Shown piece by piece: positions 1-64,000 of a stretch of DNA of 64,000 nt (its first letter is position 1; each line of letters opens with the position of its first letter). The translations under genes and the position numbers were made by a program. Source of the DNA: Branchiostoma floridae. Its lineage: Eukaryota > Chordata > Leptocardii > Amphioxiformes > Branchiostomatidae. The stretch covers positions 15,385,161 to 15,449,160 of the forward strand of contig NC_049996.1 in the NCBI RefSeq assembly GCF_000003815.2. Direction: 5' to 3'. The notes under the pieces were generated by a model. It did not search any database, was not told where the DNA came from, and saw nothing but the letters and a program-made list of their open reading frames with translations.

Positions 1-1427
1 GCTCTGTGCTTGATTTATTTACTCCTTACCTCTACTGGTAGTCCATAGAGTTCACAGCAGGGGTGTACTCATCTTTTTTTACTATAGCTACTTCAGTAGG
101 GTAATAGTAGAGTAGGCGGCCTTCCCAGTGTGAGTGGCTCAAAAACTTGCTGTCCTTTGGTAGCACATGGGGCAATTGCAATTGCTGTCGTATTGAGGTC
201 ACTTGAGTAGCGCTGAATGGCAGCCGCTCCAGACCCTTGCAACAGTCGTGTTGAGGTCATGATCACCTGAGTAAGCGCCGAATGGCAGGTGCTCCAGACC
301 CTTGCGATTTAGCCTATTGTAAGATCCTCTCAATTCAGCCCATGGCTGCCAAGAGAGAGTAGTCATCGCACCCAATAACAATAACAATAACAATAACAAT
401 TAGCCAATATCTTAATTTGAAAGTTCAACTGTGTTGGTAAAGTCATCCTGAATCAGAATACAATTTGTAACTTCCAATACCAAAATAATTGGACTTGGTC
501 TTTTGTTTGCATTTGTTACCATGTTTGTAGATGAACAACATAACTCAAGAAGCCATCGATAGATTGTTAACATGTATGTGATTAGGTTTTGACCTATGAA
601 AAGAATGATTAGATTTCGGGACCACTGGTGACCTTTTCTTCTTAGCAAAACTTACTAGAATCAAGTATATATTACAAGGAAATTGATACCAATTCAACTG
701 ACTGCAATATTAGACTGCATAAAACTCCTTTAATGTTGTTTGATTTCATACCAACACATATAGGTTACGTAAACTTACTCCTAAACAAAAGGCAGAACAT
801 GAAATGTGAGAAAATCGTTCACAAGAGGGAGCCATGGGAAAACTAGAGGCCTGTCTCCTCACGATTGTGACTGACAGTGCTATCGCCCCCAACCCCACGG
901 AGACAGACACTTGATCAGAGAAGTATTTCTCCTGTTGAAATCCTGGCAAGGTTTTGAAGGATGAAGTGCTAGAATGGTATGTTATCTGGTGTGCTAGTGC
1001 CTATAAATACCCCGTTGATGGAGTTGTTTAAGTTAGGGTTGAGTGATGGATGATTGGGGAACAGACAGGTCAGCAGTTGTGATGCTGTCAAGATGCAGCT
1101 GCAGTTTGAGGCTAATCTGATAGAGGGGGCAGCTGTACTGGTGTAACACCATCATACGTAATGGGGGTAACTTGGGTAGTTGAATTACCGAATAACAATA
1201 TTCTTTATTCAGAATCAGGGAGTAACATTACAGCCAATGTTACAGCGCCAGTTGATAATCGATGGAAGTAAGCGGTTATGTTTTGCCTCATCTACAGTGT
1301 TCTTTCTAAACCCTGCTCATAAGCTATACTGTCATGTAGTAGTGCAGTGTTATAGAAAACATCAGTCTAGCTGTTAACACTGCAAATATCTTGTATTTTC
1401 AGGTAGGCTTTCACTGCAAGGGTAACC
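1..1427. other. Upstream flank with short tandem duplication; no gene seen
   Basis: No convincing coding exon is visible. Positions 190-307 hold two copies of a unit of about 58 bp that ends in the sequence CTCCAGACCCTTGCRA. A short (AACAAT)n tract lies near 370-400. The right end leads into the echo of BTB-TLDc exon 1. The promoter or 5' UTR exons of the BTB-TLDc gene may lie here, but I see no TATA or initiator motif that would settle it. Confidence 0.5.
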
Positions 1428-1492
1428 ATGGGAACACAGGTTCCGCATTCCGCGTCGCTTCCCGACGGCCTGTTCTCGGGGCTGCCTAGCCT
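1383..1492 (+). repeat. Partial duplicate of the exon 1 start of the BTB-TLDc gene
   Basis: This segment repeats 1833-1950 almost exactly. It includes the pyrimidine tract and AG, the AACCATGGG start context and the first codons ([10 protein letters not shown]), then diverges after the codons for the SGLPSL segment. The copy cannot continue as a BTB domain: its frame runs into intron-like sequence and stops. It is either a decoy first exon or an alternative start with a truncated product. I infer that it is a duplication echo. Confidence 0.75.
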
Positions 1493-1883
1493 GTTTATTG
1501 TCTCCGTTTTGTTGTGTAACAATATCTGTATATGTGACAATATCTAACACTTGGGAGGACACTTGACAGCAACATCTTAACTGCAGTGCAAAGTGAAATT
1601 GTCAGAATTGCCTTGAGGAAGGTCGCAGATACGTCAGCTCTTATGTGACTCCCTTGTTGTGGATGAAGAACACTGTTGTTCTGCCTTTGAGATTCCACCA
1701 CATACGATTTGAGACTATGTGTCTGATACCATACTTTTTTTTGTTGAAAATTTTCAGGTAGGCACCACAAATGTTACCTGTCATGCCTTTGAGATTCCTG
1801 GATTTAAAACTATGCATGTAAGTCTGACATTGCAAATATCTTGAATTTTCAGGTACTAGTAGGCTTTCACTGCGAGGGTAACC

Positions 1884-4800
1884 ATGGGAACACAGGTTCC
1901 GCATTCCGCGTCGCTTCCCGACGGGCTGTTCTCGGGGCTGCCCAGCCTGGTCTCTGACCTTCAGAAGCTTCTGGACGATCGCGACACGGCAGACGTGATG
2001 TTCGTGGTCGGGCGGGAGGAGGTTCCTATGTACGCACACAGGCTGATCCTGTGGGCACGGTGTAAGGGGTACCAGAGGTACAAGAGGGACTTCTGGAGCA
2101 AGGTAGGTTTAAGATATAGATTTAATTTGATATACTTGTTACTTTGTACAGTCATGACATCAAGCATAGAAAAATAGAGGCAATAATGAGAATTCCATTC
2201 CTGGAAGTGAAAATGCATATAAAAGTGACATTTGAATTTTGGGCAAATGAAAAATCAGTTGGGGCAAGTCAATTTTTTATGTGCTTGCCCTATAGTAAAA
2301 GTGAATTTTTGGAAACTTGTCCAACCCTGGTACCAGAGATACAAGAGGGACTTCTGGAGCAAGGTAGGCCTATTTTAGGCACTTTCTTCTAGAATTATTC
2401 AATGTTCAAAGATATACGCAGTACCTTTGCTACACTAAAGTCTTGTAAAACAGAAATATGCACACCTAACAAAGGGAGACTTTTTCAAATATCTAATGTC
2501 ATCAGCTAGCTACATGTACAATTTGATAACTGTAAGTTCGTCTTCACAAGTTTTACTGAGAAGAGGGAAGAAGCATGTTGAAATATAGATACACATTTTT
2601 TTTTGTATAAGTAGAACATAAAATATTTCACCTATCATTCTCTTTGTAAAGTTTGTATGCAAATTACTGCATTTAGCCCCAAAGGTATGAGAGAGACTTC
2701 TGGAGTAAGGTAGGTTCAGGGTTGTGTTTAAAACCGGTTGTGTCACTCAAAAGTTAGAGATTCTGGGTTTGAATCCATTTGTGAGCAGGTCTCAATTTTT
2801 TTTCAATTCAGCTTTAGGGCTGCCTACCAAGGCTTGTACATGTACATTTGAATTGTTTTTTGAATGATAAACCAGTCATCATCATCATCATCGTCATCAT
2901 TTTTTTTTAAACAGGTTTGTGCCATGGAATAGTTTTGAATGCCTGAGGCTGAGAGGTAGCATTTTGCCAGCATTACACAACAATGCTATGCCCTTGAGAA
3001 AGGCACTTAATACGAACTCTCACTCCACTTCGTTGAAAATGAGTAATACTATCTATATTTAGTATTTTCAGGGAATTTTTGTTAACGTTACAACATGTCT
3101 GTCCATTTTACAGCTGTTGCCTCATTGTGCTATTTTCCAGGTGACAGGAATGAAGGGAATCATGACCATCAAACAGCCCAAGTACAAACCTGAGGTCTTC
3201 AGGAGTGTTCTCAACTACCTGTACACAGGAAAGGTAGGGGCTCACTATTGTACAGACTACAATGGAAAATAGCAGTTACTCAAGCAACAGAATATGATTT
3301 TGGTGGCATATCTTATTACCTTGATGTCTAATCTTTATCGACGTACAGAGAAAGATATAAGGATGTGCAGCATGTACAATGTATCTTGTGTAACACTTGC
3401 ATAACATTGCAAAGACTAAGGTACAAATTGTACAATGTAGGCACTTCATTCAGGTTTAATCCTCTACCTATATTTCGTACAGATGACACTGAATGATACC
3501 AGTGTTTTAGATAGTTAACTGTGATGTTGTGTGCTATATTTTGTACAGATGACGCTGAATGATACCAGTGTTTTAGATAGTTAACTGTGATGTTGTGTCG
3601 TATATTTTGTACAGATGACACTGAACGATACCACAGTGTTTTAGATAGTTAACTGTGATGTTAATGTGTGCTATATTTTGTACAGATGACACTGAATGAT
3701 ACCAAAGTGTTTTAGGTAGTTAACTGTGATGTTGTATCCTATATTTTGTACAGATGACACTGAATGACACCACAGTGTTTGAGGTGTTAGTGATAGCCCA
3801 GGACATGGGGGTACCAGACTTACAGTACAGCTGTGAGGAACACATCTCCAGTCAGCTGACCGTCCAAAATGGCTGCTTCTTCCTGGCGAATGCTTTAAAC
3901 ACTGTTCCCACGCTGACCACCAAAGGTTGGTTCTGTATTTTGAGATCTGTTTCTTTCTAGAGATATGTTCTGTCGGTCAGACTAGTTGACATGTTTTAGA
4001 TTTTTGATAATTGAATGTAAGGCCACACCAATTTAATTTCTTGGTTCACGGATTTTTTCATAAAGAATATGGAGCGAGAGGGCGAAATAAAAATGAAAAT
4101 AAAAATTGTAAAATGGTTGGGGTAAAGGTAACGGCTAATCCAAAACATAAAGAAAAAAAGTTTTCAGCTTGATAAAAGTACAAAAACACTATTTTTGTAC
4201 AGTAACAGCACCTGTACCCACACTTTAAGGAGCTTATGATATAAAGGCCAATTTGCTACACCAGAAAGTTGGTGAATGGTTTCATTAATGGTGAAAATTT
4301 GCTGAGTGGTAATTTTTATTTTTATTTTTTTTCCCAAAAAATAGGATTGAGCGAATCCGTGAACCAAGAAATTCAATTGGTGTGGCCTAATGTCAAGATT
4401 TTTTTGGGCACCCAATTTCTTTGGCAACCCTGCCAAATTATAGACTAATAGAGGCCTTCTCCACATCTATAAGACGTCTTTTAGGATTCAGCAACGTACC
4501 TATGATCTAGAAAACTTTTTAATACTTTAACAGTACACAGATCTATAAAGATTAGAAAAAACAAGGTTTCTTACATGCATATGTGATCCTTTTCCTTTTA
4601 ACATCTTTATTTAAAACTTTCTTAAGAAGGAGCCAAAGAGATCTACCTCCTTAGGTTAGAAGAGACAGTCTTTTTTTAATTTGTGCATTTGTGAGAAAAA
4701 TCCTTTTTACTTTTGTCTTGACATCTATAAACTTTCTTAAGGAGGAGCCACAGAGATCCATCCCCTTGTTGTCAGATGTCTTCACTTCATCGAGGAAAAT

Positions 4801-7800
4801 GCAGAAGACTGCTTGAGAACGGAAGGGTTCTTACAGCTGCCGAAGGAGTCGGTCATCAGACTTGTGTCCAGTGATCAGGTCAGTTGCTGTTGTATTTTGC
4901 CCCCAAACTTATGAAGAAAACTAACGTTGACAATCTTGTGATTCAGCTAGTTAACTCCATATTAACAACTTTACTTTGGTTCAGCTCCTGCTCGATCCAA
5001 GCTTGAAAGCCCCGTGATATCGTGCGGCGCTGTGGCAGTGTTTGTCGCATACCCTAGAGGTCCTGGGTTCAAAGCCTTTGATATGTCACCAACCTTGCGC
5101 CCTTGGAAAGGCACTTAACATGACTTTCCTCACTTCATTCAGGTGAAAATGAGTACCAAGCTTTAGCTAGGGCCATCCCTCAGATAGGACGTTAAATGGA
5201 AGTCACATGCTTGAGGAGAGCCACACCTACATAACTGACTACATAACAACATAGCAATAAGTAACACTGAGACTGTAAAGTTGTGCCTAAGTTCCTATGT
5301 AATCGATAAATTTTCCAGAAAAAACAATCTTGGTTGTCCAGGCACTTTTTGGCAATACAGCCACAAAACAGTTTCCTTAAGCCCCGTTTACAAATCAAGA
5401 ATTTAGCTCGGCCGAGTTGTCAGCGAGCTCTAAATTACGGGGCTTTACCACATGGTGTAGTATAATTTTCCATAGCAGCTACATTATTCTGACAAAAATA
5501 GGAGAGAAACTACCATGAGCTCAAATTAGTTTGCTAAAGAAACAGTGACTAGGTTAACAATGTAATCAGTGACTTAAAAAAGTTATGGTTTAAAATGCGA
5601 AGTCTTAACATTTTTACCAAATATTTCAGTCTATGATCAGTTCAGTCTATGATAATGTTACATTTATGAAAATTTTTTGAGTAATGTCCATTTATCAGAC
5701 TGTTCTCAAGCAACTTTTACTAAATTTGATCAGGTAAGTTTGATAGTAAAATAAACGTTAAACCCAAGTAATACCAACAACCTTATCAAATATCAAGGAG
5801 ACCTTATTAAGTAACAAGTAAGTAGTAAAAACCAACAACTACCACAACCTCTTAGAAAAATCTTAGTCTGATGTCAAGATGTTACAGTTCTAAATCATGC
5901 TTTACCAAACTCGGTAATTTCTGACTTTCTGTCTAACTACTGTGCCAGGTTTGATTTACCTAACTCAGTCAATGCACCAAAGAACCAATTTGCCCAACTT
6001 TGTGCAGTGGTCTATCAGCTCTACCTGCCTAACTATTGTAGTATACGAATCGGTGTTCCAGAGTAGGTTGCGTTTTGCCATATCTTGACATGACACTAGT
6101 GCCTATGTACTCTGTTTTCTTTCTGTATATATATAGAGACGGGCAAGTCCATCTTGCATGTCTGATAATCTGCCTAACTATTGTAGCATGTGAATCAGCA
6201 TTCCGGAGAAGGATTTGTTCGGTCGTATCTTGACGTGACAGCAAGTGGCGACTATGGCATAGACAGGAAGTGGGCTTCTCTTCAGAGCTTGCCTAACTGT
6301 GTGCAGAGTCTGTTCTGTCAGCTCTGTCTGCCTAACTATCGTAGCGTGTGGATCAGCATTTTGCAGAGAGGTTGCTTTAAAACTTAAATGGCTGTATCTT
6401 GACATGACAGTGCCTATATTCTCTGTTATTTTCTGTATAATATATAGACGGGAAGTCTATCTTGCTTGTCTATCTGCCTAACTATTGCACCCAGACACGA
6501 TGCTGGGGATTGAGCTCTATCTGCCTAACTATTGTAGCATTTGGATCAGCATTGCAGAGAAGGTAGCGTTGGGCCGTATCTTAACATGACAGTGCCTTAT
6601 ATACTCTATTTTCTTTCTGTATATATATATATATATATATATAGACAGGAAGTGGACTTCTCTTCAGTGTTTGCAAAGTCTATCTTGCATGTCTATCTGC
6701 CTAACTATTGAGAATTTCAGAGAAGGTTGCATTTGGTCGTATCTTAACATGACAGCCAGTGGCGTGTAGTACTACATGATACATAAACAGGAGGTTAATT
6801 TGCCTGCATATGTGCTCTTGTGCTCTTAGCTCTATCTGCCTAACTATTGTAGCGTGTGGATGAGCATTCCGGAGAAGGTAGCATTGGGCCGTATCTTGAC
6901 ATTCTCCTTGACGCGGAGCCAGACGCGATCCCGGGGGTTGAGCTGCAGGTACAGGGAGTTGCTGGTCATGGCGTGGCCAGACATGTTCATGCCCTGCTGG
7001 GGAGGGGGGCAGAACACAAAAGTTTAGGATTCCAATCGAAGGACATGTTCCAATGTTCAAGGTCATGAACTTCAAGGCACAAGGTTTGCCCTGACTGAGC
7101 ACTATTGTGCAATGTTCTGAATGATACCCTACTGGGGAGGGGGGCAGAACACAAAAGTTTAGGATTCCAATCGAAGGACGTGTTCCAAAGGTCAAGGTCG
7201 TAAACTTCAAGGCACGGCTCTTCAATAAAGATTTGCCCTGACCAAATGTTGTAGAGGGCTGAAGTTTCACATGTATGATGATGGCGTGGCCGGACATGTT
7301 CATGCCCTGCTGGGGAGGGGGGCAGAACACAGAGGTTTAGGATTCCAACTGAAGAACATTTTCCCAAGGTCAACTTGACACTAATGCATTTCAATAAAGA
7401 TTTGCCCTGACCCTCTATTGTAGAATACCCTGCTGGGGAGGGGGACAGAAAACAAAAGTTTAGGATTCCAATTCAAGGGTATTTTCCAAAGGTCAAGGAC
7501 ATGAAGTTCAAGGCAATTCAATAAAGATTTGCCCTAAAACACTTTTTTGGAAGGACAAAGTTTCACAGGTATATGTATGATGATACATGAACATATCGTC
7601 TCTGTAGGTCAATGAATTAAGTCTAAACCTTTGATATGTCGATGAAAGTTTGACAGACGAGTATATAATTAAGATATGCCAAGTAACAGTTAATCAAGCA
7701 ACTGAATGTGAGTTTTGGCAAATCCTATTTGTTTCCAAAATAAATGATGTTTGGCGAATCCTCTATAGTTCCTCTTTTAGGACTCTATAACTCACTTTTG

Positions 7801-10800
7801 TCCAGGATTCCAGAATGACATATCCATGAAAATTTTTTTTTTTTAAATTTTGGAAACGGCCCAAAATTGATGCGCACGCGGATGTCATCAACATGGCCTA
7901 AAACAACTCCAATGACCGGCAAAGGACATACCTGCAGGGACACGATGGTGACGCCGTTTCTGACCAGCTGGACCGGTTCGTACTGGTTCTCCGGGTGCTC
8001 GCACAGAACGTGGAACGTGAAGAAGTAGATGCCGGGCTTCTCTGACGTGAAGCTGTGGCCATCAAAACCTGCAATAACAAATGGGATCCACCTCAGATGA
8101 AGTCAATTTTAGGATGTTTTTATTTTCCTGGGAATACTGAAGATGCAGAAATATTTGCAGTGGTTTTATGTTTGCATTTTTTTTTGCTGTGGCTGCCTCA
8201 CTGCGAACTCGGAACCACCGCGAACATTTCCATTATAATTTGTAGTATGTGCATGGCGCTACTGCAAACACAAATCCACTGCAAACACTCCAATTTTCTT
8301 GCTGCCGTGAAATAAACCCCGTCAACATAAATGCATTTACAGTAGATATATCTTAATCTTTAGATTACTTTCTTTTCCATACACAATGTGTTCCTTAATT
8401 GTTATTCCGATATTTCCAGACAAGCATCTTTCTTAGTTAATCTTTTTGTCAGGTTTACTGAGTGCAGCAGTTGAGTAGTAGAGTATCATCTTACTCCTTT
8501 CTTGACGTTTCATGCATATTCTTCGGACCACAAGTTTTTTGCTAAAAATGCTGACTGTTTCCAAATTCAAGAAAACGTAATATTCAATATCTACATAAAA
8601 GATCAATAGTTCCATGTTATGATTTTAGCCTTGTTAAACCTTGTACAGTTAAGAACTTCTAGAATACTTCTTGCCCATTGCTTGTGTACGACAGCTTTGG
8701 TTAGTTGAAGACAAGAGAGCAACCATTGATTCCTTGTTGCCATCCAGTAAGGGAAAAAGGACACTGTCATAGCAAAGATCAGCATGTCACTGGAGAGACT
8801 ACTATAATTACTTTCCATTTAATGCCCATTTGGACTTCATTTCTGCATGCCCCCTAACATGCTGCAGACACAGTAAGAAGAATGCATGTACCCCAGCTTT
8901 CTGTCAGTAAGGCCATATTGATTTGATTATATGGATGACATCCGTGCGTTCATCAGTTTTTTTCCGTCCTTAGGAAAAGCAAGTTTTCAACCATATTATA
9001 CTTTTATAGATAGTACAAAGTAGCTGTAAAATGCTGTATATTGCAAAAAAATATCGGAGAACAGACGCTAATGTCATACATTGTACAATGCCAAAGTCAA
9101 TTTCAAAGTCAATGTCAAACAAAATTAAGAATCTATTGTTCGATGTCTAATTTTTTTGGTCAGTTTTAGAATTCCCAGAATATGTCATCCATATGATCAA
9201 ATCAGCCTAATGTAAAACATTTGCACAAGCTTGGTTAAAGGTTTTAACAGCCCAGCAAGTCGGGAGGGGGGCAAGATTTAGGCCTAGGGAATAAATGCTG
9301 TGTTTCCTGTTTCCCTACCTACTCTAGAAAAAATTGCAGACCCTAGACTTTTTTGGATGGGCAGTCACATAACTTCCAGTTAGAATTTTTATTCAACCTA
9401 CTTCCTATTGAAGTAAAAAACACTGCTTGTCCTATTTTCTTCTTCTTCAGGTTGAGATGGCCAACATCGTCATATTGATGAATATGCTAATGAAGGATAA
9501 AAACTATCTATTATGCTCAACATTCAAGTTTGACATTGAAAGACAAGTGTTGCATGCATTTTCTCTTTTGTTCAACTGTATTGTGATATGTATCACTAGA
9601 GGTTTGGGCCAGCCTTAAAGAAATCACAAGAAAAAAAGATAGCCCCTACCTACCGACCCTAATTTTTCAGGACTGAAACAGGAGACAACATTTTTTTCCT
9701 TTGCCTTATTAAACCTAAGTTAGGTTTTAACAGCCCGGCAAGTCGGGAGGGGGGCATGATAATGATTAAGAGCAAAATCAAGGCTGGCTGTGTCAAGACC
9801 ACCCACCTCCTGTTCCCCGGTGACCTCTTGGTCGAGGTTTTTCTGTGAACAAAGTTAACAATGTGGAAACTTTAATCTGTTCAGTCAGGCTGAAATTGGT
9901 CAAGTTTAAGTCTTAGAGTATATCATCGGGACTAGTTAGTGATGCTTGCGCATTGCTGAAAGTTCAGAGAAAGATTGTATCATAGTTTTCCTAACATTTT
10001 AAGCGTTGAAACACCACCTGCAAAGCAGGTTAGTGCAGGTTGTGCACTGTTGTAACCTGCATCTAATATGTGCCAGCCACATGCAGCATTCAATAATTTG
10101 ACAGCATATAAGGTGGCATCAGGACCACATTTATACATTTTTTTATGGACTGTAAGAAATCAAAAAGAGTAAGAATTTGAAAAAATTGTAAAATATTAGA
10201 TTATACAATGTATCTATCTGTGTAGTTGCACATTTGAGAATGGTTTGACTATAGAATGAGACTGTTGAATACTAAGCTTCAGAAGGAGTGATCTGTGTGC
10301 ATTTGCTCACCTGTTCCTGTGTTTATAAGCACTTTGTCGAAGATGATCCTATCCTGTCCGCTGGGCCCGCTCCCAGTGTGCACCGCTGAGAACACCACTG
10401 GCACAGTATCCGGTTTTGGGGTCACCTCAGGTCGTCGTCGCTGCGGGAATATCCGCTTGATGTCCTCCTCGCTGAGGCCAGGTCCAGGCGGCCCCGGCGG
10501 GCCAGCGGGACCCTGCGGCCCAATCTGCCCGGGTAACCCGGTTGGGCCGATCCACCCCTGTTCGCCTTTGCTGCCGGGAATGCCCGGGCCGCCGATGGGA
10601 CCGGGGCTGCCGGGAGCGCCGATCGGGCCTGGGGTTCCCGGCGACCCGGGTTGACCCGGGGGTCCTGGTGGCCCGGGGTAGCTGCTGTAGCCAGACTGCG
10701 AGCCAGGCTGGGTGTACCCGGGTGTGCCCGGGGGACCTGGGTCGCCGCGGGCTCCTTTGTCTCCTTTTGCGCCCGGGACGCCGGGAGCACCCAGCATACC

Positions 10801-13800
10801 GGGTGGGCCGGGGACTCCGGGTTGGCCAGGTGGCCCGGGTAGTCCCGGACCTGCAGCGCTGGGATTGAAGCGACCGGTTGTAACGGAGGTGCATTCCTTG
10901 CAGAGACCAGGTAATCCTGGGGGGCCGGGGGGTCCTTGTGGGCCAGGGGGGCCTGGTCGGGCGGGTCCGGCGGGTTGGTCAAAATACGGACTTCCGTACG
11001 GCTCTCGTGGGCCAGCTGGTAACGATGGCCCCGGAGGGCCAGGCGGGCCAGGAGGTCCTTGAGGGCCACTTGTGCCAGGCGGGCCAATCACTCCGGGTGC
11101 GCCGACAGGGCCAGGAAACCCCCTGGGGCCCCCTGCTGACCCCTTCTGCCCGGTTAACCCAGGTGGACCCGGCTGCCCGGGTGTACCCGGGACCCCAGGC
11201 GACCCGGGTTCTCCAGCTGGGCCTGGGTCACCCTTCTCCCCCACGATAGGCAGGCTCACCCCGCCCTCCGTACCGGTGCACCGGATCTTACAGGTGGGCT
11301 GCGGTCCCGTGCTCTGTGTGGGCGGAACTGCAGGCTTATCGTCGTCAAACAGGAACCCCAACGTTAACGGAAATGTCCAGAGCAAGAGAATGCACGTCTT
11401 CAAATCCATTGTACACTGAGAATGTCACCCTTGCAGCTTGACAATGTCTTGTTTCTGTGAAGCTTTTCTGTGAAGCTGAGCCACACTGAAAATGTTTGCC
11501 ATATACTGAGAATGTCACCCTTGCAGCTTGTGTTGTCTCTGTGAGGCTTTATCTCTCAGAGTGCAGGAAATTTCTCAAAGTCCTGTGGCAGGCAGACCGT
11601 AGAACCCTGAGGCAGAGAGATGGACATAGAATAATTACCATTCCTCACTGGTACAAGACGTTGACAACTTTAACATGCATAGCAGCACTAATCAACCATT
11701 CCTTGTTGGTACAATTGTGACAGCTTTCAAGACATGGGAGGGGTGATAAATGAGTTTGCGCCTCACCAAAAGGTAATAAGTAATCTCCAAGCAGATCCTA
11801 CGGTAGCACAAGATAGTATCAAAAGCTGCCAGAGGAGTGAAGCTGGCCTAGGAGTGTGTTTGGCTACCACTGATGACTCCTTTTGGCCAGCTGTAGTCTC
11901 CTTAGCCTGCTTTGATACTATCTTATGCCACTGGTAAATCTGCCTTGAGATTAATGATAAGGTACAAAACTTAAACTTCAGTGCATAATTATTAAGTAGA
12001 AAGCCTTTGATGAATGTCTACCAATTTTCAAATCTTTGTACCCCATTTTGCAGGTGACACCCAGTAATGTTAGGTGAGTAAGACTGCAAACTGTGACCTT
12101 ACATTTTGGGTCAGTTTTGCTCTGCTGAAAGTCAGATACCCACTTCTTTCTAGTTCAAATACAAAGGGAATCCTCATTAAACATTTTGACAATGTCTTCA
12201 AAGATTTGATGGCATGAGGAACTCGACTCACACAGCTCTGATCACAGATCATTGATCATGATGATTTGAAATCAGGTGGATATTGATTAACGACCTCATT
12301 ACATGATTTTGCCACAAAATTTTAGTTCTATCTGCACCTTATTTCTGGGTGAGACCAAGAACTTATTGATCACCCCTTGTAACAGCACCAAGCAACATGC
12401 CACATATACATATTTTGCACTGGACACTTTCTGCTGCAGAAAACATAAATTTATTGTACAACAATTGTACAAGGTACCAAGCATAGCATCTACTGAGACT
12501 AATCTACTTAATACAAGAGTGCATAATATATAGTATGGGATGAAAATGGTCTTTTACAATCATTGGAGGCATTTGTAGCATCTAGACATTCTTTGATATA
12601 TTTTCCTAAGTATACCGTGCAGGGGTTGTCGCATACTTATAGCTCAAGAAAACTGTAACTGTTGTGCTAAACATTGTATAAAACATTTTATCGAAAGAAA
12701 AGAGTTGTTTCTTGAATACATACCATCCAAAATGTCAGTTGCAATGGGAGAACTGGTCTTCACCCAGTGACACTTATGTCGGGGCCATGTGGGGGATAAT
12801 CAGATCCTTTCCTCTGTTTGAGGGTGGGTAAGGGGTTTGGAGAGCCCTGCTATGGATGTTTTATTCACATCATTCTAGTGAGTACCTCCTGTGTTTAGTA
12901 TGTGTATTGAAGCCTAGTGCTGACTATGATGATTGAGAAAAATAGTCTGGTTAAATGTTGTGTTTGTAGACATACATGTACATTTGTACTACCATATCAT
13001 AACCATAGAACTCAATAAAAGCAATTTGATAAGTTTTTCAAAGAAACTGGATGTATGTAAGTCAAGTAAGTCAAGGATGTATGCAATTGAATACATGGTA
13101 AAATCAAGAAGGTTATTATTTATTAACCTCCTTGGTAAGAAACTGGCATCCAAAACTGAATTCGATAGGGAAAATTTTTTAATGCCTTGACTCCCTTGAA
13201 AAGGACCCTTGTGTTGTATAGTCCCAAATCAATTCAATATGCGACAAGATTGACCATTGCCTTCCTCTCTTAAACATTAATATTATGATTTGATTGTGAC
13301 TACAGTGAACAACCCTCAAGGAAAAACAAAATTAACAAAACTAGAGGTCTGTAGTTCCAAAAACCCTGAAGAAAAAAATAAGACATCATGTTATGTCAAT
13401 GAAGGTTAGACAATGTCAGCTAATAAGATACGCCGAAAAGCAGTTACTCAAGCAACTGGATATGATTTTGGAAACGGTCAGCCATTCGGTGTTTTTACTT
13501 AAGACATCATGTTCCTTGGTAAACCCCAACACATCCCTAGCAAGTGCAGACCTGCTTTTCTTCCTGACAGCCGGCGTGTTTACTGACCAACTGTAATAAA
13601 CACAAGATATGGCAACAATCCGAGGCATCTGTTACGTTAGACAACACAAACAACTCTGCAACTGTTACCGCAACGATTTTACCAGAAAAAATGTAAACTC
13701 TCTTTAGAAATATCACAACTTTTTCACAAGAAAACCTCCTTTTTTCAATTGAAAGTCTCTTAGAAATAGTTCTGCTGACAATCTTCAGTGACATTTAGAA

Positions 13801-16800
13801 CTTTAAACTTCCTACGTTACACCAAAATTTGTTCCAGACAACCAGTGTAGTACAACCATCCTGTGGAGCTGCTTAAATTTTTATTTTCTGCATTTGTGGG
13901 GAAGTCTAGGGGCCATAGGTGGGATTCCAAGGCAGACCCTATCTTTACTGTGAGTTTAAGACCATGGTGCACTCAATGTATCTAAATCAAATCAGGCATG
14001 CCTTTTTCTGTTAGACCTATTGAGCTATTTTAATTCACCATTAATCATATATATCGTTGTATAATACCTAAAGATAGCACAAAGAAATGATTCTTGTCAA
14101 TATAATGGTTCAAAGACTACCACTACCATTTAGACTCTTATTTTAGGAAAGAAGACCTATTTTGCATTACTCTGTCGGTTGGAAACCAGATACTAGGAAA
14201 CTTCTAATTGAAATTTGCTCTGTGGGTTAAAGTTTCAAGTTTTGTATCCTGACATTTTGATCTCTGGGTTAATATTCTTATTAAGATTCGGATGTTAGAA
14301 TAGATAGATGAAGTACACATTGCAATATTTAAGTATAGCAAAGGTGACAACAAAGAAATATGTCATTAGAATTTTTTAAAGGAGATTTGTCATGCCATTC
14401 CTCACAAAAATGCTTCACACCACATACCAGTAAACAAATCAAGATAACTTTAGCGTTGTGCAGTTTCGGCTGCATGTCTGGCTTGCAAAAGCATGTTATG
14501 GCTTAAGGCCTTACCAATTGTATACATCGCTTATCAGCACTGTTGAAATAAAGATCATAATTTAGCTTTATTTCTCTTGTAATGTTGTATTGTTTCAAGT
14601 TTAAACTACAGCAGTTTTTCTCATCTAAATTAGAGAATTTATGTGACATGTAAACATGTCATTATCACCTAGTCTTTCAGGTGCTGGGATAAAATCTCTG
14701 CAGTTTCTATAAAACTACAATCAAGAAAAGTTTGGACTATCCTCCAGCAGCTATTCATTGCAAAAGGCATGTGGTTAAAATTTAAAAGTACTGCAGCTCA
14801 CCATGGCTACAAAGTTTGCCCCCCTCCCACTGTGACACCAAGTGTAGTGCCTCTGAATAAGGACCCCCTTGCCCTTAATTCACTGCGAAGTCAAAATCAC
14901 GTCTGTGGAAATGTGAATTGGTTTAAAGTAACTGTTGCCAGGCCTTGCCATATGACCCGTCAAAGGCTAAAAGTACTGTCTTTACGTCTGCACACACATC
15001 TACGAATGTTCTAGATGTGGTGAGTTATGGGGACCTGTGTTGCATTATGCTTCTTTGTCTCTTATTGTCACCAGGTTTTTCTGGTTACAGTAGCAGGTTA
15101 TCAGGTGTAGTGAGCATTGGGCTCAGAACCAATAAGTCCCTAGTTCAATACTTGTGCCCTTGGGAAAGGCTCCCACTCTGTCTCAGAGTGAAAACAGGTA
15201 TCTGATTTGGGGTGGGGAGGTAAAAGGCAGGAGAAGGAGAGGGCTCTGTCTTGCCCTTCCAATAATGTACCCTAGACACACTGTCTATTCAGGAAGCTAT
15301 GTATGCCACATGGCTGCCTCATCATATACTATTAGATGTTTCATGCCCGGCTGGGTGTCAGCCTTTTTAGCTTTACTCTGCTCTCTCTGTCTCTTTCCTA
15401 CATGTAGTTACGTAAGCGGAACAAAGCTACATGTATACGAAGGCAGGCACCCAGGCTATGTTTCCTAGCTGCAAGAGACTTGTATTATATTGTATTATCA
15501 TGGTTACATTCTGTGTTCTTTGTCTAAATACAGTTACAAGTCATTGGACAGATATTTAAGTTAAAGATGAGATGCCAAAACTACATTGTGTAATATTAGA
15601 CTGTAAGTTTTGTTATTTGTACATTGCCATACATTGTCACTGATGCAATTGTTGCACAATAGATCCATCCATCAATCCATCCATTCCTAATCATAATCAT
15701 AATCAATGCTTGTGTTGCTGCAGCTTGCCCTGGAGGAGGAGGAGGTGTGGAGACGGGTGCTGGCCTGGGCCAAGTACCAGGCTAAGGTGGAGAGCTCCCC
15801 GCAGAGATGGAGCCCTGAGGAGAAGGCTCGGGTGTGCCAGGTAGGTTCACTTTCTACAGGTGTGCCAGGTAGGTTCACTTTCTACAGGTGTGTGGCAGGT
15901 AGGGTCACTTTCTACAGGTGTGTGGCAGGTAGGGCCACTTTCTACAGGTGTGTGGCAGGTAGGTTCACTTTCTACAGGTGTGTGGCAGGTAGGGTCACTT
16001 TCTACAGGTGTGTGGCAGGTAGGGCCACTTTCTACAGGTGTGTGGCAGGTAGGTTCACTTTCTACAGGTGTGTGGCAGGTAGGGTCACTTTCTACAGGTG
16101 TGTGGCAGGTAGGGCCACTTTCTACAGGTGTGTGGCAGGTAGGGTCACTTTCTACAGTTGTGTGGCAGGTAGGGCCACTTTCTACAGGTGTGTGGCAGGT
16201 AGGGCCACTTTCTACAGGTGTGTGGCAGGTAGGGCCACTTTCTACAGGTGTGAGGCAGGTAGGGTCACTTTCTACAGGTGTGTGGCAGGTAGGGTTACTT
16301 TCTACAGTTGTGTGGCAGGTAGGGCCACTTTCTACAGTTGTGTGGCAGGTAGGGCCACTTTCTACAGGTGTGTGGCAGGTAGGGTCACTTTCTACAGGTG
16401 TGTGGCAGGTAGGGCCACTTTCTACAGGTGTGAGGCAGGTAGGGTCACTTTCTACAGGTGTGTGGCAGGTAGGGTCACTTTCTACAGTTGTGTGGCAGGT
16501 AGGGCCACTTTCTACAGGTGTGTGGCAGGTAGGGCCACTTTCTATAGGTGTGAGGCAGGTAGGGTCACTTTCTACAGGTGTGTGGCAGGTAGGGCCACTT
16601 TCTACAGGTGTGAGGCAGGAAGGGTCACTTTCTACAGGTGTGTGGCAGGTAGGGCCACTTTCTACAGGTGTGAGGCAGGAAGGGTCACTTTCTACAGGTG
16701 TGTGGCAGGTAGGGCCAATTTTTACAGGTGTGTGGCAGGTAGGGTCACTTTCTACAGGTGTGTGGCAGGTAGGGCCAAGTACCAGGCTAAGGTGGAGAAC

Positions 16801-19800
16801 TCCCCTCAGAGATGGAGCCCTGAGGAGAAGGCTCGGGTGTGCCAGGTATGGTTCACTTTCTACAGGTTTCTCCAGGTTGCGGGAAAGCAGAAATGCCCAC
16901 TTGCACACTTACACACTTACACTTACTTAGGGAGTGAGTGACACTTACAAACACAACCACATTTTGCTTGGTGCAACATGGCTGAAAAAAAACACTAGTG
17001 CCAGGTACAGTCACTTTCCACAGGCTTCTCCAGTTGTCACCACGAGGGGGATGACAGCAAATTTTCCCTAGCTTTTCCTTTGTAAAGTCAGAAGAGTAAC
17101 GACTTTGTATACATTGCACCAAACTATAGCATGATAGAAGGCACACAGATATTACTTAATGACAGTAATCTCAGTTCTATGCACCTCCTTACTTCTTACT
17201 ATGTTAGACATTCATCAGAAAGATAGATGACAAATAACCTTTGTGTCTGTTTCTTTCAGCACCTGTCTGGAGTGATAGAACATGTGAAACTGCTGCTGAT
17301 AGACAGTAAGGTGTTTGCTGAAGAGGTGGAGCCCACTGGAGCTGTGCCCATGGAGCTATCACTGGAGAGGTAAACAAATAATTCAAAACCTAATAAAAGA
17401 GTATCTTCATTTTTCTGGTCTGTCTGCACTGTACCAGACACATGAATAAGTAAACTATATAAATTATGTGTTCACACTGCTTTGACTTTGTTGCACTTTT
17501 GACAGCCCAGAAAGACCTTCCAGGGTACTGAGAACATTTGGTTTAGGTAGACAGGTGTGGTCACTTATTACTATTAGACAAGATTCTTTTAAGAATGCTT
17601 GCTGTGTCATCAAAAAGTGGTCACATTTCCAAGGTCATCTTTATGTGGAGGTGGGTACTTGTACGGGTCTTTCTGAGTCAAATGCTGAGTGCTTAGGCAA
17701 GAAAGCAGCATGTACCCTTTGCTATGATGTACCCCACTCAATAGATAAAGGTTCCAACCATCCATGACTCGGTGGGGATCAAACTCATGACCTACCCAAC
17801 ACTCTCCAGGGCTCGAAATTCATTTTGGGGATTAGGTGCACTGGTGCACCCAGCTTAAAAAATTGGGTGCACCAAAAACATTTTGGGTGCACCACTTAAA
17901 TTTCAGTAATAACCTTATAATAAAACTTGGTTACAAGCTATCAAATCCTTAAACAAGTACCATGACAGACATTTTATTCTCTTTCTAACACTTAGAATAT
18001 GATGCATACTAGTATACTTTGATATCTTTACATACATAAACCTAAGAAAATATTTGGGTGCACCCTGTGCACCCACAGAAAATAATTGGGTGCACAGCTC
18101 CAATTTTGTGTGCACCTAGTATTTCAAGCCCTGGCTCTCCAATACAAGTCAATAACAACAGGATTGTGATGCTTTGTCCCCAGGTATCGCATTGCAGCTG
18201 TACCCACAGGACTGAAGAACAGCAGAGACAGGAGGCTGACCCCCAGAGTCTCCCACAAACTCTTCAAAGGGACAGACATCCTGAGCAGGGAGAGACTGCC
18301 TCTACAGAGGGTACTCAACCAATGGTAAGGACCTGCCTCTGTAGAGCCTTTTGATGTAATGTGTTATCTACAGTTTTGACCATGTTGGTGTCCCCATTAG
18401 CATTGGACAGACATTCTGAGCAGGGAGAGACTGCCTCTGCAAAGGGTACTCAACCAATGGTAAGGACCTGCCTCTGTAGAGCCTTCATGTAATGTGTTAT
18501 CTACAGTTTTGACCATGTTGGTGTCCCCATTAGCATTGGACAGACATTCTGAGCAGGGAGAGACTGCCTCTACAAAGGGTACTCAACCAGTGGTAAGGTC
18601 CTGCCTCTAAAGAGTCTTTTCATGTGATGTTCTGTCTACAATGTCAGCCATGTTGGTGTCCCTATTGGCATTTTATTATATCATAGCTGAAACATGTTTG
18701 GATGGACATTCTGATCAGGGACAGACTGCCTCTACAAAGGGTACTCAACCTATGGTAAGGTCCTGCATCTAAAGAGCCTTTTAATGTAATGTGGTGTCTG
18801 CTTTGTCGACCATGTTGGTGTCCCCATTAGCATTTCATTATATCATAGCTGAAACATTTTTGGACGCACATTCTGATCAGGGACAGACTGCTTCTGCAAA
18901 GGGTACTCAACCAGTGGTAAGGTCCTGCCTCTATGGAGCATTGTAAAATGTGACCTGCACTGTGTTGGCCATGTTGGTGTCCCTTAAAGTCATAGCTGAA
19001 ACATATTTGAACAGACATTCTGAGCAGGGAGAGACTGCCTCTACAAAGGGTACTCAACCAATGGTAAGGGCCTGCCTCTGTAGAGCCTTGTCAAATTCAA
19101 ATGATGTAACCATGTTGGTCTCCCTATTAGCAATATATATCTGAACCATTTGGAGCTATCAAGCAGCTTTCTGTAAAACTGTATAAAAAGTTTGATCAAT
19201 AGCATTATGCAGTGTTGTAAGCAGTAAGATTGTTTCCCAAGCTCTTAAGGTAGACAAGCCAGAAGTTAATAATTGCTAATCAGGTACAAAGGAAAATTTA
19301 GAAAGAAGAGGAAAAGTAGACCACACAACCTTGGTATACCTCAGTATGTTAATTAGGTAATGTAATCCGAGTTGTTCTTTGAGTGTCTACCATCTTGCTC
19401 CATAGTGCAGCCCTGCTGTAATAAAGGTCCACGTTGTGACAGTTTCTGAGGGACCCCTTTGCAATCCTTGTGTACTTAACTGGTGTTATGTTTTCCCGTT
19501 GTGTTTAACCCCAGGTACGGGGACAGTAAGCAGGAGTGGAGACTGCTGTACAAGGCGTCCAGAGACGGTTACACGGCCGATGCATTCCACCAGAACTGTG
19601 ACGGTTTCAGCCCCACCATTGTGCTCATCCTGGTGAGTTGGTCGTTTCACATGAGCGCCACCTAGTGACTTTTGCTATTATTACATAAGTCTGGACTCTT
19701 ATGAACATGTTTAATATGTTACTATCATGTCCTGTTGATATATCTGCCTATGTTGGTCAATTTATATACAACTCTTTTAAAAACGGGGAAAATATCATAC

Positions 19801-22800
19801 TGTCCTGAAGCAGCACATAACGTTAGCCTGATTGTTAATCCTATTATCATTCGTAAAATAGATTAGTTTCTTGGAATTTTTTGGATATTAGCAACTCATG
19901 TAGTTAAACTGTTCTGTATGTATTGTATGTACAAGTTGCCACACATTGTAACCTTTACAGTTTCGTGCAATTAAGTTCTATCTTCTTCATGTATAAAAAT
20001 AGAAGTACAGTATTTCTAAACAGCATTGTTATATAATTACAGTGGGTGAATATACACATCATGTACTGTTTTGGGTGTGCAGCTGGGTTTGGGTATATAT
20101 CTCAAGAACCGCTGGATGGATTGTGATGGTTTCTGGTGGGTAGGTGGGGTGATCCCGACAGTGAAGCTTGATTTTGGGCCTCCTGGTGGTTGACTTTGGT
20201 ACTACAGCAACAATTGTTTTGCATACATTTCGTCCTGGATGTGCTGTGGTGTTTAATTTTTGGTGTTGACATAAAGATCAAGTATTGTAAATTTTGGCCC
20301 CCTAGCTGTGGATCTGCTGGGTCATATTGTGTTTGTTTGTTTGTTTGTTTGTTTATTTATTCGCACACAAGTATTACATTAAAACACAAAACGAAAACAA
20401 TGGATAAAACAGGTGCAGGAGGAGGGAAAAAGCTTGTGAAGCTTATACTTAGCTCCCTCCTCCTTTAAACTAAACAAAATTGATTATGATATATAATAAT
20501 AAAGTAAAGTAATACATAGAATGATATTGATACAATAAGGATAAACAAGTAATTAATGGTATGAATTAACAATGAATGATAAAGTAACGTAATATGTAGA
20601 AAATAATAATGATGCAATAAGGATAACCATGTAATTAATGGTTTGACTTAACAATAAATAATAAATCATGTGTTAATGTGTGTCTATCCTGTCAAATATC
20701 TTAAGAACAGCATTTCTAGACAGCATTGTTAAACCTGTTTGTCCTGTACCCTGTATTGCTGTAGGGCCACAAGGGGAATGTGTGTGGGGGATTCAGTGAT
20801 GTACCCTGGACAAGTAAAGCCCCCGCACAGGGGAAGTACATCGCTTCAGACAGGTAAGAGTGATGTACAGTTTTTTACAGCAGTCAGATGTGCAAAAGTT
20901 AGGTGTGACTGGTTGCTCAGTGTATAATATGACCAACTGCTGCCGTGCCGCGTTCCTGCGAAGCTGGTGTGTTATGCGGAAGGGCAGTTGTACCGGCTAT
21001 ACAGATACAGATAGTTTTTGTTTTGATAGATTTTTTGTTGTTAGGGGTTGATATTCTTGGCTAATTCATATGGCATTCCAAATGAACAAAAAAGTACCAA
21101 AATGTGCAAAATATTACACAATGATGTCCTGAACTGAACTGAACTGATGTCCTTTGACTTCTAACTCTTCTCTCTTTGACTTAACAATATGTCAATATGA
21201 TAGCCTGGGTACCATCAGGATAGCTGTTTTCTCCTATGTTCGCTTCTGCTACCCGTCTGGAGACATGCACATTCACACCTTTTGGTGGTTACGTCAGTTC
21301 ATGGGAGTGGGTTCTAGAGCACTCATTCGATGACAACAGGCCCTCCCGCAAGCGGACGGAGGGCCCTTCGGAAAGGCCTGTTCGAACGAGCGCTTGTACT
21401 CATACCTTAATTTGCTCATATGTAGGGACCAATCACCACCTGTTCAAAATTTGGACGATTAAAGACGTTAACATGGTTTGGGATCCCAGACAGAATGGCA
21501 GAGAAGCTATATATATAGTGTATAATGAATGTCAGAGCTAGAAGTGACTGTATACATAGAATACAACACGGTGTATTCTGTATCGCCCAAGGTATCAGCC
21601 TGACCGCGGGTTGGATCGCCCGACGGCCGAAGGCATATCATGCCAACCTGAGAAAACTCATGTTTATCGCAAAAAAAGAGCAAAAACATGTCCTTGATGC
21701 ACGTTGCGACAACAACTTTATTCGTCCATTCGAACAAAAGAACAGGGTAAAGGAACAGGCTTCGAACTGGTTAACGGAACAAACTTCTATCTCACTACGA
21801 GTTCACCTGAGCTCAGCTAAATGTAAATTCATAATAACAGCTTGATTTGTTGCAACATTTGAAACATTTGAAAGGCACGGCAGTCATAAGTTTCTACTGA
21901 ATTTGAATCTGCTGGCTAGCCAATGCGCTGGAGCTCGAGGAAGAGCCGCCGAAGTTCCAGGTTCCCCCTTGGATCGTTGCTCCGGCAAAAGTTATGTGGA
22001 CAGTGGGCTGCGTGGAAGGGGTCGGGAACACAGGCGATGGTGCTGGCGGTTTCTCGGCACTTCCCATGATGATGTCATTCATTTCCTTTTGTTGCTCCTC
22101 AGTAGCACACGAGTAGTTGTTGACAGACTGGAGGTTCTTGTGCCCAGACAGCTGCACGATTCGCGTAGGGGGGAGGTCGGCGGACACGAGCGTTTGCATC
22201 ATTGTCTTTCTTGCACTATGGTTGACCTTACAGCCCGACAGACCTGCTTTCTCAGCCATGGTGCGCATGATGCTCCCGATTTTGTTCTTCCCCATCGACA
22301 AACCATACTTCAGCACCAGCTTTGCGCGCTTGGTTGATTCCAAGGTAAAAATGTGCCGTTGGATGCATCTGCGTCATTGGTCTGCGCTTTCGGTACTCTC
22401 TGTACAAGTTGACGGGACATGGAGACGGGCGCTCCGGACATGCGTAGGCCCGTGGCCGAAATGGTCGTGAATCGGAGGTTGCACCGGTCCTGGTTTTAGT
22501 CGCCCGCTCACTGTACTCTAGTACACTCCGTCCTTGGCTGTCGGTTGTTTCTTCTATGTCCCCCCAGAGCATGGTGCAATGCTCCGCCCGGGACCGCATG
22601 CCAAACAGCATGGTGTTATTCAGCCACAGGGCGCTGATGAGGCTTTCGGGGTTGTACGGCCCAATAAGCCTCTTTTTTTCCAAGAGTTTCATTTGGGCTG
22701 CGCTCAGTGGCTCCGCACGGTTTGGCTTACTTCCCTTCCCTTCCTTCTTCAGGCTCTTCCGCTTCGCCACAAGGCATTCACGTGAATGCGCAAAACGGCG

Positions 22801-24308
22801 ATCAGTCATGATCTCTGCTGGGTAGGCCTTCTCTTTTAGATAACGGGCAATGGACCGATGCTTGCTGGTTAAGCTGTCTGGCTCATATTCTTCGCCACTA
22901 TCCTTGCGTATGCCTATGAAGAATCTTCCCAGCATCTCATCCAAGTCTTCCTCCGACATGTTCTCCGGCCTCCTCTCTTCTCCATTTGCCTCCAGGAACA
23001 ACACGAAGTGACTGATTTCGGCCTCTGTCTTCCTCTTCGTGTTGAGGTTCTTCTCATTGTCAATGTAACTCGAGCTTGAAACACTATCATACTCTTGGAA
23101 AAGAATACTTCTCTTCATCTTGGATGCTGCCATCGTAAAAATGTAACAATTTGGTTCGAGAAGCCAGTGTTCGATCGAATTTTCAACGGCGCGTTCTGTT
23201 TGATCGATGGGACCCTGTGTGATACAACTTTCGAACCCGGGCCGTACGGATAGTTATCATCCAGTCCGGACTACCCGTATCAAACGTTTTCGCGTCACAG
23301 GTATGATATAAATAGTATATAGTGAACGTCGGAGCTAACTATTTTCCGGATGGTACCCAGGCTACCTGGAACGTGTAGGACGTCCGTAAAGTTGGAACTT
23401 TTAACGCCTGATAGCCACATACCTGCAGATATAAATCGAAATTTACTCTTGATCTCTTGTAGGGCATTTCTGTTCACCCTGGTAAACCAACAAGGGGTGG
23501 AGCCGACACGTTTCCACATCCTTAACAAGAAGTTTGCCACATCACACCATCCAAAGTAAGTATTAGCAGAGTTGGACAAGTTTTCTAAAATTCACTTGTC
23601 CTATCGAGCAAGTACATAGAAAATTTACTTGTCCGAACTATCTTTTCACTTGTCCGGTAATTTAAATGACATTTGTCAAGTATTTTCAATTCCATCAATG
23701 GAATTTGTTTATTGTTGACTCAATTTTTCTGTGTTAAGCAATGCTTGATGCTATGACTGAAAGGTCACATGTATGTCAAAATCTCTCTCATGGAAAAATC
23801 TTACTTGTCCGATCGGACAAGTGGCCATGCACTCACCTGATCAGCATTTTCACTTGCCCTGGACAATCAAGCTAGTGGACTTGTCCAACCCTGATTAGCT
23901 GACAGCATTGTCCATGGAGTGTTGAGAAATATTTAAGCAATAACCTGATAGAAAGACGATTCCATAAGATTCTAAACTTTTATTTGTCTCCTTTTGGATG
24001 ATAAGAAAGGGCATCTGGAGTTACTGTATTGATATCTTTCTATATAATCATACAGTATTGTAAAGTATACATCATTGAGTATCATGTACTTTGACTTATG
24101 ACAGGTCTTCACTCTGTTCTGCAGTTTTGGACCCATCTTCGGAGCGGGCGCGGACCTCTATATCGCTAACAACTGCCACACAGGCACGGAGTGTTACTCC
24201 AACTTACCGCACTCGTACAGCGGCGACAATGCCTCCTGCAGTATACTCATGGGGGATTATTACTTCAACGTTCTAGACTACGAGGTCTTCACTCTGGGCG
24301 ACCATTAA
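1884..24308 (+). CDS. BTB-BACK-TLDc domain protein, 11 exons, 490 aa
   Basis: Coding exons are 1884-2102, 3141-3233, 3754-3925, 4742-4878, 15724-15840, 17260-17369, 18184-18324, 19515-19632, 20765-20853, 23463-23555 and 24125-24308. All have GT-AG boundaries and phases that match across every junction. Residues about 20-135 form a BTB/POZ domain ([10 protein letters not shown], then [19 protein letters not shown] and [11 protein letters not shown]). Residues about 145-245 look like a BACK helical domain ([25 protein letters not shown]). Residues about 295-490 form a TLDc domain ([39 protein letters not shown], and the final [14 protein letters not shown]). BTB-BACK proteins often act as Cullin-3 adaptors, and TLDc domains are linked to oxidation resistance and V-ATPase binding, so a ligase-adaptor role is an inference. 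No signal peptide or membrane segment is seen. The start was chosen for its ACCATGG context and fit to BTB length. Many of its exons have copied edges in adjoining introns. Confidence 0.88.
2240..2325. repeat. Fragment of a dispersed repeat ending CTTGTCCAACCCTGG
   Basis: The end of this fragment matches the right end of the element at 23567-23893, and its interior is similarly rich in GGCAAGT and CTTGCCC words. It lies in intron 1 of the BTB-TLDc gene, directly before an echo of the exon 1 tail. It is probably a truncated MITE copy. Confidence 0.5.
2329..2712 (+). repeat. Two echoes of the exon 1 3' end with donor sites
   Basis: The exon 1 tail (2070-2102, ending TTCTGGAGCAAG followed by GTAGGT) recurs at about 2329-2362 with 'GTACCAGAGATACAAGAGGG' then TTCTGGAGCAAG and GTAGGC. 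It recurs again, more decayed, at about 2684-2709 (GACTTCTGGAGTAAG then GTAGGT). Both echoes keep a usable-looking donor but have no acceptor in a sensible position before them. They look like intronic copies of the exon edge. Confidence 0.75.
3470..3753 (+). repeat. Tandem copies of the exon 3 splice acceptor and exon start
   Basis: Four units of about 62-71 bp precede the genuine exon 3. Each has TATATTTYGTACAG, then ATGACACTGAATGATACC, then TTTTAGATAGTTAACTGTG. The fifth occurrence (3740-3790) is the real exon, where the sequence goes on to encode [10 protein letters not shown]. In the four copies the frame reaches a TAG soon after TTT. This is a small array of decoy acceptors. Confidence 0.85.
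4018..4389. mobile_element. MITE with long terminal inverted repeats
   Basis: The ends are near-perfect inverted repeats. The left end reads TAAGGCCACACCAATTTAAT and continues into TTCTTGGTTCACGGATT. The right end carries the reverse complement (AATCCGTGAACCAAGAAATT, then CAATTGGTGTGGCCTA). The element is about 370 bp, AT-rich inside and has no coding potential. It lies in intron 3 of the BTB-TLDc gene. The superfamily cannot be assigned because I see no clear target-site duplication. Confidence 0.75.
4596..4645 (+). repeat. Echo of the exon 4 acceptor and first codons
   Basis: This stretch (ACATCTTTATTTAAAACTTT, CTTAAG, then AAGGAGCCAAAGAGATCTAC) parallels the true exon 4 boundary at about 4720-4765 (ACATCTATAAACTTTCTTAAG, then GAGGAGCCACAGAGATCCAT). 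It lies about 120 bp upstream of the real exon and cannot extend in the BACK-domain frame. Confidence 0.6.
5005..5215 (+). mobile_element. tRNA-related SINE-like fragment
   Basis: The segment has a box B-like word (GGTTCAAAGCC) about 30 bp after GGCGCTGTGGCAGTG, which could be an A box. A conserved tail follows (CCCTTGGAAAGGCACTTAAC, then TTCAGGTGAAAATGAGTACC). Similar tails occur near 2990-3050 and 15160-15200. This pattern fits a tRNA-derived short interspersed element. Poly-A or microsatellite ends are not clear, so the limits are approximate. Confidence 0.5.
6000..6843. repeat. Degenerate tandem array copying the 3' end of the last C1q exon
   Basis: About six units with a period of roughly 150-180 bp carry CTGCCTAACTATTGTAG, then CGTGTGGATCAGCATTCCGG, then AGAAGGTTGC and GGTCGTATCTTGACATGACA. 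Read on the - strand this is the end of the C1q coding sequence ([14 protein letters not shown] and the stop) plus the start of the 3' flank. Copies sit near 6012, 6170, 6322, 6515 and 6700; the true exon end is at 6844. Units also carry (TA)n tracts, the longest at about 6620-6645. Confidence 0.8.
6844..11409 (-). CDS. Secreted collagen-C1q domain protein, 3 exons, 461 aa
   Basis: Exons on the - strand are 11409-10311, 8068-7932 and 6993-6844, in phases 1 and 0. A signal peptide ([21 protein letters not shown]) is followed by a Cys-containing segment (CKIRC). Interrupted Gly-X-Y runs follow at residues about 58-135, 148-169, 187-231 and 246-311. The breaks contain CKEC and Tyr/Ser-rich linkers. 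A C1q globular head occupies about 337-461 ([47 protein letters not shown]). Such proteins trimerise through the C1q head and collagen stalk and act outside cells, as in C1q/TNF-related proteins and short-chain collagens. The gene is nested in intron 4 of the BTB-TLDc gene on the opposite strand. A one-to-one orthologue cannot be named. The last exon has repeated copies of both its edges. Confidence 0.9.
6985..7470. repeat. Tandem array copying the acceptor and start of the last C1q exon
   Basis: The + strand word CCCTGCTGGGGAGGGGGGCA, followed by GAACACAAAAGTTTAGGATT, occurs at 6992, about 7128, about 7304 and about 7431. On the - strand this is the pyrimidine tract and acceptor of the last C1q exon. 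The copy near 7275-7300 also includes the first exon codons (GMNMSGHA). The units are about 130-175 bp and share AAGGTCAAGG and AAGATTTGCCCTGACC words. Confidence 0.85.
8125..8300. repeat. Dispersed repeat with CACTGCGAAC / CCACCGCGAAC words
   Basis: The string GATGCAGAAATATTTGCAGTGG, followed by CACTGCGAACTC and ACCACCGCGAACATTTCC, is closely matched by 54450-54610 (GTGCAGAAATATTCGCGGTGG, CACTGCGAACTTAAACCCAC). The two copies are diverged members of one family with internal inverted symmetry (GCGGTGG versus CCACCGC). There is no coding potential. Confidence 0.6.
8908..9210. mobile_element. MITE, TAAGGCCATATTGATTTGAT family
   Basis: The left end TAAGGCCATATTGATTTGAT continues TATATGGATGACAT. 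It is mirrored by the right end ATGTCATCCATATGATCAAA, then TCAGCCTAA. A second copy with the same left end starts at 62553; its right end at 63010 lies beyond an N gap. The element is about 300 bp and non-coding. It sits between exons of the C1q gene and inside intron 4 of the BTB gene. Confidence 0.7.
9238..9760. repeat. Segment bounded by a 35-bp direct repeat
   Basis: AGGTTTTAACAGCCCAGCAA, then GTCGGGAGGGGGGCA, occurs at about 9238-9273. It recurs with one or two changes at about 9723-9758. The 450 bp between contains no ORF of note. The limits would fit a degraded element with direct termini or a local duplication; I cannot choose. Confidence 0.5.
11411..11545. repeat. Duplicated 5' edge of the C1q gene
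   Basis: The word ACTGAGAATGTCACCCTTGC, followed by AGCTTG, occurs just upstream of the C1q start codon (about 11415) and again at about 11502. A CTGTGAAGCTTTTCTGTGAAGC duplication lies between. On the - strand the first copy is the immediate 5' leader of the ATG. It is a weaker instance of the edge duplications seen elsewhere in the window. Confidence 0.55.
11781..11953. mobile_element. MITE, TCTCCAAGCAGATC family (copy 1)
   Basis: The left end TAATCTCCAAGCAGATCC with inner GATAGTATCAAA is mirrored by TTTGATACTATCTTATGCCA and then AAATCTGCCTTGAGATTA. The interior is also palindromic (GCCAGAGGAGTGAAGCTGGC versus GGCCAGCTGTAGTCTCC). Related copies lie at 40445-40590. Single ends lie at about 44330 and 55575. 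Confidence 0.75.
12000..15080. other. Intron 4 sequence of the BTB-TLDc gene, repeat-rich, no exon seen
   Basis: I see no coding exon on either strand. Short pieces of known repeats occur. One is the TACTCAAGCAACTGGATATG family at about 13440, also present at 3268, 7690 and 24350. Another is the GTACAACAATTGTACAAGGT word at about 12455, shared with 38610 and 61510. The rest is AT-rich unique-looking sequence. Confidence 0.5.
15085..15320 (+). mobile_element. SINE-like repeat fragment
   Basis: The segment has TAGTGAGCATTGGGCTCAGA followed by TAGTTCAATAC, which resembles A and B boxes. A tail follows: CCCTTGGGAAAGGC, GTATCTGATTTGGGGTGGGG, AGGTAAAAGGC and CCTAGACACA. The same tail (GGTACCTGATTTCGGTTGGG, GAGGTAAAAAGCC, CCCTAGACATAGTGG) occurs at 59800-59900. 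It is probably a tRNA-derived family with a non-tRNA 3' part. Confidence 0.5.
15841..16771 (+). repeat. 30-bp minisatellite built from an exon 5 donor and acceptor-like sequence
   Basis: About 30 tandem units of 30 bp read GTGTGTGGCAGGTAGGGTCA and then CTTTCTACAG. The unit derives from the exon 5 3' edge (GGTGTGCCAG, then GTAGGTTCACTTTCTACAG). Each unit therefore holds a donor-like CAG/GTAGG and an acceptor-like TTTCTACAG/G. Variants GGTTCACTT, GGGTCACTT and GGGCCACTT rotate as a 90-bp higher-order unit in the first nine copies. The unit is exactly ten codons and the exon 5 frame stays open across the whole array (repeat peptide [10 protein letters not shown]). Another + frame and one - frame are also open. 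Confidence 0.95.
16772..16844 (+). repeat. Second, partial copy of BACK exon 5
   Basis: Positions 16772-16844 repeat 15768-15840 with two substitutions (AGC to AAC, and a silent CCG to CCT). They encode [20 protein letters not shown] and then RVCQ, followed by a donor (GTATGG). The first 44 bases of exon 5 ([15 protein letters not shown]) are missing, and no conventional acceptor precedes the copy, only the array. The copy could be used only if the array were retained or if a minisatellite AG were chosen. Confidence 0.9.
17807..18133. mobile_element. MITE with CAGGGCTCGAAATT ends (copy 1)
   Basis: The left end CAGGGCTCGAAATTCATTTT and the right end AGTATTTCAAGCCCTG are inverted repeats. The interior has repeated TTGGGTGCACC words in both orientations. 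A second member with the same ends but a different interior lies at 50704-51034. The element lies in intron 6 of the BTB gene and ends 50 bp before exon 7. Confidence 0.75.
18325..19085 (+). repeat. Five echoes of the exon 7 3' end with donor sites
   Basis: After the true exon 7 end (CTCAACCAATG then GTAAGG at 18325), the block GACAGACATTCTGAGCAGGG, AGAGACTGCCTCTACAAAGG, GTACTCAACC recurs five times. Each block ends in a TG/GTAAGG donor, near 18460, 18593, 18753, 18917 and 19068. The spacing is about 130-165 bp, and the intron part (CCTGCCTCTGTAGAGCC, GACCATGTTGGTGTCCC) is carried along. The copies lack a proper acceptor and are not in an open frame as exons. Confidence 0.9.
19640..20330. other. 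Intron 8 sequence of the BTB-TLDc gene, nothing recognised
   Basis: No exon or clear repeat boundary is seen in this AT-rich stretch. A word near 19950-19985 (TTTCGTGCAATTAAGTTCTA, then TCTTCTTCATG) resembles the 3' tail seen at 61510-61545 (CGTGCAATAAAGTTCTTCTT). It may be the 3' end of a non-LTR retroelement. Confidence 0.4.
20333..20670. repeat. (GTTT)n tract followed by AT-rich 70-bp tandem duplication
   Basis: Six GTTT repeats lead into a block with a CTCCTCC / GGAGGAG hairpin (GCAGGAGGAGGGAAAAAGC versus GCTCCCTCCTCCTTTAAAC). About two and a half copies of a unit of about 74 bp follow (AATAATAAAGTAAAGTAATA, GATACAATAAGGATAA, GTAATTAATGGT). The composition suggests the end of a retroelement or a simple AT-rich satellite; the class is not determined. 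Confidence 0.55.
21201..23364. mobile_element. DNA element with TIRs enclosing a tyrosine recombinase gene
   Basis: The left end TAGCCTGGGTACCATCAGGA (21201-21220) is the reverse complement of the right end (23345-23364) at 19 of 20 positions. Inside, a shared AT-rich block (TATATAGTG, then ATGAATGTCAGAGCTA at about 21505-21540, and GAACGTCGGAGCTA at about 23320-23337) appears as a direct repeat. This would fit a Crypton-like core bounded by direct repeats, nested inside a TIR element, or a single TIR element that carries a tyrosine recombinase. No target-site duplication is clear. It is located in intron 9 of the BTB-TLDc gene. Confidence 0.65.
21894..23133 (-). pseudogene. Crypton-like tyrosine recombinase, one frameshift
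   Basis: Two overlapping - strand frames (23133-22252 and 22343-21894) together cover one protein of about 410 aa. The N-terminal half has a helical DNA-binding-like region ([23 protein letters not shown]) and the first catalytic Arg region ([20 protein letters not shown]). After the frame change come [10 protein letters not shown], the HxxR box (NHSARKT) and the GH...Y segment ([14 protein letters not shown]), followed by a Ser-rich tail. All recognised tyrosine-recombinase catalytic residues (R, H-x-x-R, H, Y) are present, as in Cryptons and DUF3504 host proteins. The shift must lie near 22290-22320, between EVWF and LSMGKNK. One indel breaks an otherwise intact gene: recent decay, or a sequencing error. 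Confidence 0.75.
23567..23893. mobile_element. MITE with CAGAGTTGGACAAG / CTTGTCCAACCCTG ends
   Basis: The left end CAGAGTTGGACAAGTTTTCT is mirrored by AGTGGACTTGTCCAACCCTG at the right. The interior is dense with ACTTGTCC and GGACAAGT words in both orientations. It begins 12 bp after the exon 10 donor of the BTB-TLDc gene and fills much of intron 10. A truncated relative is at about 2240-2325. Confidence 0.75.
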
Positions 24309-25645
24309 ATATTCGGGTTCTTTTCCGCATTCGCCAAATAGACTATTACTCAAGCAACTGGACATGATTTTGAAAATGGTCAGACGTTTCAGGTAATAGC
24401 CACTACCTCTTGGCAATGACACTTGTTGAAGAAGAGATTTTATACCCTTACTATGAATGGTTAGGGTATAGTTAGGGTAGAAAATCTGCTTTTCAACAAG
24501 ATCATCTCAGTGTCACTGACAAAAGGTATTGGATGCTACCTGAAACGCCCGACCGTTTCTAAAATCATATCCAGTTGCTTGCTATTTGGCATATCTTATT
24601 ACCTGGATGTCAAACCTTCATCGACGTAGCCTTTCCACATTGTTTAGGTATGCAGCTAAAAGAAATCCCTATGAATTATGGAAAAGTTTTTTTATAGTTG
24701 TAACATTTGAGCGTTGTTCTAACAGAAAAGAAACACTCACCCTGAATTTTCAGTTGATCTCGCCGACCCGCCGTCATAATATAATATATTGCCAGATGTT
24801 TGTCCCCATTCCCCTGGTTATATTCAACCAGAAGAAGAAAAAGAGTTCAATGGACACAGACGTTTGTCAAGAACAACACACATCAAAGCCTACGAAGAAT
24901 ACTTGAAGTTCTTTATTACATTGGTGATGCTGCCGGTAATCAAATCATATTACTGAACCCAAGTTAAAAAGCCTCAGCTAAGACGTACGAACTGTGATTT
25001 GCCAAACCATTATACGTGTCTAAAACTTGTAGGTTAGTCTCCAATTAAGATTACATTTGATAATGAATTCTAAATATTATTAGAATAACTATCTGGTATT
25101 GCAAAGTAGTCTTTGAATTCCTTAGAAAGATTATTAAGAAAGACACATGTTCATGACTTAAGGATAACGAACTCCCAAGGGCAGGAACTCTCCGAGGATA
25201 AACTGAAGTGGACTGATGCGTCATCATGATCGCTTACATCTCGTTGATGCATCAGAACTAAGTCTACCTGCATGCAATTCAGACGTAATTAAACTCTCTA
25301 ACAGCTACTACATTTACAATGTTGTACAATTGTTTAAAAAATGTTTGCTGGCATAACACACCTTGAGGAGAAGATTCCACCTTACTATACATGTGTATGA
25401 CGAGTATCAGTTAAGCGCACAATAGTGTGTGATGATACATGCTGACATCTTAGAATCAACTCACAATATGAAAAGGCCCTTTCTATGACACGGACAGCAA
25501 TATTAGAACAACACGGTTGAACACGTTTTCATATTCCATTATCGCCGTATTTGCATGAGTTTCTAATACAATGAGAAAATGCATTTTCTCGGCATGACTT
25601 GTACTGTGGATTAGACAGCAATATCCCAACAACACGATTGAACAT
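24309..25645. other. Convergent intergenic region between BTB-TLDc and kinase copy 1
   Basis: The region separates the 3' ends of two convergent genes. An ATTAAA word overlaps the BTB stop codon, but no canonical AATAAA follows closely. Positions 24344-24590 form a hairpin element. The rest has no ORF with coding character. Two TTTATT words on the + strand (AATAAA on the - strand) near 24910 could serve the kinase gene but are about 730 bp past its stop. Confidence 0.5.
24344..24590. mobile_element. Hairpin MITE, TACTCAAGCAACTGGAYATG family
   Basis: The left arm has TATTACTCAAGCAACTGGAC, ATGATTTTGAAAATGGTCAG and CGTTTCAGGTA. The right arm has the inverse (TACCTGAAACGCCCGACCGT, then AAAATCATATCCAGTTGCTT). 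The same arm sequence appears singly at about 3270, 7695 and 13440, so this is a dispersed family. Here it lies directly after the BTB-TLDc stop codon. Confidence 0.75.
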
Positions 25646-28525
25646 TCAAACTGTGGTTTCCTTTTCCGTAATCATCGTGTGACACATTTGCATGAGTTTC
25701 GTCTCTAGAACATTCGGAACCGGCCTTTCTGGTGGACTTTCCCGCCAACACGACATCATGACGTCATACATCTCTCCGGAACAATCCGGAGGCCTCCTCA
25801 GCCGGACTCCCCTCCGGAGTGTCCTGGCGAGCTGGTGGCAGGTTGGTTGGTTGTTGCCACCGTAACGCGGTTCTCGTCCCAGCGTGGCGATCTCCCACAG
25901 CAGCACGCCGAAGGACCAGACGTCACTCTGACAGGTGTACTCGCCTGTCTCTAAAGACTCCACAGACATCCAGTTCAACGGCAATACTTCATGTCCTACG
26001 TTGTTTGTATCTCGATCAGCCGGTTCTTTGCCACGTTTATCATTGGACACGTGTTGGACAGTGGTATAGACGTCACGGGCCTGTCCGAAGTCGGCCAGCT
26101 TGGCCACGTTGTCGGCAGTGATGAGGACGTTCCGAGCGGCCACGTCACCGTGAGTGAGAGCCAGACGCTGGAGCTCCTGAAGAGCGCGGGCAATGTGTAC
26201 GGCGTAGCGGAGATTACTATTATATGGGAGAGGCTGTGCGTGTGGTCGGTTTTGCCGTCGTTTCTGTTGCAGCAAACGTAAAAGGCAGCCTTTGGAAGCG
26301 TATTCCATGACGATATACGTTTTAGTCGACTCATTGACCAATGCCAACAGCTGGATGATGTTGGAGCGAAGGTTGTCGTGATGCCGATCCTCGTGCACGG
26401 CTACCAAGATGGCTGCCTCCCTGAAGAAGCTGCGGTAACACGGACCGTCTCGTGTGCGAACCTCCTTGGCAGCAACGGTGACGTCCCCGGCAGATGTCTT
26501 GAGCCTGGCCCGAATGACGTGACCGAACCTGCCCATACCTACCAGCTGACCGAGTGTCAGATGTCGGCTGGTCGTGCCCCAGCGCCTGAGCCAGCCCGGT
26601 CGGACGGCCTGCGCCAGATCTGACTCCACCTGCTCCAGCTGCAGAAGGGCTTCGGTCTCTCTGTCTCTGTCTGGCTGTCCACAACACAACTGTCTCCTTT
26701 TGTACAGCATTATTATTGTCGCTACGCATGCAGCCAGTACGATTATGGATCCAACTGGCACAAGGCTCTCCAGTAGTGGCACTGTTTGTTCTGCTCGCTT
26801 TTCGTCACAGTTCTTCCCTGTCCAGGGCGCAACGCACGTGCAGCTGCCGTCCACGTTGTCGCAGGTGGCGTTGTTCTTACAGGTGCAGGTCAGTTGGCAT
26901 CCCAGACCGTGCCTGTATCTCGGACAGGGTACGTCACACCACAGTCCGTACCAGCCGGCCGTGCAGGTACACTTGCCGTCGCTGGGGCTACAGCTCGCAC
27001 CGTTTCGGCAGCGGCACTTCTTCAGACACCGCTCGCCGAAGGTTCCGTTCCGGCAGGTTGCCTGACACCTGGTTCCCGTCCACCCCGGGGGACAGACGCA
27101 GCCATCCCGCCAGTCACAGGCCGCGCCTTGGAGGCAGTCACAAGCTTCGTCACAGAACTCGCCTTTTCGATTAGGCGGGCACTTGGCAATGTCAACTACA
27201 ATGGTTGCATTGAAGACATTTCCATTGGCGTCTGAAGCCTGGCACTGGTAGAGACCATTGTCTTTCAACCGTATGTTGAAAAGAGTTTGTTCTAATCGAG
27301 TAGCATTGCTCCTAGCAATCTCTGATCCGTTTGCAAGTCGCAATACTAACATTGTGGCACTGACGTGATGGACTTGACAGTGAACAGTGACGTTAGCGGA
27401 AATGTAGATATCAGAAGGGTCGCTAGGTATCGTCGTTACAGAAACACCAGGCTTTGGAATGTCACAGGCGACACCTTGCCACCCGGCTGTACATTTGCAG
27501 GCACCATTGAAGCCATGGCAACGGGCACCATTTTTACAGATGCAGATCTGATCACAAATAACGCCATATTTATCGGGATCGCAGCCGACCGGCGTCAAAT
27601 CAAAAGTTAGGGTTTCAACATGCACAATGACGATTCTTCCAAATTGTTTTTGTGAAATTTCGACAGGATCCAGCAGTGTCGGAAATTGGCAAACATAATG
27701 AGTTTTGCTTTTCTTTGGAAATGCGAAGGAAAATAACCATATTAAAATCGGATTCTGAAGTTTTTCTTTCAATTGAGGGATCTGCTGTTCTAAGTAACGC
27801 AGGTCTTCCCTTTGACTTTTGTGATTGTGGATAAGCTCTATTGACAGTTTTGGCAGTATGTCATCAGATTTAGCACTACATGATAGGTACGAATTCTCTA
27901 TCCTCTTCCACTGTCCTGACTCAAAGGCAAAGTCATCCAGTCTATGGACTGCGATTGCTATACGAGCCTGACACCTACTGTCTGTTGTAATTAAAATAGT
28001 AGGATCGTCCGTGTTCCATTGCTCAAGAGGTTTGCTAATTGTCTGCTCAAAAGAAACAACATCTCCGTCAGCTGTCTCAGCTTCTGCACTCAGCGAAATA
28101 CTGAATAGAAATTCCTTAGACCGGTTCCCGTTAAGGTTGACCGGTGTTGCACACGTCTCGTTGTACACAGGAGGATAGCCCAAAACGTTTCTCACATTTA
28201 CTTTGATACTGACGACATGGTGACCAGGGTCTTGGAGCCCTCCGACACGAACCTTTAAAAGATACTCTGACTGTACTGACCAGTCCATCGGCCTGGCCAC
28301 CACAACTGTACAGTTCGTACTCACAGAGAAGCGACCATAGCGATCCCCCTCCAACATCACACACGGAAGTTCCGCTTTCTTCTGTCCAAGCAAATTCGGC
28401 AAACTGACAACTCCTGTTCCAATCTCGGCATTTTCAAACACAGAAACAGTGAAGTTGGTGCCTTCATCGGCCCGGCAAAGAAGAAAATATAGATCCAGCA
28501 GAAGTATGACACCTTTGATTGCCAT
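25646..28525 (-). CDS. Receptor tyrosine kinase paralogue 1 (intronless), 959 aa
   Basis: The start at 28525 is preferred because MAIKGVILLLDLYFLLCRA is a signal peptide; the frame is open a further 26 codons upstream. The ectodomain opens with a cadherin-like repeat (FTVSVFENAEIGTGVVSL through VRNVLGYPPVYNET). A spacer, one EGF module (CKNGARCHGFNGACKCTAGW), an Ig-like domain (VTVHCQ to YQCQASD) and a string of laminin/EGF-type modules follow. A TM helix (VGSIIVLAACVATIIML) precedes the kinase, which has GMGRFG, VAAKE, HGDVAARN, DFG, PLNWMS and SDVWSFGVLLWE. All key catalytic residues are present, so it should be active. Architecture and WMS-ESL motif fit receptor tyrosine kinases, and the EGF-Ig mix resembles Tie receptors. 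No direct orthologue is claimed. The C-terminus ETTV fits a class I PDZ ligand. Confidence 0.88.
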   Translation of the reverse strand: MAIKGVILLLDLYFLLCRADEGTNFTVSVFENAEIGTGVVSLPNLLGQKKAELPCVMLEGDRYGRFSVSTNCTVVVARPMDWSVQSEYLLKVRVGGLQDPGHHVVSIKVNVRNVLGYPPVYNETCATPVNLNGNRSKEFLFSISLSAEAETADGDVVSFEQTISKPLEQWNTDDPTILITTDSRCQARIAIAVHRLDDFAFESGQWKRIENSYLSCSAKSDDILPKLSIELIHNHKSQREDLRYLEQQIPQLKEKLQNPILIWLFSFAFPKKSKTHYVCQFPTLLDPVEISQKQFGRIVIVHVETLTFDLTPVGCDPDKYGVICDQICICKNGARCHGFNGACKCTAGWQGVACDIPKPGVSVTTIPSDPSDIYISANVTVHCQVHHVSATMLVLRLANGSEIARSNATRLEQTLFNIRLKDNGLYQCQASDANGNVFNATIVVDIAKCPPNRKGEFCDEACDCLQGAACDWRDGCVCPPGWTGTRCQATCRNGTFGERCLKKCRCRNGASCSPSDGKCTCTAGWYGLWCDVPCPRYRHGLGCQLTCTCKNNATCDNVDGSCTCVAPWTGKNCDEKRAEQTVPLLESLVPVGSIIVLAACVATIIMLYKRRQLCCGQPDRDRETEALLQLEQVESDLAQAVRPGWLRRWGTTSRHLTLGQLVGMGRFGHVIRARLKTSAGDVTVAAKEVRTRDGPCYRSFFREAAILVAVHEDRHHDNLRSNIIQLLALVNESTKTYIVMEYASKGCLLRLLQQKRRQNRPHAQPLPYNSNLRYAVHIARALQELQRLALTHGDVAARNVLITADNVAKLADFGQARDVYTTVQHVSNDKRGKEPADRDTNNVGHEVLPLNWMSVESLETGEYTCQSDVWSFGVLLWEIATLGREPRYGGNNQPTCHQLARTLRRGVRLRRPPDCSGEMYDVMMSCWRESPPERPVPNVLETKLMQMCHTMITEKETTV

Positions 28526-28603
28526 ATTGCGGTCACGATTGTGCTCTATATCTAGACTTCCGCATCTACAAACAGCGCTTCCTGATTTTGTTGAAGATAT
28601 CAT

Positions 28604-29733
28604 GTGTCAGTCATGGTTGATGAAGCAAAGGCACTGTATGCAACAATTCTGACCTTATATCACCCGGGAACATGGTTCGTTGCATTAAAACATGAGAGAG
28701 TACTTTTTTAAAGGAAAGCTTGCTCATTTCCTATAATTAGCCTACCGCTGCATTATAACGTCTAAACGTATTGACTAATTTTTAAAGGCCGTTTTTTTTG
28801 GAGGACGTCGATTGGCTTGGTTGAAAATAGAAATTAATAGAATACTTGAAATCCTTGGACTTGAATAATCTTGAATGTCATTTTACTTATTTTTAGCACA
28901 CGGAAGTTCCGCTTTTGTCATATTCTGTTGACAGATCCTCAACGGACATAGCTTGTTCGTGTCACGTGGCTTTTCAGTCCTAATGATGTGGCAACAATGA
29001 TACCATTTGGGGTACTTGGGAAGTCCTTATATGGTAAACTTCACCGTTACACTAGTGACAGCGGTGCTGGTGGAATTCTGGAAGGGCGTTTTGAGCCAGT
29101 ATGTAAGATAACGGCAAGATAACATGTGGAACCTCTGTCTTATGTTACTACGAACTATATTGCATCATCGAACTCCTCCCACTTTCACCTTTACATGTGT
29201 TCCTTATAAGGTGAAGTAAGGGGTAATAATGCCTGCCTGACACAGGTGTGATAATGTAAGAAACCTCATGATCACAGTCAACCCAACTTAAAGAAATCAC
29301 TGTGGACTGTTCCTCTTCAAAACGAAAGATTCATATATACCATAGAAGTCATGAGTACATCTGTTTGATCAGGCAATATCGCATAAAATTCTTGTTTTAT
29401 TCAGTCCATACCTGTAGGTTTTTTACAATTTAAATAACCACTTTGATCATCATTATGATTATGTAAGTGTTTTTATGCATGTGACGCTGTATGTTTCAGT
29501 CAGCTGTGCACATGGCCAAATATTTTAATGAAATGTATTTTAAATCCCTAACAGGTACGAAAACAAGTTATCGACGATAGTATTCACTGTATAACACCCT
29601 ACTAAATCCTATAGACAGTTCTGTTATGATGGTACCCACCGAATTTTAGCACGTTTGTTCAACTTACGAAAAGTCGCTAGCCTATTTGACTAATATGTGA
29701 TGGACAGTAGCCCTCAACAACACACTTGAACAT
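28604..29733. other. Intergenic spacer 1 of the kinase cluster
   Basis: The spacer is homologous to 33080-34290. Both have CACGGAAGTTCCGCTTTTGT, GTCACGTGGCTTTTCAGTCC, GATGTGGCAACA, CAGCGGTGCTGGTGGAATTC and AGGTGAAGTAAGGGGTAATA in order. The right part (about 29460-29640) also matches 34015-34170. No other gene is seen. It should hold the promoter of paralogue 1 and the 3' end of paralogue 2; a - strand AATAAA lies at about 29396-29401. Confidence 0.7.
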
Positions 29734-32700
29734 TCAAACTGCCGTTTCCTTTTCCGTGATCATCGTGTGGCACATTTGCATGAGTTTCGTCTCTAGAATA
29801 TCCGGAACCGGTCTTGCCAATGGACTTTCCCGCCAACACGACATCATGACGTCATACATTTCTCCGGAACAATCCGGAGGCTTCCTCAGCCGGATTCCCC
29901 TCCGGAGTGTCCTGGCGAGCTGGTGACAGGTCGGGTGGTTGTTGCCATCGTAACGCGGTTCTCGTCCCAGCGTGGCGATCTCCCACAGCAGCACGCCGAA
30001 GGACCAGACGTCACTCTGACAGGTGTACTCGCCTGTCTCTAAAGATTCCAGAGACATCCAGTTCAACGGCAATACTTCATTTCCTGCGTTGTTTGTATCT
30101 CCGTTAGCCGGTTCTTTGCCACGTTTATTACTAGACACGTGTTGGACAGTGGTATAGACGTCACCGGCCTGTCCGAAGTCGGCCAGCTTGGCCACGTTGT
30201 CGGCAGTGATGAGGACGTTCCGAGCGGCCACGTCACCGTGAGTGAGCGCCAGGCGTTGGAGCTCCTGAAGAGCGCGGGCAATGTGTACGGCGTAGCGGAG
30301 GTTATGTGGGAGAGGCTGCGGTCCGTTTTGCCGTCGTGTCTGTTGCAGCAAACGTAAAAGGCAGCCTTTAGAAGCGTATTCCATGACGATATACTTCTTA
30401 GTCGACTCATTGACCAATGCCAACAGCTGGATGATGTTGGAGCGAAGGTTGTCGTGATGCCGATCCTCGTGCACGGCTACCAAGATGGCCGCCTCCCTGA
30501 AGAGGCTGCGGTAACACGGACCGTCTCGTGTGCGAACCTCCTTGGCAGCAACGGTGACGTCCCCGGCAGATGTCTTGAGCCTGGCCCGAATGACGTGACC
30601 GAACCTACCCATGCCTACCAGGTGACCGAGAGTCAGATGTCGGCTGGTCGTGCCCCAGCGCCTGAGCCAGCCCGGCCGGACGGCCTGTGCCAGATCTGAC
30701 TCCACCTGTGTAATTCATTGATGAATATGATATGATACATTATTGTTAAACGATGCTATTGATTGAGGTTAAATCATGTTGATTTGTATGTATGTGTGTT
30801 TGTGGACTAGATTACTCGAGGTTAGTTCTAATGGATAAAATGGAATTTCCAACTGCTACAAACACGTTCATGCAGTCGTTTGCTTTTGGGGTAGGCATGT
30901 TCTCTTTAACAATACATGGATGAGACCTTAAAGTCTTGAATAATGACATGATTACTTGGCGAAGGGATGTGTTCTTAGAACGCTAGTTGATTGATGCTAA
31001 ACGTGTAATTTATTGTATTATTATTAGTAGACAACTTTTCGCAAATAGTAGTTAATGGAAGAGGACTCCAGGAAGAGTAGTGGATGTATTTCAGCACTAA
31101 TGGAGTCTCCTTGATGAACAAACAAACCAACAAACCTGCTCCAGCTGCAGTAGAGCTTCGGTCTCTCCATCTCTATCGGGCTCCCTGCCGCACACCTGTT
31201 TCCTTTTGTACAGCATTATTATTGTCGCTACACAACCGGCCAGTACGATCATGGATCCGATTGGCACAAGGCTCTCTAGTAGTGGCTCTGCTTGCTTTTC
31301 GTCACAGTTCTTCCCTGTCCAGTGCGCCACGCACGTGCAGCTGCCGTCCACGTTGTCGCAGGTGGCGTTGTTCTTACAGGTGCAGGTCAATCGGCATCCC
31401 AGGCCGTGCCTGTATCTCGGACAGGGTACGTCACACCACAGTCCGTACCAGCCTGCCGTGCAGGTACACTTGCCGTCGCTAGGGCTACAGCTCGCACCGT
31501 TTCGGCAGCGGCACTTCTTCAGGCACCGCTCGCCGAAGGTTCCGTTCGGGCAGGTTGCCTGACACCTGGTTCCCGTCCACCCCGGGGGACAGACGCAACC
31601 AGCCCGCCAGTCACAGGTCGCGCCTTGGAGGCAGTCGCAAGCTTCGTCACAAAGCTCGCCTTTTCTATTGGGCGGACACTTGGCAATGTCAAGTACAATG
31701 GTTGCATTGAAGACATTTCCATCGGCGTCGGAAGCCCGGCACTTGTAGGGACCATTGTCTCTTGACTGTAGGTTGAAAAGAGTTTGTTCTAATCGAGTAG
31801 CATTACTCCTAGCAATCTCTGATCCGTCTGGAAGTCGCAATGCTAACATTGTGGCACTGACGTGATGGACTTGACAGTGAACAGTGACGTTAGCGGAAAT
31901 GTAGATATCAGAAAGGTCGCTAGGTATCGTTGTTACAGAAACACCAGGCTTTGGAATGTCACAGGCGACACCTTGCCACCCAGCTGTACATTTGCAGGCA
32001 CCATTGAAGCCATGGCAACGGGCTCCATTCTTACAGATGCAGATCTGATCACAAAGAATGCCATATTTACCTGGACCGCATCCGACCGGCGTGAAATCTA
32101 ATGTTAGGGTTTCAACATGCACAATGACGTTTCTTCCAAATTGTTTATGGGAAATTTCGAATGGATCCAGCAGTGTCAGAAATTGGCAAACATAGCGCGT
32201 TTTGCTTTTTGTTGGAAATGCAAAGGAAAGTAACCATATCAAAATCGGATTCTGAAGTTTTTCTATCGCCTGAGGGATCTGTTGTTCTAAGTAACGCAAG
32301 TCTTCCCGGTGATTTTTGTGATCGAAAAGCTCTATTGACAGTTCTGACAGTATGTCATCAGATTCAGCATGACATGATAGGACCTGGTACGAATTCTCTC
32401 TCCTCTTCCACTGTCCTGACTCAAAGGCTACGTCTTTAAGATTACGGACTGCGAATGCCATACGAACCTGACAGTTGTTATCTGTTGTGATTACAAGCTT
32501 AGAATTGTCGTCCATTTTCCATCTCTCAAAAGGTTTGCTAATTGTCGTCTCGTAAGAAACAACATCTCCGGCAGCTGTCTCGGCTTCTGCACTCAGCGAA
32601 ATACTGAATTGAAATTCATTAGACCGGTTCCCAGTAAGATTGATCGGTGTTTCACACGTCTCGTTGTACACAGGAGGATAGCCCGAAACGTTTCTCACAT

Positions 32701-33028
32701 TTAATTTGATCCTGACGACATGGTGACCAGGGTCCTGGAGCCCTCCGACACGAAGCTTTAAAAGATACTCCGACTGTACTGACCAGTCCAGCGGCCTGGC
32801 CACCACAACTGTACAGTTCGTACTCACAGAGAAGCGGCCATAGCGATCCCCGTCCAACATCACACACGGAAGTTCCGCTTTCTCCTCTCCCAGCATCTTC
32901 GGCAAACTGACAACACTTGTTCCAATCTTGGCATTTTCAAATACAGACACAGTGAAGTTGATGCCTTCATCGGCCCGGCAAAGTAGAAAATATAGATCCA
33001 GCAGAAGTATGATACCTTTGACTGCCAT
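29734..33028 (-). CDS. Receptor tyrosine kinase paralogue 2, 2 exons, 954 aa
   Basis: Exons are 33028-31136 and 30705-29734, joined in phase 0 at the codon pair EQ/VE. The signal peptide (MAVKGIILLLDLYFLLCRA) and module order match paralogue 1: cadherin-like repeat, spacer, EGF, Ig, EGF modules, TM (IGSMIVLAGCVATIIML), kinase. P-loop GMGRFG, VAAKE, HGDVAARN, DFG and SDVWSFG are all present. The intron (30706-31135) has a GTTTGT donor and a TTACACAG acceptor. The C-terminus is ETAV. The frame is intact with no sign of decay, so it is likely functional. An in-frame Met lies 13 codons upstream, but the signal peptide favours 33028. Confidence 0.88.
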
Positions 33029-33079
33029 ATTGCGGCCACGATTGTGCAAAGAAAGTAAGCAAAGCAAGTAAGCAAGCTC

Positions 33080-34290
33080 TATATCTAGACTTCCGCTTCG
33101 ACAAACAGCACTTCTACAAACAGATCATGTGTCAGTCATGGTTGATGAAGCAAAGCAAATAGTCCTGGGAGCCACTGCATGCAAGGTTTCTAACCTTTTC
33201 ACTCGGGAACATGGTCGGGTTAAAACATGAGAGAGTACCTTTTTAAAGGAAAGCTCGCTCACTTTTTAATTAGCATACCGCTGCATTATAACATCTAAAT
33301 GTATTGACCATTCTTTTTAATGACGTTGTTTTGGAGGAGGTAGATTAGGCCCTTGGAGAATAGAATACTTGAAGTCCTTGGACTTGAACGTCACGTTGCT
33401 TATTTTAAGTACACGGAAGTTCCGCTTTTGTCATATCCTATTGACAGATCATTTACGGACGTAGCTTATTCGAGTCACGTGGCTTTTCAGTCCTAATGAT
33501 GTGGCAACGTTAACAGTGATATCATTTGGGGTACTTGGGAACTCCTGATATGGTAAACTTCACCGTTACACTAGTGACAGCGGTGCTGGTGGAATTCTGG
33601 AAGGGCGTTTTGGGCCGGTATGTAAGACAACGGCAAGTTAGCATGTGGAACCTCTGTCTTATGTTACTACTATTTTGCATCACCGAACTCCTCCCACTTT
33701 AATAAATTTCTCTTTTACATGTGTTCCTCGTAAGGTGAAGTAAGGGGTAATAATGACTGCCTGATTCAGGTGTTATAATGTTTACAGGATGCCGCAATCA
33801 CAGTCAACCCAAGAAAAATCACTGTGGACTGACAGGTGTGATAATGTAGGATGTCACAGTCAACCCAACTTAAAGAAATCACTGTTGTATGTGCCTGGAA
33901 GTCATGAGTACATCTGTTTGAATCCGGTGATATCGTCTTTAATTCTTGTTTCATTGACTACATTGGTTTGTTACAACATAAATGCCTACTTTGATCATCG
34001 TTATAATTATGCAAAGTTTGATGCTTGTGACGCTGTACACATGACCAAATATTTGAATAAAATGTACTATGTTAAATCCCTAACAGGCACTAAAACAAGT
34101 TATCAAGGAAAGTATTCACTGTATAACACCCTAGTAAAGTATATACACAGTTATGGTATGATCAAGGAGCTTTTATACTCCTTTGTATGTTGGTACAGTC
34201 TGAAATTTAGCACATTCGTCCAACTTGCGAAAAGTCCATTCTCGACTAATATGGGATGGACAGCAGAATCTCAACAACACGTCTGCACAC
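33080..34290. other. Intergenic spacer 2 of the kinase cluster
   Basis: The spacer is the duplicate of 28604-29733, with an added internal duplication of TCACAGTCAACCCAA, AAATCACTG at about 33792-33885. It should contain the promoter of paralogue 2 and the 3' flank of paralogue 3. The ORF on the + strand at 33789-34340 has no protein-like composition and overlaps the kinase tail antisense, so it is not called. Confidence 0.7.
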
Positions 34291-37200
34291 TCAAACTGTG
34301 GATTCCTTTTCTATTATCATCGTATGACACATTTGCATGAGTTTCGTCTCTAGAATATCAGGACCCGGTCTTGCTGGTGCACTTTCCCGCCAACACGACA
34401 TCATGACGCCATACATCTCTCCGGAACAATCCGGAGGCCTCCTCAGCCGGACTCCCCTCCGGAGTGTCCGTGCGAGCTGGTGGCACGTTGGCTGGCTGTT
34501 GCCATCGTAACGCGGTTCTCGTCCCAGCGTGGCGATCTCCCACAGCAGCACGCCGAAGGACCAGACGTCACTCTGACAAGTGTACTCGCCTGTCTCTAAA
34601 GACTCCACAGACATCCAGTTCAACGGCAACACTTCAATTCCGTTGTTTGTGTCTCGGTCAGCCGGTTCTGTGCCACGTTTTTCATTAGGTACGTGTTGGA
34701 CAGTGGTATAGACGTCACCGGCCTGTCCAAAGTCGGCCAGTTTGGCCATGTCGTCAGCAGTGATGAGGACGTTCCGAGCGGCCACGTCACCGTGAGTGAG
34801 CGCCAGGCGCTGGAGCTCCTGAAGAGCGCGGGCAATGTGCACGGCGTAGCGGAGATTACTAGTATATGGGAGAGGCTGTGGTCCGTTTTGCCGTCGTGTC
34901 TGTTGCAGCAAACGTAAAAGGCAGCCTTTGGAAGCGTATTGCATGATGATGTATTTTTTGGTTGACTCATTGACCAATGCCAACAGCTGAATGATGTTGG
35001 AGCGAAGGTTGTCGTGATGCCGATCCTCGTGCACGGCTACCAAGATGGCTGCCTCCCTGAAGAAGCTGCGGTAACACGGCCCGTCTCGTGTGCGAACCTC
35101 CTTGGCAGCAACCGTGACGTCCCCGGCAGATGTCTTGAGCCTGGCCCGAATGACGTGACCGAACCTGCCCATACCTATCAGCTGACCGAGTGTCAGATGT
35201 CGGCTGGTCGTGCCCCAGCGCCTGAGCCAGCCCGGCCGGACGGCCTGCGCCAGATCTGACTCCACCTGTGTAATTCATTGATGTATATGATATGATGCAT
35301 GTATTGTTAAACGATGCTATTGATTGATGTGAAATCATGTTAATGTGTATGTATGTCTTTGTTTGTTGACAGCAATACTCGAGGTTAGTTGGAATGGATA
35401 AAATGGAATTTCCAACTGCTACAAACACGTTTATGCAGTCGTTTGCTTTTTGGGTAGGTATGTTCTCTTTAGCAATAAATAGGTAAGACTTCAACGTCTT
35501 GAATAAAGACATGATTATTTTGCAAAGGAATGTGCTCGTGGGATTCTAGTTGATTGATGTTAAACGTGTTACTTATTGTATTATCGTTTTTAGATGGTAA
35601 GTGTTAGTAAGACAACGTTTTGCAAATAGTAGTTAATAGAAGAGGACTCCAGGAAGAGTAGTGGATGTATTTCAACACTAATGGAGACTCATTAAGAAAC
35701 AAAGAAACAAACAAACCTGCTCCAGCTGCAGTAGAGCTTCGGTCTCTCCATCTCTATCGGGCTCCCTGCCGCACACCTGTTTCCTTTTGTACAGCATTAT
35801 TATTGTCGCTACACAACCGGCCAGTACGATCATTGATCCGATTGGCACAAGGCTCTCTAGCAGTGGCTCTGCTTGCTTTTCGTCACAGTTCTTCCCTGTC
35901 CAGGGCGCCACGCACGTGCAGCTGCCGTCCACGTTGTCGCAGGTGGCGTTGTTCTTACAGGTGCAGGTCGATTGACATCCCAGGCCGTGCCTGTATCTTG
36001 GACAGGGTACGTCACACTGCAGTCCGTACCAGCCTGCCGTGCAGGTACACTTGCCGTCGCTAGGGCTACAGCTCGCATCGTTAAAGCAGCGGCACGTCTT
36101 CAGGCACCGCTCGCCGAAGGTGCCGTTCGGGCAGGTTGCCTGACACCTGGTTCCCGTCCACCCCGGGGGACAGAGGCAACCATCCCGCCAGTCACAAGTC
36201 GCGCCTTGGAGGCAGTCACAAGCTTTGTCACAGAGCTCGCCTTTTCGATGAGGAGGACACTTGGCAATGTCAAGTACAATGGTTGCATTGAAGGCATTTC
36301 CATATTCGCCTGAAGCCTGGCACTTGTAAGGACCCTTGTCTTTCAACTGTATGTTGAAAAGAGTTTGTTCTAATCGAGTAGCATTGCTCCTAGCAATCTC
36401 TGATCCGTCTGGAAGTCGCAATGCTAACATTGTGGCACTGACGTGATGGACTTGACAGTGAACAGTGACGTTAGCGGAAATGTAGATATCAGAATTGTCG
36501 CTTGGTGTCGTTGTTGCAGTAACACCAGGCTTTGGAATGTCACAGGCGACACCTTGCCACCCAGCTGTACATTTGCAGGCACCATTGAAGCCGTGACAAC
36601 GGGCACCATTTTTACAGATGCAGATCTGATCACAAAGAATGCCATATTTACTGGGACCGCATCCGATCGATGTCAAATCAAATGTTAGCGTTTGAACATG
36701 TTGTACACTATATTGAGGAATCCTGAATGAACTCAGATATGACGGGAAATCGCACACATGCGTTTTGCTTTTTGTCGTAAATGCAAAGGAAAATAACCAG
36801 ATAAACATCGGATTCTGAAGTTTGTCTATCACTTGAGGGAACTTTTGTTCGAAGTAACGTATTTTGTGCCATTCGCGTTTGTAAAAAAGCTCTATTAACA
36901 GCTCTGGCTGCATATCATCAGATTCTGCACTACATGATATGTTAAGATTCCATGCCCTCTGATACAGTTCTGATGCAATGGCTAAGTCTTTCAGACTACC
37001 GACTGCGATTGCCATACGAGCCTGACAGTTGTTATCTGCTGTGATCACAAATTTATTATTGTCCATGCTCCATCTCTCAAGAGGCTTGCTAATTGTCGTC
37101 TCGTAAGAAACAACATCTCCGGCACTCGTCTCAGCTTCAATATTCAGCGAAACACTGAACAGAAATTCATTAGACCGGTTTCTGGTTAGATCAACCGGTG

Positions 37201-37582
37201 TTTCACACGTCTCGTTGTACACAGGAGGATAGCCCAAAACGTTTCTCACATTTAATTTGATACTGACGACATGGTGACCAGGGTCTTGTAGCCCTCCGAC
37301 ACGAACCTTTAAAAGATACTCCGACTGTACTGACCAGTCCAGTGGCCTGGCCACCACAACTGTGCAGTTCGTACTCACAGAGAAGCGGCCATAGCGATCA
37401 CCCTCCAACATCACACACGGAAGTTCCGCTTTCTCCTCTCCCAACAAAGTCGGCAAGTTGACAACGCCTGTTCCAATCTTGGCATTTTCAGACACAGAAA
37501 CGGTCAAGTTGATACCTTCATCGGCCTGACAAATTAGACAGCAAAGACCCAATAGAAGGAAAGTCTGGTAGTTACTTGTCAT
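34291..37582 (-). CDS. Receptor tyrosine kinase paralogue 3, 2 exons, 946 aa
   Basis: Exons are 37582-35717 and 35265-34291, with the intron at the same position and phase as in paralogue 2. The signal peptide differs (MTSNYQTFLLLGLCCLICQA), but the mature protein then follows the shared plan. The region between the EGF modules and the splice site is almost identical to paralogue 2 (PLLESLVPIGSMIVLAGCVA). The ligand-facing spacer is the most divergent part (FEQKFPQVIDKLQNPMFIWL). The kinase keeps GMGRFG, VAAKE, HGDVAARN, DFG and SDVWSFG. The C-terminus is ESTV, again a class I PDZ ligand. No frameshift is seen. Confidence 0.88.
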
Positions 37583-39179
37583 GGTGTAGCCGATGCGCTA
37601 GATCTGGACACGCTCGTACAACACATCTAGCACTTCATTCATTGTGTTCTGAAGAGATCTTGTGTCACTAAACGTTAAATTGGTTAAAGAGGAACGTAAC
37701 TCTATAAGCAGGTGTCATGTTTCTTAGACGCTATTTTCTTTCTGAACAACAACAACAAAAAAGAATGTATCGGGAACTTAACGTTGATTTGGGAAGTGTT
37801 ACGTCATACAAAGGCTATTTTAACTCCCATTTTACCGCGTTCTATTTGGCGGGGTGATATTAGTCAAGATCTTTATTTGCATGTTCCTGCCCACATGGGA
37901 TAAATGCAGTGATTCAATAGTATTGCATGGAATACTAAAGACTAGATACTATTACAGGTAGTGCTACAATCAAACAATTGAATAAAAATATTTAGAGCTA
38001 TGCTATTACTAAAACTATTTTTTACATGCCTCTTCCCTCTTTTTAAAACAAGTATATACGAACTCACAGAGTTTTTGTTGTACAATGTTGTCTCTGGCTG
38101 TCATTATATATAAAAATAGTTCGTCTTTGGTTAACTGTTTACATAATTAGTAAAAACTTGGCTGAACTTGAACTCTGGACCAAGAAGCCGTGAGGTCGAT
38201 CCCGGCTGTGTCGCTCACCCGACATGCACGCTACCGGAAAGGCCTGCAGTCCTTATACCCCCCTCACATTAGGTGAAAATCGATCGGACGACGAGTCTGC
38301 GAGCTCTAAAGGACTAAATTTATTTATTTATTCATTTATTTATTTATTGTACTTCCCATTAAAAAAATGGGACGACGAGTCTGCGAGCTCTAAATTACGA
38401 GGAGGCATGACCCTGCTGCCGACGAAGAAATGGCAGAGTTTCCCCTTCCGATCAGGGTCATGCCTCCTCGTAATTTAGAGCTCGCACACTCGTCGTCCGA
38501 TTGATTTTCGCCTAATGTAAGGGGGGTATAATACCCCTGTCAAATTTGGTGAAAATCGATCGGACGACCATTCTGCGGCAATCGCCCGAGCCTCGCTTAT
38601 AATAATACCTTTATTGCACAACAATTGTACAATGTACAAAGTATGGCTTATATGTGACAGAGACGGTTTTCAGGTGAAAAATACGCACAACCCTCTGTCG
38701 ATCTTAAATATGGCCGATCTTCCATCGATACGCCCGAAAATCGTGAATGATTTGGCAGGGGTATAAGGACGGGACATAAAGCCGTGTTGCACTCTTCTTT
38801 GTGCTTGTCCAGAAGAATTTCCCAGCATTATGAACCTGTTAATAATGTACATGACGTCTACCTTCTCGGTCAAGATCTAAAAGTGAAATATAAGCTTTTC
38901 ATTGAATTTAACTGGTTCCAGATCATTTTCACTTTGTACAAAGTGTGGTGTCCAAACAATGCGAGATATTATCATGTTAGAAACGGTTTGTTGTGTTTCA
39001 ATTTTCTTATTCTGGAACAAACGCCATACTATTGTAGGGTAAGATACCACAAAACAATCGAGTCCAATCGTCAGCGATACGATTGTTCTAGAACGTCAGA
39101 ATGAGTCGCTGCATAGATACCGTTCGAACAACACCAGCATTCACCACTGGAAGTTTGCCTCGGAAGAAGAGGACATAAA
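37583..39179. other. Divergent intergenic region between kinase copy 3 and the His-rich gene
   Basis: This region should hold the promoters of two divergent genes. The 5' flank of paralogue 3 does not resemble those of paralogues 1 and 2. It contains the palindromic MITE at 38254-38530 and a word at about 38605-38645 (CCTTTATTGCACAACAATTG, then TACAATGTACAAAG) that is the reverse complement of the tail at 61500-61545. No additional exon is seen. Confidence 0.5.
38254..38530. mobile_element. Palindromic MITE, TATACCCCCCTCACATTAG family (copy 1)
   Basis: The arms are TATACCCCCCTCACATTAGG through GAGCTCTAAATTACGAGGAG and GCATGACCCTG, and their inverse. The centre carries CCGACGAAGAAATGGCAGAG. 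The left arm has an extra (ATTT)n-rich insert of about 80 bp between two copies of GACGACGAGTCTGCGAGCTC. A further partial left end follows at about 38531-38575. The sister copy is at 55611-55803. Confidence 0.8.
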
Positions 39180-42100
39180 ATGACGGGCTCCACAAATGTG
39201 TCACTAAAGAGGAGGAGCACTCTAACAGGAGAAAAGATCAAGGATCATCATCATCATCCGCACCATCATCATCATCACCATCATGGAGGTAAGGTTATTA
39301 CAAAAGTAGGTCGGGCACAAAATAGGTCGTCGCAGTACTAGTTCTTGAAAAGCCATAGAAAGTTTTCTGTGCACGTCAGCGAGTCGGAAACTGTGGTGGA
39401 TAGTAGAGGAATATGTAAGTTTTGAGACTGTACGGGTTACGATGTTTGTTTGGCTTGGTAGAATTTCGCGCACGAATCCGGTTCCCGCTACGTCTAAAGA
39501 ATGTTAAATGTAAGAATTAAAATGTATACCTAGATACTTACACAAATTATGCCCATGAATATTATGTTGACGTGTTGTGTTTTTTTTTATCTCTTTTATA
39601 TCATTCTTTTCCCTCCCGAAAACTGCACGGCCGGGTCCGGTTTGGAAATGTGACCCAATAAGCCTTAGATATCTTGGTTGTTGTGAATTAAGAACCAAAT
39701 CAAATCAGCTCTATCCGTTCCAGCCCACCACGTGGACTCCGCTACGGTCCTGGCTACAAACATCACCAACTTCGTCCGCAAGAACGCCCCGTCATGCACC
39801 GCGTCAGAGCCCGCCGGTCGCGAAAAGGTACCCGTATTGTTTCGACCGCCCAAACATTTGGTAGTTTTAGATTAATCGATAGATCAATAGATCAGCTATA
39901 TTTGAAGTGGTGAGATTATAGAATTACTATTATTGACCTTATCGTCTCTCCACGTTTTATTGCTTATTGAATGATTGTTAATTGGGCTGTGATGCGTTTA
40001 ATTTTTTCAACAAAATGTGATGATAATATAGGTTGTTTATTTGCAAATACACGCCCGAAGGCTAATTGCATATAGTCTTAAGGGCTAAGATCTGAATAGT
40101 GTGATACATAAAACTAGTGTCTAATCAGCTATATGATACAAGGAACAATTAATTGAACAATACGATATGAGCAGAATTTTACATAATTGTATCTCGTCTG
40201 TCAGTAAATTTTAGATTACGCCATGTCCTAAACTAACCAATATGTAATGTCTTTGTAAGAATTCAGAGTTCAGTCTTAGGGCTGCGAGTTGTTCAATAGC
40301 AATAGACCATTATATTATCCGTGAATAGGTTCATCAGGTTGGTAGGTCACTGAATAAAGAGACTTTTAATAAAGCTGATTGTACATAATTATGTAAATAC
40401 ATGTACTTACGTTTTGTGACTGCATCTGAACTGTGAGCAGCGACTAGTCTCCAAGCAGGCATGAGACAGTATCATAAGCTGGGGAAGGAGTTTAGCTGGC
40501 AGAGGAGTAAGTTGGTCACGCGTGGCCAATTTACTCCTTCCCCAGCTTATGATATTGTCTTATGCCATGCAAGATCTGCTTGGAGATTAAGCAGCATCGC
40601 CTGTCCTGCAGTGGACCAGTCGGAATTGCCCTGAAGAAGGTGACAGTCGGTCATGCACCGAAACGTCGGTGGGAATAAAGCATTGATTGTATAAAAAGAG
40701 TCTCCTTCTTCACCATTATATTATATTACCATATAAGGTTGAGCAGCGCACCAGCCGGATGTACGTCAGCACCCGCCCGGAGGGCATGTGGGAACGTCAC
40801 TTCCGGTTAGTACTCATCTGTCATTTTATGGATGGACTTTCATAAAAGATAGACTGTGTTGATGTGAAACCCGTTGGAAGTCCGACGAAGTACTATGTTA
40901 TACATTTTGCTTAGGCTAAGTTCGAGTTTAGGCTCCGCAGCCGGCTTGCTTTGAACGTCTTTTTAGGCGTTTTGGTTGTCTTTTCTTTTAGCTAACAGAA
41001 CCGCACAAAGCAGCCGCAAAATGAGCGTACATATAGTATGCCGTAATCAAATGGACCAGTCTTTCTTTCTTTTCACTCCTTCTTTCAAACATTTTTTTCT
41101 CCTACAACAAGCCGTCGCCAGAAGCAGCTGCATCAGGGGTTCTTCAGTGTGGCGCACCGCCCGTACCAGGCTATGGGCGACCTGAAGCTAGATCCCCGCC
41201 TTCTGGTCACTCAAGCCCTCAACCTGCCCGTACAAGCCAAGCTCCCGCCTATCAGGCGAACTGTCAAGGTTTGTGTTTTTTGTTTCTTTATTTGTTTGCT
41301 TTGCATTTTTAGTAAACCGCCTTAAGGCGTAACACAGCAGGTTTGTACTGAACAATACAAGCTGCATATCCGGACAGATTTGCCGTTGATCCACTCACAC
41401 GGGACTCCTACTGTTTTCGAACCCAGAATCGAACACCCTGCCGATTGCGCCAACAACCCCATGACAAACTTTTTTTTTGCAACTCATGAAATGATTTCAA
41501 CACAGTAGTGCTGTGCTCAAAACAGCCTTCATCCAGAGAAATTGCTACCATCATCTTTCGCGAAACATAATTTAAGATATGACACATGAATTGTCATCGA
41601 TTTTAAAAAGGATAGAAACGACATTGCGGTTTGGCGAACATTTAACTGTGTGAAGGAATTTATAAAGAGCATTGTTATGAAGGATTGTGGCTTGATACAG
41701 GAAGGAGCTTATGTGTCTTTTCAGATCTGCATTTCGGAAGTGTACGATGGTTGGAATTGATTAATGTTCTTCCAGTTGCTACATTCCATACGTTTTATCT
41801 TCCTAGCCGGACACATCTTCCCCCGATGGCCCTGGCGGGACAGGAGATGTCCCGCTAATGTTGGGGACGGAAACGTTGAAGACCGCCAAGGACTGGCGAG
41901 AAAAGGACGCGAGGACACCTGCCGACTTTCACCAGGTTTGCAGCAGGGTGTATGAGGGGGTCTAGAAATTAAATAGACGAGTTTAATCTAAGTATGAAAG
42001 TTCATCTGTGTTAATTAACCGCATTTTGGAGCAAACTAAAACAACAGGGAAAAGGTGTGAAAGAAGCTGTGTACATTTGAGCACACCGTCCGACGTTGAA

Positions 42101-45100
42101 CAGAAACGGGGGCTGACATAGGTTATCTGGGCACCTACGACTCGCTGCTACAGTCACGTGTCTTTGACGTCATGTCCCGAAAGCTGCAGAAGACGGGTCA
42201 TTTCCGTGAACAAGACTCATGGGAAATTTGTCAAACCCATCGCATGTCAAGATCATAAGATACAAAGACCGAAAGTTCTGCTGCAGTACCGGTGTGTGGG
42301 GTGTGTGTGTGTGTACAAACTCGACCTTGGTCATTGTCTTTCCAAGAGCAACCCACAGACCAAATATCAACACCATCAGTTCAGAGGTTCTTAAGGTTTG
42401 CTGACCTAACATATCTGGAAACACAGCGACACACACAAAGTCACACACGCACACGTACGCGCCCTCACACACGCACATTCACCACACTGACAGGAAATAC
42501 AATACCTCCATATTTTACGGGGGGTAACAATCCTGGTTTACTACTCACGCTCCTGTGCTAGGTCCAAGAGGAGATACGGGAGAGCCAGAACCTCATGCGG
42601 GCTGTTGCTGCGGGGAAACCGTTCAAGGAGATGGTGCAGATGATGCAGGCCATGCGCGCACGTAAGGGCTCCCTCATGGAGGACCCCAGCAAGAGGAGGC
42701 CGTCCACGGGCGGCTGTGCGGAGGTCCCGGTCACAGAGATGCTTTCGGGTCGGTAGAATTTGACCTGTACACCAGATTTATTTGAAGGGCTTGAAATACA
42801 TTTTTGGATGTGTACGGTATATACAATCTACCTTCGGAGAGCTAATGCTAACGTTACACGTCTAATGATGGTCACAATTGGGCAAGGGGCCCTGCCGGGG
42901 CAGTTCGCGGGCTGTCAGTTCGGCTCTTTCAGGCGGTACACCTGCCTGGACGCCCTGCGGCTACTGGGTTATATTTGGGCCCGGCCGGGCCCCGGATTTT
43001 TCTTAAGTCGGAATTAAAATCAACCCGGGACCTGGCGACAAATAGACACCATGATTTACCCGTGAAAATACCGAGAGTTACCTCCGCGGTATCCGGCAGT
43101 CCAACCGATCCTGTCTAACGCCATATCGAACAAATAGAACCCCCTATTCTGTTTTGGTCACCAAAGCATAGCCTGAATGGACCGATCCCAAAACTCCGCC
43201 CCCTGTTCGATCATGGTTCTATTTCGAACACCTCCGTCAAAAATAGCAATTTCTGTCCCGCTGGAACAGTTTTTGGCGGAGGTGTTCGAAACAGAATAGT
43301 GGGTTCTATATGTTCGATATTGCGTTCGACAGGATCGGTCCATGACGGTCCATTCCCTGGCAGCGTTTGGCATTCAAAAGTAACGCTGCTCTTTCTGGTC
43401 TAATCACGTATCTTTCTAGCCTCGCAATACCTAACAACTTCTCCGGATAGCTCCATAACAACGTGTCTCCATATGGTCTGAGTACAGCGTGTCGTCTATC
43501 ATGCCTGTTACAGGTCTACCCGAACCGACCCATCACGACAGCTCCGTGGAGCTCCTGCGCGCAGAGCGGACCCGGAAAGCTTTCCTGGAGAAACTCAGGA
43601 ACATTCTCCTGATCATCAGGTGTTTGTACAATCTGAGGAGCAAGGACCTCAAGTCAAAGGTCAGTTTTCGGTCAAAGGTTAAAGTTAACATAGAAGTCAA
43701 AGGTCAAATCTAACCTAGAAGTGGGGGTTATTGATTATTATCATATTTTGTATTCCTATAGTCCATGATCGGAGTTTAAACTTTCCACACACTCAAAGAA
43801 TGTTTAACCGACGCTTTGGCTTTCTTCAGGAACATTGACCAGTTCAATTCTGTCACGTGACGTTATAGAAACATGACGTCACGTAGTAGGACAAGCCTCA
43901 GTGAAGGAACATTAACTATTCTCTTGGCAAAGTACTTAAATTACTAGTACAGTAGAAGCCAGTTTATTGCACAACGGATTATCGCACACTTCTGTTAACC
44001 GCATGGAATCCCAACCCGGTGCAGTCCAACTTTTTAATAGCATTGTTGCACCACCCGGATAATTGCACGAAATACGCTGGCAAATGGGGTGTGCAATTAA
44101 CTGGCTTCTACTGTATCTGTTTCTTCTTTTCCACCAATGACAGACCCCGCTCTCGCACGAAGCTGTGAAAGCCCTGCTGAAGAAAGAGGTGCCGACAGAC
44201 GGGCATGGCCGTCCCATGTTACCCCTGCGGCACGTGGCCACTCCCGGCATGCACCACGGCCACTACACGCCCTCGGAGCGCTCCGAATCTGCGGAGACTG
44301 TGGACGGGCAGGTAGGGAGTAGTCTCCAAGCAGATCCTACGGTGCCGCCGCATATCCTACAGTCACGGCCATGTTCACGGCCACATATAGTAAAATCCTT
44401 GTCAACACAACCAGTGTAACGTCCAACGTTTCGATGTCTGTCAGACACCCATCATCAGGGTTAGAATGACTCTGTCTGTTTCTTGCTGCTACTTATACAT
44501 TTTTGTATATAGCCGATGTAGGTGGCGCTGCAGCAGCGAGAATGCCGTCCCAAACGTGACTCAGTTTGTATGCCCCCTCATCTCTGTTCATGACCGGAGC
44601 CGTTCTCCTGATCCAAACAGCCTCTGTTATCCAGCAAGTTCGTCTGTCAAATTTGTCTCCCTATCGATGATGTAACTGATGATGGTGCCTGACAGACATC
44701 GAAACGTTGGTTATGTTTACAAGAACTTTACTATTACCATGCTGATGATATTATTTATTGGGTTAATGAACATGTCTGACTTCCCGGTAGTTCCACCTGC
44801 ATCACCGCCGCCGCCGCATGTCCTACGGTCACGGTCACGGCCACGGCCACGGCAGATTGTCCTCTCGCAGCACCCGTAAGTTTAGCACAAGCCAGCGGCG
44901 GCAAGATCAAAGAGTGGAGACTTGGGAGGACCTTCTGACCGTGGACCCTGGAGCACAGAAACCGGTGGTGATGCCCAACCTCTTCTCGGTTCTCGGTCAC
45001 ATTCACGAAAATTCAGAAGAGCAGAAGTCAGCTGGTGGCGAGTCTCACAAACGTAACAAGTAAGTTATCGTGGGACACGGTGGTAGGGGATGTCTGTGCT

Positions 45101-48100
45101 TGCGTATGTGCATGTGTGGATGTGTGTGTATGTTTGTGTGTGCCTGTGTTTGTGTGCGTATATGTATGTATGCAAGTATGTGTGTGTGTGTGTGTGCGTA
45201 TGTGTGTGTATGTTTGTGCGTATGTGTATGAGAGTGTGAATGTTTGTGCTTGTGTGCTTGCTTGCGCAAGTGAATGTTGACTGTTAATGTGTGTGCTTGT
45301 GATTGTTACAGTGCACGCGTGTGTATATACATAAACAATTAATACTTTTGTGTTGACAATTTCCATCACCTAAGGTATTCTCTAACCTATAAATACGGCG
45401 GGTAAGAATACTGTCAAGTATTAGAAACACGCTTCCACTCACCATTTCAGACGAACCACTCACGGACCGAGCCACACTGCAGAACAGGACAAGGAGAAGT
45501 TGGGTGAGAAGCTTCCCCCATGGATGAGTGTGGGGACCCTGGAAAGGGCCATTAAGGTGAATATGAATGATTTATTACAAATTCATGCCTACATTTTCTA
45601 TGATAGGTTGATTCGATGATCTTAGTAGGAAGAGTTTAGAATGAAAAGCTTGGTATGATTTCGGACACTCTCTCATATACTTAAATGTAAGTTCATCTGT
45701 GACGGTATATCCGTACACAAAATAAAGCGCTTACCAACAAGCTTATCAATCAGTCCACTGATCCTTATCAAGTTGAAATGACCCAAAGCCTATGTCAAGC
45801 GTCCAGACCAGAATTGTGACGTCAGCAATGGATCAAAGGTGCTTGGAAGTCGGTATCGGCCCCCGACACGGATGAGAATAGTCTGTTTCTTTCGGCATCG
45901 AATCGGGAACATTCACAAATGAAACGTGTCTCATTTTCCACTGCATCTAGACCACCATAGCAACACTGAACCATGACATGTGTCTCATTTTCCACTGCAT
46001 GAAGACCACCATAGCAACACTGAACCATGACATGTGTCTCATTTTCCACTGCATGAAGACCACCATAGCAACACTGAACCATGACATGTGTCTCATTTTT
46101 CCACTGCATCTAGACCACCATACATGTAGCAACACTGAACCATGACATGTGCCTCATTTTCCACGGCATCTAGACCACCATAGCAACACTGAACCATGAC
46201 ATGTGTCTCATTTTGCACCGCATCTAGACCACCATAGCAACACTGAATCATGACATGTGTCTCATTTTCCACCGCATCTAGACCACCATAGCAACACTGA
46301 ACCATGACATGTGTCTCATTTTCCACTGCATCTAGACCACCATAGCAACACTGAACCATGACATGTGCCTCATTTTCCACGGCATCTAGACCACCATAGC
46401 AACACTGAACCATGACATGTGTCTCATTTTGCACCGCATCTAGACCACCATAGCAACACTTAACCATGACATGTGTCTCATTTTCCACCGCATCTAGACC
46501 ACCATAGCAACACTGAACCATGACATGTGTCTCATTTTCCACTGCATCTAGACCACCATAGCAACACTGAACCATGGGAAACCTGACTGCGTCTTGACCG
46601 CTATTAAGAAGGACTTTCTGAAGGTCAAGAACAAACTCGGGATAGATTTGGCCGAAGATTTGGACAGGTTTGTATCTTAAGTTTGAATATAACGAATGGT
46701 TCGTGACGAGAGGTAATGCATTTTTATCATTTTTTTTACTCTAAAGGGAAAAGCAGACAGAGAAAGTAACATTGAATAGATACAGGTAGAGTCAATTTCA
46801 CTTCTTTCCTGCTAAAAATTTATGTAGACTTTCAATGCTTGCATTACGTCAGAAATGGAAGCAGAAATGATTACATTAATGAAAAAAGAGACAGAACAAT
46901 AATTGTAACAGACTTAAATAAATACAAACATAGAAACAATTCGAAGTTGTTACTCTGAGAGTGTAAGGCAACCTCCGTCGACAGAGTATTGTAGTCGGTC
47001 TATGTCTTGAGTGTCCGCACCTATATCTCTATGTTCCGTTTGCCGCAGTCGTATGTGGTTTGGCATGTCGTGCGCGATTATGCACTTTTTTCGGTAGCTG
47101 TTGTTATAATCGAGGTTTTTGTTTCTTCTCCAACCAGGCTGAACAAGTACAAATGCGAGGTGTTCGCCAACAAGTTCCTGTGCCTGCGACTGGGCCCGCT
47201 GTTCCAGGAGAACCTGGAGGACATGAGGTGGAGAGGGGTGGCGCTGGCACGCGCTAGCGACGCCGACGTGCTGCCGTCCAAATGGTGAAGCTTGTTTTTG
47301 TTTATGTGTTTGTTTGTTTGTTTATATCCTTATCTGGAGGAGATGAGGTGGAGAGGGGTCGCGCTGTCACGCGCTAGCGACGCCGACGTGCTGCCGTCCA
47401 AATGGTGAAGCTTGTTTTTGTTTATGTGTTTGTTTGTTTGTTTATATCCTTATCTGGAGGAGATGAGGTGGAGAGGGGTCGCGCTGTCACGCGCTAGCGA
47501 CGCCGACGTGCTGCCGTCCAAATGGTGAAGCTTGTTTTTGTTTATGTGTTTGTTTGTTTGTTTATATCCTTATCTGGAGGAGATGAGGTGGAGAGGGGTC
47601 GCGCTGTCACGCGCTAGCGACACGGACGTGCTGCCGTCCAAATGGTGAAGCTTGTTTTTGTTTATGTGTTTGTTTGTTTGTTTATATCCTTATCTGGAGG
47701 AGATGAGGTGGAGAGGGGTCGCGCTGTCACGCGCTAGCGACGCCGACGTGCTGCCGTCCAAATGGTGAAGCTTGTTTTTGTTTATGTGTTTGTTTGTTTG
47801 TTTATATCCTTATCTGGAGGAGATGAGGTGGAGAGGGGTCGCGCTGTCACGCGCTAGCGACACGGACGTGCTGCCGTCCAAATGGTGAAGCTTGTTTTTG
47901 TTTATGTGTTTGTTTGTTTGTTTATATCCTTATCTGGAGGAGATGAGGTGGAGAGGGGTCGCGCTGTCACGCGCTAGCGACGCCGACGTGCTGCCATCCA
48001 AATGGTGAAGCTTGTTTTTGTTTATGTGTTTGTTTGTTTGTTTATATCCTTATCTGGAGGAGATGAGGTGGAGAGGGGTCGCGCTGTCACGCGCTAGCGA

Positions 48101-49472
48101 CACGGACGTGCTGCCGTCCAAATGGTGAAGCAACAAGCTTGTTTTTGTTTATTTGTATGTATGTATGTTTGTTTGTTTGTTGTCATCCTTATGCACTGCC
48201 GTCCAAATGGTGAGTCAAGAAGATTGTGTGATTTTCTTTGTTTATGTCCTTATGGTGTAACACACCAGGTTTGTACTGAACAGCACAAGCTGCATATCCG
48301 GACAGACTTAATTGATCCAATCACATATACACCAGGAAGGGCTCCTGCTCTTTTCGATAAGTGTGGTGGGTTCTTTTACATGCTCGAGGCGTGGCTCTCT
48401 TCAAACACGGGACCTCAATTTAACGCCCTAGCTGAAGCTTGGCACTCATTTTCACCTGAAGTGAGGAGATCCATATAAAGTGCCTTTCAAAAGGGCACAC
48501 ATCGGAGCACATCAGGGTACGTGAACACATGACCTCTGGGCTTGGAGGCAAACACCTTTCCTTTTCACGGATGGTGCGGGAGAAGAAGGATCAAGAAGGA
48601 GTGGAGTCGGTAGTTTGTGTGGCAGGTGATGGGCAATCTTGACGCTGATTTTACCAACCCCACGTGTTGCAGGTATGCCAGTCTGAAGACAGAGTGTGAA
48701 GAGGTGGCCGTCCAGTTTGCTAACGAGCTGAACAAAGTGCTGACAAAGCTGGCCATGTTCTCATTGGAGGATGCGAAGAATATTCCAAACGCGATGGTGA
48801 GATGCTTTTACGCTTTAGGCGAAAGTTTAACTCTAAATCCCAGGTGAAAGTTTAAGTCCTTCCTCCAAATGATGCATAGGTCAGCAAGTCTACGAAAACC
48901 TCGCCTTCCGCACTGGTGTCTAAACGGTCTCAGCACTGGTTTTCTAGTGCTGAATGTTCGTCAGCACTCGGTTTCCAGTGCTGAAGCAGGCGTTTCCAGT
49001 GCTGAGAGGGCGTCAGCACTGGAAAACCAGTGCTGACGAACATTCAGCACTGGAAATCCAGTGCTGAAGCCATATACAGCACTGGATTCCAGTGCTGAAA
49101 AAGGAGGGTGAGGTTTTCGTAGTTTTTCCATAGGGCATCGCCCATCTCCGTTTGTGTTGCCCTGGGCCACACAGCTTGGCGTGCGGGTGCAACTATTTTA
49201 CTCTGAAGATCAGTGTGTGCAATTTTAAATTTGGTATGACCTGGCCGGTGATCGTAGTCAAAACTTCATTGACTGTTTCAATTGTATTTTTTCCCAAGGA
49301 AAAGCTGTGCCTTCTAGTGATGTCCCTCCCTGCGGACATCGTTAGCTCGAAGACCATGCAGGAAGCGCTGTTCTTTGTCGTGGAGCGCATGTTAGACGGA
49401 CATGGGGAGCTGTTAGCACACTGGTTCCAACAACGGAAGCCATCATTGGTGTTCAACATTGGCACAGGCTGA
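39180..49472 (+). CDS. Unrecognised His-rich, helix-rich protein, 14 exons, 648 aa
   Basis: Exons are 39180-39288, 39724-39827, 40738-40805, 41112-41268, 41807-41935, 42562-42748, 43514-43659, 44144-44311, 44791-45059, 45451-45556, 46609-46667, 47138-47284, 48673-48796 and 49299-49472. All are GT-AG with matching phases. The N-terminus has a His run (DHHHHPHHHHHHHGAHH); a second His-Gly segment (SYGHGHGHGHG) is in exon 9. Other segments look helical or coiled (VQEEIRESQNLMRAVAAG, RAERTRKAFLEKLRNILLI, WYASLKTECEEVAVQFANEL, KTMQEALFFVVERML). No signal peptide, membrane segment or catalytic motif is seen. I considered CCDC60-like or another ciliary-type coiled-coil protein, but have no residue-level match to support it. 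Exon 12's donor could be any of eight tandem copies; the first is listed. Confidence 0.72.
40445..40590. mobile_element. MITE, TCTCCAAGCAGATC family (copy 2)
   Basis: The left end TAGTCTCCAAGCAGGCATGA with CATAAGCTGGGGAAGGAGT is mirrored by ACTCCTTCCCCAGCTTATGA and then AAGATCTGCTTGGAGATTA. The element is about 146 bp. It lies in intron 2 of the His-rich gene, followed by another repeat word (CATGCACCGAAACGTCGGTG). Confidence 0.75.
41310..41470 (-). mobile_element. tRNA-derived SINE-like fragment
   Basis: Read on the - strand, it has TTGGCGCAATCGGCAGGGTG (A-box-like) and GGGTTCGAAAACAG (B-box-like), spaced as in a tRNA gene. A conserved body follows (CGGATATGCAGCTTGTATTG, CAGTACAAACCTGCTGTG). 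The body recurs on the + strand at 48252-48310 (TTTGTACTGAACAGCACAAG, CTGCATATCCGGACAGA). It lies in intron 4 of the His-rich gene. Confidence 0.6.
42119..42200 (+). other. Candidate extra exon of the His-rich gene (unresolved phase)
   Basis: The frame through 42135-42200 reads LGTYDSLLQSRVFDVMSRKL and then QKTG, which looks much more like protein than intron. It lies between exons 6 and 7, in the sense direction. However, acceptor (GACATAG/GT) and donor choices give phase 1 at both ends, while exons 6 and 7 join in phase 0. It may be an alternative exon, an exon with an assembly indel, or a chance open stretch. Confidence 0.35.
43101..43342. mobile_element. Nested-palindrome MITE
   Basis: The outer arms CCAACCGATCCTGTCTAACG (left) and GTTCGACAGGATCGGTCCA (right) pair. 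Inner arms also pair (ATCGAACAAATAGAACCCCC with GTGGGTTCTATATGTTCGAT; TTTCGAACACCTCCGTCAAA with TTTTGGCGGAGGTGTTCGAA). The element could fold into a long branched hairpin. It lies in intron 6 of the His-rich gene. Confidence 0.7.
43950..44113. mobile_element. pogo/Tigger-like MITE with TA target duplication
   Basis: The ends CAGTAGAAGCCAGTTTATTG and CAATTAACTGGCTTCTACTG are inverted repeats flanked by TA on both sides (43948-43949 and 44114-44115). The internal TTGCAC and GTGCAA words are also inverted. TA duplication and a CAGTAGAA-type terminus are typical of the Tc1/mariner-pogo group. The element lies in intron 7 of the His-rich gene. Confidence 0.75.
44330..44390 (+). repeat. Echo of the exon 9 start in the preceding intron
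   Basis: The stretch GGTGCCGCCGCATATCCTAC, then AGTCACGGCCATGTTCACGG and CCAC, matches exon 9 at about 44808-44855 (CCGCCGCCGCATGTCCTACG, GTCACGGTCACGGCCACGGC). It lies 19 bp after the exon 8 donor and about 460 bp upstream of the genuine exon. It is diverged and has a frame break, so it is probably a duplication relic. Confidence 0.65.
44423..44710. mobile_element. MITE with CCAACGTTTCGATGTCTGTC ends
   Basis: The left arm CCAACGTTTCGATGTCTGTC, then AGACACCCATCATCAGG, is mirrored by the right arm TGATGGTGCCTGACAGACAT, then CGAAACGTTGG. The element is about 288 bp with a non-coding interior, in intron 8 of the His-rich gene. Confidence 0.75.
45085..45300. repeat. TG-rich microsatellite in intron 9
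   Basis: Degenerate (TGTG)n, (TGTA)n and TGTGTGCG tracts run directly after the exon 9 donor of the His-rich gene. Long open frames in several registers here are a by-product of the simple sequence. Confidence 0.85.
45935..46585. repeat. 54-bp tandem array, about 12 copies
   Basis: The unit contains ACCATAGCAACACTGAACCA, TGACATGTGTCTCATTTTCC and ACTGCATCTAGACC. Units are 54 bp, except one of 60 bp near 46120-46140 with an ATACATGTAGC insertion. Variants (CCACGGC, GCACCGC, CCACCGC, CCACTGC) are ordered in a partly repeated pattern, which suggests block-wise amplification. The length is 18 codons, so - strand frames stay open (repeat HVMVQCCYGGLDAVENET). Exon 11 of the His-rich gene begins only about 25 bp beyond the last unit. 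Confidence 0.9.
47205..48135 (+). repeat. 120-bp tandem array copying the exon 12 3' end and donor
   Basis: Eight copies run from about 47213 to 48130, including the true exon edge. Each has about 75 bp of exon (GAGATGAGGTGGAGAGGGGT, GCGCTGTCACGCGCTAGCGA, then GTGCTGCCGTCCAAATG) and about 45 bp of intron (GTGAAGCTTGTTTTTGTTTA, GTTTGTTTGTTTATATCC). The last six copies alternate GACGCCGAC with GACACGGAC, a 240-bp higher-order period. The copies are nearly identical, so the array is young. Every copy has a usable TG/GTGAAG donor. Confidence 0.95.
48891..49122. mobile_element. Hairpin-rich MITE with TACGAAAACCTC ends
   Basis: The termini TACGAAAACCTC and GAGGTTTTCGTA are inverted repeats of 12 bp. 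Inside, the palindrome TCAGCACTGG-N-CCAGTGCTGA appears about five times in different arrangements, so CAGCACTGG and CCAGTGCTG alternate along the element. It lies in intron 13 of the His-rich gene, about 100 bp after the exon 13 donor. Confidence 0.8.
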
Positions 49473-49685
49473 ATGGTGGCCAATCAGCTGTACTGTAACA
49501 TATCTCCGGTTCCAACAACGGAAACCGTCATTGGTGTTTAACTTTGGCACAGGCTGAGTGGCAGCCAATCAGCAGTACCGTAACATATCCCTGGTTTCAA
49601 CAACGGAAGCCGTCATTGGTGTTTAACTTTGGCACAGGCTGAGTGGCAGCCAATCAGCAGTACCGTAACATATCCCTAGAGACAC
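49420..49685 (+). repeat. Three copies of the stop-codon region of the His-rich gene
   Basis: The end of exon 14 (GGTTCCAACAACGGAAGCC, ATTGGTGTTCAACATTGGCA, CAGGCTGA) is followed by two more units of about 85 bp with the same words plus GTGGCAGCCAATCAGCAGTA and CCGTAACATATCCCT. Both later copies carry TTTAACTTTGGCACAGGCTGA, so the stop-like TGA is copied too. They form the 3' UTR or flank. Confidence 0.9.
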
Positions 49686-49730
49686 AACTCTCAATGATAA
49701 ACCAAGGATTTTACATTTTTCATTGCCATC

Positions 49731-49736
49731 TTTATT
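49731..49736 (-). terminator. Possible polyadenylation signal of MALSU1
   Basis: TTTATT on the + strand gives AATAAA on the - strand, about 475 bp past the MALSU1 stop codon and beyond the 73-bp array. The intervening sequence would be 3' UTR. No closer canonical signal is seen. Confidence 0.4.
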
Positions 49737-49904
49737 AAAGTATTTCTCTCATCTAAGTTTTATATAATTACATTGTGTGTACATTCATAGCACTTATCAA
49801 GCATCAATTTGATACGTTTGTGCCTTAACTGCCAACATAGAACATAGATAAACTGAATGGGGGGAAAAAGGGGGAAGGCTGTATTGAACAGTTGACAACT
49901 TTTA

Positions 49905-50209
49905 CAGCCAGTACTACTTTACTCTTCTGTTTGTAGCATTTCAAACTGATCGGACAATGTGAAAGGGTCAGCTTTTACAGCCGGCAATACTTTACTCTTC
50001 TGTTTGTAGCATTTCAAACTGATCGGACAATGTGAAAGGGTCAGCTTTTACAGCCGGTATTACTTTACTTTTCTGTTTGTAACATTTCAAACTGATCGGG
50101 CAATGTGAAAGGGTCAGCTTTTACAGCCGGCACTACTTTACTCTTCTGTTTGTAACATTTCAAACTGATCGGACAATGTGAAAGGGTCAGTTTTACGACT
50201 GGCACTACT
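49905..50209 (-). repeat. 73-bp array copying the stop-codon region of MALSU1
   Basis: Four units (starting near 49910, 49972, 50045 and 50117) contain TACTTTACTCTTCTGTTTGT, then AGCATTTCAAACTGATCGGA and CAATGTGAAAGGGTCAG. The true exon at 50188-50250 carries the same sequence, encoding the C-terminus and TAA on the - strand. The units therefore sit in the 3' UTR as copies of the exon end. Confidence 0.9.
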
Positions 50210-53200
50210 TTACTCTTCTGTTTGTAGTATTTCAAACTGATCAGACAGTGCGAAAGGGAAGTTCAGGAAACTGATGTCGCGTGTTTGGTCGTCGTACTCC
50301 GATCCGAGCGTCCAGAGTTTTTCCAGCTCGTACTTCTCACGAGTCTCGGGGAGCATCATGTGCAGCGCTATGTTACCTGCAAAACGATGGAGGGACTGTC
50401 ACAAAGCGTCAATCTTTTACACCAAACAAAATCTATTTTGACACAATCTTTAACACATTTAGAGCTCATCTGTAGCAGTCAGAACATCTATCAAGAAGGA
50501 TATTTAAGGGGTTAAGGATATCCTAATGCAAGGAAATAGCAAATTCAATGAAAGGAGGATTTTTAACACCCGTAGTGAGGCTTTACAGTGAATATCTCTT
50601 TATCCATATTGTTTGGTATAGTGATATCATTGCCTTAGGAAGAACAACATCTGTTCTGAATCCTACTTTCCTTTTGAAACATTTACACCAAGGGATGCAT
50701 ACTCAGGGCTCGAAATACTTTTTCCTGCATACCTGCCCTGATGTAGGTAACATTGAAAATTTCCTGCACCAGACAGACTTTACCTGCACCACTCTGAATT
50801 TAGGAAGTATGGATCATACTGAAATTGTTCAGTAACCATTATTCTATACTTAATAGGTGGTAACAGTCAATGCAGCTAATTACAATCCACATGCACCTAC
50901 ACCATAGGATATTTATGTATAAAACCCAGTACATAGACCAGTGCAGGTTAGGTGCAGGTAGACACCAGAAATACCTGCACAGCTCCAATTTTACCTGCAC
51001 TAACCTGCTTATGCAGGTGGTATTTCGAGCCCTGATACTACTAGCCTGAGCACTATACTCTGTAGTGACTGCTGGCTAAATTGAGCCAGCGGTCACTTAC
51101 AGAAGATGGTACTCAGTGGTTTAGCAAGCAAAAAAATTGAGCCAGCGGTCACTACAGAGGATGGTACTCAGGTTAGCATACTACACTGTACAAAGAAATT
51201 ACAGTAATGATATATCTTTATTGTTTCCCGTAAGACATACCCAGGTCAATGGCCATCCAGTCATCACAGTCCGCTCCTTCTACTGTCACAAACTTGTCCC
51301 TGGCACCTTTCCGGTCTTTATGCTGTACAAGGAAAGCAATGAAACATTTACCACAAGAATGCTGAATCACAAGGTATAGCTTAAAGGTCACCAAAACATC
51401 AGTCAATAAAATCTCGTTTGTGTTACTTGTGCTTGTGCCGCTAAGGGAGCGGTCACTAGTGCATATGTACACACAACTCTGTATGAGTTGCATATTGGCA
51501 TTCATTTTGGTTTAGGTAAAGTTTCCAAGGAAGATGTTGTATTTTACAAATGTACTTTGACTTTTACAATGCAGCTTGGTTATCAAACCAGAGATCAAAC
51601 ACAAATTTTTGGCCGCAAACTTTACCAAAACCAAGAAAAAAATGTACATATGGAACTCTTACGGATTTGCATACATGTATAGGCACTTGCATAACTGGTC
51701 CCTAAGAAAATATCAATCAAGATACTATTCGAATTTTCCCCTGCCATGCTCAAGCTCCTTACTCAGTTTCACATCAAAACACCTTAGCCAAGGTCTGTCA
51801 GTGCCAGTCAAAGCTGAAGTGAAAGGATACGACGACTGCAATTCCTGTACTTTTATGTTCACGTTTTTCACAGTGACGACTGTAACATGAACTTATCATT
51901 ACATATAACAAATAATTCATCTTGGTGACGATAGCAAATATTTTGTTCACTGTGAACATTTAGATCTGAGAACAAGCTAAACTTTCTCAGACCGTGAAAG
52001 TTTGGTACCGAGAAGACAATTAAGTGAAGTACAACTTATTCAGAGTTAAACATACCAGACTTATGACATACTGTGCAATGGACTTCAGATGTCTGGTGGA
52101 GGAACCGCTCACAATAACCAGGAAATCCACATACTGCAGGGACTGTATAGAAGGAGAGTGAACAATATAAACAAACAAACAAACAAACAGAGAGGACAAA
52201 CAGATGGTCAACAAATACTAGGAAGCTTTAATGGGCATTTTGCTCACTTATCACTGTTTTGGGGATAGCAAACTCAAATGATAAGTGATACTTGTATGCT
52301 GATAACGTATTTAACGTTGCACATGTGCCCAATACACCCTGTCTTAACATCAATATTACTTCAAGAATCAACAGAGTAAGATTTTTGTTTCTATATTATG
52401 AGCTTAGTATAAGATATTAGATTAAGAAACGTTATGTAGAAATACTAATCTATAATGTAATATTAGTGTAATAAGCCCTTTCACAGATATCAGAACGCAC
52501 GTGTGGCGACAGGAAGTCTAGGTAATATGTTAAAGTTCAAGGTCTTGAAAAAGAAAACAGTCCTTGTCTCGACCATTGTTTCCATTTGCCTAACAATGTC
52601 CAGACGGGTTTTGTTTACTTTTTGTGGGACTTTACCTTTGACATATTACGTAAAATTCCTGTGGCCGCACATGCGCCCTGATCTCTGTAAGAGGGTTTAT
52701 GAGATTAAGTATGTAGAAATACTAATGCGATATTTAGCGCAATACACTATACTTAATATTTGAATATGAGACTTACCACAGGCACTTTGATAACACAGAT
52801 ATCCTTGGCGTTTTCTCCCCGTAACTCCTCCACAAGTTCATCAATGGTGAACACCCCCTTCAGCCTGGCTGTGGAGCAGACGGGGAACACAATCATCAAT
52901 GTTGCATAACGAGAGACATGTGTAACATTATAATGTAACATTACATGGCCATACAGTCATAGATATAGCTTTGTCCAAGCAGACGCGTCAACCATCTATC
53001 TATCAACCGGTCAGTTCACTCCTAGGCCAGAAACTGCTAGCCTGATTAAATCTCGCTTATAGCAGGCCGCCCAACATGCCTGGTTACAGCCTTGTCCCTG
53101 GACAGCGGAGTTTGTGTTATACAGACTGAATAACTGCTACTAGGATTTTATTCCTTACTTGGCAAAACCCCAATATTACTATTCGGCCAACCCTCAGTCT

Positions 53201-53813
53201 GCAGTCAGTAAATACATTAAGTCTTGCCTCTTGGGGTCTCCAGAGGATGTAATCCATATGAAAAAGCAAGTCTGTGTGGTTTAACATAAATCAGAAGCTA
53301 TAGCTAGTACTCCAATCTCTATCCAAGGTGGTTTTAACCTCCTTATTCTATCCAAGGAGGTTAACATTTAAAAAATCAAGATTTTTAACCTTGCTCTTTC
53401 TATATACCGTTACAGTGATACGCACCCTCCCTTTCTCGTGGTCTCCCTGTGACTGCTTCTGCTTCATAGCTGGATCCCCCAGTTCTATCAGATCCGTATG
53501 ACGTGAAAAGTCTGTGGTTAATACTTCTGTATGGACTCCATCCAACGTATAACAATCCCGTGTTCTGAAGACCAAGTCTTCTTTCGTCCAAGTCCAGCTG
53601 CGGCGAGCTCCAACGGTGACACAGGTTTCGCGAAAGTTTCGCGTCACTTTTTGAACAGATAGTCGGCCAATTTTCAGTTCTATGATAGCGACATACAGCA
53701 CTTGTACACACCCGATTGCACATTCTAGAAGAAATTACAGAAGAACGAGAAAGAAAGCGTTTGAAAGACATGATGCCGAGGAACGACCCTGTTTTGCAGC
53801 ACATGGCAGCCAT
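50210..53813 (-). CDS. MALSU1: Mitochondrial ribosomal silencing factor MALSU1 (RsfS/DUF143), 5 exons, 268 aa
   Basis: Exons are 53813-53426, 52868-52777, 52133-52056, 51322-51241 and 50376-50210, with phases 1, 0, 0 and 1. The N-terminal exon is basic and Ser/Arg-rich ([17 protein letters not shown]), as expected for a mitochondrial presequence. The RsfS domain covers about residues 130-250: [67 protein letters not shown], and [15 protein letters not shown]. The family binds uL14 on the large ribosomal subunit, blocks premature subunit joining and aids mitoribosome assembly. The human protein is a little shorter (about 234 aa), mainly because of the longer N-terminus here. The first ATG was chosen; the Met at residue 15 is an alternative. 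Confidence 0.93.
50704..51034. mobile_element. MITE with CAGGGCTCGAAATAC ends (copy 2)
   Basis: The left end CAGGGCTCGAAATACTTTTT and the right end GTGGTATTTCGAGCCCTG pair. The interior is rich in CCTGCA and TGCAGG words in both orientations (TACCTGCAC versus GTGCAGGTA). It lies in intron 4 of MALSU1 and shares termini with 17807-18133. Confidence 0.75.
51042..51176. mobile_element. Short hairpin MITE, TAGCCTGAG family
   Basis: The left arm TAGCCTGAGCACTATACTCT, then GTAGTGACTGCTGGCTAAAT, is mirrored by ATTGAGCCAGCGGTCACTAC, AGAGGATGGTACTCAGGTTA. An extra copy of the right arm lies between. The terminal word is shared with the elements at 57261-57373 and 21201-23364. Confidence 0.75.
51595..51675. 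repeat. Inverted partner of the 57261-57373 element interior
   Basis: GGCCGCAAACTTTACCAAAA, then AATGTACATATGGAACTCTT and ACGGATTTGCATA, is the reverse complement of 57296-57356. A related AGGTAAAGTTTCC word lies at about 51515, so this is probably a diverged copy with lost ends. Confidence 0.6.
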
Positions 53814-55421
53814 TGCTGTTACCTTTGACCTAGAATGGCACAGTCGATTTGCCCAAAGGGGGTGTGGAGTGAAAGGCTATTCCAGACCATCGTGAAACTT
53901 CATTGACCCGCAAGGTTTATAAATATAGCCGTAATATAGCGGGGTAAAAATGAAGACTTACGTATGGTGGAATATGAGTTACAAATACGTTTATATAGGA
54001 TAACCAAAATAAATCTCTGGCTAAACGTCACTATCTTTTCCTAATTTCTCCGAAGCCGCTGAATCTTTGATGAATGCCTGTGTAAAAGTAGCTGTGTAGA
54101 GACGACAGATGTGACACCAAAATTTTATTAGAATTCAGCATTATACATCAGAAACATTGCCATTGAATATAACGCTACATACAAACATTATCTTCTTGGC
54201 GAAAATAACTACTCTCCCAGGACTGGGAACTGACTGGCTTTCTTATCATATAACGTTACAGAGCATGCGCCGATTGAACTAACTGTGACTTTCTTCTCAT
54301 ATACAGAGCATGCGCCGATTGACTGACAGAAAACGGTGCATTTGACAAGGAGCGCACAGTCTTCCCAACAAACCGTCTGTTTGAAGAGTATCAATAACTA
54401 CCGATCACTTATGACGTCACTTGCCTTACCTAAACAGCACAGTGCGATGCAGTACTGTAAGTGCAGAAATATTCGCGGTGGATTAATGTTCGCGGTTTTC
54501 GCGGTGACCACTTCACTGCGAACTTAAACCCACCGCGAACATTTTTCTATCATGGTGTATATTAGACTGCACTCTATGGTGTTACCGCGAACTTAAATCC
54601 ACCGCGAAAAGTCCCTTTTCCCACGTCTTTTATCTCTGAAATTCGTTGAATAATCTTTCGAACCCCGCAGTGCCCCAAGTGCAGTGAGATACCACCTTAA
54701 GGTAATAGGTAACATATCATAACGTTACCTTCGACCGGCGGCCCGTTGCCTCTGTCGGCGAACATTAGATCGCTCAACTAGTCAAACATGGCGTGGCGAT
54801 GTTGTAAAACAATGTAAGTACATGTATATTTATTAATTTAGATTGCACAAGTTGTTGACCGTGAATACAACAAATGGTTCGTTCGCATTCGTCGCAGGCC
54901 ATTGTACGATTAATTTTCGAGCAGGCTGTGATAGAACCAACCACTGACAAGGCTCAGACACAGCCTAACAAGATACCGCAATATTTTACAAGGTACCAAT
55001 ATCCCAAGGAAGGCGTATGTATGACGATCGTACGTCGCTAAAGCCGAGTTTTACGTCCTTGCAGGTAACTGGGCACAGCTAGCTGCCGGATAAGTGACAT
55101 AACAGACCACGGTTGAGTTGTAAATTATGTAAGAGCGCGATCACACAGGTCGTGCGATCGTCGTGCGATCGCCAACTTCGGGCATTTTGGGGGACACAAA
55201 TGTACGTCTTCTGCAAAGTTCAACTGTCTTGGTACACAAAATGCTGAAAGTATGGGTTTTTAGTGCCGTGCTTGTATGTTTGTTGGACAGTACACGTAGA
55301 CCATACCTATAATAGGAAAGGGCTGTAAAAACCATTAAGGTTACTGTGTTTCTTACCTAGGGCTCAAAGTCCACGCTGTGGCTAACGTTGTTGCCAACCA
55401 AAATATCATATCTTCCCGAAT
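53814..55421. other. Divergent intergenic region between MALSU1 and the Fuseless-like gene
   Basis: It should hold the MALSU1 promoter. A duplicated block with AGAGCATGCGCCGATTGA at about 54259-54276 and 54305-54321 contains the GCATGCGC core typical of NRF-1 sites. The dispersed CCACCGCGAAC repeat spans 54450-54610. A short ATG-to-donor segment (54788-54813, MAWRCCKT, then GTAAGT) could be a 5' exon; joined to the next acceptor (55361) it stops quickly, so it would be a leader or upstream ORF. Confidence 0.5.
54259..54321 (-). promoter_or_regulatory. Paired NRF-1-like sites upstream of MALSU1
   Basis: AGAGCATGCGCCGATTGA occurs twice, 46 bp apart, within a short tandem duplication (CTTTCTTMTCATATA also repeats). 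GCATGCGC is the core of the palindromic NRF-1 motif, which controls many nuclear genes for mitochondrial proteins. The sites lie about 450-500 bp upstream of the MALSU1 ATG. The functional link is inference. Confidence 0.35.
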
Positions 55422-57217
55422 ATGAAGAAAATGGTGGCAAAGTGGTCTTGCACGGATGTGTTTGGAGCGTTGTCTTACAATATGAAGGTTCTGGGACAAG
55501 GTAGTATGTTGTTTTATAAAAACGGCAATTTAATCGTTTTCATCACTTGACCCAGTTGACTGAGTGCTTAAGTTCTACTCTCCAAGCAGAGGCTTTTGGC
55601 TCCGACTGTTTATACCCCCCTCACATTAGGCGCGATTCGATCGGACTTTGAGTCTGCGAGCTCTAAATTACGAGGAGGCATGACCCTGACGGGAAGGGGG
55701 AACTCTGCCATTTCTTCGTCGGCATCAGGGTCATGCCTCCTCGTAAATTAGAGCTCGCAGACTCGTCGTCCGCTCGAATCGCGCCTAATGTGAGGGGGGT
55801 ATTATAACGCGTCTTAGGCGTTTATTGTGAGGTTTTCTATTTTGATTGTCCCCATTTACTTCATGTTCGCCGAACAAACTAGAAGAAGAAAAAAACGCCT
55901 TAAACACATCAAAACCATCCCGAGCCGAACCTCTGCTCGGAGAGTACTAAAGTTCTAGGATCTAACATCGGCCTTGTGCCATACTTGTGTGTAATAATAT
56001 TAATCATATCTTGTCTTTTTAAAAATCTCATTCAGATTTTAAGTTCATACATTTTATTTATCTAGGAGACGAACCCATCGCCTTTCCTACTACAATAGCT
56101 GACAGAAGAAAAACCATGCCAGGTGACCAACAAGAAGCCGTGACGCTGCCCTGGTCGTGGTGGGTGCGTCTCAAGATCAGCGACTTCCTCGTCATCGCTG
56201 TCGTCATCACTCCTGCCGTCAACCTGTTCTGGCGTGGCACGTGGAACGTGCTGGAAGAGTCCCTACCAGGAGACGCTGGCAGCCGCGCTTGGTTGTCTCT
56301 CGCGATCGGCAGCCCGGCCCTTCTTCTAGCCGGGCTGCTACAACACCCCTTCCGCCGGCTGGGGGTACGGGTACAGGGGAAGAGCATGCTTGGGTACCAT
56401 GTTCTCGGCATGCTGTATTCGTACGTTATCGCGTTTGCCTCTGTGTCACAGTGGCGGGGGTTCTGGAACCTTCCAGACTACTACATACCACAAATGGCTA
56501 CCCCCTCCGGGTACGGACTTAGGACCATTCTAGGCTTCGTTGCCATGGTAATTTTGCGAACCGTTCTTCTAGGAGGAGGATGTCCGCGGTCGGTTTCTGT
56601 CGACTTCGATCCCGATCCGTCCGAGTCGATCTCCGATTTCACACGAACAAAGCCGAACGCTTTTCGTGGCGGTTCGTCCTGGACGTCAGGTTCTCGCTGT
56701 GGGCCTGCGACTTTGCCACAGTCCAATACTGGGCAGGGCTCTGGGGTTCCTTGACGTTGTGCTTTTTCCTGACAACCCCTGCTTTTCCTACTGGCTGTCG
56801 GTCGGTATAGGTTACGGGGTTTACGTGCTCGCGACGTTCGCACAATATCCTGTGAGCGCGCTCTCAAAACATCTCCAAGGTACCGACAAAGAGTTCTGGA
56901 AAAGGCTGGCGCTCGAGGACGTCTATCTGTTAATAGTAAACAGCGGCGTGGTCAACATTTGGAGAGGAGTATGGAGCGTGTACGACTGTTACATCCTCCC
57001 TGAGCAGCCTAAACTCAGCGCCTGGCTGACTCACGGGGGCGGAGCGGCGGTCTGCTTCCTGGTGTTTGCAGGGAGGAGTCTTTCCAACGGCGGGGGAATC
57101 GGCGTGTCTATAGACGGGGAAGCAGACGACGGGACGGCCGTCCTGAACGGCAGTTACCTGCAGGCTGGCCCGAACGAGACCGCCAGGCGCGTTGACTTAG
57201 ATGTCTCTACAAATTAA
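55422..57217 (+). CDS. Fuseless-like multi-pass membrane protein, 2 exons, frame broken twice
   Basis: Exon 1 is 55422-55500 (MKKMVAKWSCTDVFGALSYN, phase 1) and exon 2 is 56066-57217. Exon 2 starts in frame 1 (KISDFLVIAVVITPAVNLFW), must move to a second frame near 56600-56650 (FVLDVRFSLWACDFATVQYW) and to a third at the G run near 56740 (FLDVVLFPDNPCFSYWLSVG). Each change needs one extra base; with two bases added the total is 411 codons. The protein has four similar units, each with a W-x-G-x-W motif (FWRGTWNVLE, QWRGFWNLPD, YWAGLWG, IWRGVWSVYD) and hydrophobic helices on either side, giving about eight membrane segments. Drosophila Fuseless is an eight-pass presynaptic protein of this kind; assignment rests on this pattern, not an alignment. 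Errors in the draft sequence are as likely as true decay. Confidence 0.65.
55611..55803. mobile_element. Palindromic MITE, TATACCCCCCTCACATTAG family (copy 2)
   Basis: The element is a nearly perfect 193-bp palindrome. TATACCCCCCTCACATTAGG through GAGCTCTAAATTACGAGGAG and GCATGACCCTG are matched by the inverse arm, with a small loop (ACGGGAAGGGGGAACTCTGC, CATTTCTTCGTCGGC). It lies in the intron of the Fuseless-like gene. It is more intact than the 38-kb copy. Confidence 0.85.
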
Positions 57218-57260
57218 CAAGTTCAAAAAGTCTTTTTATGATGATAGTCTTGTGCGGTTA

Positions 57261-57373
57261 TAGCCTGAGTACCAAACGAAAGGATTGAGCCAGCGGTATG
57301 CAAATCCGTAAGAGTTCCATATGTATATTTTTTTGGTTTAGGTAAAGTTTGCGGCAAAAAAAGACTCAGGCTA
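57261..57373. mobile_element. MITE, TAGCCTGAG termini, 9-bp target duplication
   Basis: TAGCCTGAG at the left and CTCAGGCTA at the right are perfect inverted ends. The bases immediately outside are the same on both sides: GTGCGGTTA at 57252-57260 and 57374-57382. An intact duplication of 8-9 bp suggests a hAT-like or related origin and a fairly recent insertion. It lies 43 bp after the Fuseless-like stop codon, in its 3' UTR. Confidence 0.85.
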
Positions 57374-57761
57374 GTGCGGTTAAGATTTTGACAACCGAAA
57401 ATGCTATGAAACTTTTTTGGGGGTGACGCCTCGCGGGCGGAGGCTTTTTGATTTATATTTTTATATTCTGAGATCTTGTACTTCAAACTGAATATAAGAT
57501 GATAAACGAGTAAAAGAACAGAATTTCGTCTTCGAAACGTAACTTATTATTTAACACCAACTTACCTTGTTGATTATATCGTAATAGAAAGAATATTGAC
57601 ACAACAAAAGTACAGCTACTTCTGCAACGTCTGAGGTAAGCATAGAAACATAATGTAAATAGTGCTAGGGGTATCGCCATATGTGTCCATCATAGTATGG
57701 ACTCTTTGAAGTTTATTATATAACACAGGTATCGTCTAGGTGGTGAATTATGGTCTTAGTG

Positions 57762-57767
57762 AATAAA
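57762..57767 (+). terminator. Possible polyadenylation signal of the Fuseless-like gene
   Basis: AATAAA, followed by an A-rich run, lies about 545 bp after the stop codon and downstream of the inserted MITE. No nearer canonical + strand signal is seen. Confidence 0.35.
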
Positions 57768-57789
57768 AAACAACAACAAGGTTTCTGGC

Positions 57790-59430
57790 TGTCTTTCTCT
57801 TCTGTTTTTCAGTCAATGTAACCCTTACTTTACATTTGACATCTTGTTATCTACACATATGTAAGGACTAAGGTAACACAAATATGGAACATAACATCAG
57901 GCAGAGTTTAAAAACAAACTCAAAGCCGATCGACCTTCGAAGTCCAAACGTTGCCCCCTCCCACGTTAGACAAATATCATTAAACACACATCATCAGGAG
58001 CACCAACAGATCTTATTTACATTGTAAAGTTCCAAGCTCTCTTTAAGAGGGCAAACATTGATGACAAACTTCACGCCTTCTCGCAAAGCCAAGCCAGGAA
58101 CACACACACAAAGACACACAGACACACAGACACACACACACACACACACAAGCACACACAAACACACACGCACACACACAAAGGCACACACAAACGTACA
58201 CATACATACAAATACACACACGTGCACATGCGCGCGTGCACACACAGATACACACACAAGAACACACACACATACACACAAGCACACACACACACACACA
58301 AATACACACGTGTTGTGCAGTCTACAAAATATTGACTGACTGGTCGGCGATCTTTGGTCGCCCTAACACGGCTCTATAGATTAGAAACAAACACGTGAGC
58401 GGCTCGTGGCCTCTGTACCAGGTACGACGTACAGGTATTTGGTTCTACCATGTGATATTTGTGTACGTCATGGGGTCATGTCAGTCCAACGGTTGTAGAT
58501 TCTGTTCTACAATACCTTTATTATTAGTCACCTCAAGGGCAGCACTGTTCAGCCTTTACGGTCTGTATATTGAAGACCGTTCACTGTGAGTACATTCTGT
58601 TAATCATACGTTAAGATAAAAACCGTAGGAATGTTATGTAGTAGTATTAATATGACCATACGGGATATCGCACGTTGACATGGTTCACTCGTAATATATT
58701 TACGCTTGCCGACGTTGTCCATGAAAGCTGTCGGACATTCTACGTTCGTATCAGGAAAGAACTTAAGCTGTAATTCATGCTTGTTGTGCATGAATGGTGT
58801 TTGAATGATAGAATATAGAGGTACATGTACTCTCAGTCACAGTGTCGGTACCAACTTGCACATGACCCTGGTTAAATTTTAACACGCCATGCTACGCGTA
58901 CGGTGAATAGCTTCATTCTATTTTAAGTAACAAATAGTAAGTAAACCATGGCATTCTAAAGTCGCCCGGGCCAGACTCTATTGCTAATTCATAGCTACTC
59001 TTGTCTGTGTGGAGAGGGGACAGTCGTGCGAGTGTTTGTGACGTCATTGACCCAAGGACGTTCTATATAACGTCCTTGCTTGCCCTTAAAACTTTCTTTT
59101 GTGGCCAAATTGTCCTTGTCTGTTAGTCCTATCGTATTTTATGGAAACCCCCAAAGATGTATAACGTTAACAACCCCCAAAACACACACATTCTGATGTT
59201 TTAGATGATCCCACCATCGGGGGTATTCTAACATGTAGCGTTATCAAAGAGAACTGTTTATTTGGGTGTACTCTGACCTTTGGGCGTTTTCATCCAATAA
59301 TGATTTTAGGACATAAAGGTTGCTTAACTAAATCAACAATGTTCGAGTAATTAAGACGCTTGTATTGGGACGGATAAAATCATTACCATGGGTTGGGTAC
59401 CCGGCCCGGGGTTACTCGCACAAATAGTTT
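57790..59430. other. Intergenic sequence with CA microsatellite
   Basis: A CA-rich microsatellite spans about 58095-58310 ((CACA)n with AAGCACACAC and AATACACACA variants). It yields long but meaningless open frames. The rest has no exon I can support on either strand. Confidence 0.6.
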
Positions 59431-59560
59431 TTTACCCGTCCAAAAAAACGGCCCTGAAAAAATTCAGTGGACCGTATTTTTGACCGATAAGAAAATGAAC
59501 AGATTATACCGCAGGCGTTCACGTGTTTTAGGGCTTACCGGTCCAAGAAAATAACAAGAA
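59430..59560. repeat. Dispersed repeat, also present at 60920-61039
   Basis: The segment has ATTCAGTGGACCGTATTTTT, GAAAATGAACAGATTATACC, GCAGGCGTTCACGTGTTTTA and GGGCTTAC. It is paralleled by 60955-61036 (ACAGTGGACCTGATGTTGGA, GAAAATGAACTAATTATACT, GGCGTCCACATGTTTGGGGC). The second copy is cut by the 61040-61294 gap, so its right limit is unknown. Confidence 0.6.
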
Positions 59561-59994
59561 TGAAGTAGGAGTGTTGACTGTTGATAGTCATTTCTACAGT
59601 CAAACTCCCTTTGTTAACAGAGGCAATTGGTGTTGTTAACATGAAGATAAGATTTCAAAACGCCAGTGGGAGTCGGATACTCCGTCAAACAGATTCCTAT
59701 GCAGCGAAATGGACCATTGCTTTGAGTATCATATATGCTACAGATCTTGTGCTCGTGGCAAATGAACTTCACACGACTTTCTTCACTCCACGCAGGTGTA
59801 AAAATGGGTACCTGATTTCGGTTGGGGAGGTAAAAAGCCGTCTGAGTAGAGGGATGGGCTCCACCTCCCAATACCGTGCCCTAGACATAGTGGATCACAA
59901 CCCACTGCTCCTAGTAACACAAACACAAACTCCGCTGCCCAGGGCTGTAACTGGCCCCTCCCTACGAAGGACCATTGGGACAAAACCTGTTTTA

Positions 59995-60262
59995 GCGAAT
60001 GAGCTGTGTGCTCACAGCGAAGGGGCTGCATGCTCGGCGAATGAGCTGTGTGCTCACAGCGAATGGGCTGCGTGCTCGGCGAAGGAGCTGTGTGCTGACA
60101 GCAAATGGGCTGTGTGCTCGGGGAAGGAGCTGTGTGCTCACAGCGAATGGGCTGTGTGCTCAGCGAAGTACCTGTGTGCTCACAGCGAAAGAGCTGTGTG
60201 CTCACAGCAAAGGGGCTGCATGCTCGGCGAAGGATCATGTGCTCACAACAAAGGGCTGTGTG
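59995..60262 (+). repeat. 21-bp minisatellite with open heptad frame
   Basis: About twelve units of 21 bp follow GCGAAKGRGCTGTGTGCTCA plus one base, arranged in 42-bp pairs with TGTGTGCTCACA and TGCATGCTCGGC alternating. The unit is seven codons, so an ORF from 59581 stays open (repeats such as NELCAHS and EWAACSA). No homologue or splice context supports a protein. The upstream part of that ORF overlaps a SINE-like tail (59770-59910), so it is not called as a gene. Confidence 0.85.
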
Positions 60263-61039
60263 CACCAGGCTGAAGTTGGCCGCCGATTGGTAGCCGCCGA
60301 TCCAGCCGCCGATTCGTCATTAGACAAAACATAGGATCCCATTCAGACGCCCATTCGAAGAAACTGAAAATTCCTAATTTCATAGGGAATTGTCTAGGGG
60401 ATTGGTGCAAAAATTGTTCAAATTATGGTTAAAGCATGAAACTTGGCATATGTGTTCAGTACAAAAATGGAAACAAGTCTAGGGGTGGAGCCAAAAGAAG
60501 CCAGATCTAGATTTTACATGGCAACTGTTGCTAGGCTTTTATGAAAAACCTGTTGTATTTTACAGCATATTGAGGGGAACTGATTTTAAAAAAACAAAAC
60601 AGACTTTATGTACCTTTGATGCAGTGTACACTGGATCTATAATGTGGTACTTCTCTCCACATTTTGTGCAAAAACTTCCCCTATACCAAATCACCCAAAT
60701 TACTACATGTAATTTATTCGTCTGTCACATAATGAAATTAAGAAGTTCATACTATTTTAAGGTAGAAAAAAGGTTCAAGTCAGCATCATAACAAAGTACA
60801 CCGTGAAAGAGGTTTCAAGAGTCCAAAATTTGAGTTCACATTTCTCATATTCTGCTGCAACACGACAATAGATATAAGCATGGCTGAAAAGGTTGTGCAG
60901 TGAAGTATAATTATACCGATTTTTCTTGTTGGACCTGTCCGGTAAAACCGGACGTAAAACAGTGGACCTGATGTTGGACCGATTCGAAAATGAACTAATT
61001 ATACTGACAGGCGTCCACATGTTTGGGGCTTACATGTCG

Positions 61040-61294
61040 NNNNNNNNNNNNNNNNNNNNNNNNNNNNNNNNNNNNNNNNNNNNNNNNNNNNNNNNNNNNN
61101 NNNNNNNNNNNNNNNNNNNNNNNNNNNNNNNNNNNNNNNNNNNNNNNNNNNNNNNNNNNNNNNNNNNNNNNNNNNNNNNNNNNNNNNNNNNNNNNNNNNN
61201 NNNNNNNNNNNNNNNNNNNNNNNNNNNNNNNNNNNNNNNNNNNNNNNNNNNNNNNNNNNNNNNNNNNNNNNNNNNNNNNNNNNNNNNNNNNNNN
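61040..61294. other. Assembly gap, 255 N
   Basis: This run of N has no readable sequence. It interrupts the dispersed repeat that begins near 60920. ORFs crossing it are artefacts. Confidence 1.
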
Positions 61295-61813
61295 TGTCAG
61301 AACTCCCATAATGCAAAAATAGGCAAATATATGAAGGACTGCTTTGCTATCAGAAAAAAATACTGAAACTAATGATTAGCCTACTTCATTATGATACTGT
61401 ATCAAAGAATTGTGTCAGCCCTTATTGTTATGTTAATACAATAAGCTTTATCCTATACCTCTATTTTGTACTTTGTGTAATACTAACGGTAGTTGCCATA
61501 CTTTGTACCATGTACAATTGTCGTGCAATAAAGTTCTTCTTCATCTATAACCACCCCGCATCCCCATAAAAATACTTTTCCGTTTGCTTTTAAACAGACG
61601 AGGACAAAGTGGCACTGCCCTCAAGTTAGTTAACGGTAACTTATTTATACTAACAGTACAGACAGAAGGTAGAGGTAGTCTTTTTCTTTCACCTCTCCGA
61701 CCGAAGTCTGGTACCTATAAATTAGTTATTTATGGCTGAGATATGAAAAAAAGCTGGTGATGATTATGATGATAGTACTGTTGATGATGATTAATAAAAC
61801 GTGTGAAGCAATG

Positions 61814-62154
61814 CAGGGCTCTAGCCAGCTCGAAATTTTTTTCCGTCAGCCAATTCCCATTGTCACGAAAACTGCGAAAATCAAGTTAGAAAGACGGAAC
61901 TGAGACCTCGAAAAACAGGTTTTTAATGAGATTATCGTATGCGAAAGGGCGCCGACACAATAAGTCAACAATAATAACAATAGCAAGACAAACAGTGTGT
62001 GGCTTTCCGACCGTGGACAGCGTCCCCAAGCCGCCTGTAGCTTCCACCAAGAATTTTTGTCCGTCAAGGTTGACGGATTGGTTTAAACAATTTTCCGTCA
62101 CACGCAGCAAATTTCCGTCAATTGACGGGAAAATGGACGCTGGCTAGAGCCCTG
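61814..62154. mobile_element. MITE with CAGGGCTCTAGCCAGC ends
   Basis: The left end CAGGGCTCTAGCCAGCTCGA is mirrored by CGCTGGCTAGAGCCCTG at the right. TTTTCCGTCA and TGACGGAAAT-type words repeat inside. It resembles, but is distinct from, the CAGGGCTCGAAAT family. The interior has no coding content. Confidence 0.75.
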
Positions 62155-62552
62155 AAGCAATGTCACAGCTGAAAGACGACAAATTTGATTGCAGTTTTCA
62201 AACTCCTCGCTAGGTGAAGTATCAAACATTATCTACATCGTAACATGTCCACAGCGTTTGCCATAAGGGCAGACATTAAGGTTAGGGCTGTCCAAAGGAA
62301 AGCATGTTGAAATGCACTAAAAGATGGCTTCAAAAAGAACTAACACATAAAAATTATTCTCCACCAGAAAGTCATCTGGGTCTAGTTTATAAACAGGGGC
62401 CGGTTGTTGGGCTCAAACTCCGAGAAAAACTTGCTGTATGAAGAAACCTCAACTTTGACCCCAGTTTCCTCCTGTTTCAACCCTCAGCACCCAACAATTC
62501 AAATCTGTCATTACACCGACTAAACTGCTGAACTGAACAAATTTTGCCCTAA

Positions 62553-63040
62553 GGCCATGTTGATTTGATTATATGGATGACATCCTCCGGGAACTCCAAA
62601 ACTGACGCGAGCGAGTGAATAAAAAAAAAGTTTGGCAAAAAAAAGTTGCCTTCAGTATGAAATCAAAGTGGCCAGGAAGGTTGAACATAGGACTAAACAC
62701 ACATAGTATGGTATACCATGATCCTCTGGACCTGAATTTTCTGTACTGGTACCTCCCCCAACCAACAATAGACTTTTTTTTTCTTTCCGTCCTTTCACAT
62801 CTTATTCTTTGACTTAAGATTCATTCTTTATATGGCATTAGTTATCTGTTTTCTGATACTTTTTTTCACTCTACGGAATATTTGTGCTCATTTTACAGCT
62901 GCTTTGCACNNNNNNNNNNNNNNNNNNNNNNNNNNNNNNNNNNNNNNNNNNNNNNNNNNNNNNNNNNNNNNNNNNNNNNNNNNNNNNNNNNNNNNNNNNN
63001 NNNNNNNNNATGTCATCCATATATCAATCAACGTGCCTAA
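62553..63040. mobile_element. MITE, TAAGGCCATATTGATTTGAT family (gapped copy)
   Basis: The left end TAAGGCCATGTTGATTTGAT, then TATATGGATGACATCC, matches 8908-8945. The right end ATGTCATCCATATATCAATC, then AACGTGCCTAA, follows the N run. The true length cannot be read because of the gap at 62910-63009. Confidence 0.6.
62910..63009. other. Assembly gap, 100 N
   Basis: A run of exactly 100 N is the usual placeholder for a gap of unknown size. It lies inside a MITE copy. Confidence 1.
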
Positions 63041-63263
63041 ACAGGAACTTAGACCCGTCTGTGTCTTCTAATTCAAAATGTCTCCAGATTGGGTAAAAGT
63101 TCTCAAGGAAAAGAGGGATTTTCAAGGATTTAAAATAAGTGGCACTAAGATGTACCGAATTAGTCGCCGGTACAACAGTTTTTCTGGAGAACACTTGTCT
63201 GGAAGCTCTGAATGTCTGCAAATTTGCATACTCTAGTTTGAAAACTGAGAAACAGACAACAAA

Positions 63264-63303
63264 ATGGCGGACTATCATGACAGCGAACCTCTTGTTGACC
63301 AAG
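63264..63303 (+). CDS. First coding exon of a gene continuing past the window
   Basis: AACAAAATGGCGGAC is a strong start context. It opens MADYHDSEPLVDQ, ending in phase 1 at a consensus donor (CAAG/GTAAGTTT). Acidic, short N-termini of this kind are common in cytosolic tails of membrane or trafficking proteins, but the family cannot be named from 13 residues. No following exon is seen before 64000, so the next exon must lie to the right. Confidence 0.6.
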
Positions 63304-64000
63304 GTAAGTTTTGTGGATACTTTTTAGATGTTTGAATTTGGCGGTCGAAAACAGATAGGAAGGTTGATGAAGATAATTGATTGATTCATGTCAATCTGAG
63401 ATAATTGAAGACACCATAGAATTCGATCGTGTCTGTATTAATGCAAGAAATTGAAGTTCCTTCTACAATGAAACGTTTTAAAGCTACGATTTATGGTTTA
63501 TTTTCTGTATTCTGTGAAACAACGTATTTGGGTGGTAGGTACATGCACTATGATGGAAATATGACTTTTACAACCTTACCATCGGATATACACCCTCCCC
63601 CATTGGACCAAGGAGGTATTAATTTTTCTATGGGTTTTATAAAACCTCCTTGATTAAACTGACCAGCTAGCAGTGTATGTGTTGTTAACATAATAACAGT
63701 GAAGCCATACATCCTTTAACAACACATGGGGGAAGGACAGAATAATGAATACATGAGACTAAGGACACTGTACAGTGTCTGTGATGTTACCTTCAAAATG
63801 CAAGCTGCATTGTTGATACATTTGAATGAAACGCTAAAGTTACCGAGTTATAGATTTAGAAATAGTGTGTGTGTGTACTGTGTGTGTGTCTGTCTGTTTT
63901 GTGTGTGTTTTTATGTGTGTATTATTATGTGTGTTTGTGCTTGTGTTTTTGTGTAGGCGAGTGTACGAGTGTGTGTGTTTTGTGTGTGTGTGTGTGTGTG
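63304..64000. other. Intron sequence with a small hairpin and TG microsatellite
   Basis: A hairpin (ACCAAGGAGGTATTAATTTT versus TTTTATAAAACCTCCTTG) lies at about 63606-63655. A degenerate (TG)n tract runs from about 63868 to the window end. No coding exon is seen. Confidence 0.6.

Follow-up and report, generated by a model that had tools for sequence, protein, structure and literature searches.

Tandem duplications straddling exon edges in four neighbouring genes of Branchiostoma floridae

Why should the edges of exons, rather than introns alone, be found copied in tandem, and are they copied more often than chance placement would give? A window of 64,000 nucleotides from Branchiostoma floridae, the whole stretch of DNA analyzed here, raises this question. 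We rebuilt from its sequence the models of four genes (BTB-TLDc, C1q, His-rich, and MALSU1), and the reading frame is open along the whole length in all four. Pfam domains support the BTB-TLDc gene (BTB, BACK, and TLDc), the C1q gene (collagen and C1q), and the MALSU1 gene (RsfS); for the His-rich gene, the match is DUF4698, with a score barely over the cut-off. Exon numbers of the His-rich gene are those of the rebuilt model, in which the 5' end of the gene is open. One additional upstream exon is predicted for this gene.

Copied exon edges in the window

We defined 66 edges in the window (30 acceptors, 29 donors, 3 starts, and 4 stops), a set that includes two kinase introns and excludes the Fuseless-like gene and the starts and stops of the kinase genes. 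An edge was considered affected if a local direct copy extended at least 6 bp on both sides of it. The original prediction claimed at least ten tandemly copied edges in four genes; 12 of the 66 were found to be affected (four acceptors, four donors, three stops, and one start), all in the four named genes. The corresponding features are as follows:

1377..1949, + strand: BTB-TLDc exon 1 start edge, copy of the 5' part of the exon (local direct-copy search)
1884..2102, + strand: BTB-TLDc exon 1, coding part (gene model; Pfam BTB)
2068..2716, + strand: BTB-TLDc exon 1 donor and exon end, copies at +261 and about +607 (local direct-copy search)
3467..3785, + strand: BTB-TLDc exon 3 acceptor, 66-bp array (Tandem Repeats Finder, direct-copy search)
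4614..4767, + strand: BTB-TLDc exon 4 acceptor, single copy (direct-copy search)
5987..6902, - strand: C1q stop edge, degenerate copies downstream of the gene (direct-copy search)
6963..7572, - strand: C1q last-exon acceptor and exon start, copies within the preceding intron (direct-copy search)
15832..17033, + strand: BTB-TLDc exon 5 donor, 30-bp array (Tandem Repeats Finder, 31.5 units; direct-copy search)
18270..19132, + strand: BTB-TLDc exon 7 donor, 133-162-bp array with five decoys (Tandem Repeats Finder, direct-copy search)
45908..46576, + strand: His-rich exon 9 acceptor, 54-bp array (Tandem Repeats Finder, direct-copy search)
47214..48253, + strand: His-rich exon 10 donor, 120-bp array (71 bp exonic) with eight decoys (Tandem Repeats Finder, direct-copy search)
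49421..49677, + strand: end and stop codon of the last His-rich exon (exon 12), 85-bp array (Tandem Repeats Finder, direct-copy search)
49896..50258, - strand: end and stop codon of the last MALSU1 exon, 73-bp array (Tandem Repeats Finder, direct-copy search)

Seven edge arrays were recovered independently by Tandem Repeats Finder, for which 16 of 32 rows were checked. Units of the window arrays measure 30-184 bp, three cases consisting instead of copies 261-453 bp apart; best-copy identity at affected edges is 69-97%, and individual units of an array differ by distinct, patterned substitutions.

The copies include the edge itself together with coding sequence. At the start edge of BTB-TLDc exon 1, the copy comprises an acceptor-like AG, the 5' leader, the start codon, and 66 bp of coding sequence, is located roughly 450 bp upstream of exon 1 itself, and is identical to it at 112 of 123 positions. 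Four decoys precede the true exon 3 (3754-3925), and the exon 4 copy, 115 bp upstream, holds the acceptor and 26 bp of the exon. Each 30-bp unit at exon 5 contains AG and a donor, nearly always GT, as well as a stretch similar to the end of the exon (11 bp, or 9 bp in the first copy); a larger second copy of the 3' part of this exon is located at about 16769-16845. The C1q stop-edge copies contain the final 59 bp of coding sequence and the stop codon. In the His-rich gene, eleven decoys precede the true exon 9 (46552-46667), and this array has one short match at another sampled locus. We call an array locus-specific if none of the other sampled loci matches it; one array, that at His-rich exon 10, was searched genome-wide, and it has one full place, with otherwise only eight short T/G-rich matches and no second haplotype found in the one assembly.

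The BTB-TLDc exons (1, 3, 4, 5, and 7) and the last exons of C1q and MALSU1 are thus affected as originally predicted, whereas His-rich exons 9, 12, and 14 are replaced by 9, 10, and 12 in the rebuilt model. Introns without copies, described as a minority, turned out to prevail: copies are present in just 8 of 27 introns (5/10 in BTB-TLDc, 2/11 in His-rich, 1/2 in C1q, and 0/4 in MALSU1). The kinase and Fuseless-like genes, proposed as an unaffected contrast, have too few introns to serve as a control (one of the kinase genes is an uninterrupted open frame, two have one intron each, and two exons are predicted for the Fuseless-like gene).

Excess over chance placement in the window and in other genes

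By event counts, edge-straddling duplications occur in the window far beyond chance placement. Among 25 local clusters of tandem duplication, 12 straddle the edge between coding and non-coding sequence, as predicted, against 1.50 expected (P = 2.5e-9). Strong clusters carry nearly all of this signal (10/11 vs 0.94 expected; inside the four gene spans, 10/10 vs 1.41), and the 14 weak clusters, taken by themselves, do not significantly exceed expectation (2 vs 0.56, P = 0.11). The excess is robust to identity cuts of 85 and 90%, to margins of 4-20 bp, and to a conservative rotation of whole arrays, in which 12/25 was never reached in 1200 rotations (mean 5.2, maximum 11) and the count for strong clusters was likewise unreached; for arrays of at least 85% identity, this rotation gave P = 0.0008 (9/17, all) and P = 0.0025 (7/7, strong).

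The permutation of array borders suggested in the original prediction gave a divided answer, with an excess by events and by whole-array rotation and none by base coverage. In the base-coverage rotation, 7 of 59 splice edges were covered at 8-bp margins vs a rotation mean of 7.4, and 12 of all 66 edges at 6 bp vs 8.4 (P = 0.18), because amplified arrays are long. Event tests are to be preferred since coverage is inflated once a single founding duplication has grown to 900 bp.

The window was chosen for its striking look, and its density of affected edges is above that of an outside sample of the same genome (12/66 vs 10/214, P = 0.001). Nevertheless, edge-straddling clusters are also enriched in other genes: 10/18 vs 3.16 expected (P = 1.7e-4) in gene spans that were chosen by eye as same-strand exon runs, with exons and clusters already seen together. 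Five of these six spans are supported by homology (one gene was tested in the P450 run); the sixth, unk_C4, has no Pfam support, and 0 of its 3 clusters straddle an edge. DNA fetched after the choice of genes gave 6/12 vs 1.96 expected (P = 0.005) and is reported separately because the clusters of the extended regions were partly seen beforehand: the extra 70 kb extended C2 and C4, where straddling clusters had already been seen, and a P450 region with none. Across all predicted exons of the whole 240-kb sample, the excess was not significant (9/63 vs 5.9, P = 0.12; for clusters scoring at least 50, 9/38 vs 5.1, P = 0.051). The exon predictor used here was trained on the window, where, with the setting applied, it finds 66 of 70 boundaries and yields 90 exons, 31 of them exact matches to the models, before removal of overlapping opposite-strand exons; sample exons were kept at a score of at least 12 (at least 15 in one run), and exons wholly within a cluster were removed from the boundary sets.

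Duplications are exon-proximal and not confined to edges: 31 of 36 clusters lie at most 100 bp from an exon vs 15.9 expected (spans minus unk_C4). The 12 clusters that do not touch exons are not significantly closer to exons (P = 0.07). None of eight inverted local copies straddles an edge, a weak control because only 1.27 would be expected to do so.

Possible origins of the edge copies

We tentatively favor, at slightly less than an even chance, recombination-linked short duplications seeded at conserved exons, with harmful ones removed by selection. At 3-4% heterozygosity, homologues would match mainly in exons, and strand invasion and mispriming would therefore concentrate there. Short tandem duplications would then arise within exons or less than about 100 bp from them via short tracts of recombination or repair synthesis; given that unit length is similar to exon length, nearly every exon-seeded duplication would straddle an edge. 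Selection would discard duplications that change the protein, and copies would persist at all three kinds of edge (splice, start, and stop). The exon copy still connected with the remainder of the gene would remain functional, with extra copies as non-coding passengers, and some founding duplications would later have been amplified to tens of copies. In favor of this scheme are the event-count excess in the window and its recurrence in other genes, the closeness of clusters to exons, the uniform position of the edge along the unit, the affected start and stop edges, and the length instability described for mirages.

Published accounts of amphioxus recombination bear on this scheme in both directions. 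PMC12500494 describes heterozygosity of 3.2-4.2% and non-crossover conversion events, about 10,000 of them paternal and 5,800 maternal, with tracts predominantly shorter than 200 bp; this is the size of the mirage units here (see below), which counts in favor. Against it, PMC12500494 relates crossovers to gene density and transposons, and the word "exon" is absent from its text; according to PMC12862219, its companion study saw no unusual recombination pattern that would explain the heterozygosity; and the non-significant 240-kb test and the 0/3 of unk_C4 weigh on the same side, as do the inverted copies, too few to decide, and the lack of a significant exon proximity among non-touching clusters.

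Transcription- or splicing-linked strand slippage at splice sites, where stalled polymerase, R-loops, or splicing complexes would trigger local re-replication, appears unlikely. In the window and sample combined, 18 of 22 affected edges are splice edges (11 donors and 7 acceptors), although splice edges also make up most of the edges examined. In the window, start and stop edges are over-represented (4/7 vs 8/59 splice edges; Fisher P = 0.017, small numbers), and the involvement of stop codons is evidence against a splicing-specific cause. Moreover, the position of the edge is uniform along the unit (22 cases, KS P = 0.69), indicating no fixed anchor. The predicted targeting of exon edges is supported in so far as duplications concentrate at exons, and its link to splicing is not supported.

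Another explanation, which we consider improbable, is that duplication is random everywhere and that the coding-constrained copy keeps straddling duplicates recognizable for longer than intron-only ones. Compatible with such a detection effect, true and decoy copies differ less on the exon side (median divergence 0.098) than on the intron side (0.146; 19 splice-edge cases), but the excess persists for arrays of at least 85% identity (strong, 7/7 vs 0.80 expected; all, 9/14 vs 1.12), which counts against it because equally young intron-only arrays would be visible.

It is very unlikely that selection maintains the copies, either as decoy splice sites or as edge copies that would, for instance, buffer or regulate splicing. 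AG is retained by 24/24 decoys and GT by 60/63, but within an array the decoys do not count as independent. Eleven splice-edge arrays have at least two decoys; in 9 of them, decoys diverge less from one another on the exon side than on the intron side (P = 0.15), whereas at the splice core they diverge less than on the intron side in 6 arrays and more in 5 (P = 0.28). At this low power, the comparison gave no sign of selection on decoy sites, contrary to the original suggestion, and stop-codon copies would be left unexplained.

Least probable of all is an assembly artefact of collapsed or stacked haplotypes: heterozygosity is high, and PGBD5 copy numbers differed between two assembly versions (PMC3902484), but the units bear distinct patterned substitutions, the exon 10 array has its single full place, the PGBD5 sequence was confirmed by re-examined Sanger and new Illumina data according to the same source, and PMC3087553 reports two haplotypes of BflGb6, one of 6 units and one of 3.

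Returning to recombination at conserved exons, a broader and more doubtful proposition is that in a hyper-heterozygous genome, exons are homology islands that focus recombination tracts, so that small tandem duplications would form mainly in or beside them, and mirages would be the visible scar of a process that steadily supplies the whole genome with new introns, splice sites, and exon-edge variants. One way in which introns have been proposed to originate, and exon ends to change, is tandem duplication across a splice site; a genome with exon-preferring duplication would permit direct study of this route in the pedigree already published (two parents and 104 offspring; PMC12862219, PMC12500494). 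If heterozygosity is the cause, the pattern would be expected in sea squirts and further hyper-diverse animals and would be absent from their low-diversity relatives.

Relation to mirage minisatellites and intron gain

The window arrays almost certainly belong to the amphioxus "mirage" minisatellites, which the original prediction had aptly named. This kind is already known from single genes: Adh3 (Canestro 2002, as cited in PMC3087553), the globins BflGb6 and BflGb9 (PMC3087553), and troponin C and PGBD5 (PMC3902484). According to the descriptions in these sources, unit sizes are 10-72 bp in Adh3 and 150-160 bp in the globins (PMC3087553) and 60 and 108 bp in PGBD5 (PMC3902484); identity in BflGb6 is 81-100%, compared with the best-copy 69-97% here, and mirages are unstable in length, at Adh3 somatically (PMC3087553). 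Like the published mirages, which are described as tandem repeats that cross an exon-intron boundary at one or the other end of an intron, with AG or GT in many copies, the window copies are direct, local, and on the same strand, and the repeat unit crosses an exon-intron boundary in 8 of 12 cases. Unlike them, three stop-edge cases and one start-edge case fall outside the published definition, BTB-TLDc exon 1 (both edges) and exon 4 have one or two local copies in place of a typical array, and many edges are affected in neighbouring genes.

A duplicated segment that crosses an intron-exon boundary with its splice signals is also described for intron gain in the potato RdRp gene (PMC4974935), in which a new intron arose. 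Among the window arrays, seen at the level of DNA, the 30-bp units of BTB-TLDc exon 5 contain AG as well as a donor.

The suggestion that the clustering may be new holds in part: the window is denser than the sample, whereas single-gene cases of this kind are in the literature and an enrichment is seen in other genes. What is new is that this enrichment has been measured against random placement and seen again in other genes of the same genome, and that stop-codon edges are among those affected.

Copies of exon edges in four genes

The original prediction that at least ten exon boundaries in four genes, on both strands, carry tandem copies was borne out by same-strand self-comparison. Counting an edge as copied when a local direct copy includes at least 6 bp on each side of it, we found such copies at 12 of the 66 defined exon edges in the window, all 12 in the four genes; acceptors and donors account for 4 each, stop edges for 3, and a start edge for 1. 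The genome that holds this window (C18:15,385,161-15,449,160) comprises 513 Mb in 431 contigs. The gene models were rebuilt, and the genes and their setting are as follows:

~1.9-24.3 kb, + strand: BTB-TLDc gene, 11 exons, 490 residues, open throughout; Pfam BTB, BACK, and TLD
6844-11409, - strand: collagen-C1q gene, 3 exons, nested in BTB-TLDc intron 4 on the opposite strand
40.7-49.5 kb, + strand: His-rich gene, at least 12 exons; Pfam DUF4698 at E 4e-7, barely over the cut-off
~53.8-50.2 kb, - strand: MALSU1, 5 exons; Pfam RsfS
25646-37597, - strand: receptor-kinase-like neighbours, of which the one at 25646-28606 forms one uninterrupted open frame and has kinase and Ig matches
21894-23253, - strand: tyrosine-recombinase transposon remnant in BTB-TLDc intron 9; Pfam DUF3504 and phage-integrase matches in two frames

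The last collagen-C1q exon has its own copies at both ends. Two further kinase-like genes, similar by their open frames, share an intron at the identical place, and the transposon remnant is presumably Crypton-like.

In all 22 cases (12 in the window and 10 in the sampled genes described below), the true exon sits at one end of the series of copies, first at donor and stop edges and last at acceptors. The extreme case is the BTB-TLDc exon 5 donor, where a 30-bp unit occurs in 31.5 tandem copies, followed by a larger second copy of the 3' part of the exon. The unit consists of AG, 11 bp similar to the end of the exon, and a donor that is GT in nearly every copy. Since the unit length of 30 bp is divisible by three, the array preserves the reading frame: a 412-codon open frame (15703-16941, + strand) runs from exon 5 across the entire array into the second exon-end copy, which is read in the same frame. 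From its sequence, this frame is a candidate for either exonization or intron retention.

Edge copies compared with chance expectation

A permutation check based on base coverage showed no excess at splice edges (8-bp margins: 7/59 covered, rotation mean 7.4) and no significant one at all edges (6-bp margins: 12/66 covered, rotation mean 8.4, P 0.18); this measure is inflated because the arrays were amplified after their birth. The proposal that array borders fall at exon edges beyond chance was upheld by counting duplication events. Under a null model placing one unit per cluster at random, 12 of the 25 clusters (spacing 20-1000 bp, score at least 22) straddle an edge against 1.50 expected (P 2.5e-9), in a window chosen by a reader for its striking look, which bears on all window enrichment figures. 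The excess holds for margins from 4 to 20 bp. It is carried by strong clusters (best score at least 60), with 10/11 straddling against 0.94 expected, and 10/10 against 1.41 inside the four gene spans; weak clusters gave 2/14 against 0.56 (P 0.11). When only arrays with 85% identity or more are counted, all 7 of 7 strong clusters straddle (0.80 expected). In 1200 conservative rotations of whole arrays, 5.2 clusters straddled an edge on average and never more than 11, against the observed 12; with the same identity limit, the rotation gave P 0.0008 for all clusters (9/17) and P 0.0025 for strong ones (7/7).

Two further window features and one sampled array were also noted:

59994-60278: 42-bp-period cluster with an open frame and no Pfam match, the sole strong cluster in the window touching no modelled exon
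~109-409: part of a dispersed repeat, with at least 40 further genome matches at 80-86% identity among the best-scored candidates
C4 ~6.034-6.035 Mb: AT-rich array away from exon edges, unit ~118 bp, matching four other sampled loci

Ten contigs of the same genome were sampled at round coordinates, with a 20-kb stretch from each, and 70 kb was added later; exon predictions came from a small model for which the window served as training set. Six multi-exon gene spans with 214 predicted edges were obtained: a DMXL/Rav1-like gene, Ku70, SLC9C, an ammonium transporter, a P450 run, and unk_C4, a span lacking homology support. In these spans, 10/18 clusters straddle a predicted edge against 3.16 expected (P 1.7e-4), rising to 9/11 against 2.30 for clusters scoring at least 50 and lacking a match in other sampled loci; unk_C4 (0/3) and the P450 run (0/1) contributed none. 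DNA retrieved once the choice of genes was fixed gave 6/12 against 1.96 (P 0.005). Across the whole first 240 kb and all predicted exons, the excess was not significant (9/63 against 5.9, P 0.12); many arrays lie away from predicted exons, and some are members of families that recur in several sampled loci. Copied edges are rarer per edge in the sample than in the window (10/214 versus 12/66, P 0.001).

Targets and possible origin of the duplications

The edge has no preferred place in the unit (KS P 0.69 for uniformity; mean exonic share 0.52; 22 cases), and there is therefore no fixed anchor. In the window and sample spans excluding unk_C4, exon contact is seen for 24/36 clusters, where 9.1 would be expected, and 31/36 come within 100 bp of an exon, where 15.9 would be; the 12 non-touching clusters lean toward exons (P 0.07, not significant). 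Inverted local copies in the same spans, a weak control with only 1.27 expected, straddle an edge in 0/8 cases. Together with the edge types and decoys described next, these observations suggest that duplications concentrate in exons and the DNA directly beside them rather than at splice sites as such. Since units and exons are similar in length, a duplication seeded in an exon would nearly always straddle an edge. Of the suggested mechanism targeting exon edges, the exon focus is supported and the link to splicing is not: stop and start edges in the window are copied relatively more often than splice edges (4/7 versus 8/59, P 0.017, on small numbers). Selection for decoy splice sites left no firm sign: decoys retain GT in 60/63 and AG in 24/24 copies, yet divergence between decoys is lower in the splice core than in the intron in 6/11 arrays and higher in 5 (P 0.28), and lower on the exon side in 9/11 (P 0.15, not significant).

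We favor, by inference, a recombination-linked origin combined with a selection filter. If strand invasion depends on matching homologues, it would prefer exons; synthesis entering divergent flanking DNA could then misprime and leave a tandem copy, and selection would purge copies that alter the protein. PMC12500494 (see also PMC12862219) puts amphioxus heterozygosity at 3.2-4.2% and reports, from a B. floridae pedigree, non-crossover conversion events numbering about 10,000 on the paternal and 5,800 on the maternal side, with tracts predominantly <200 bp, the size of the duplicated units here; exons go unmentioned in PMC12500494.

Relation to mirage minisatellites

A literature search thin on subscription papers, and lacking the original Adh3 paper, found no genome-wide survey of mirage minisatellites, the amphioxus tandem repeats spanning exon-intron boundaries. 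PMC3902484 adds PGBD5 as a mirage case and cites troponin C, and PMC4974935 describes a potato intron born from duplication across an intron-exon boundary. The edge-copy pattern is real and strongly non-random, and its mirage kind is already known. The suggestion that the clustering may be new thus holds only for what is added to that kind, namely, an enrichment that has been measured, its reappearance in further genes, and copies at stop-codon edges. In combination, these open the cause to a test on pedigree data that are already available.
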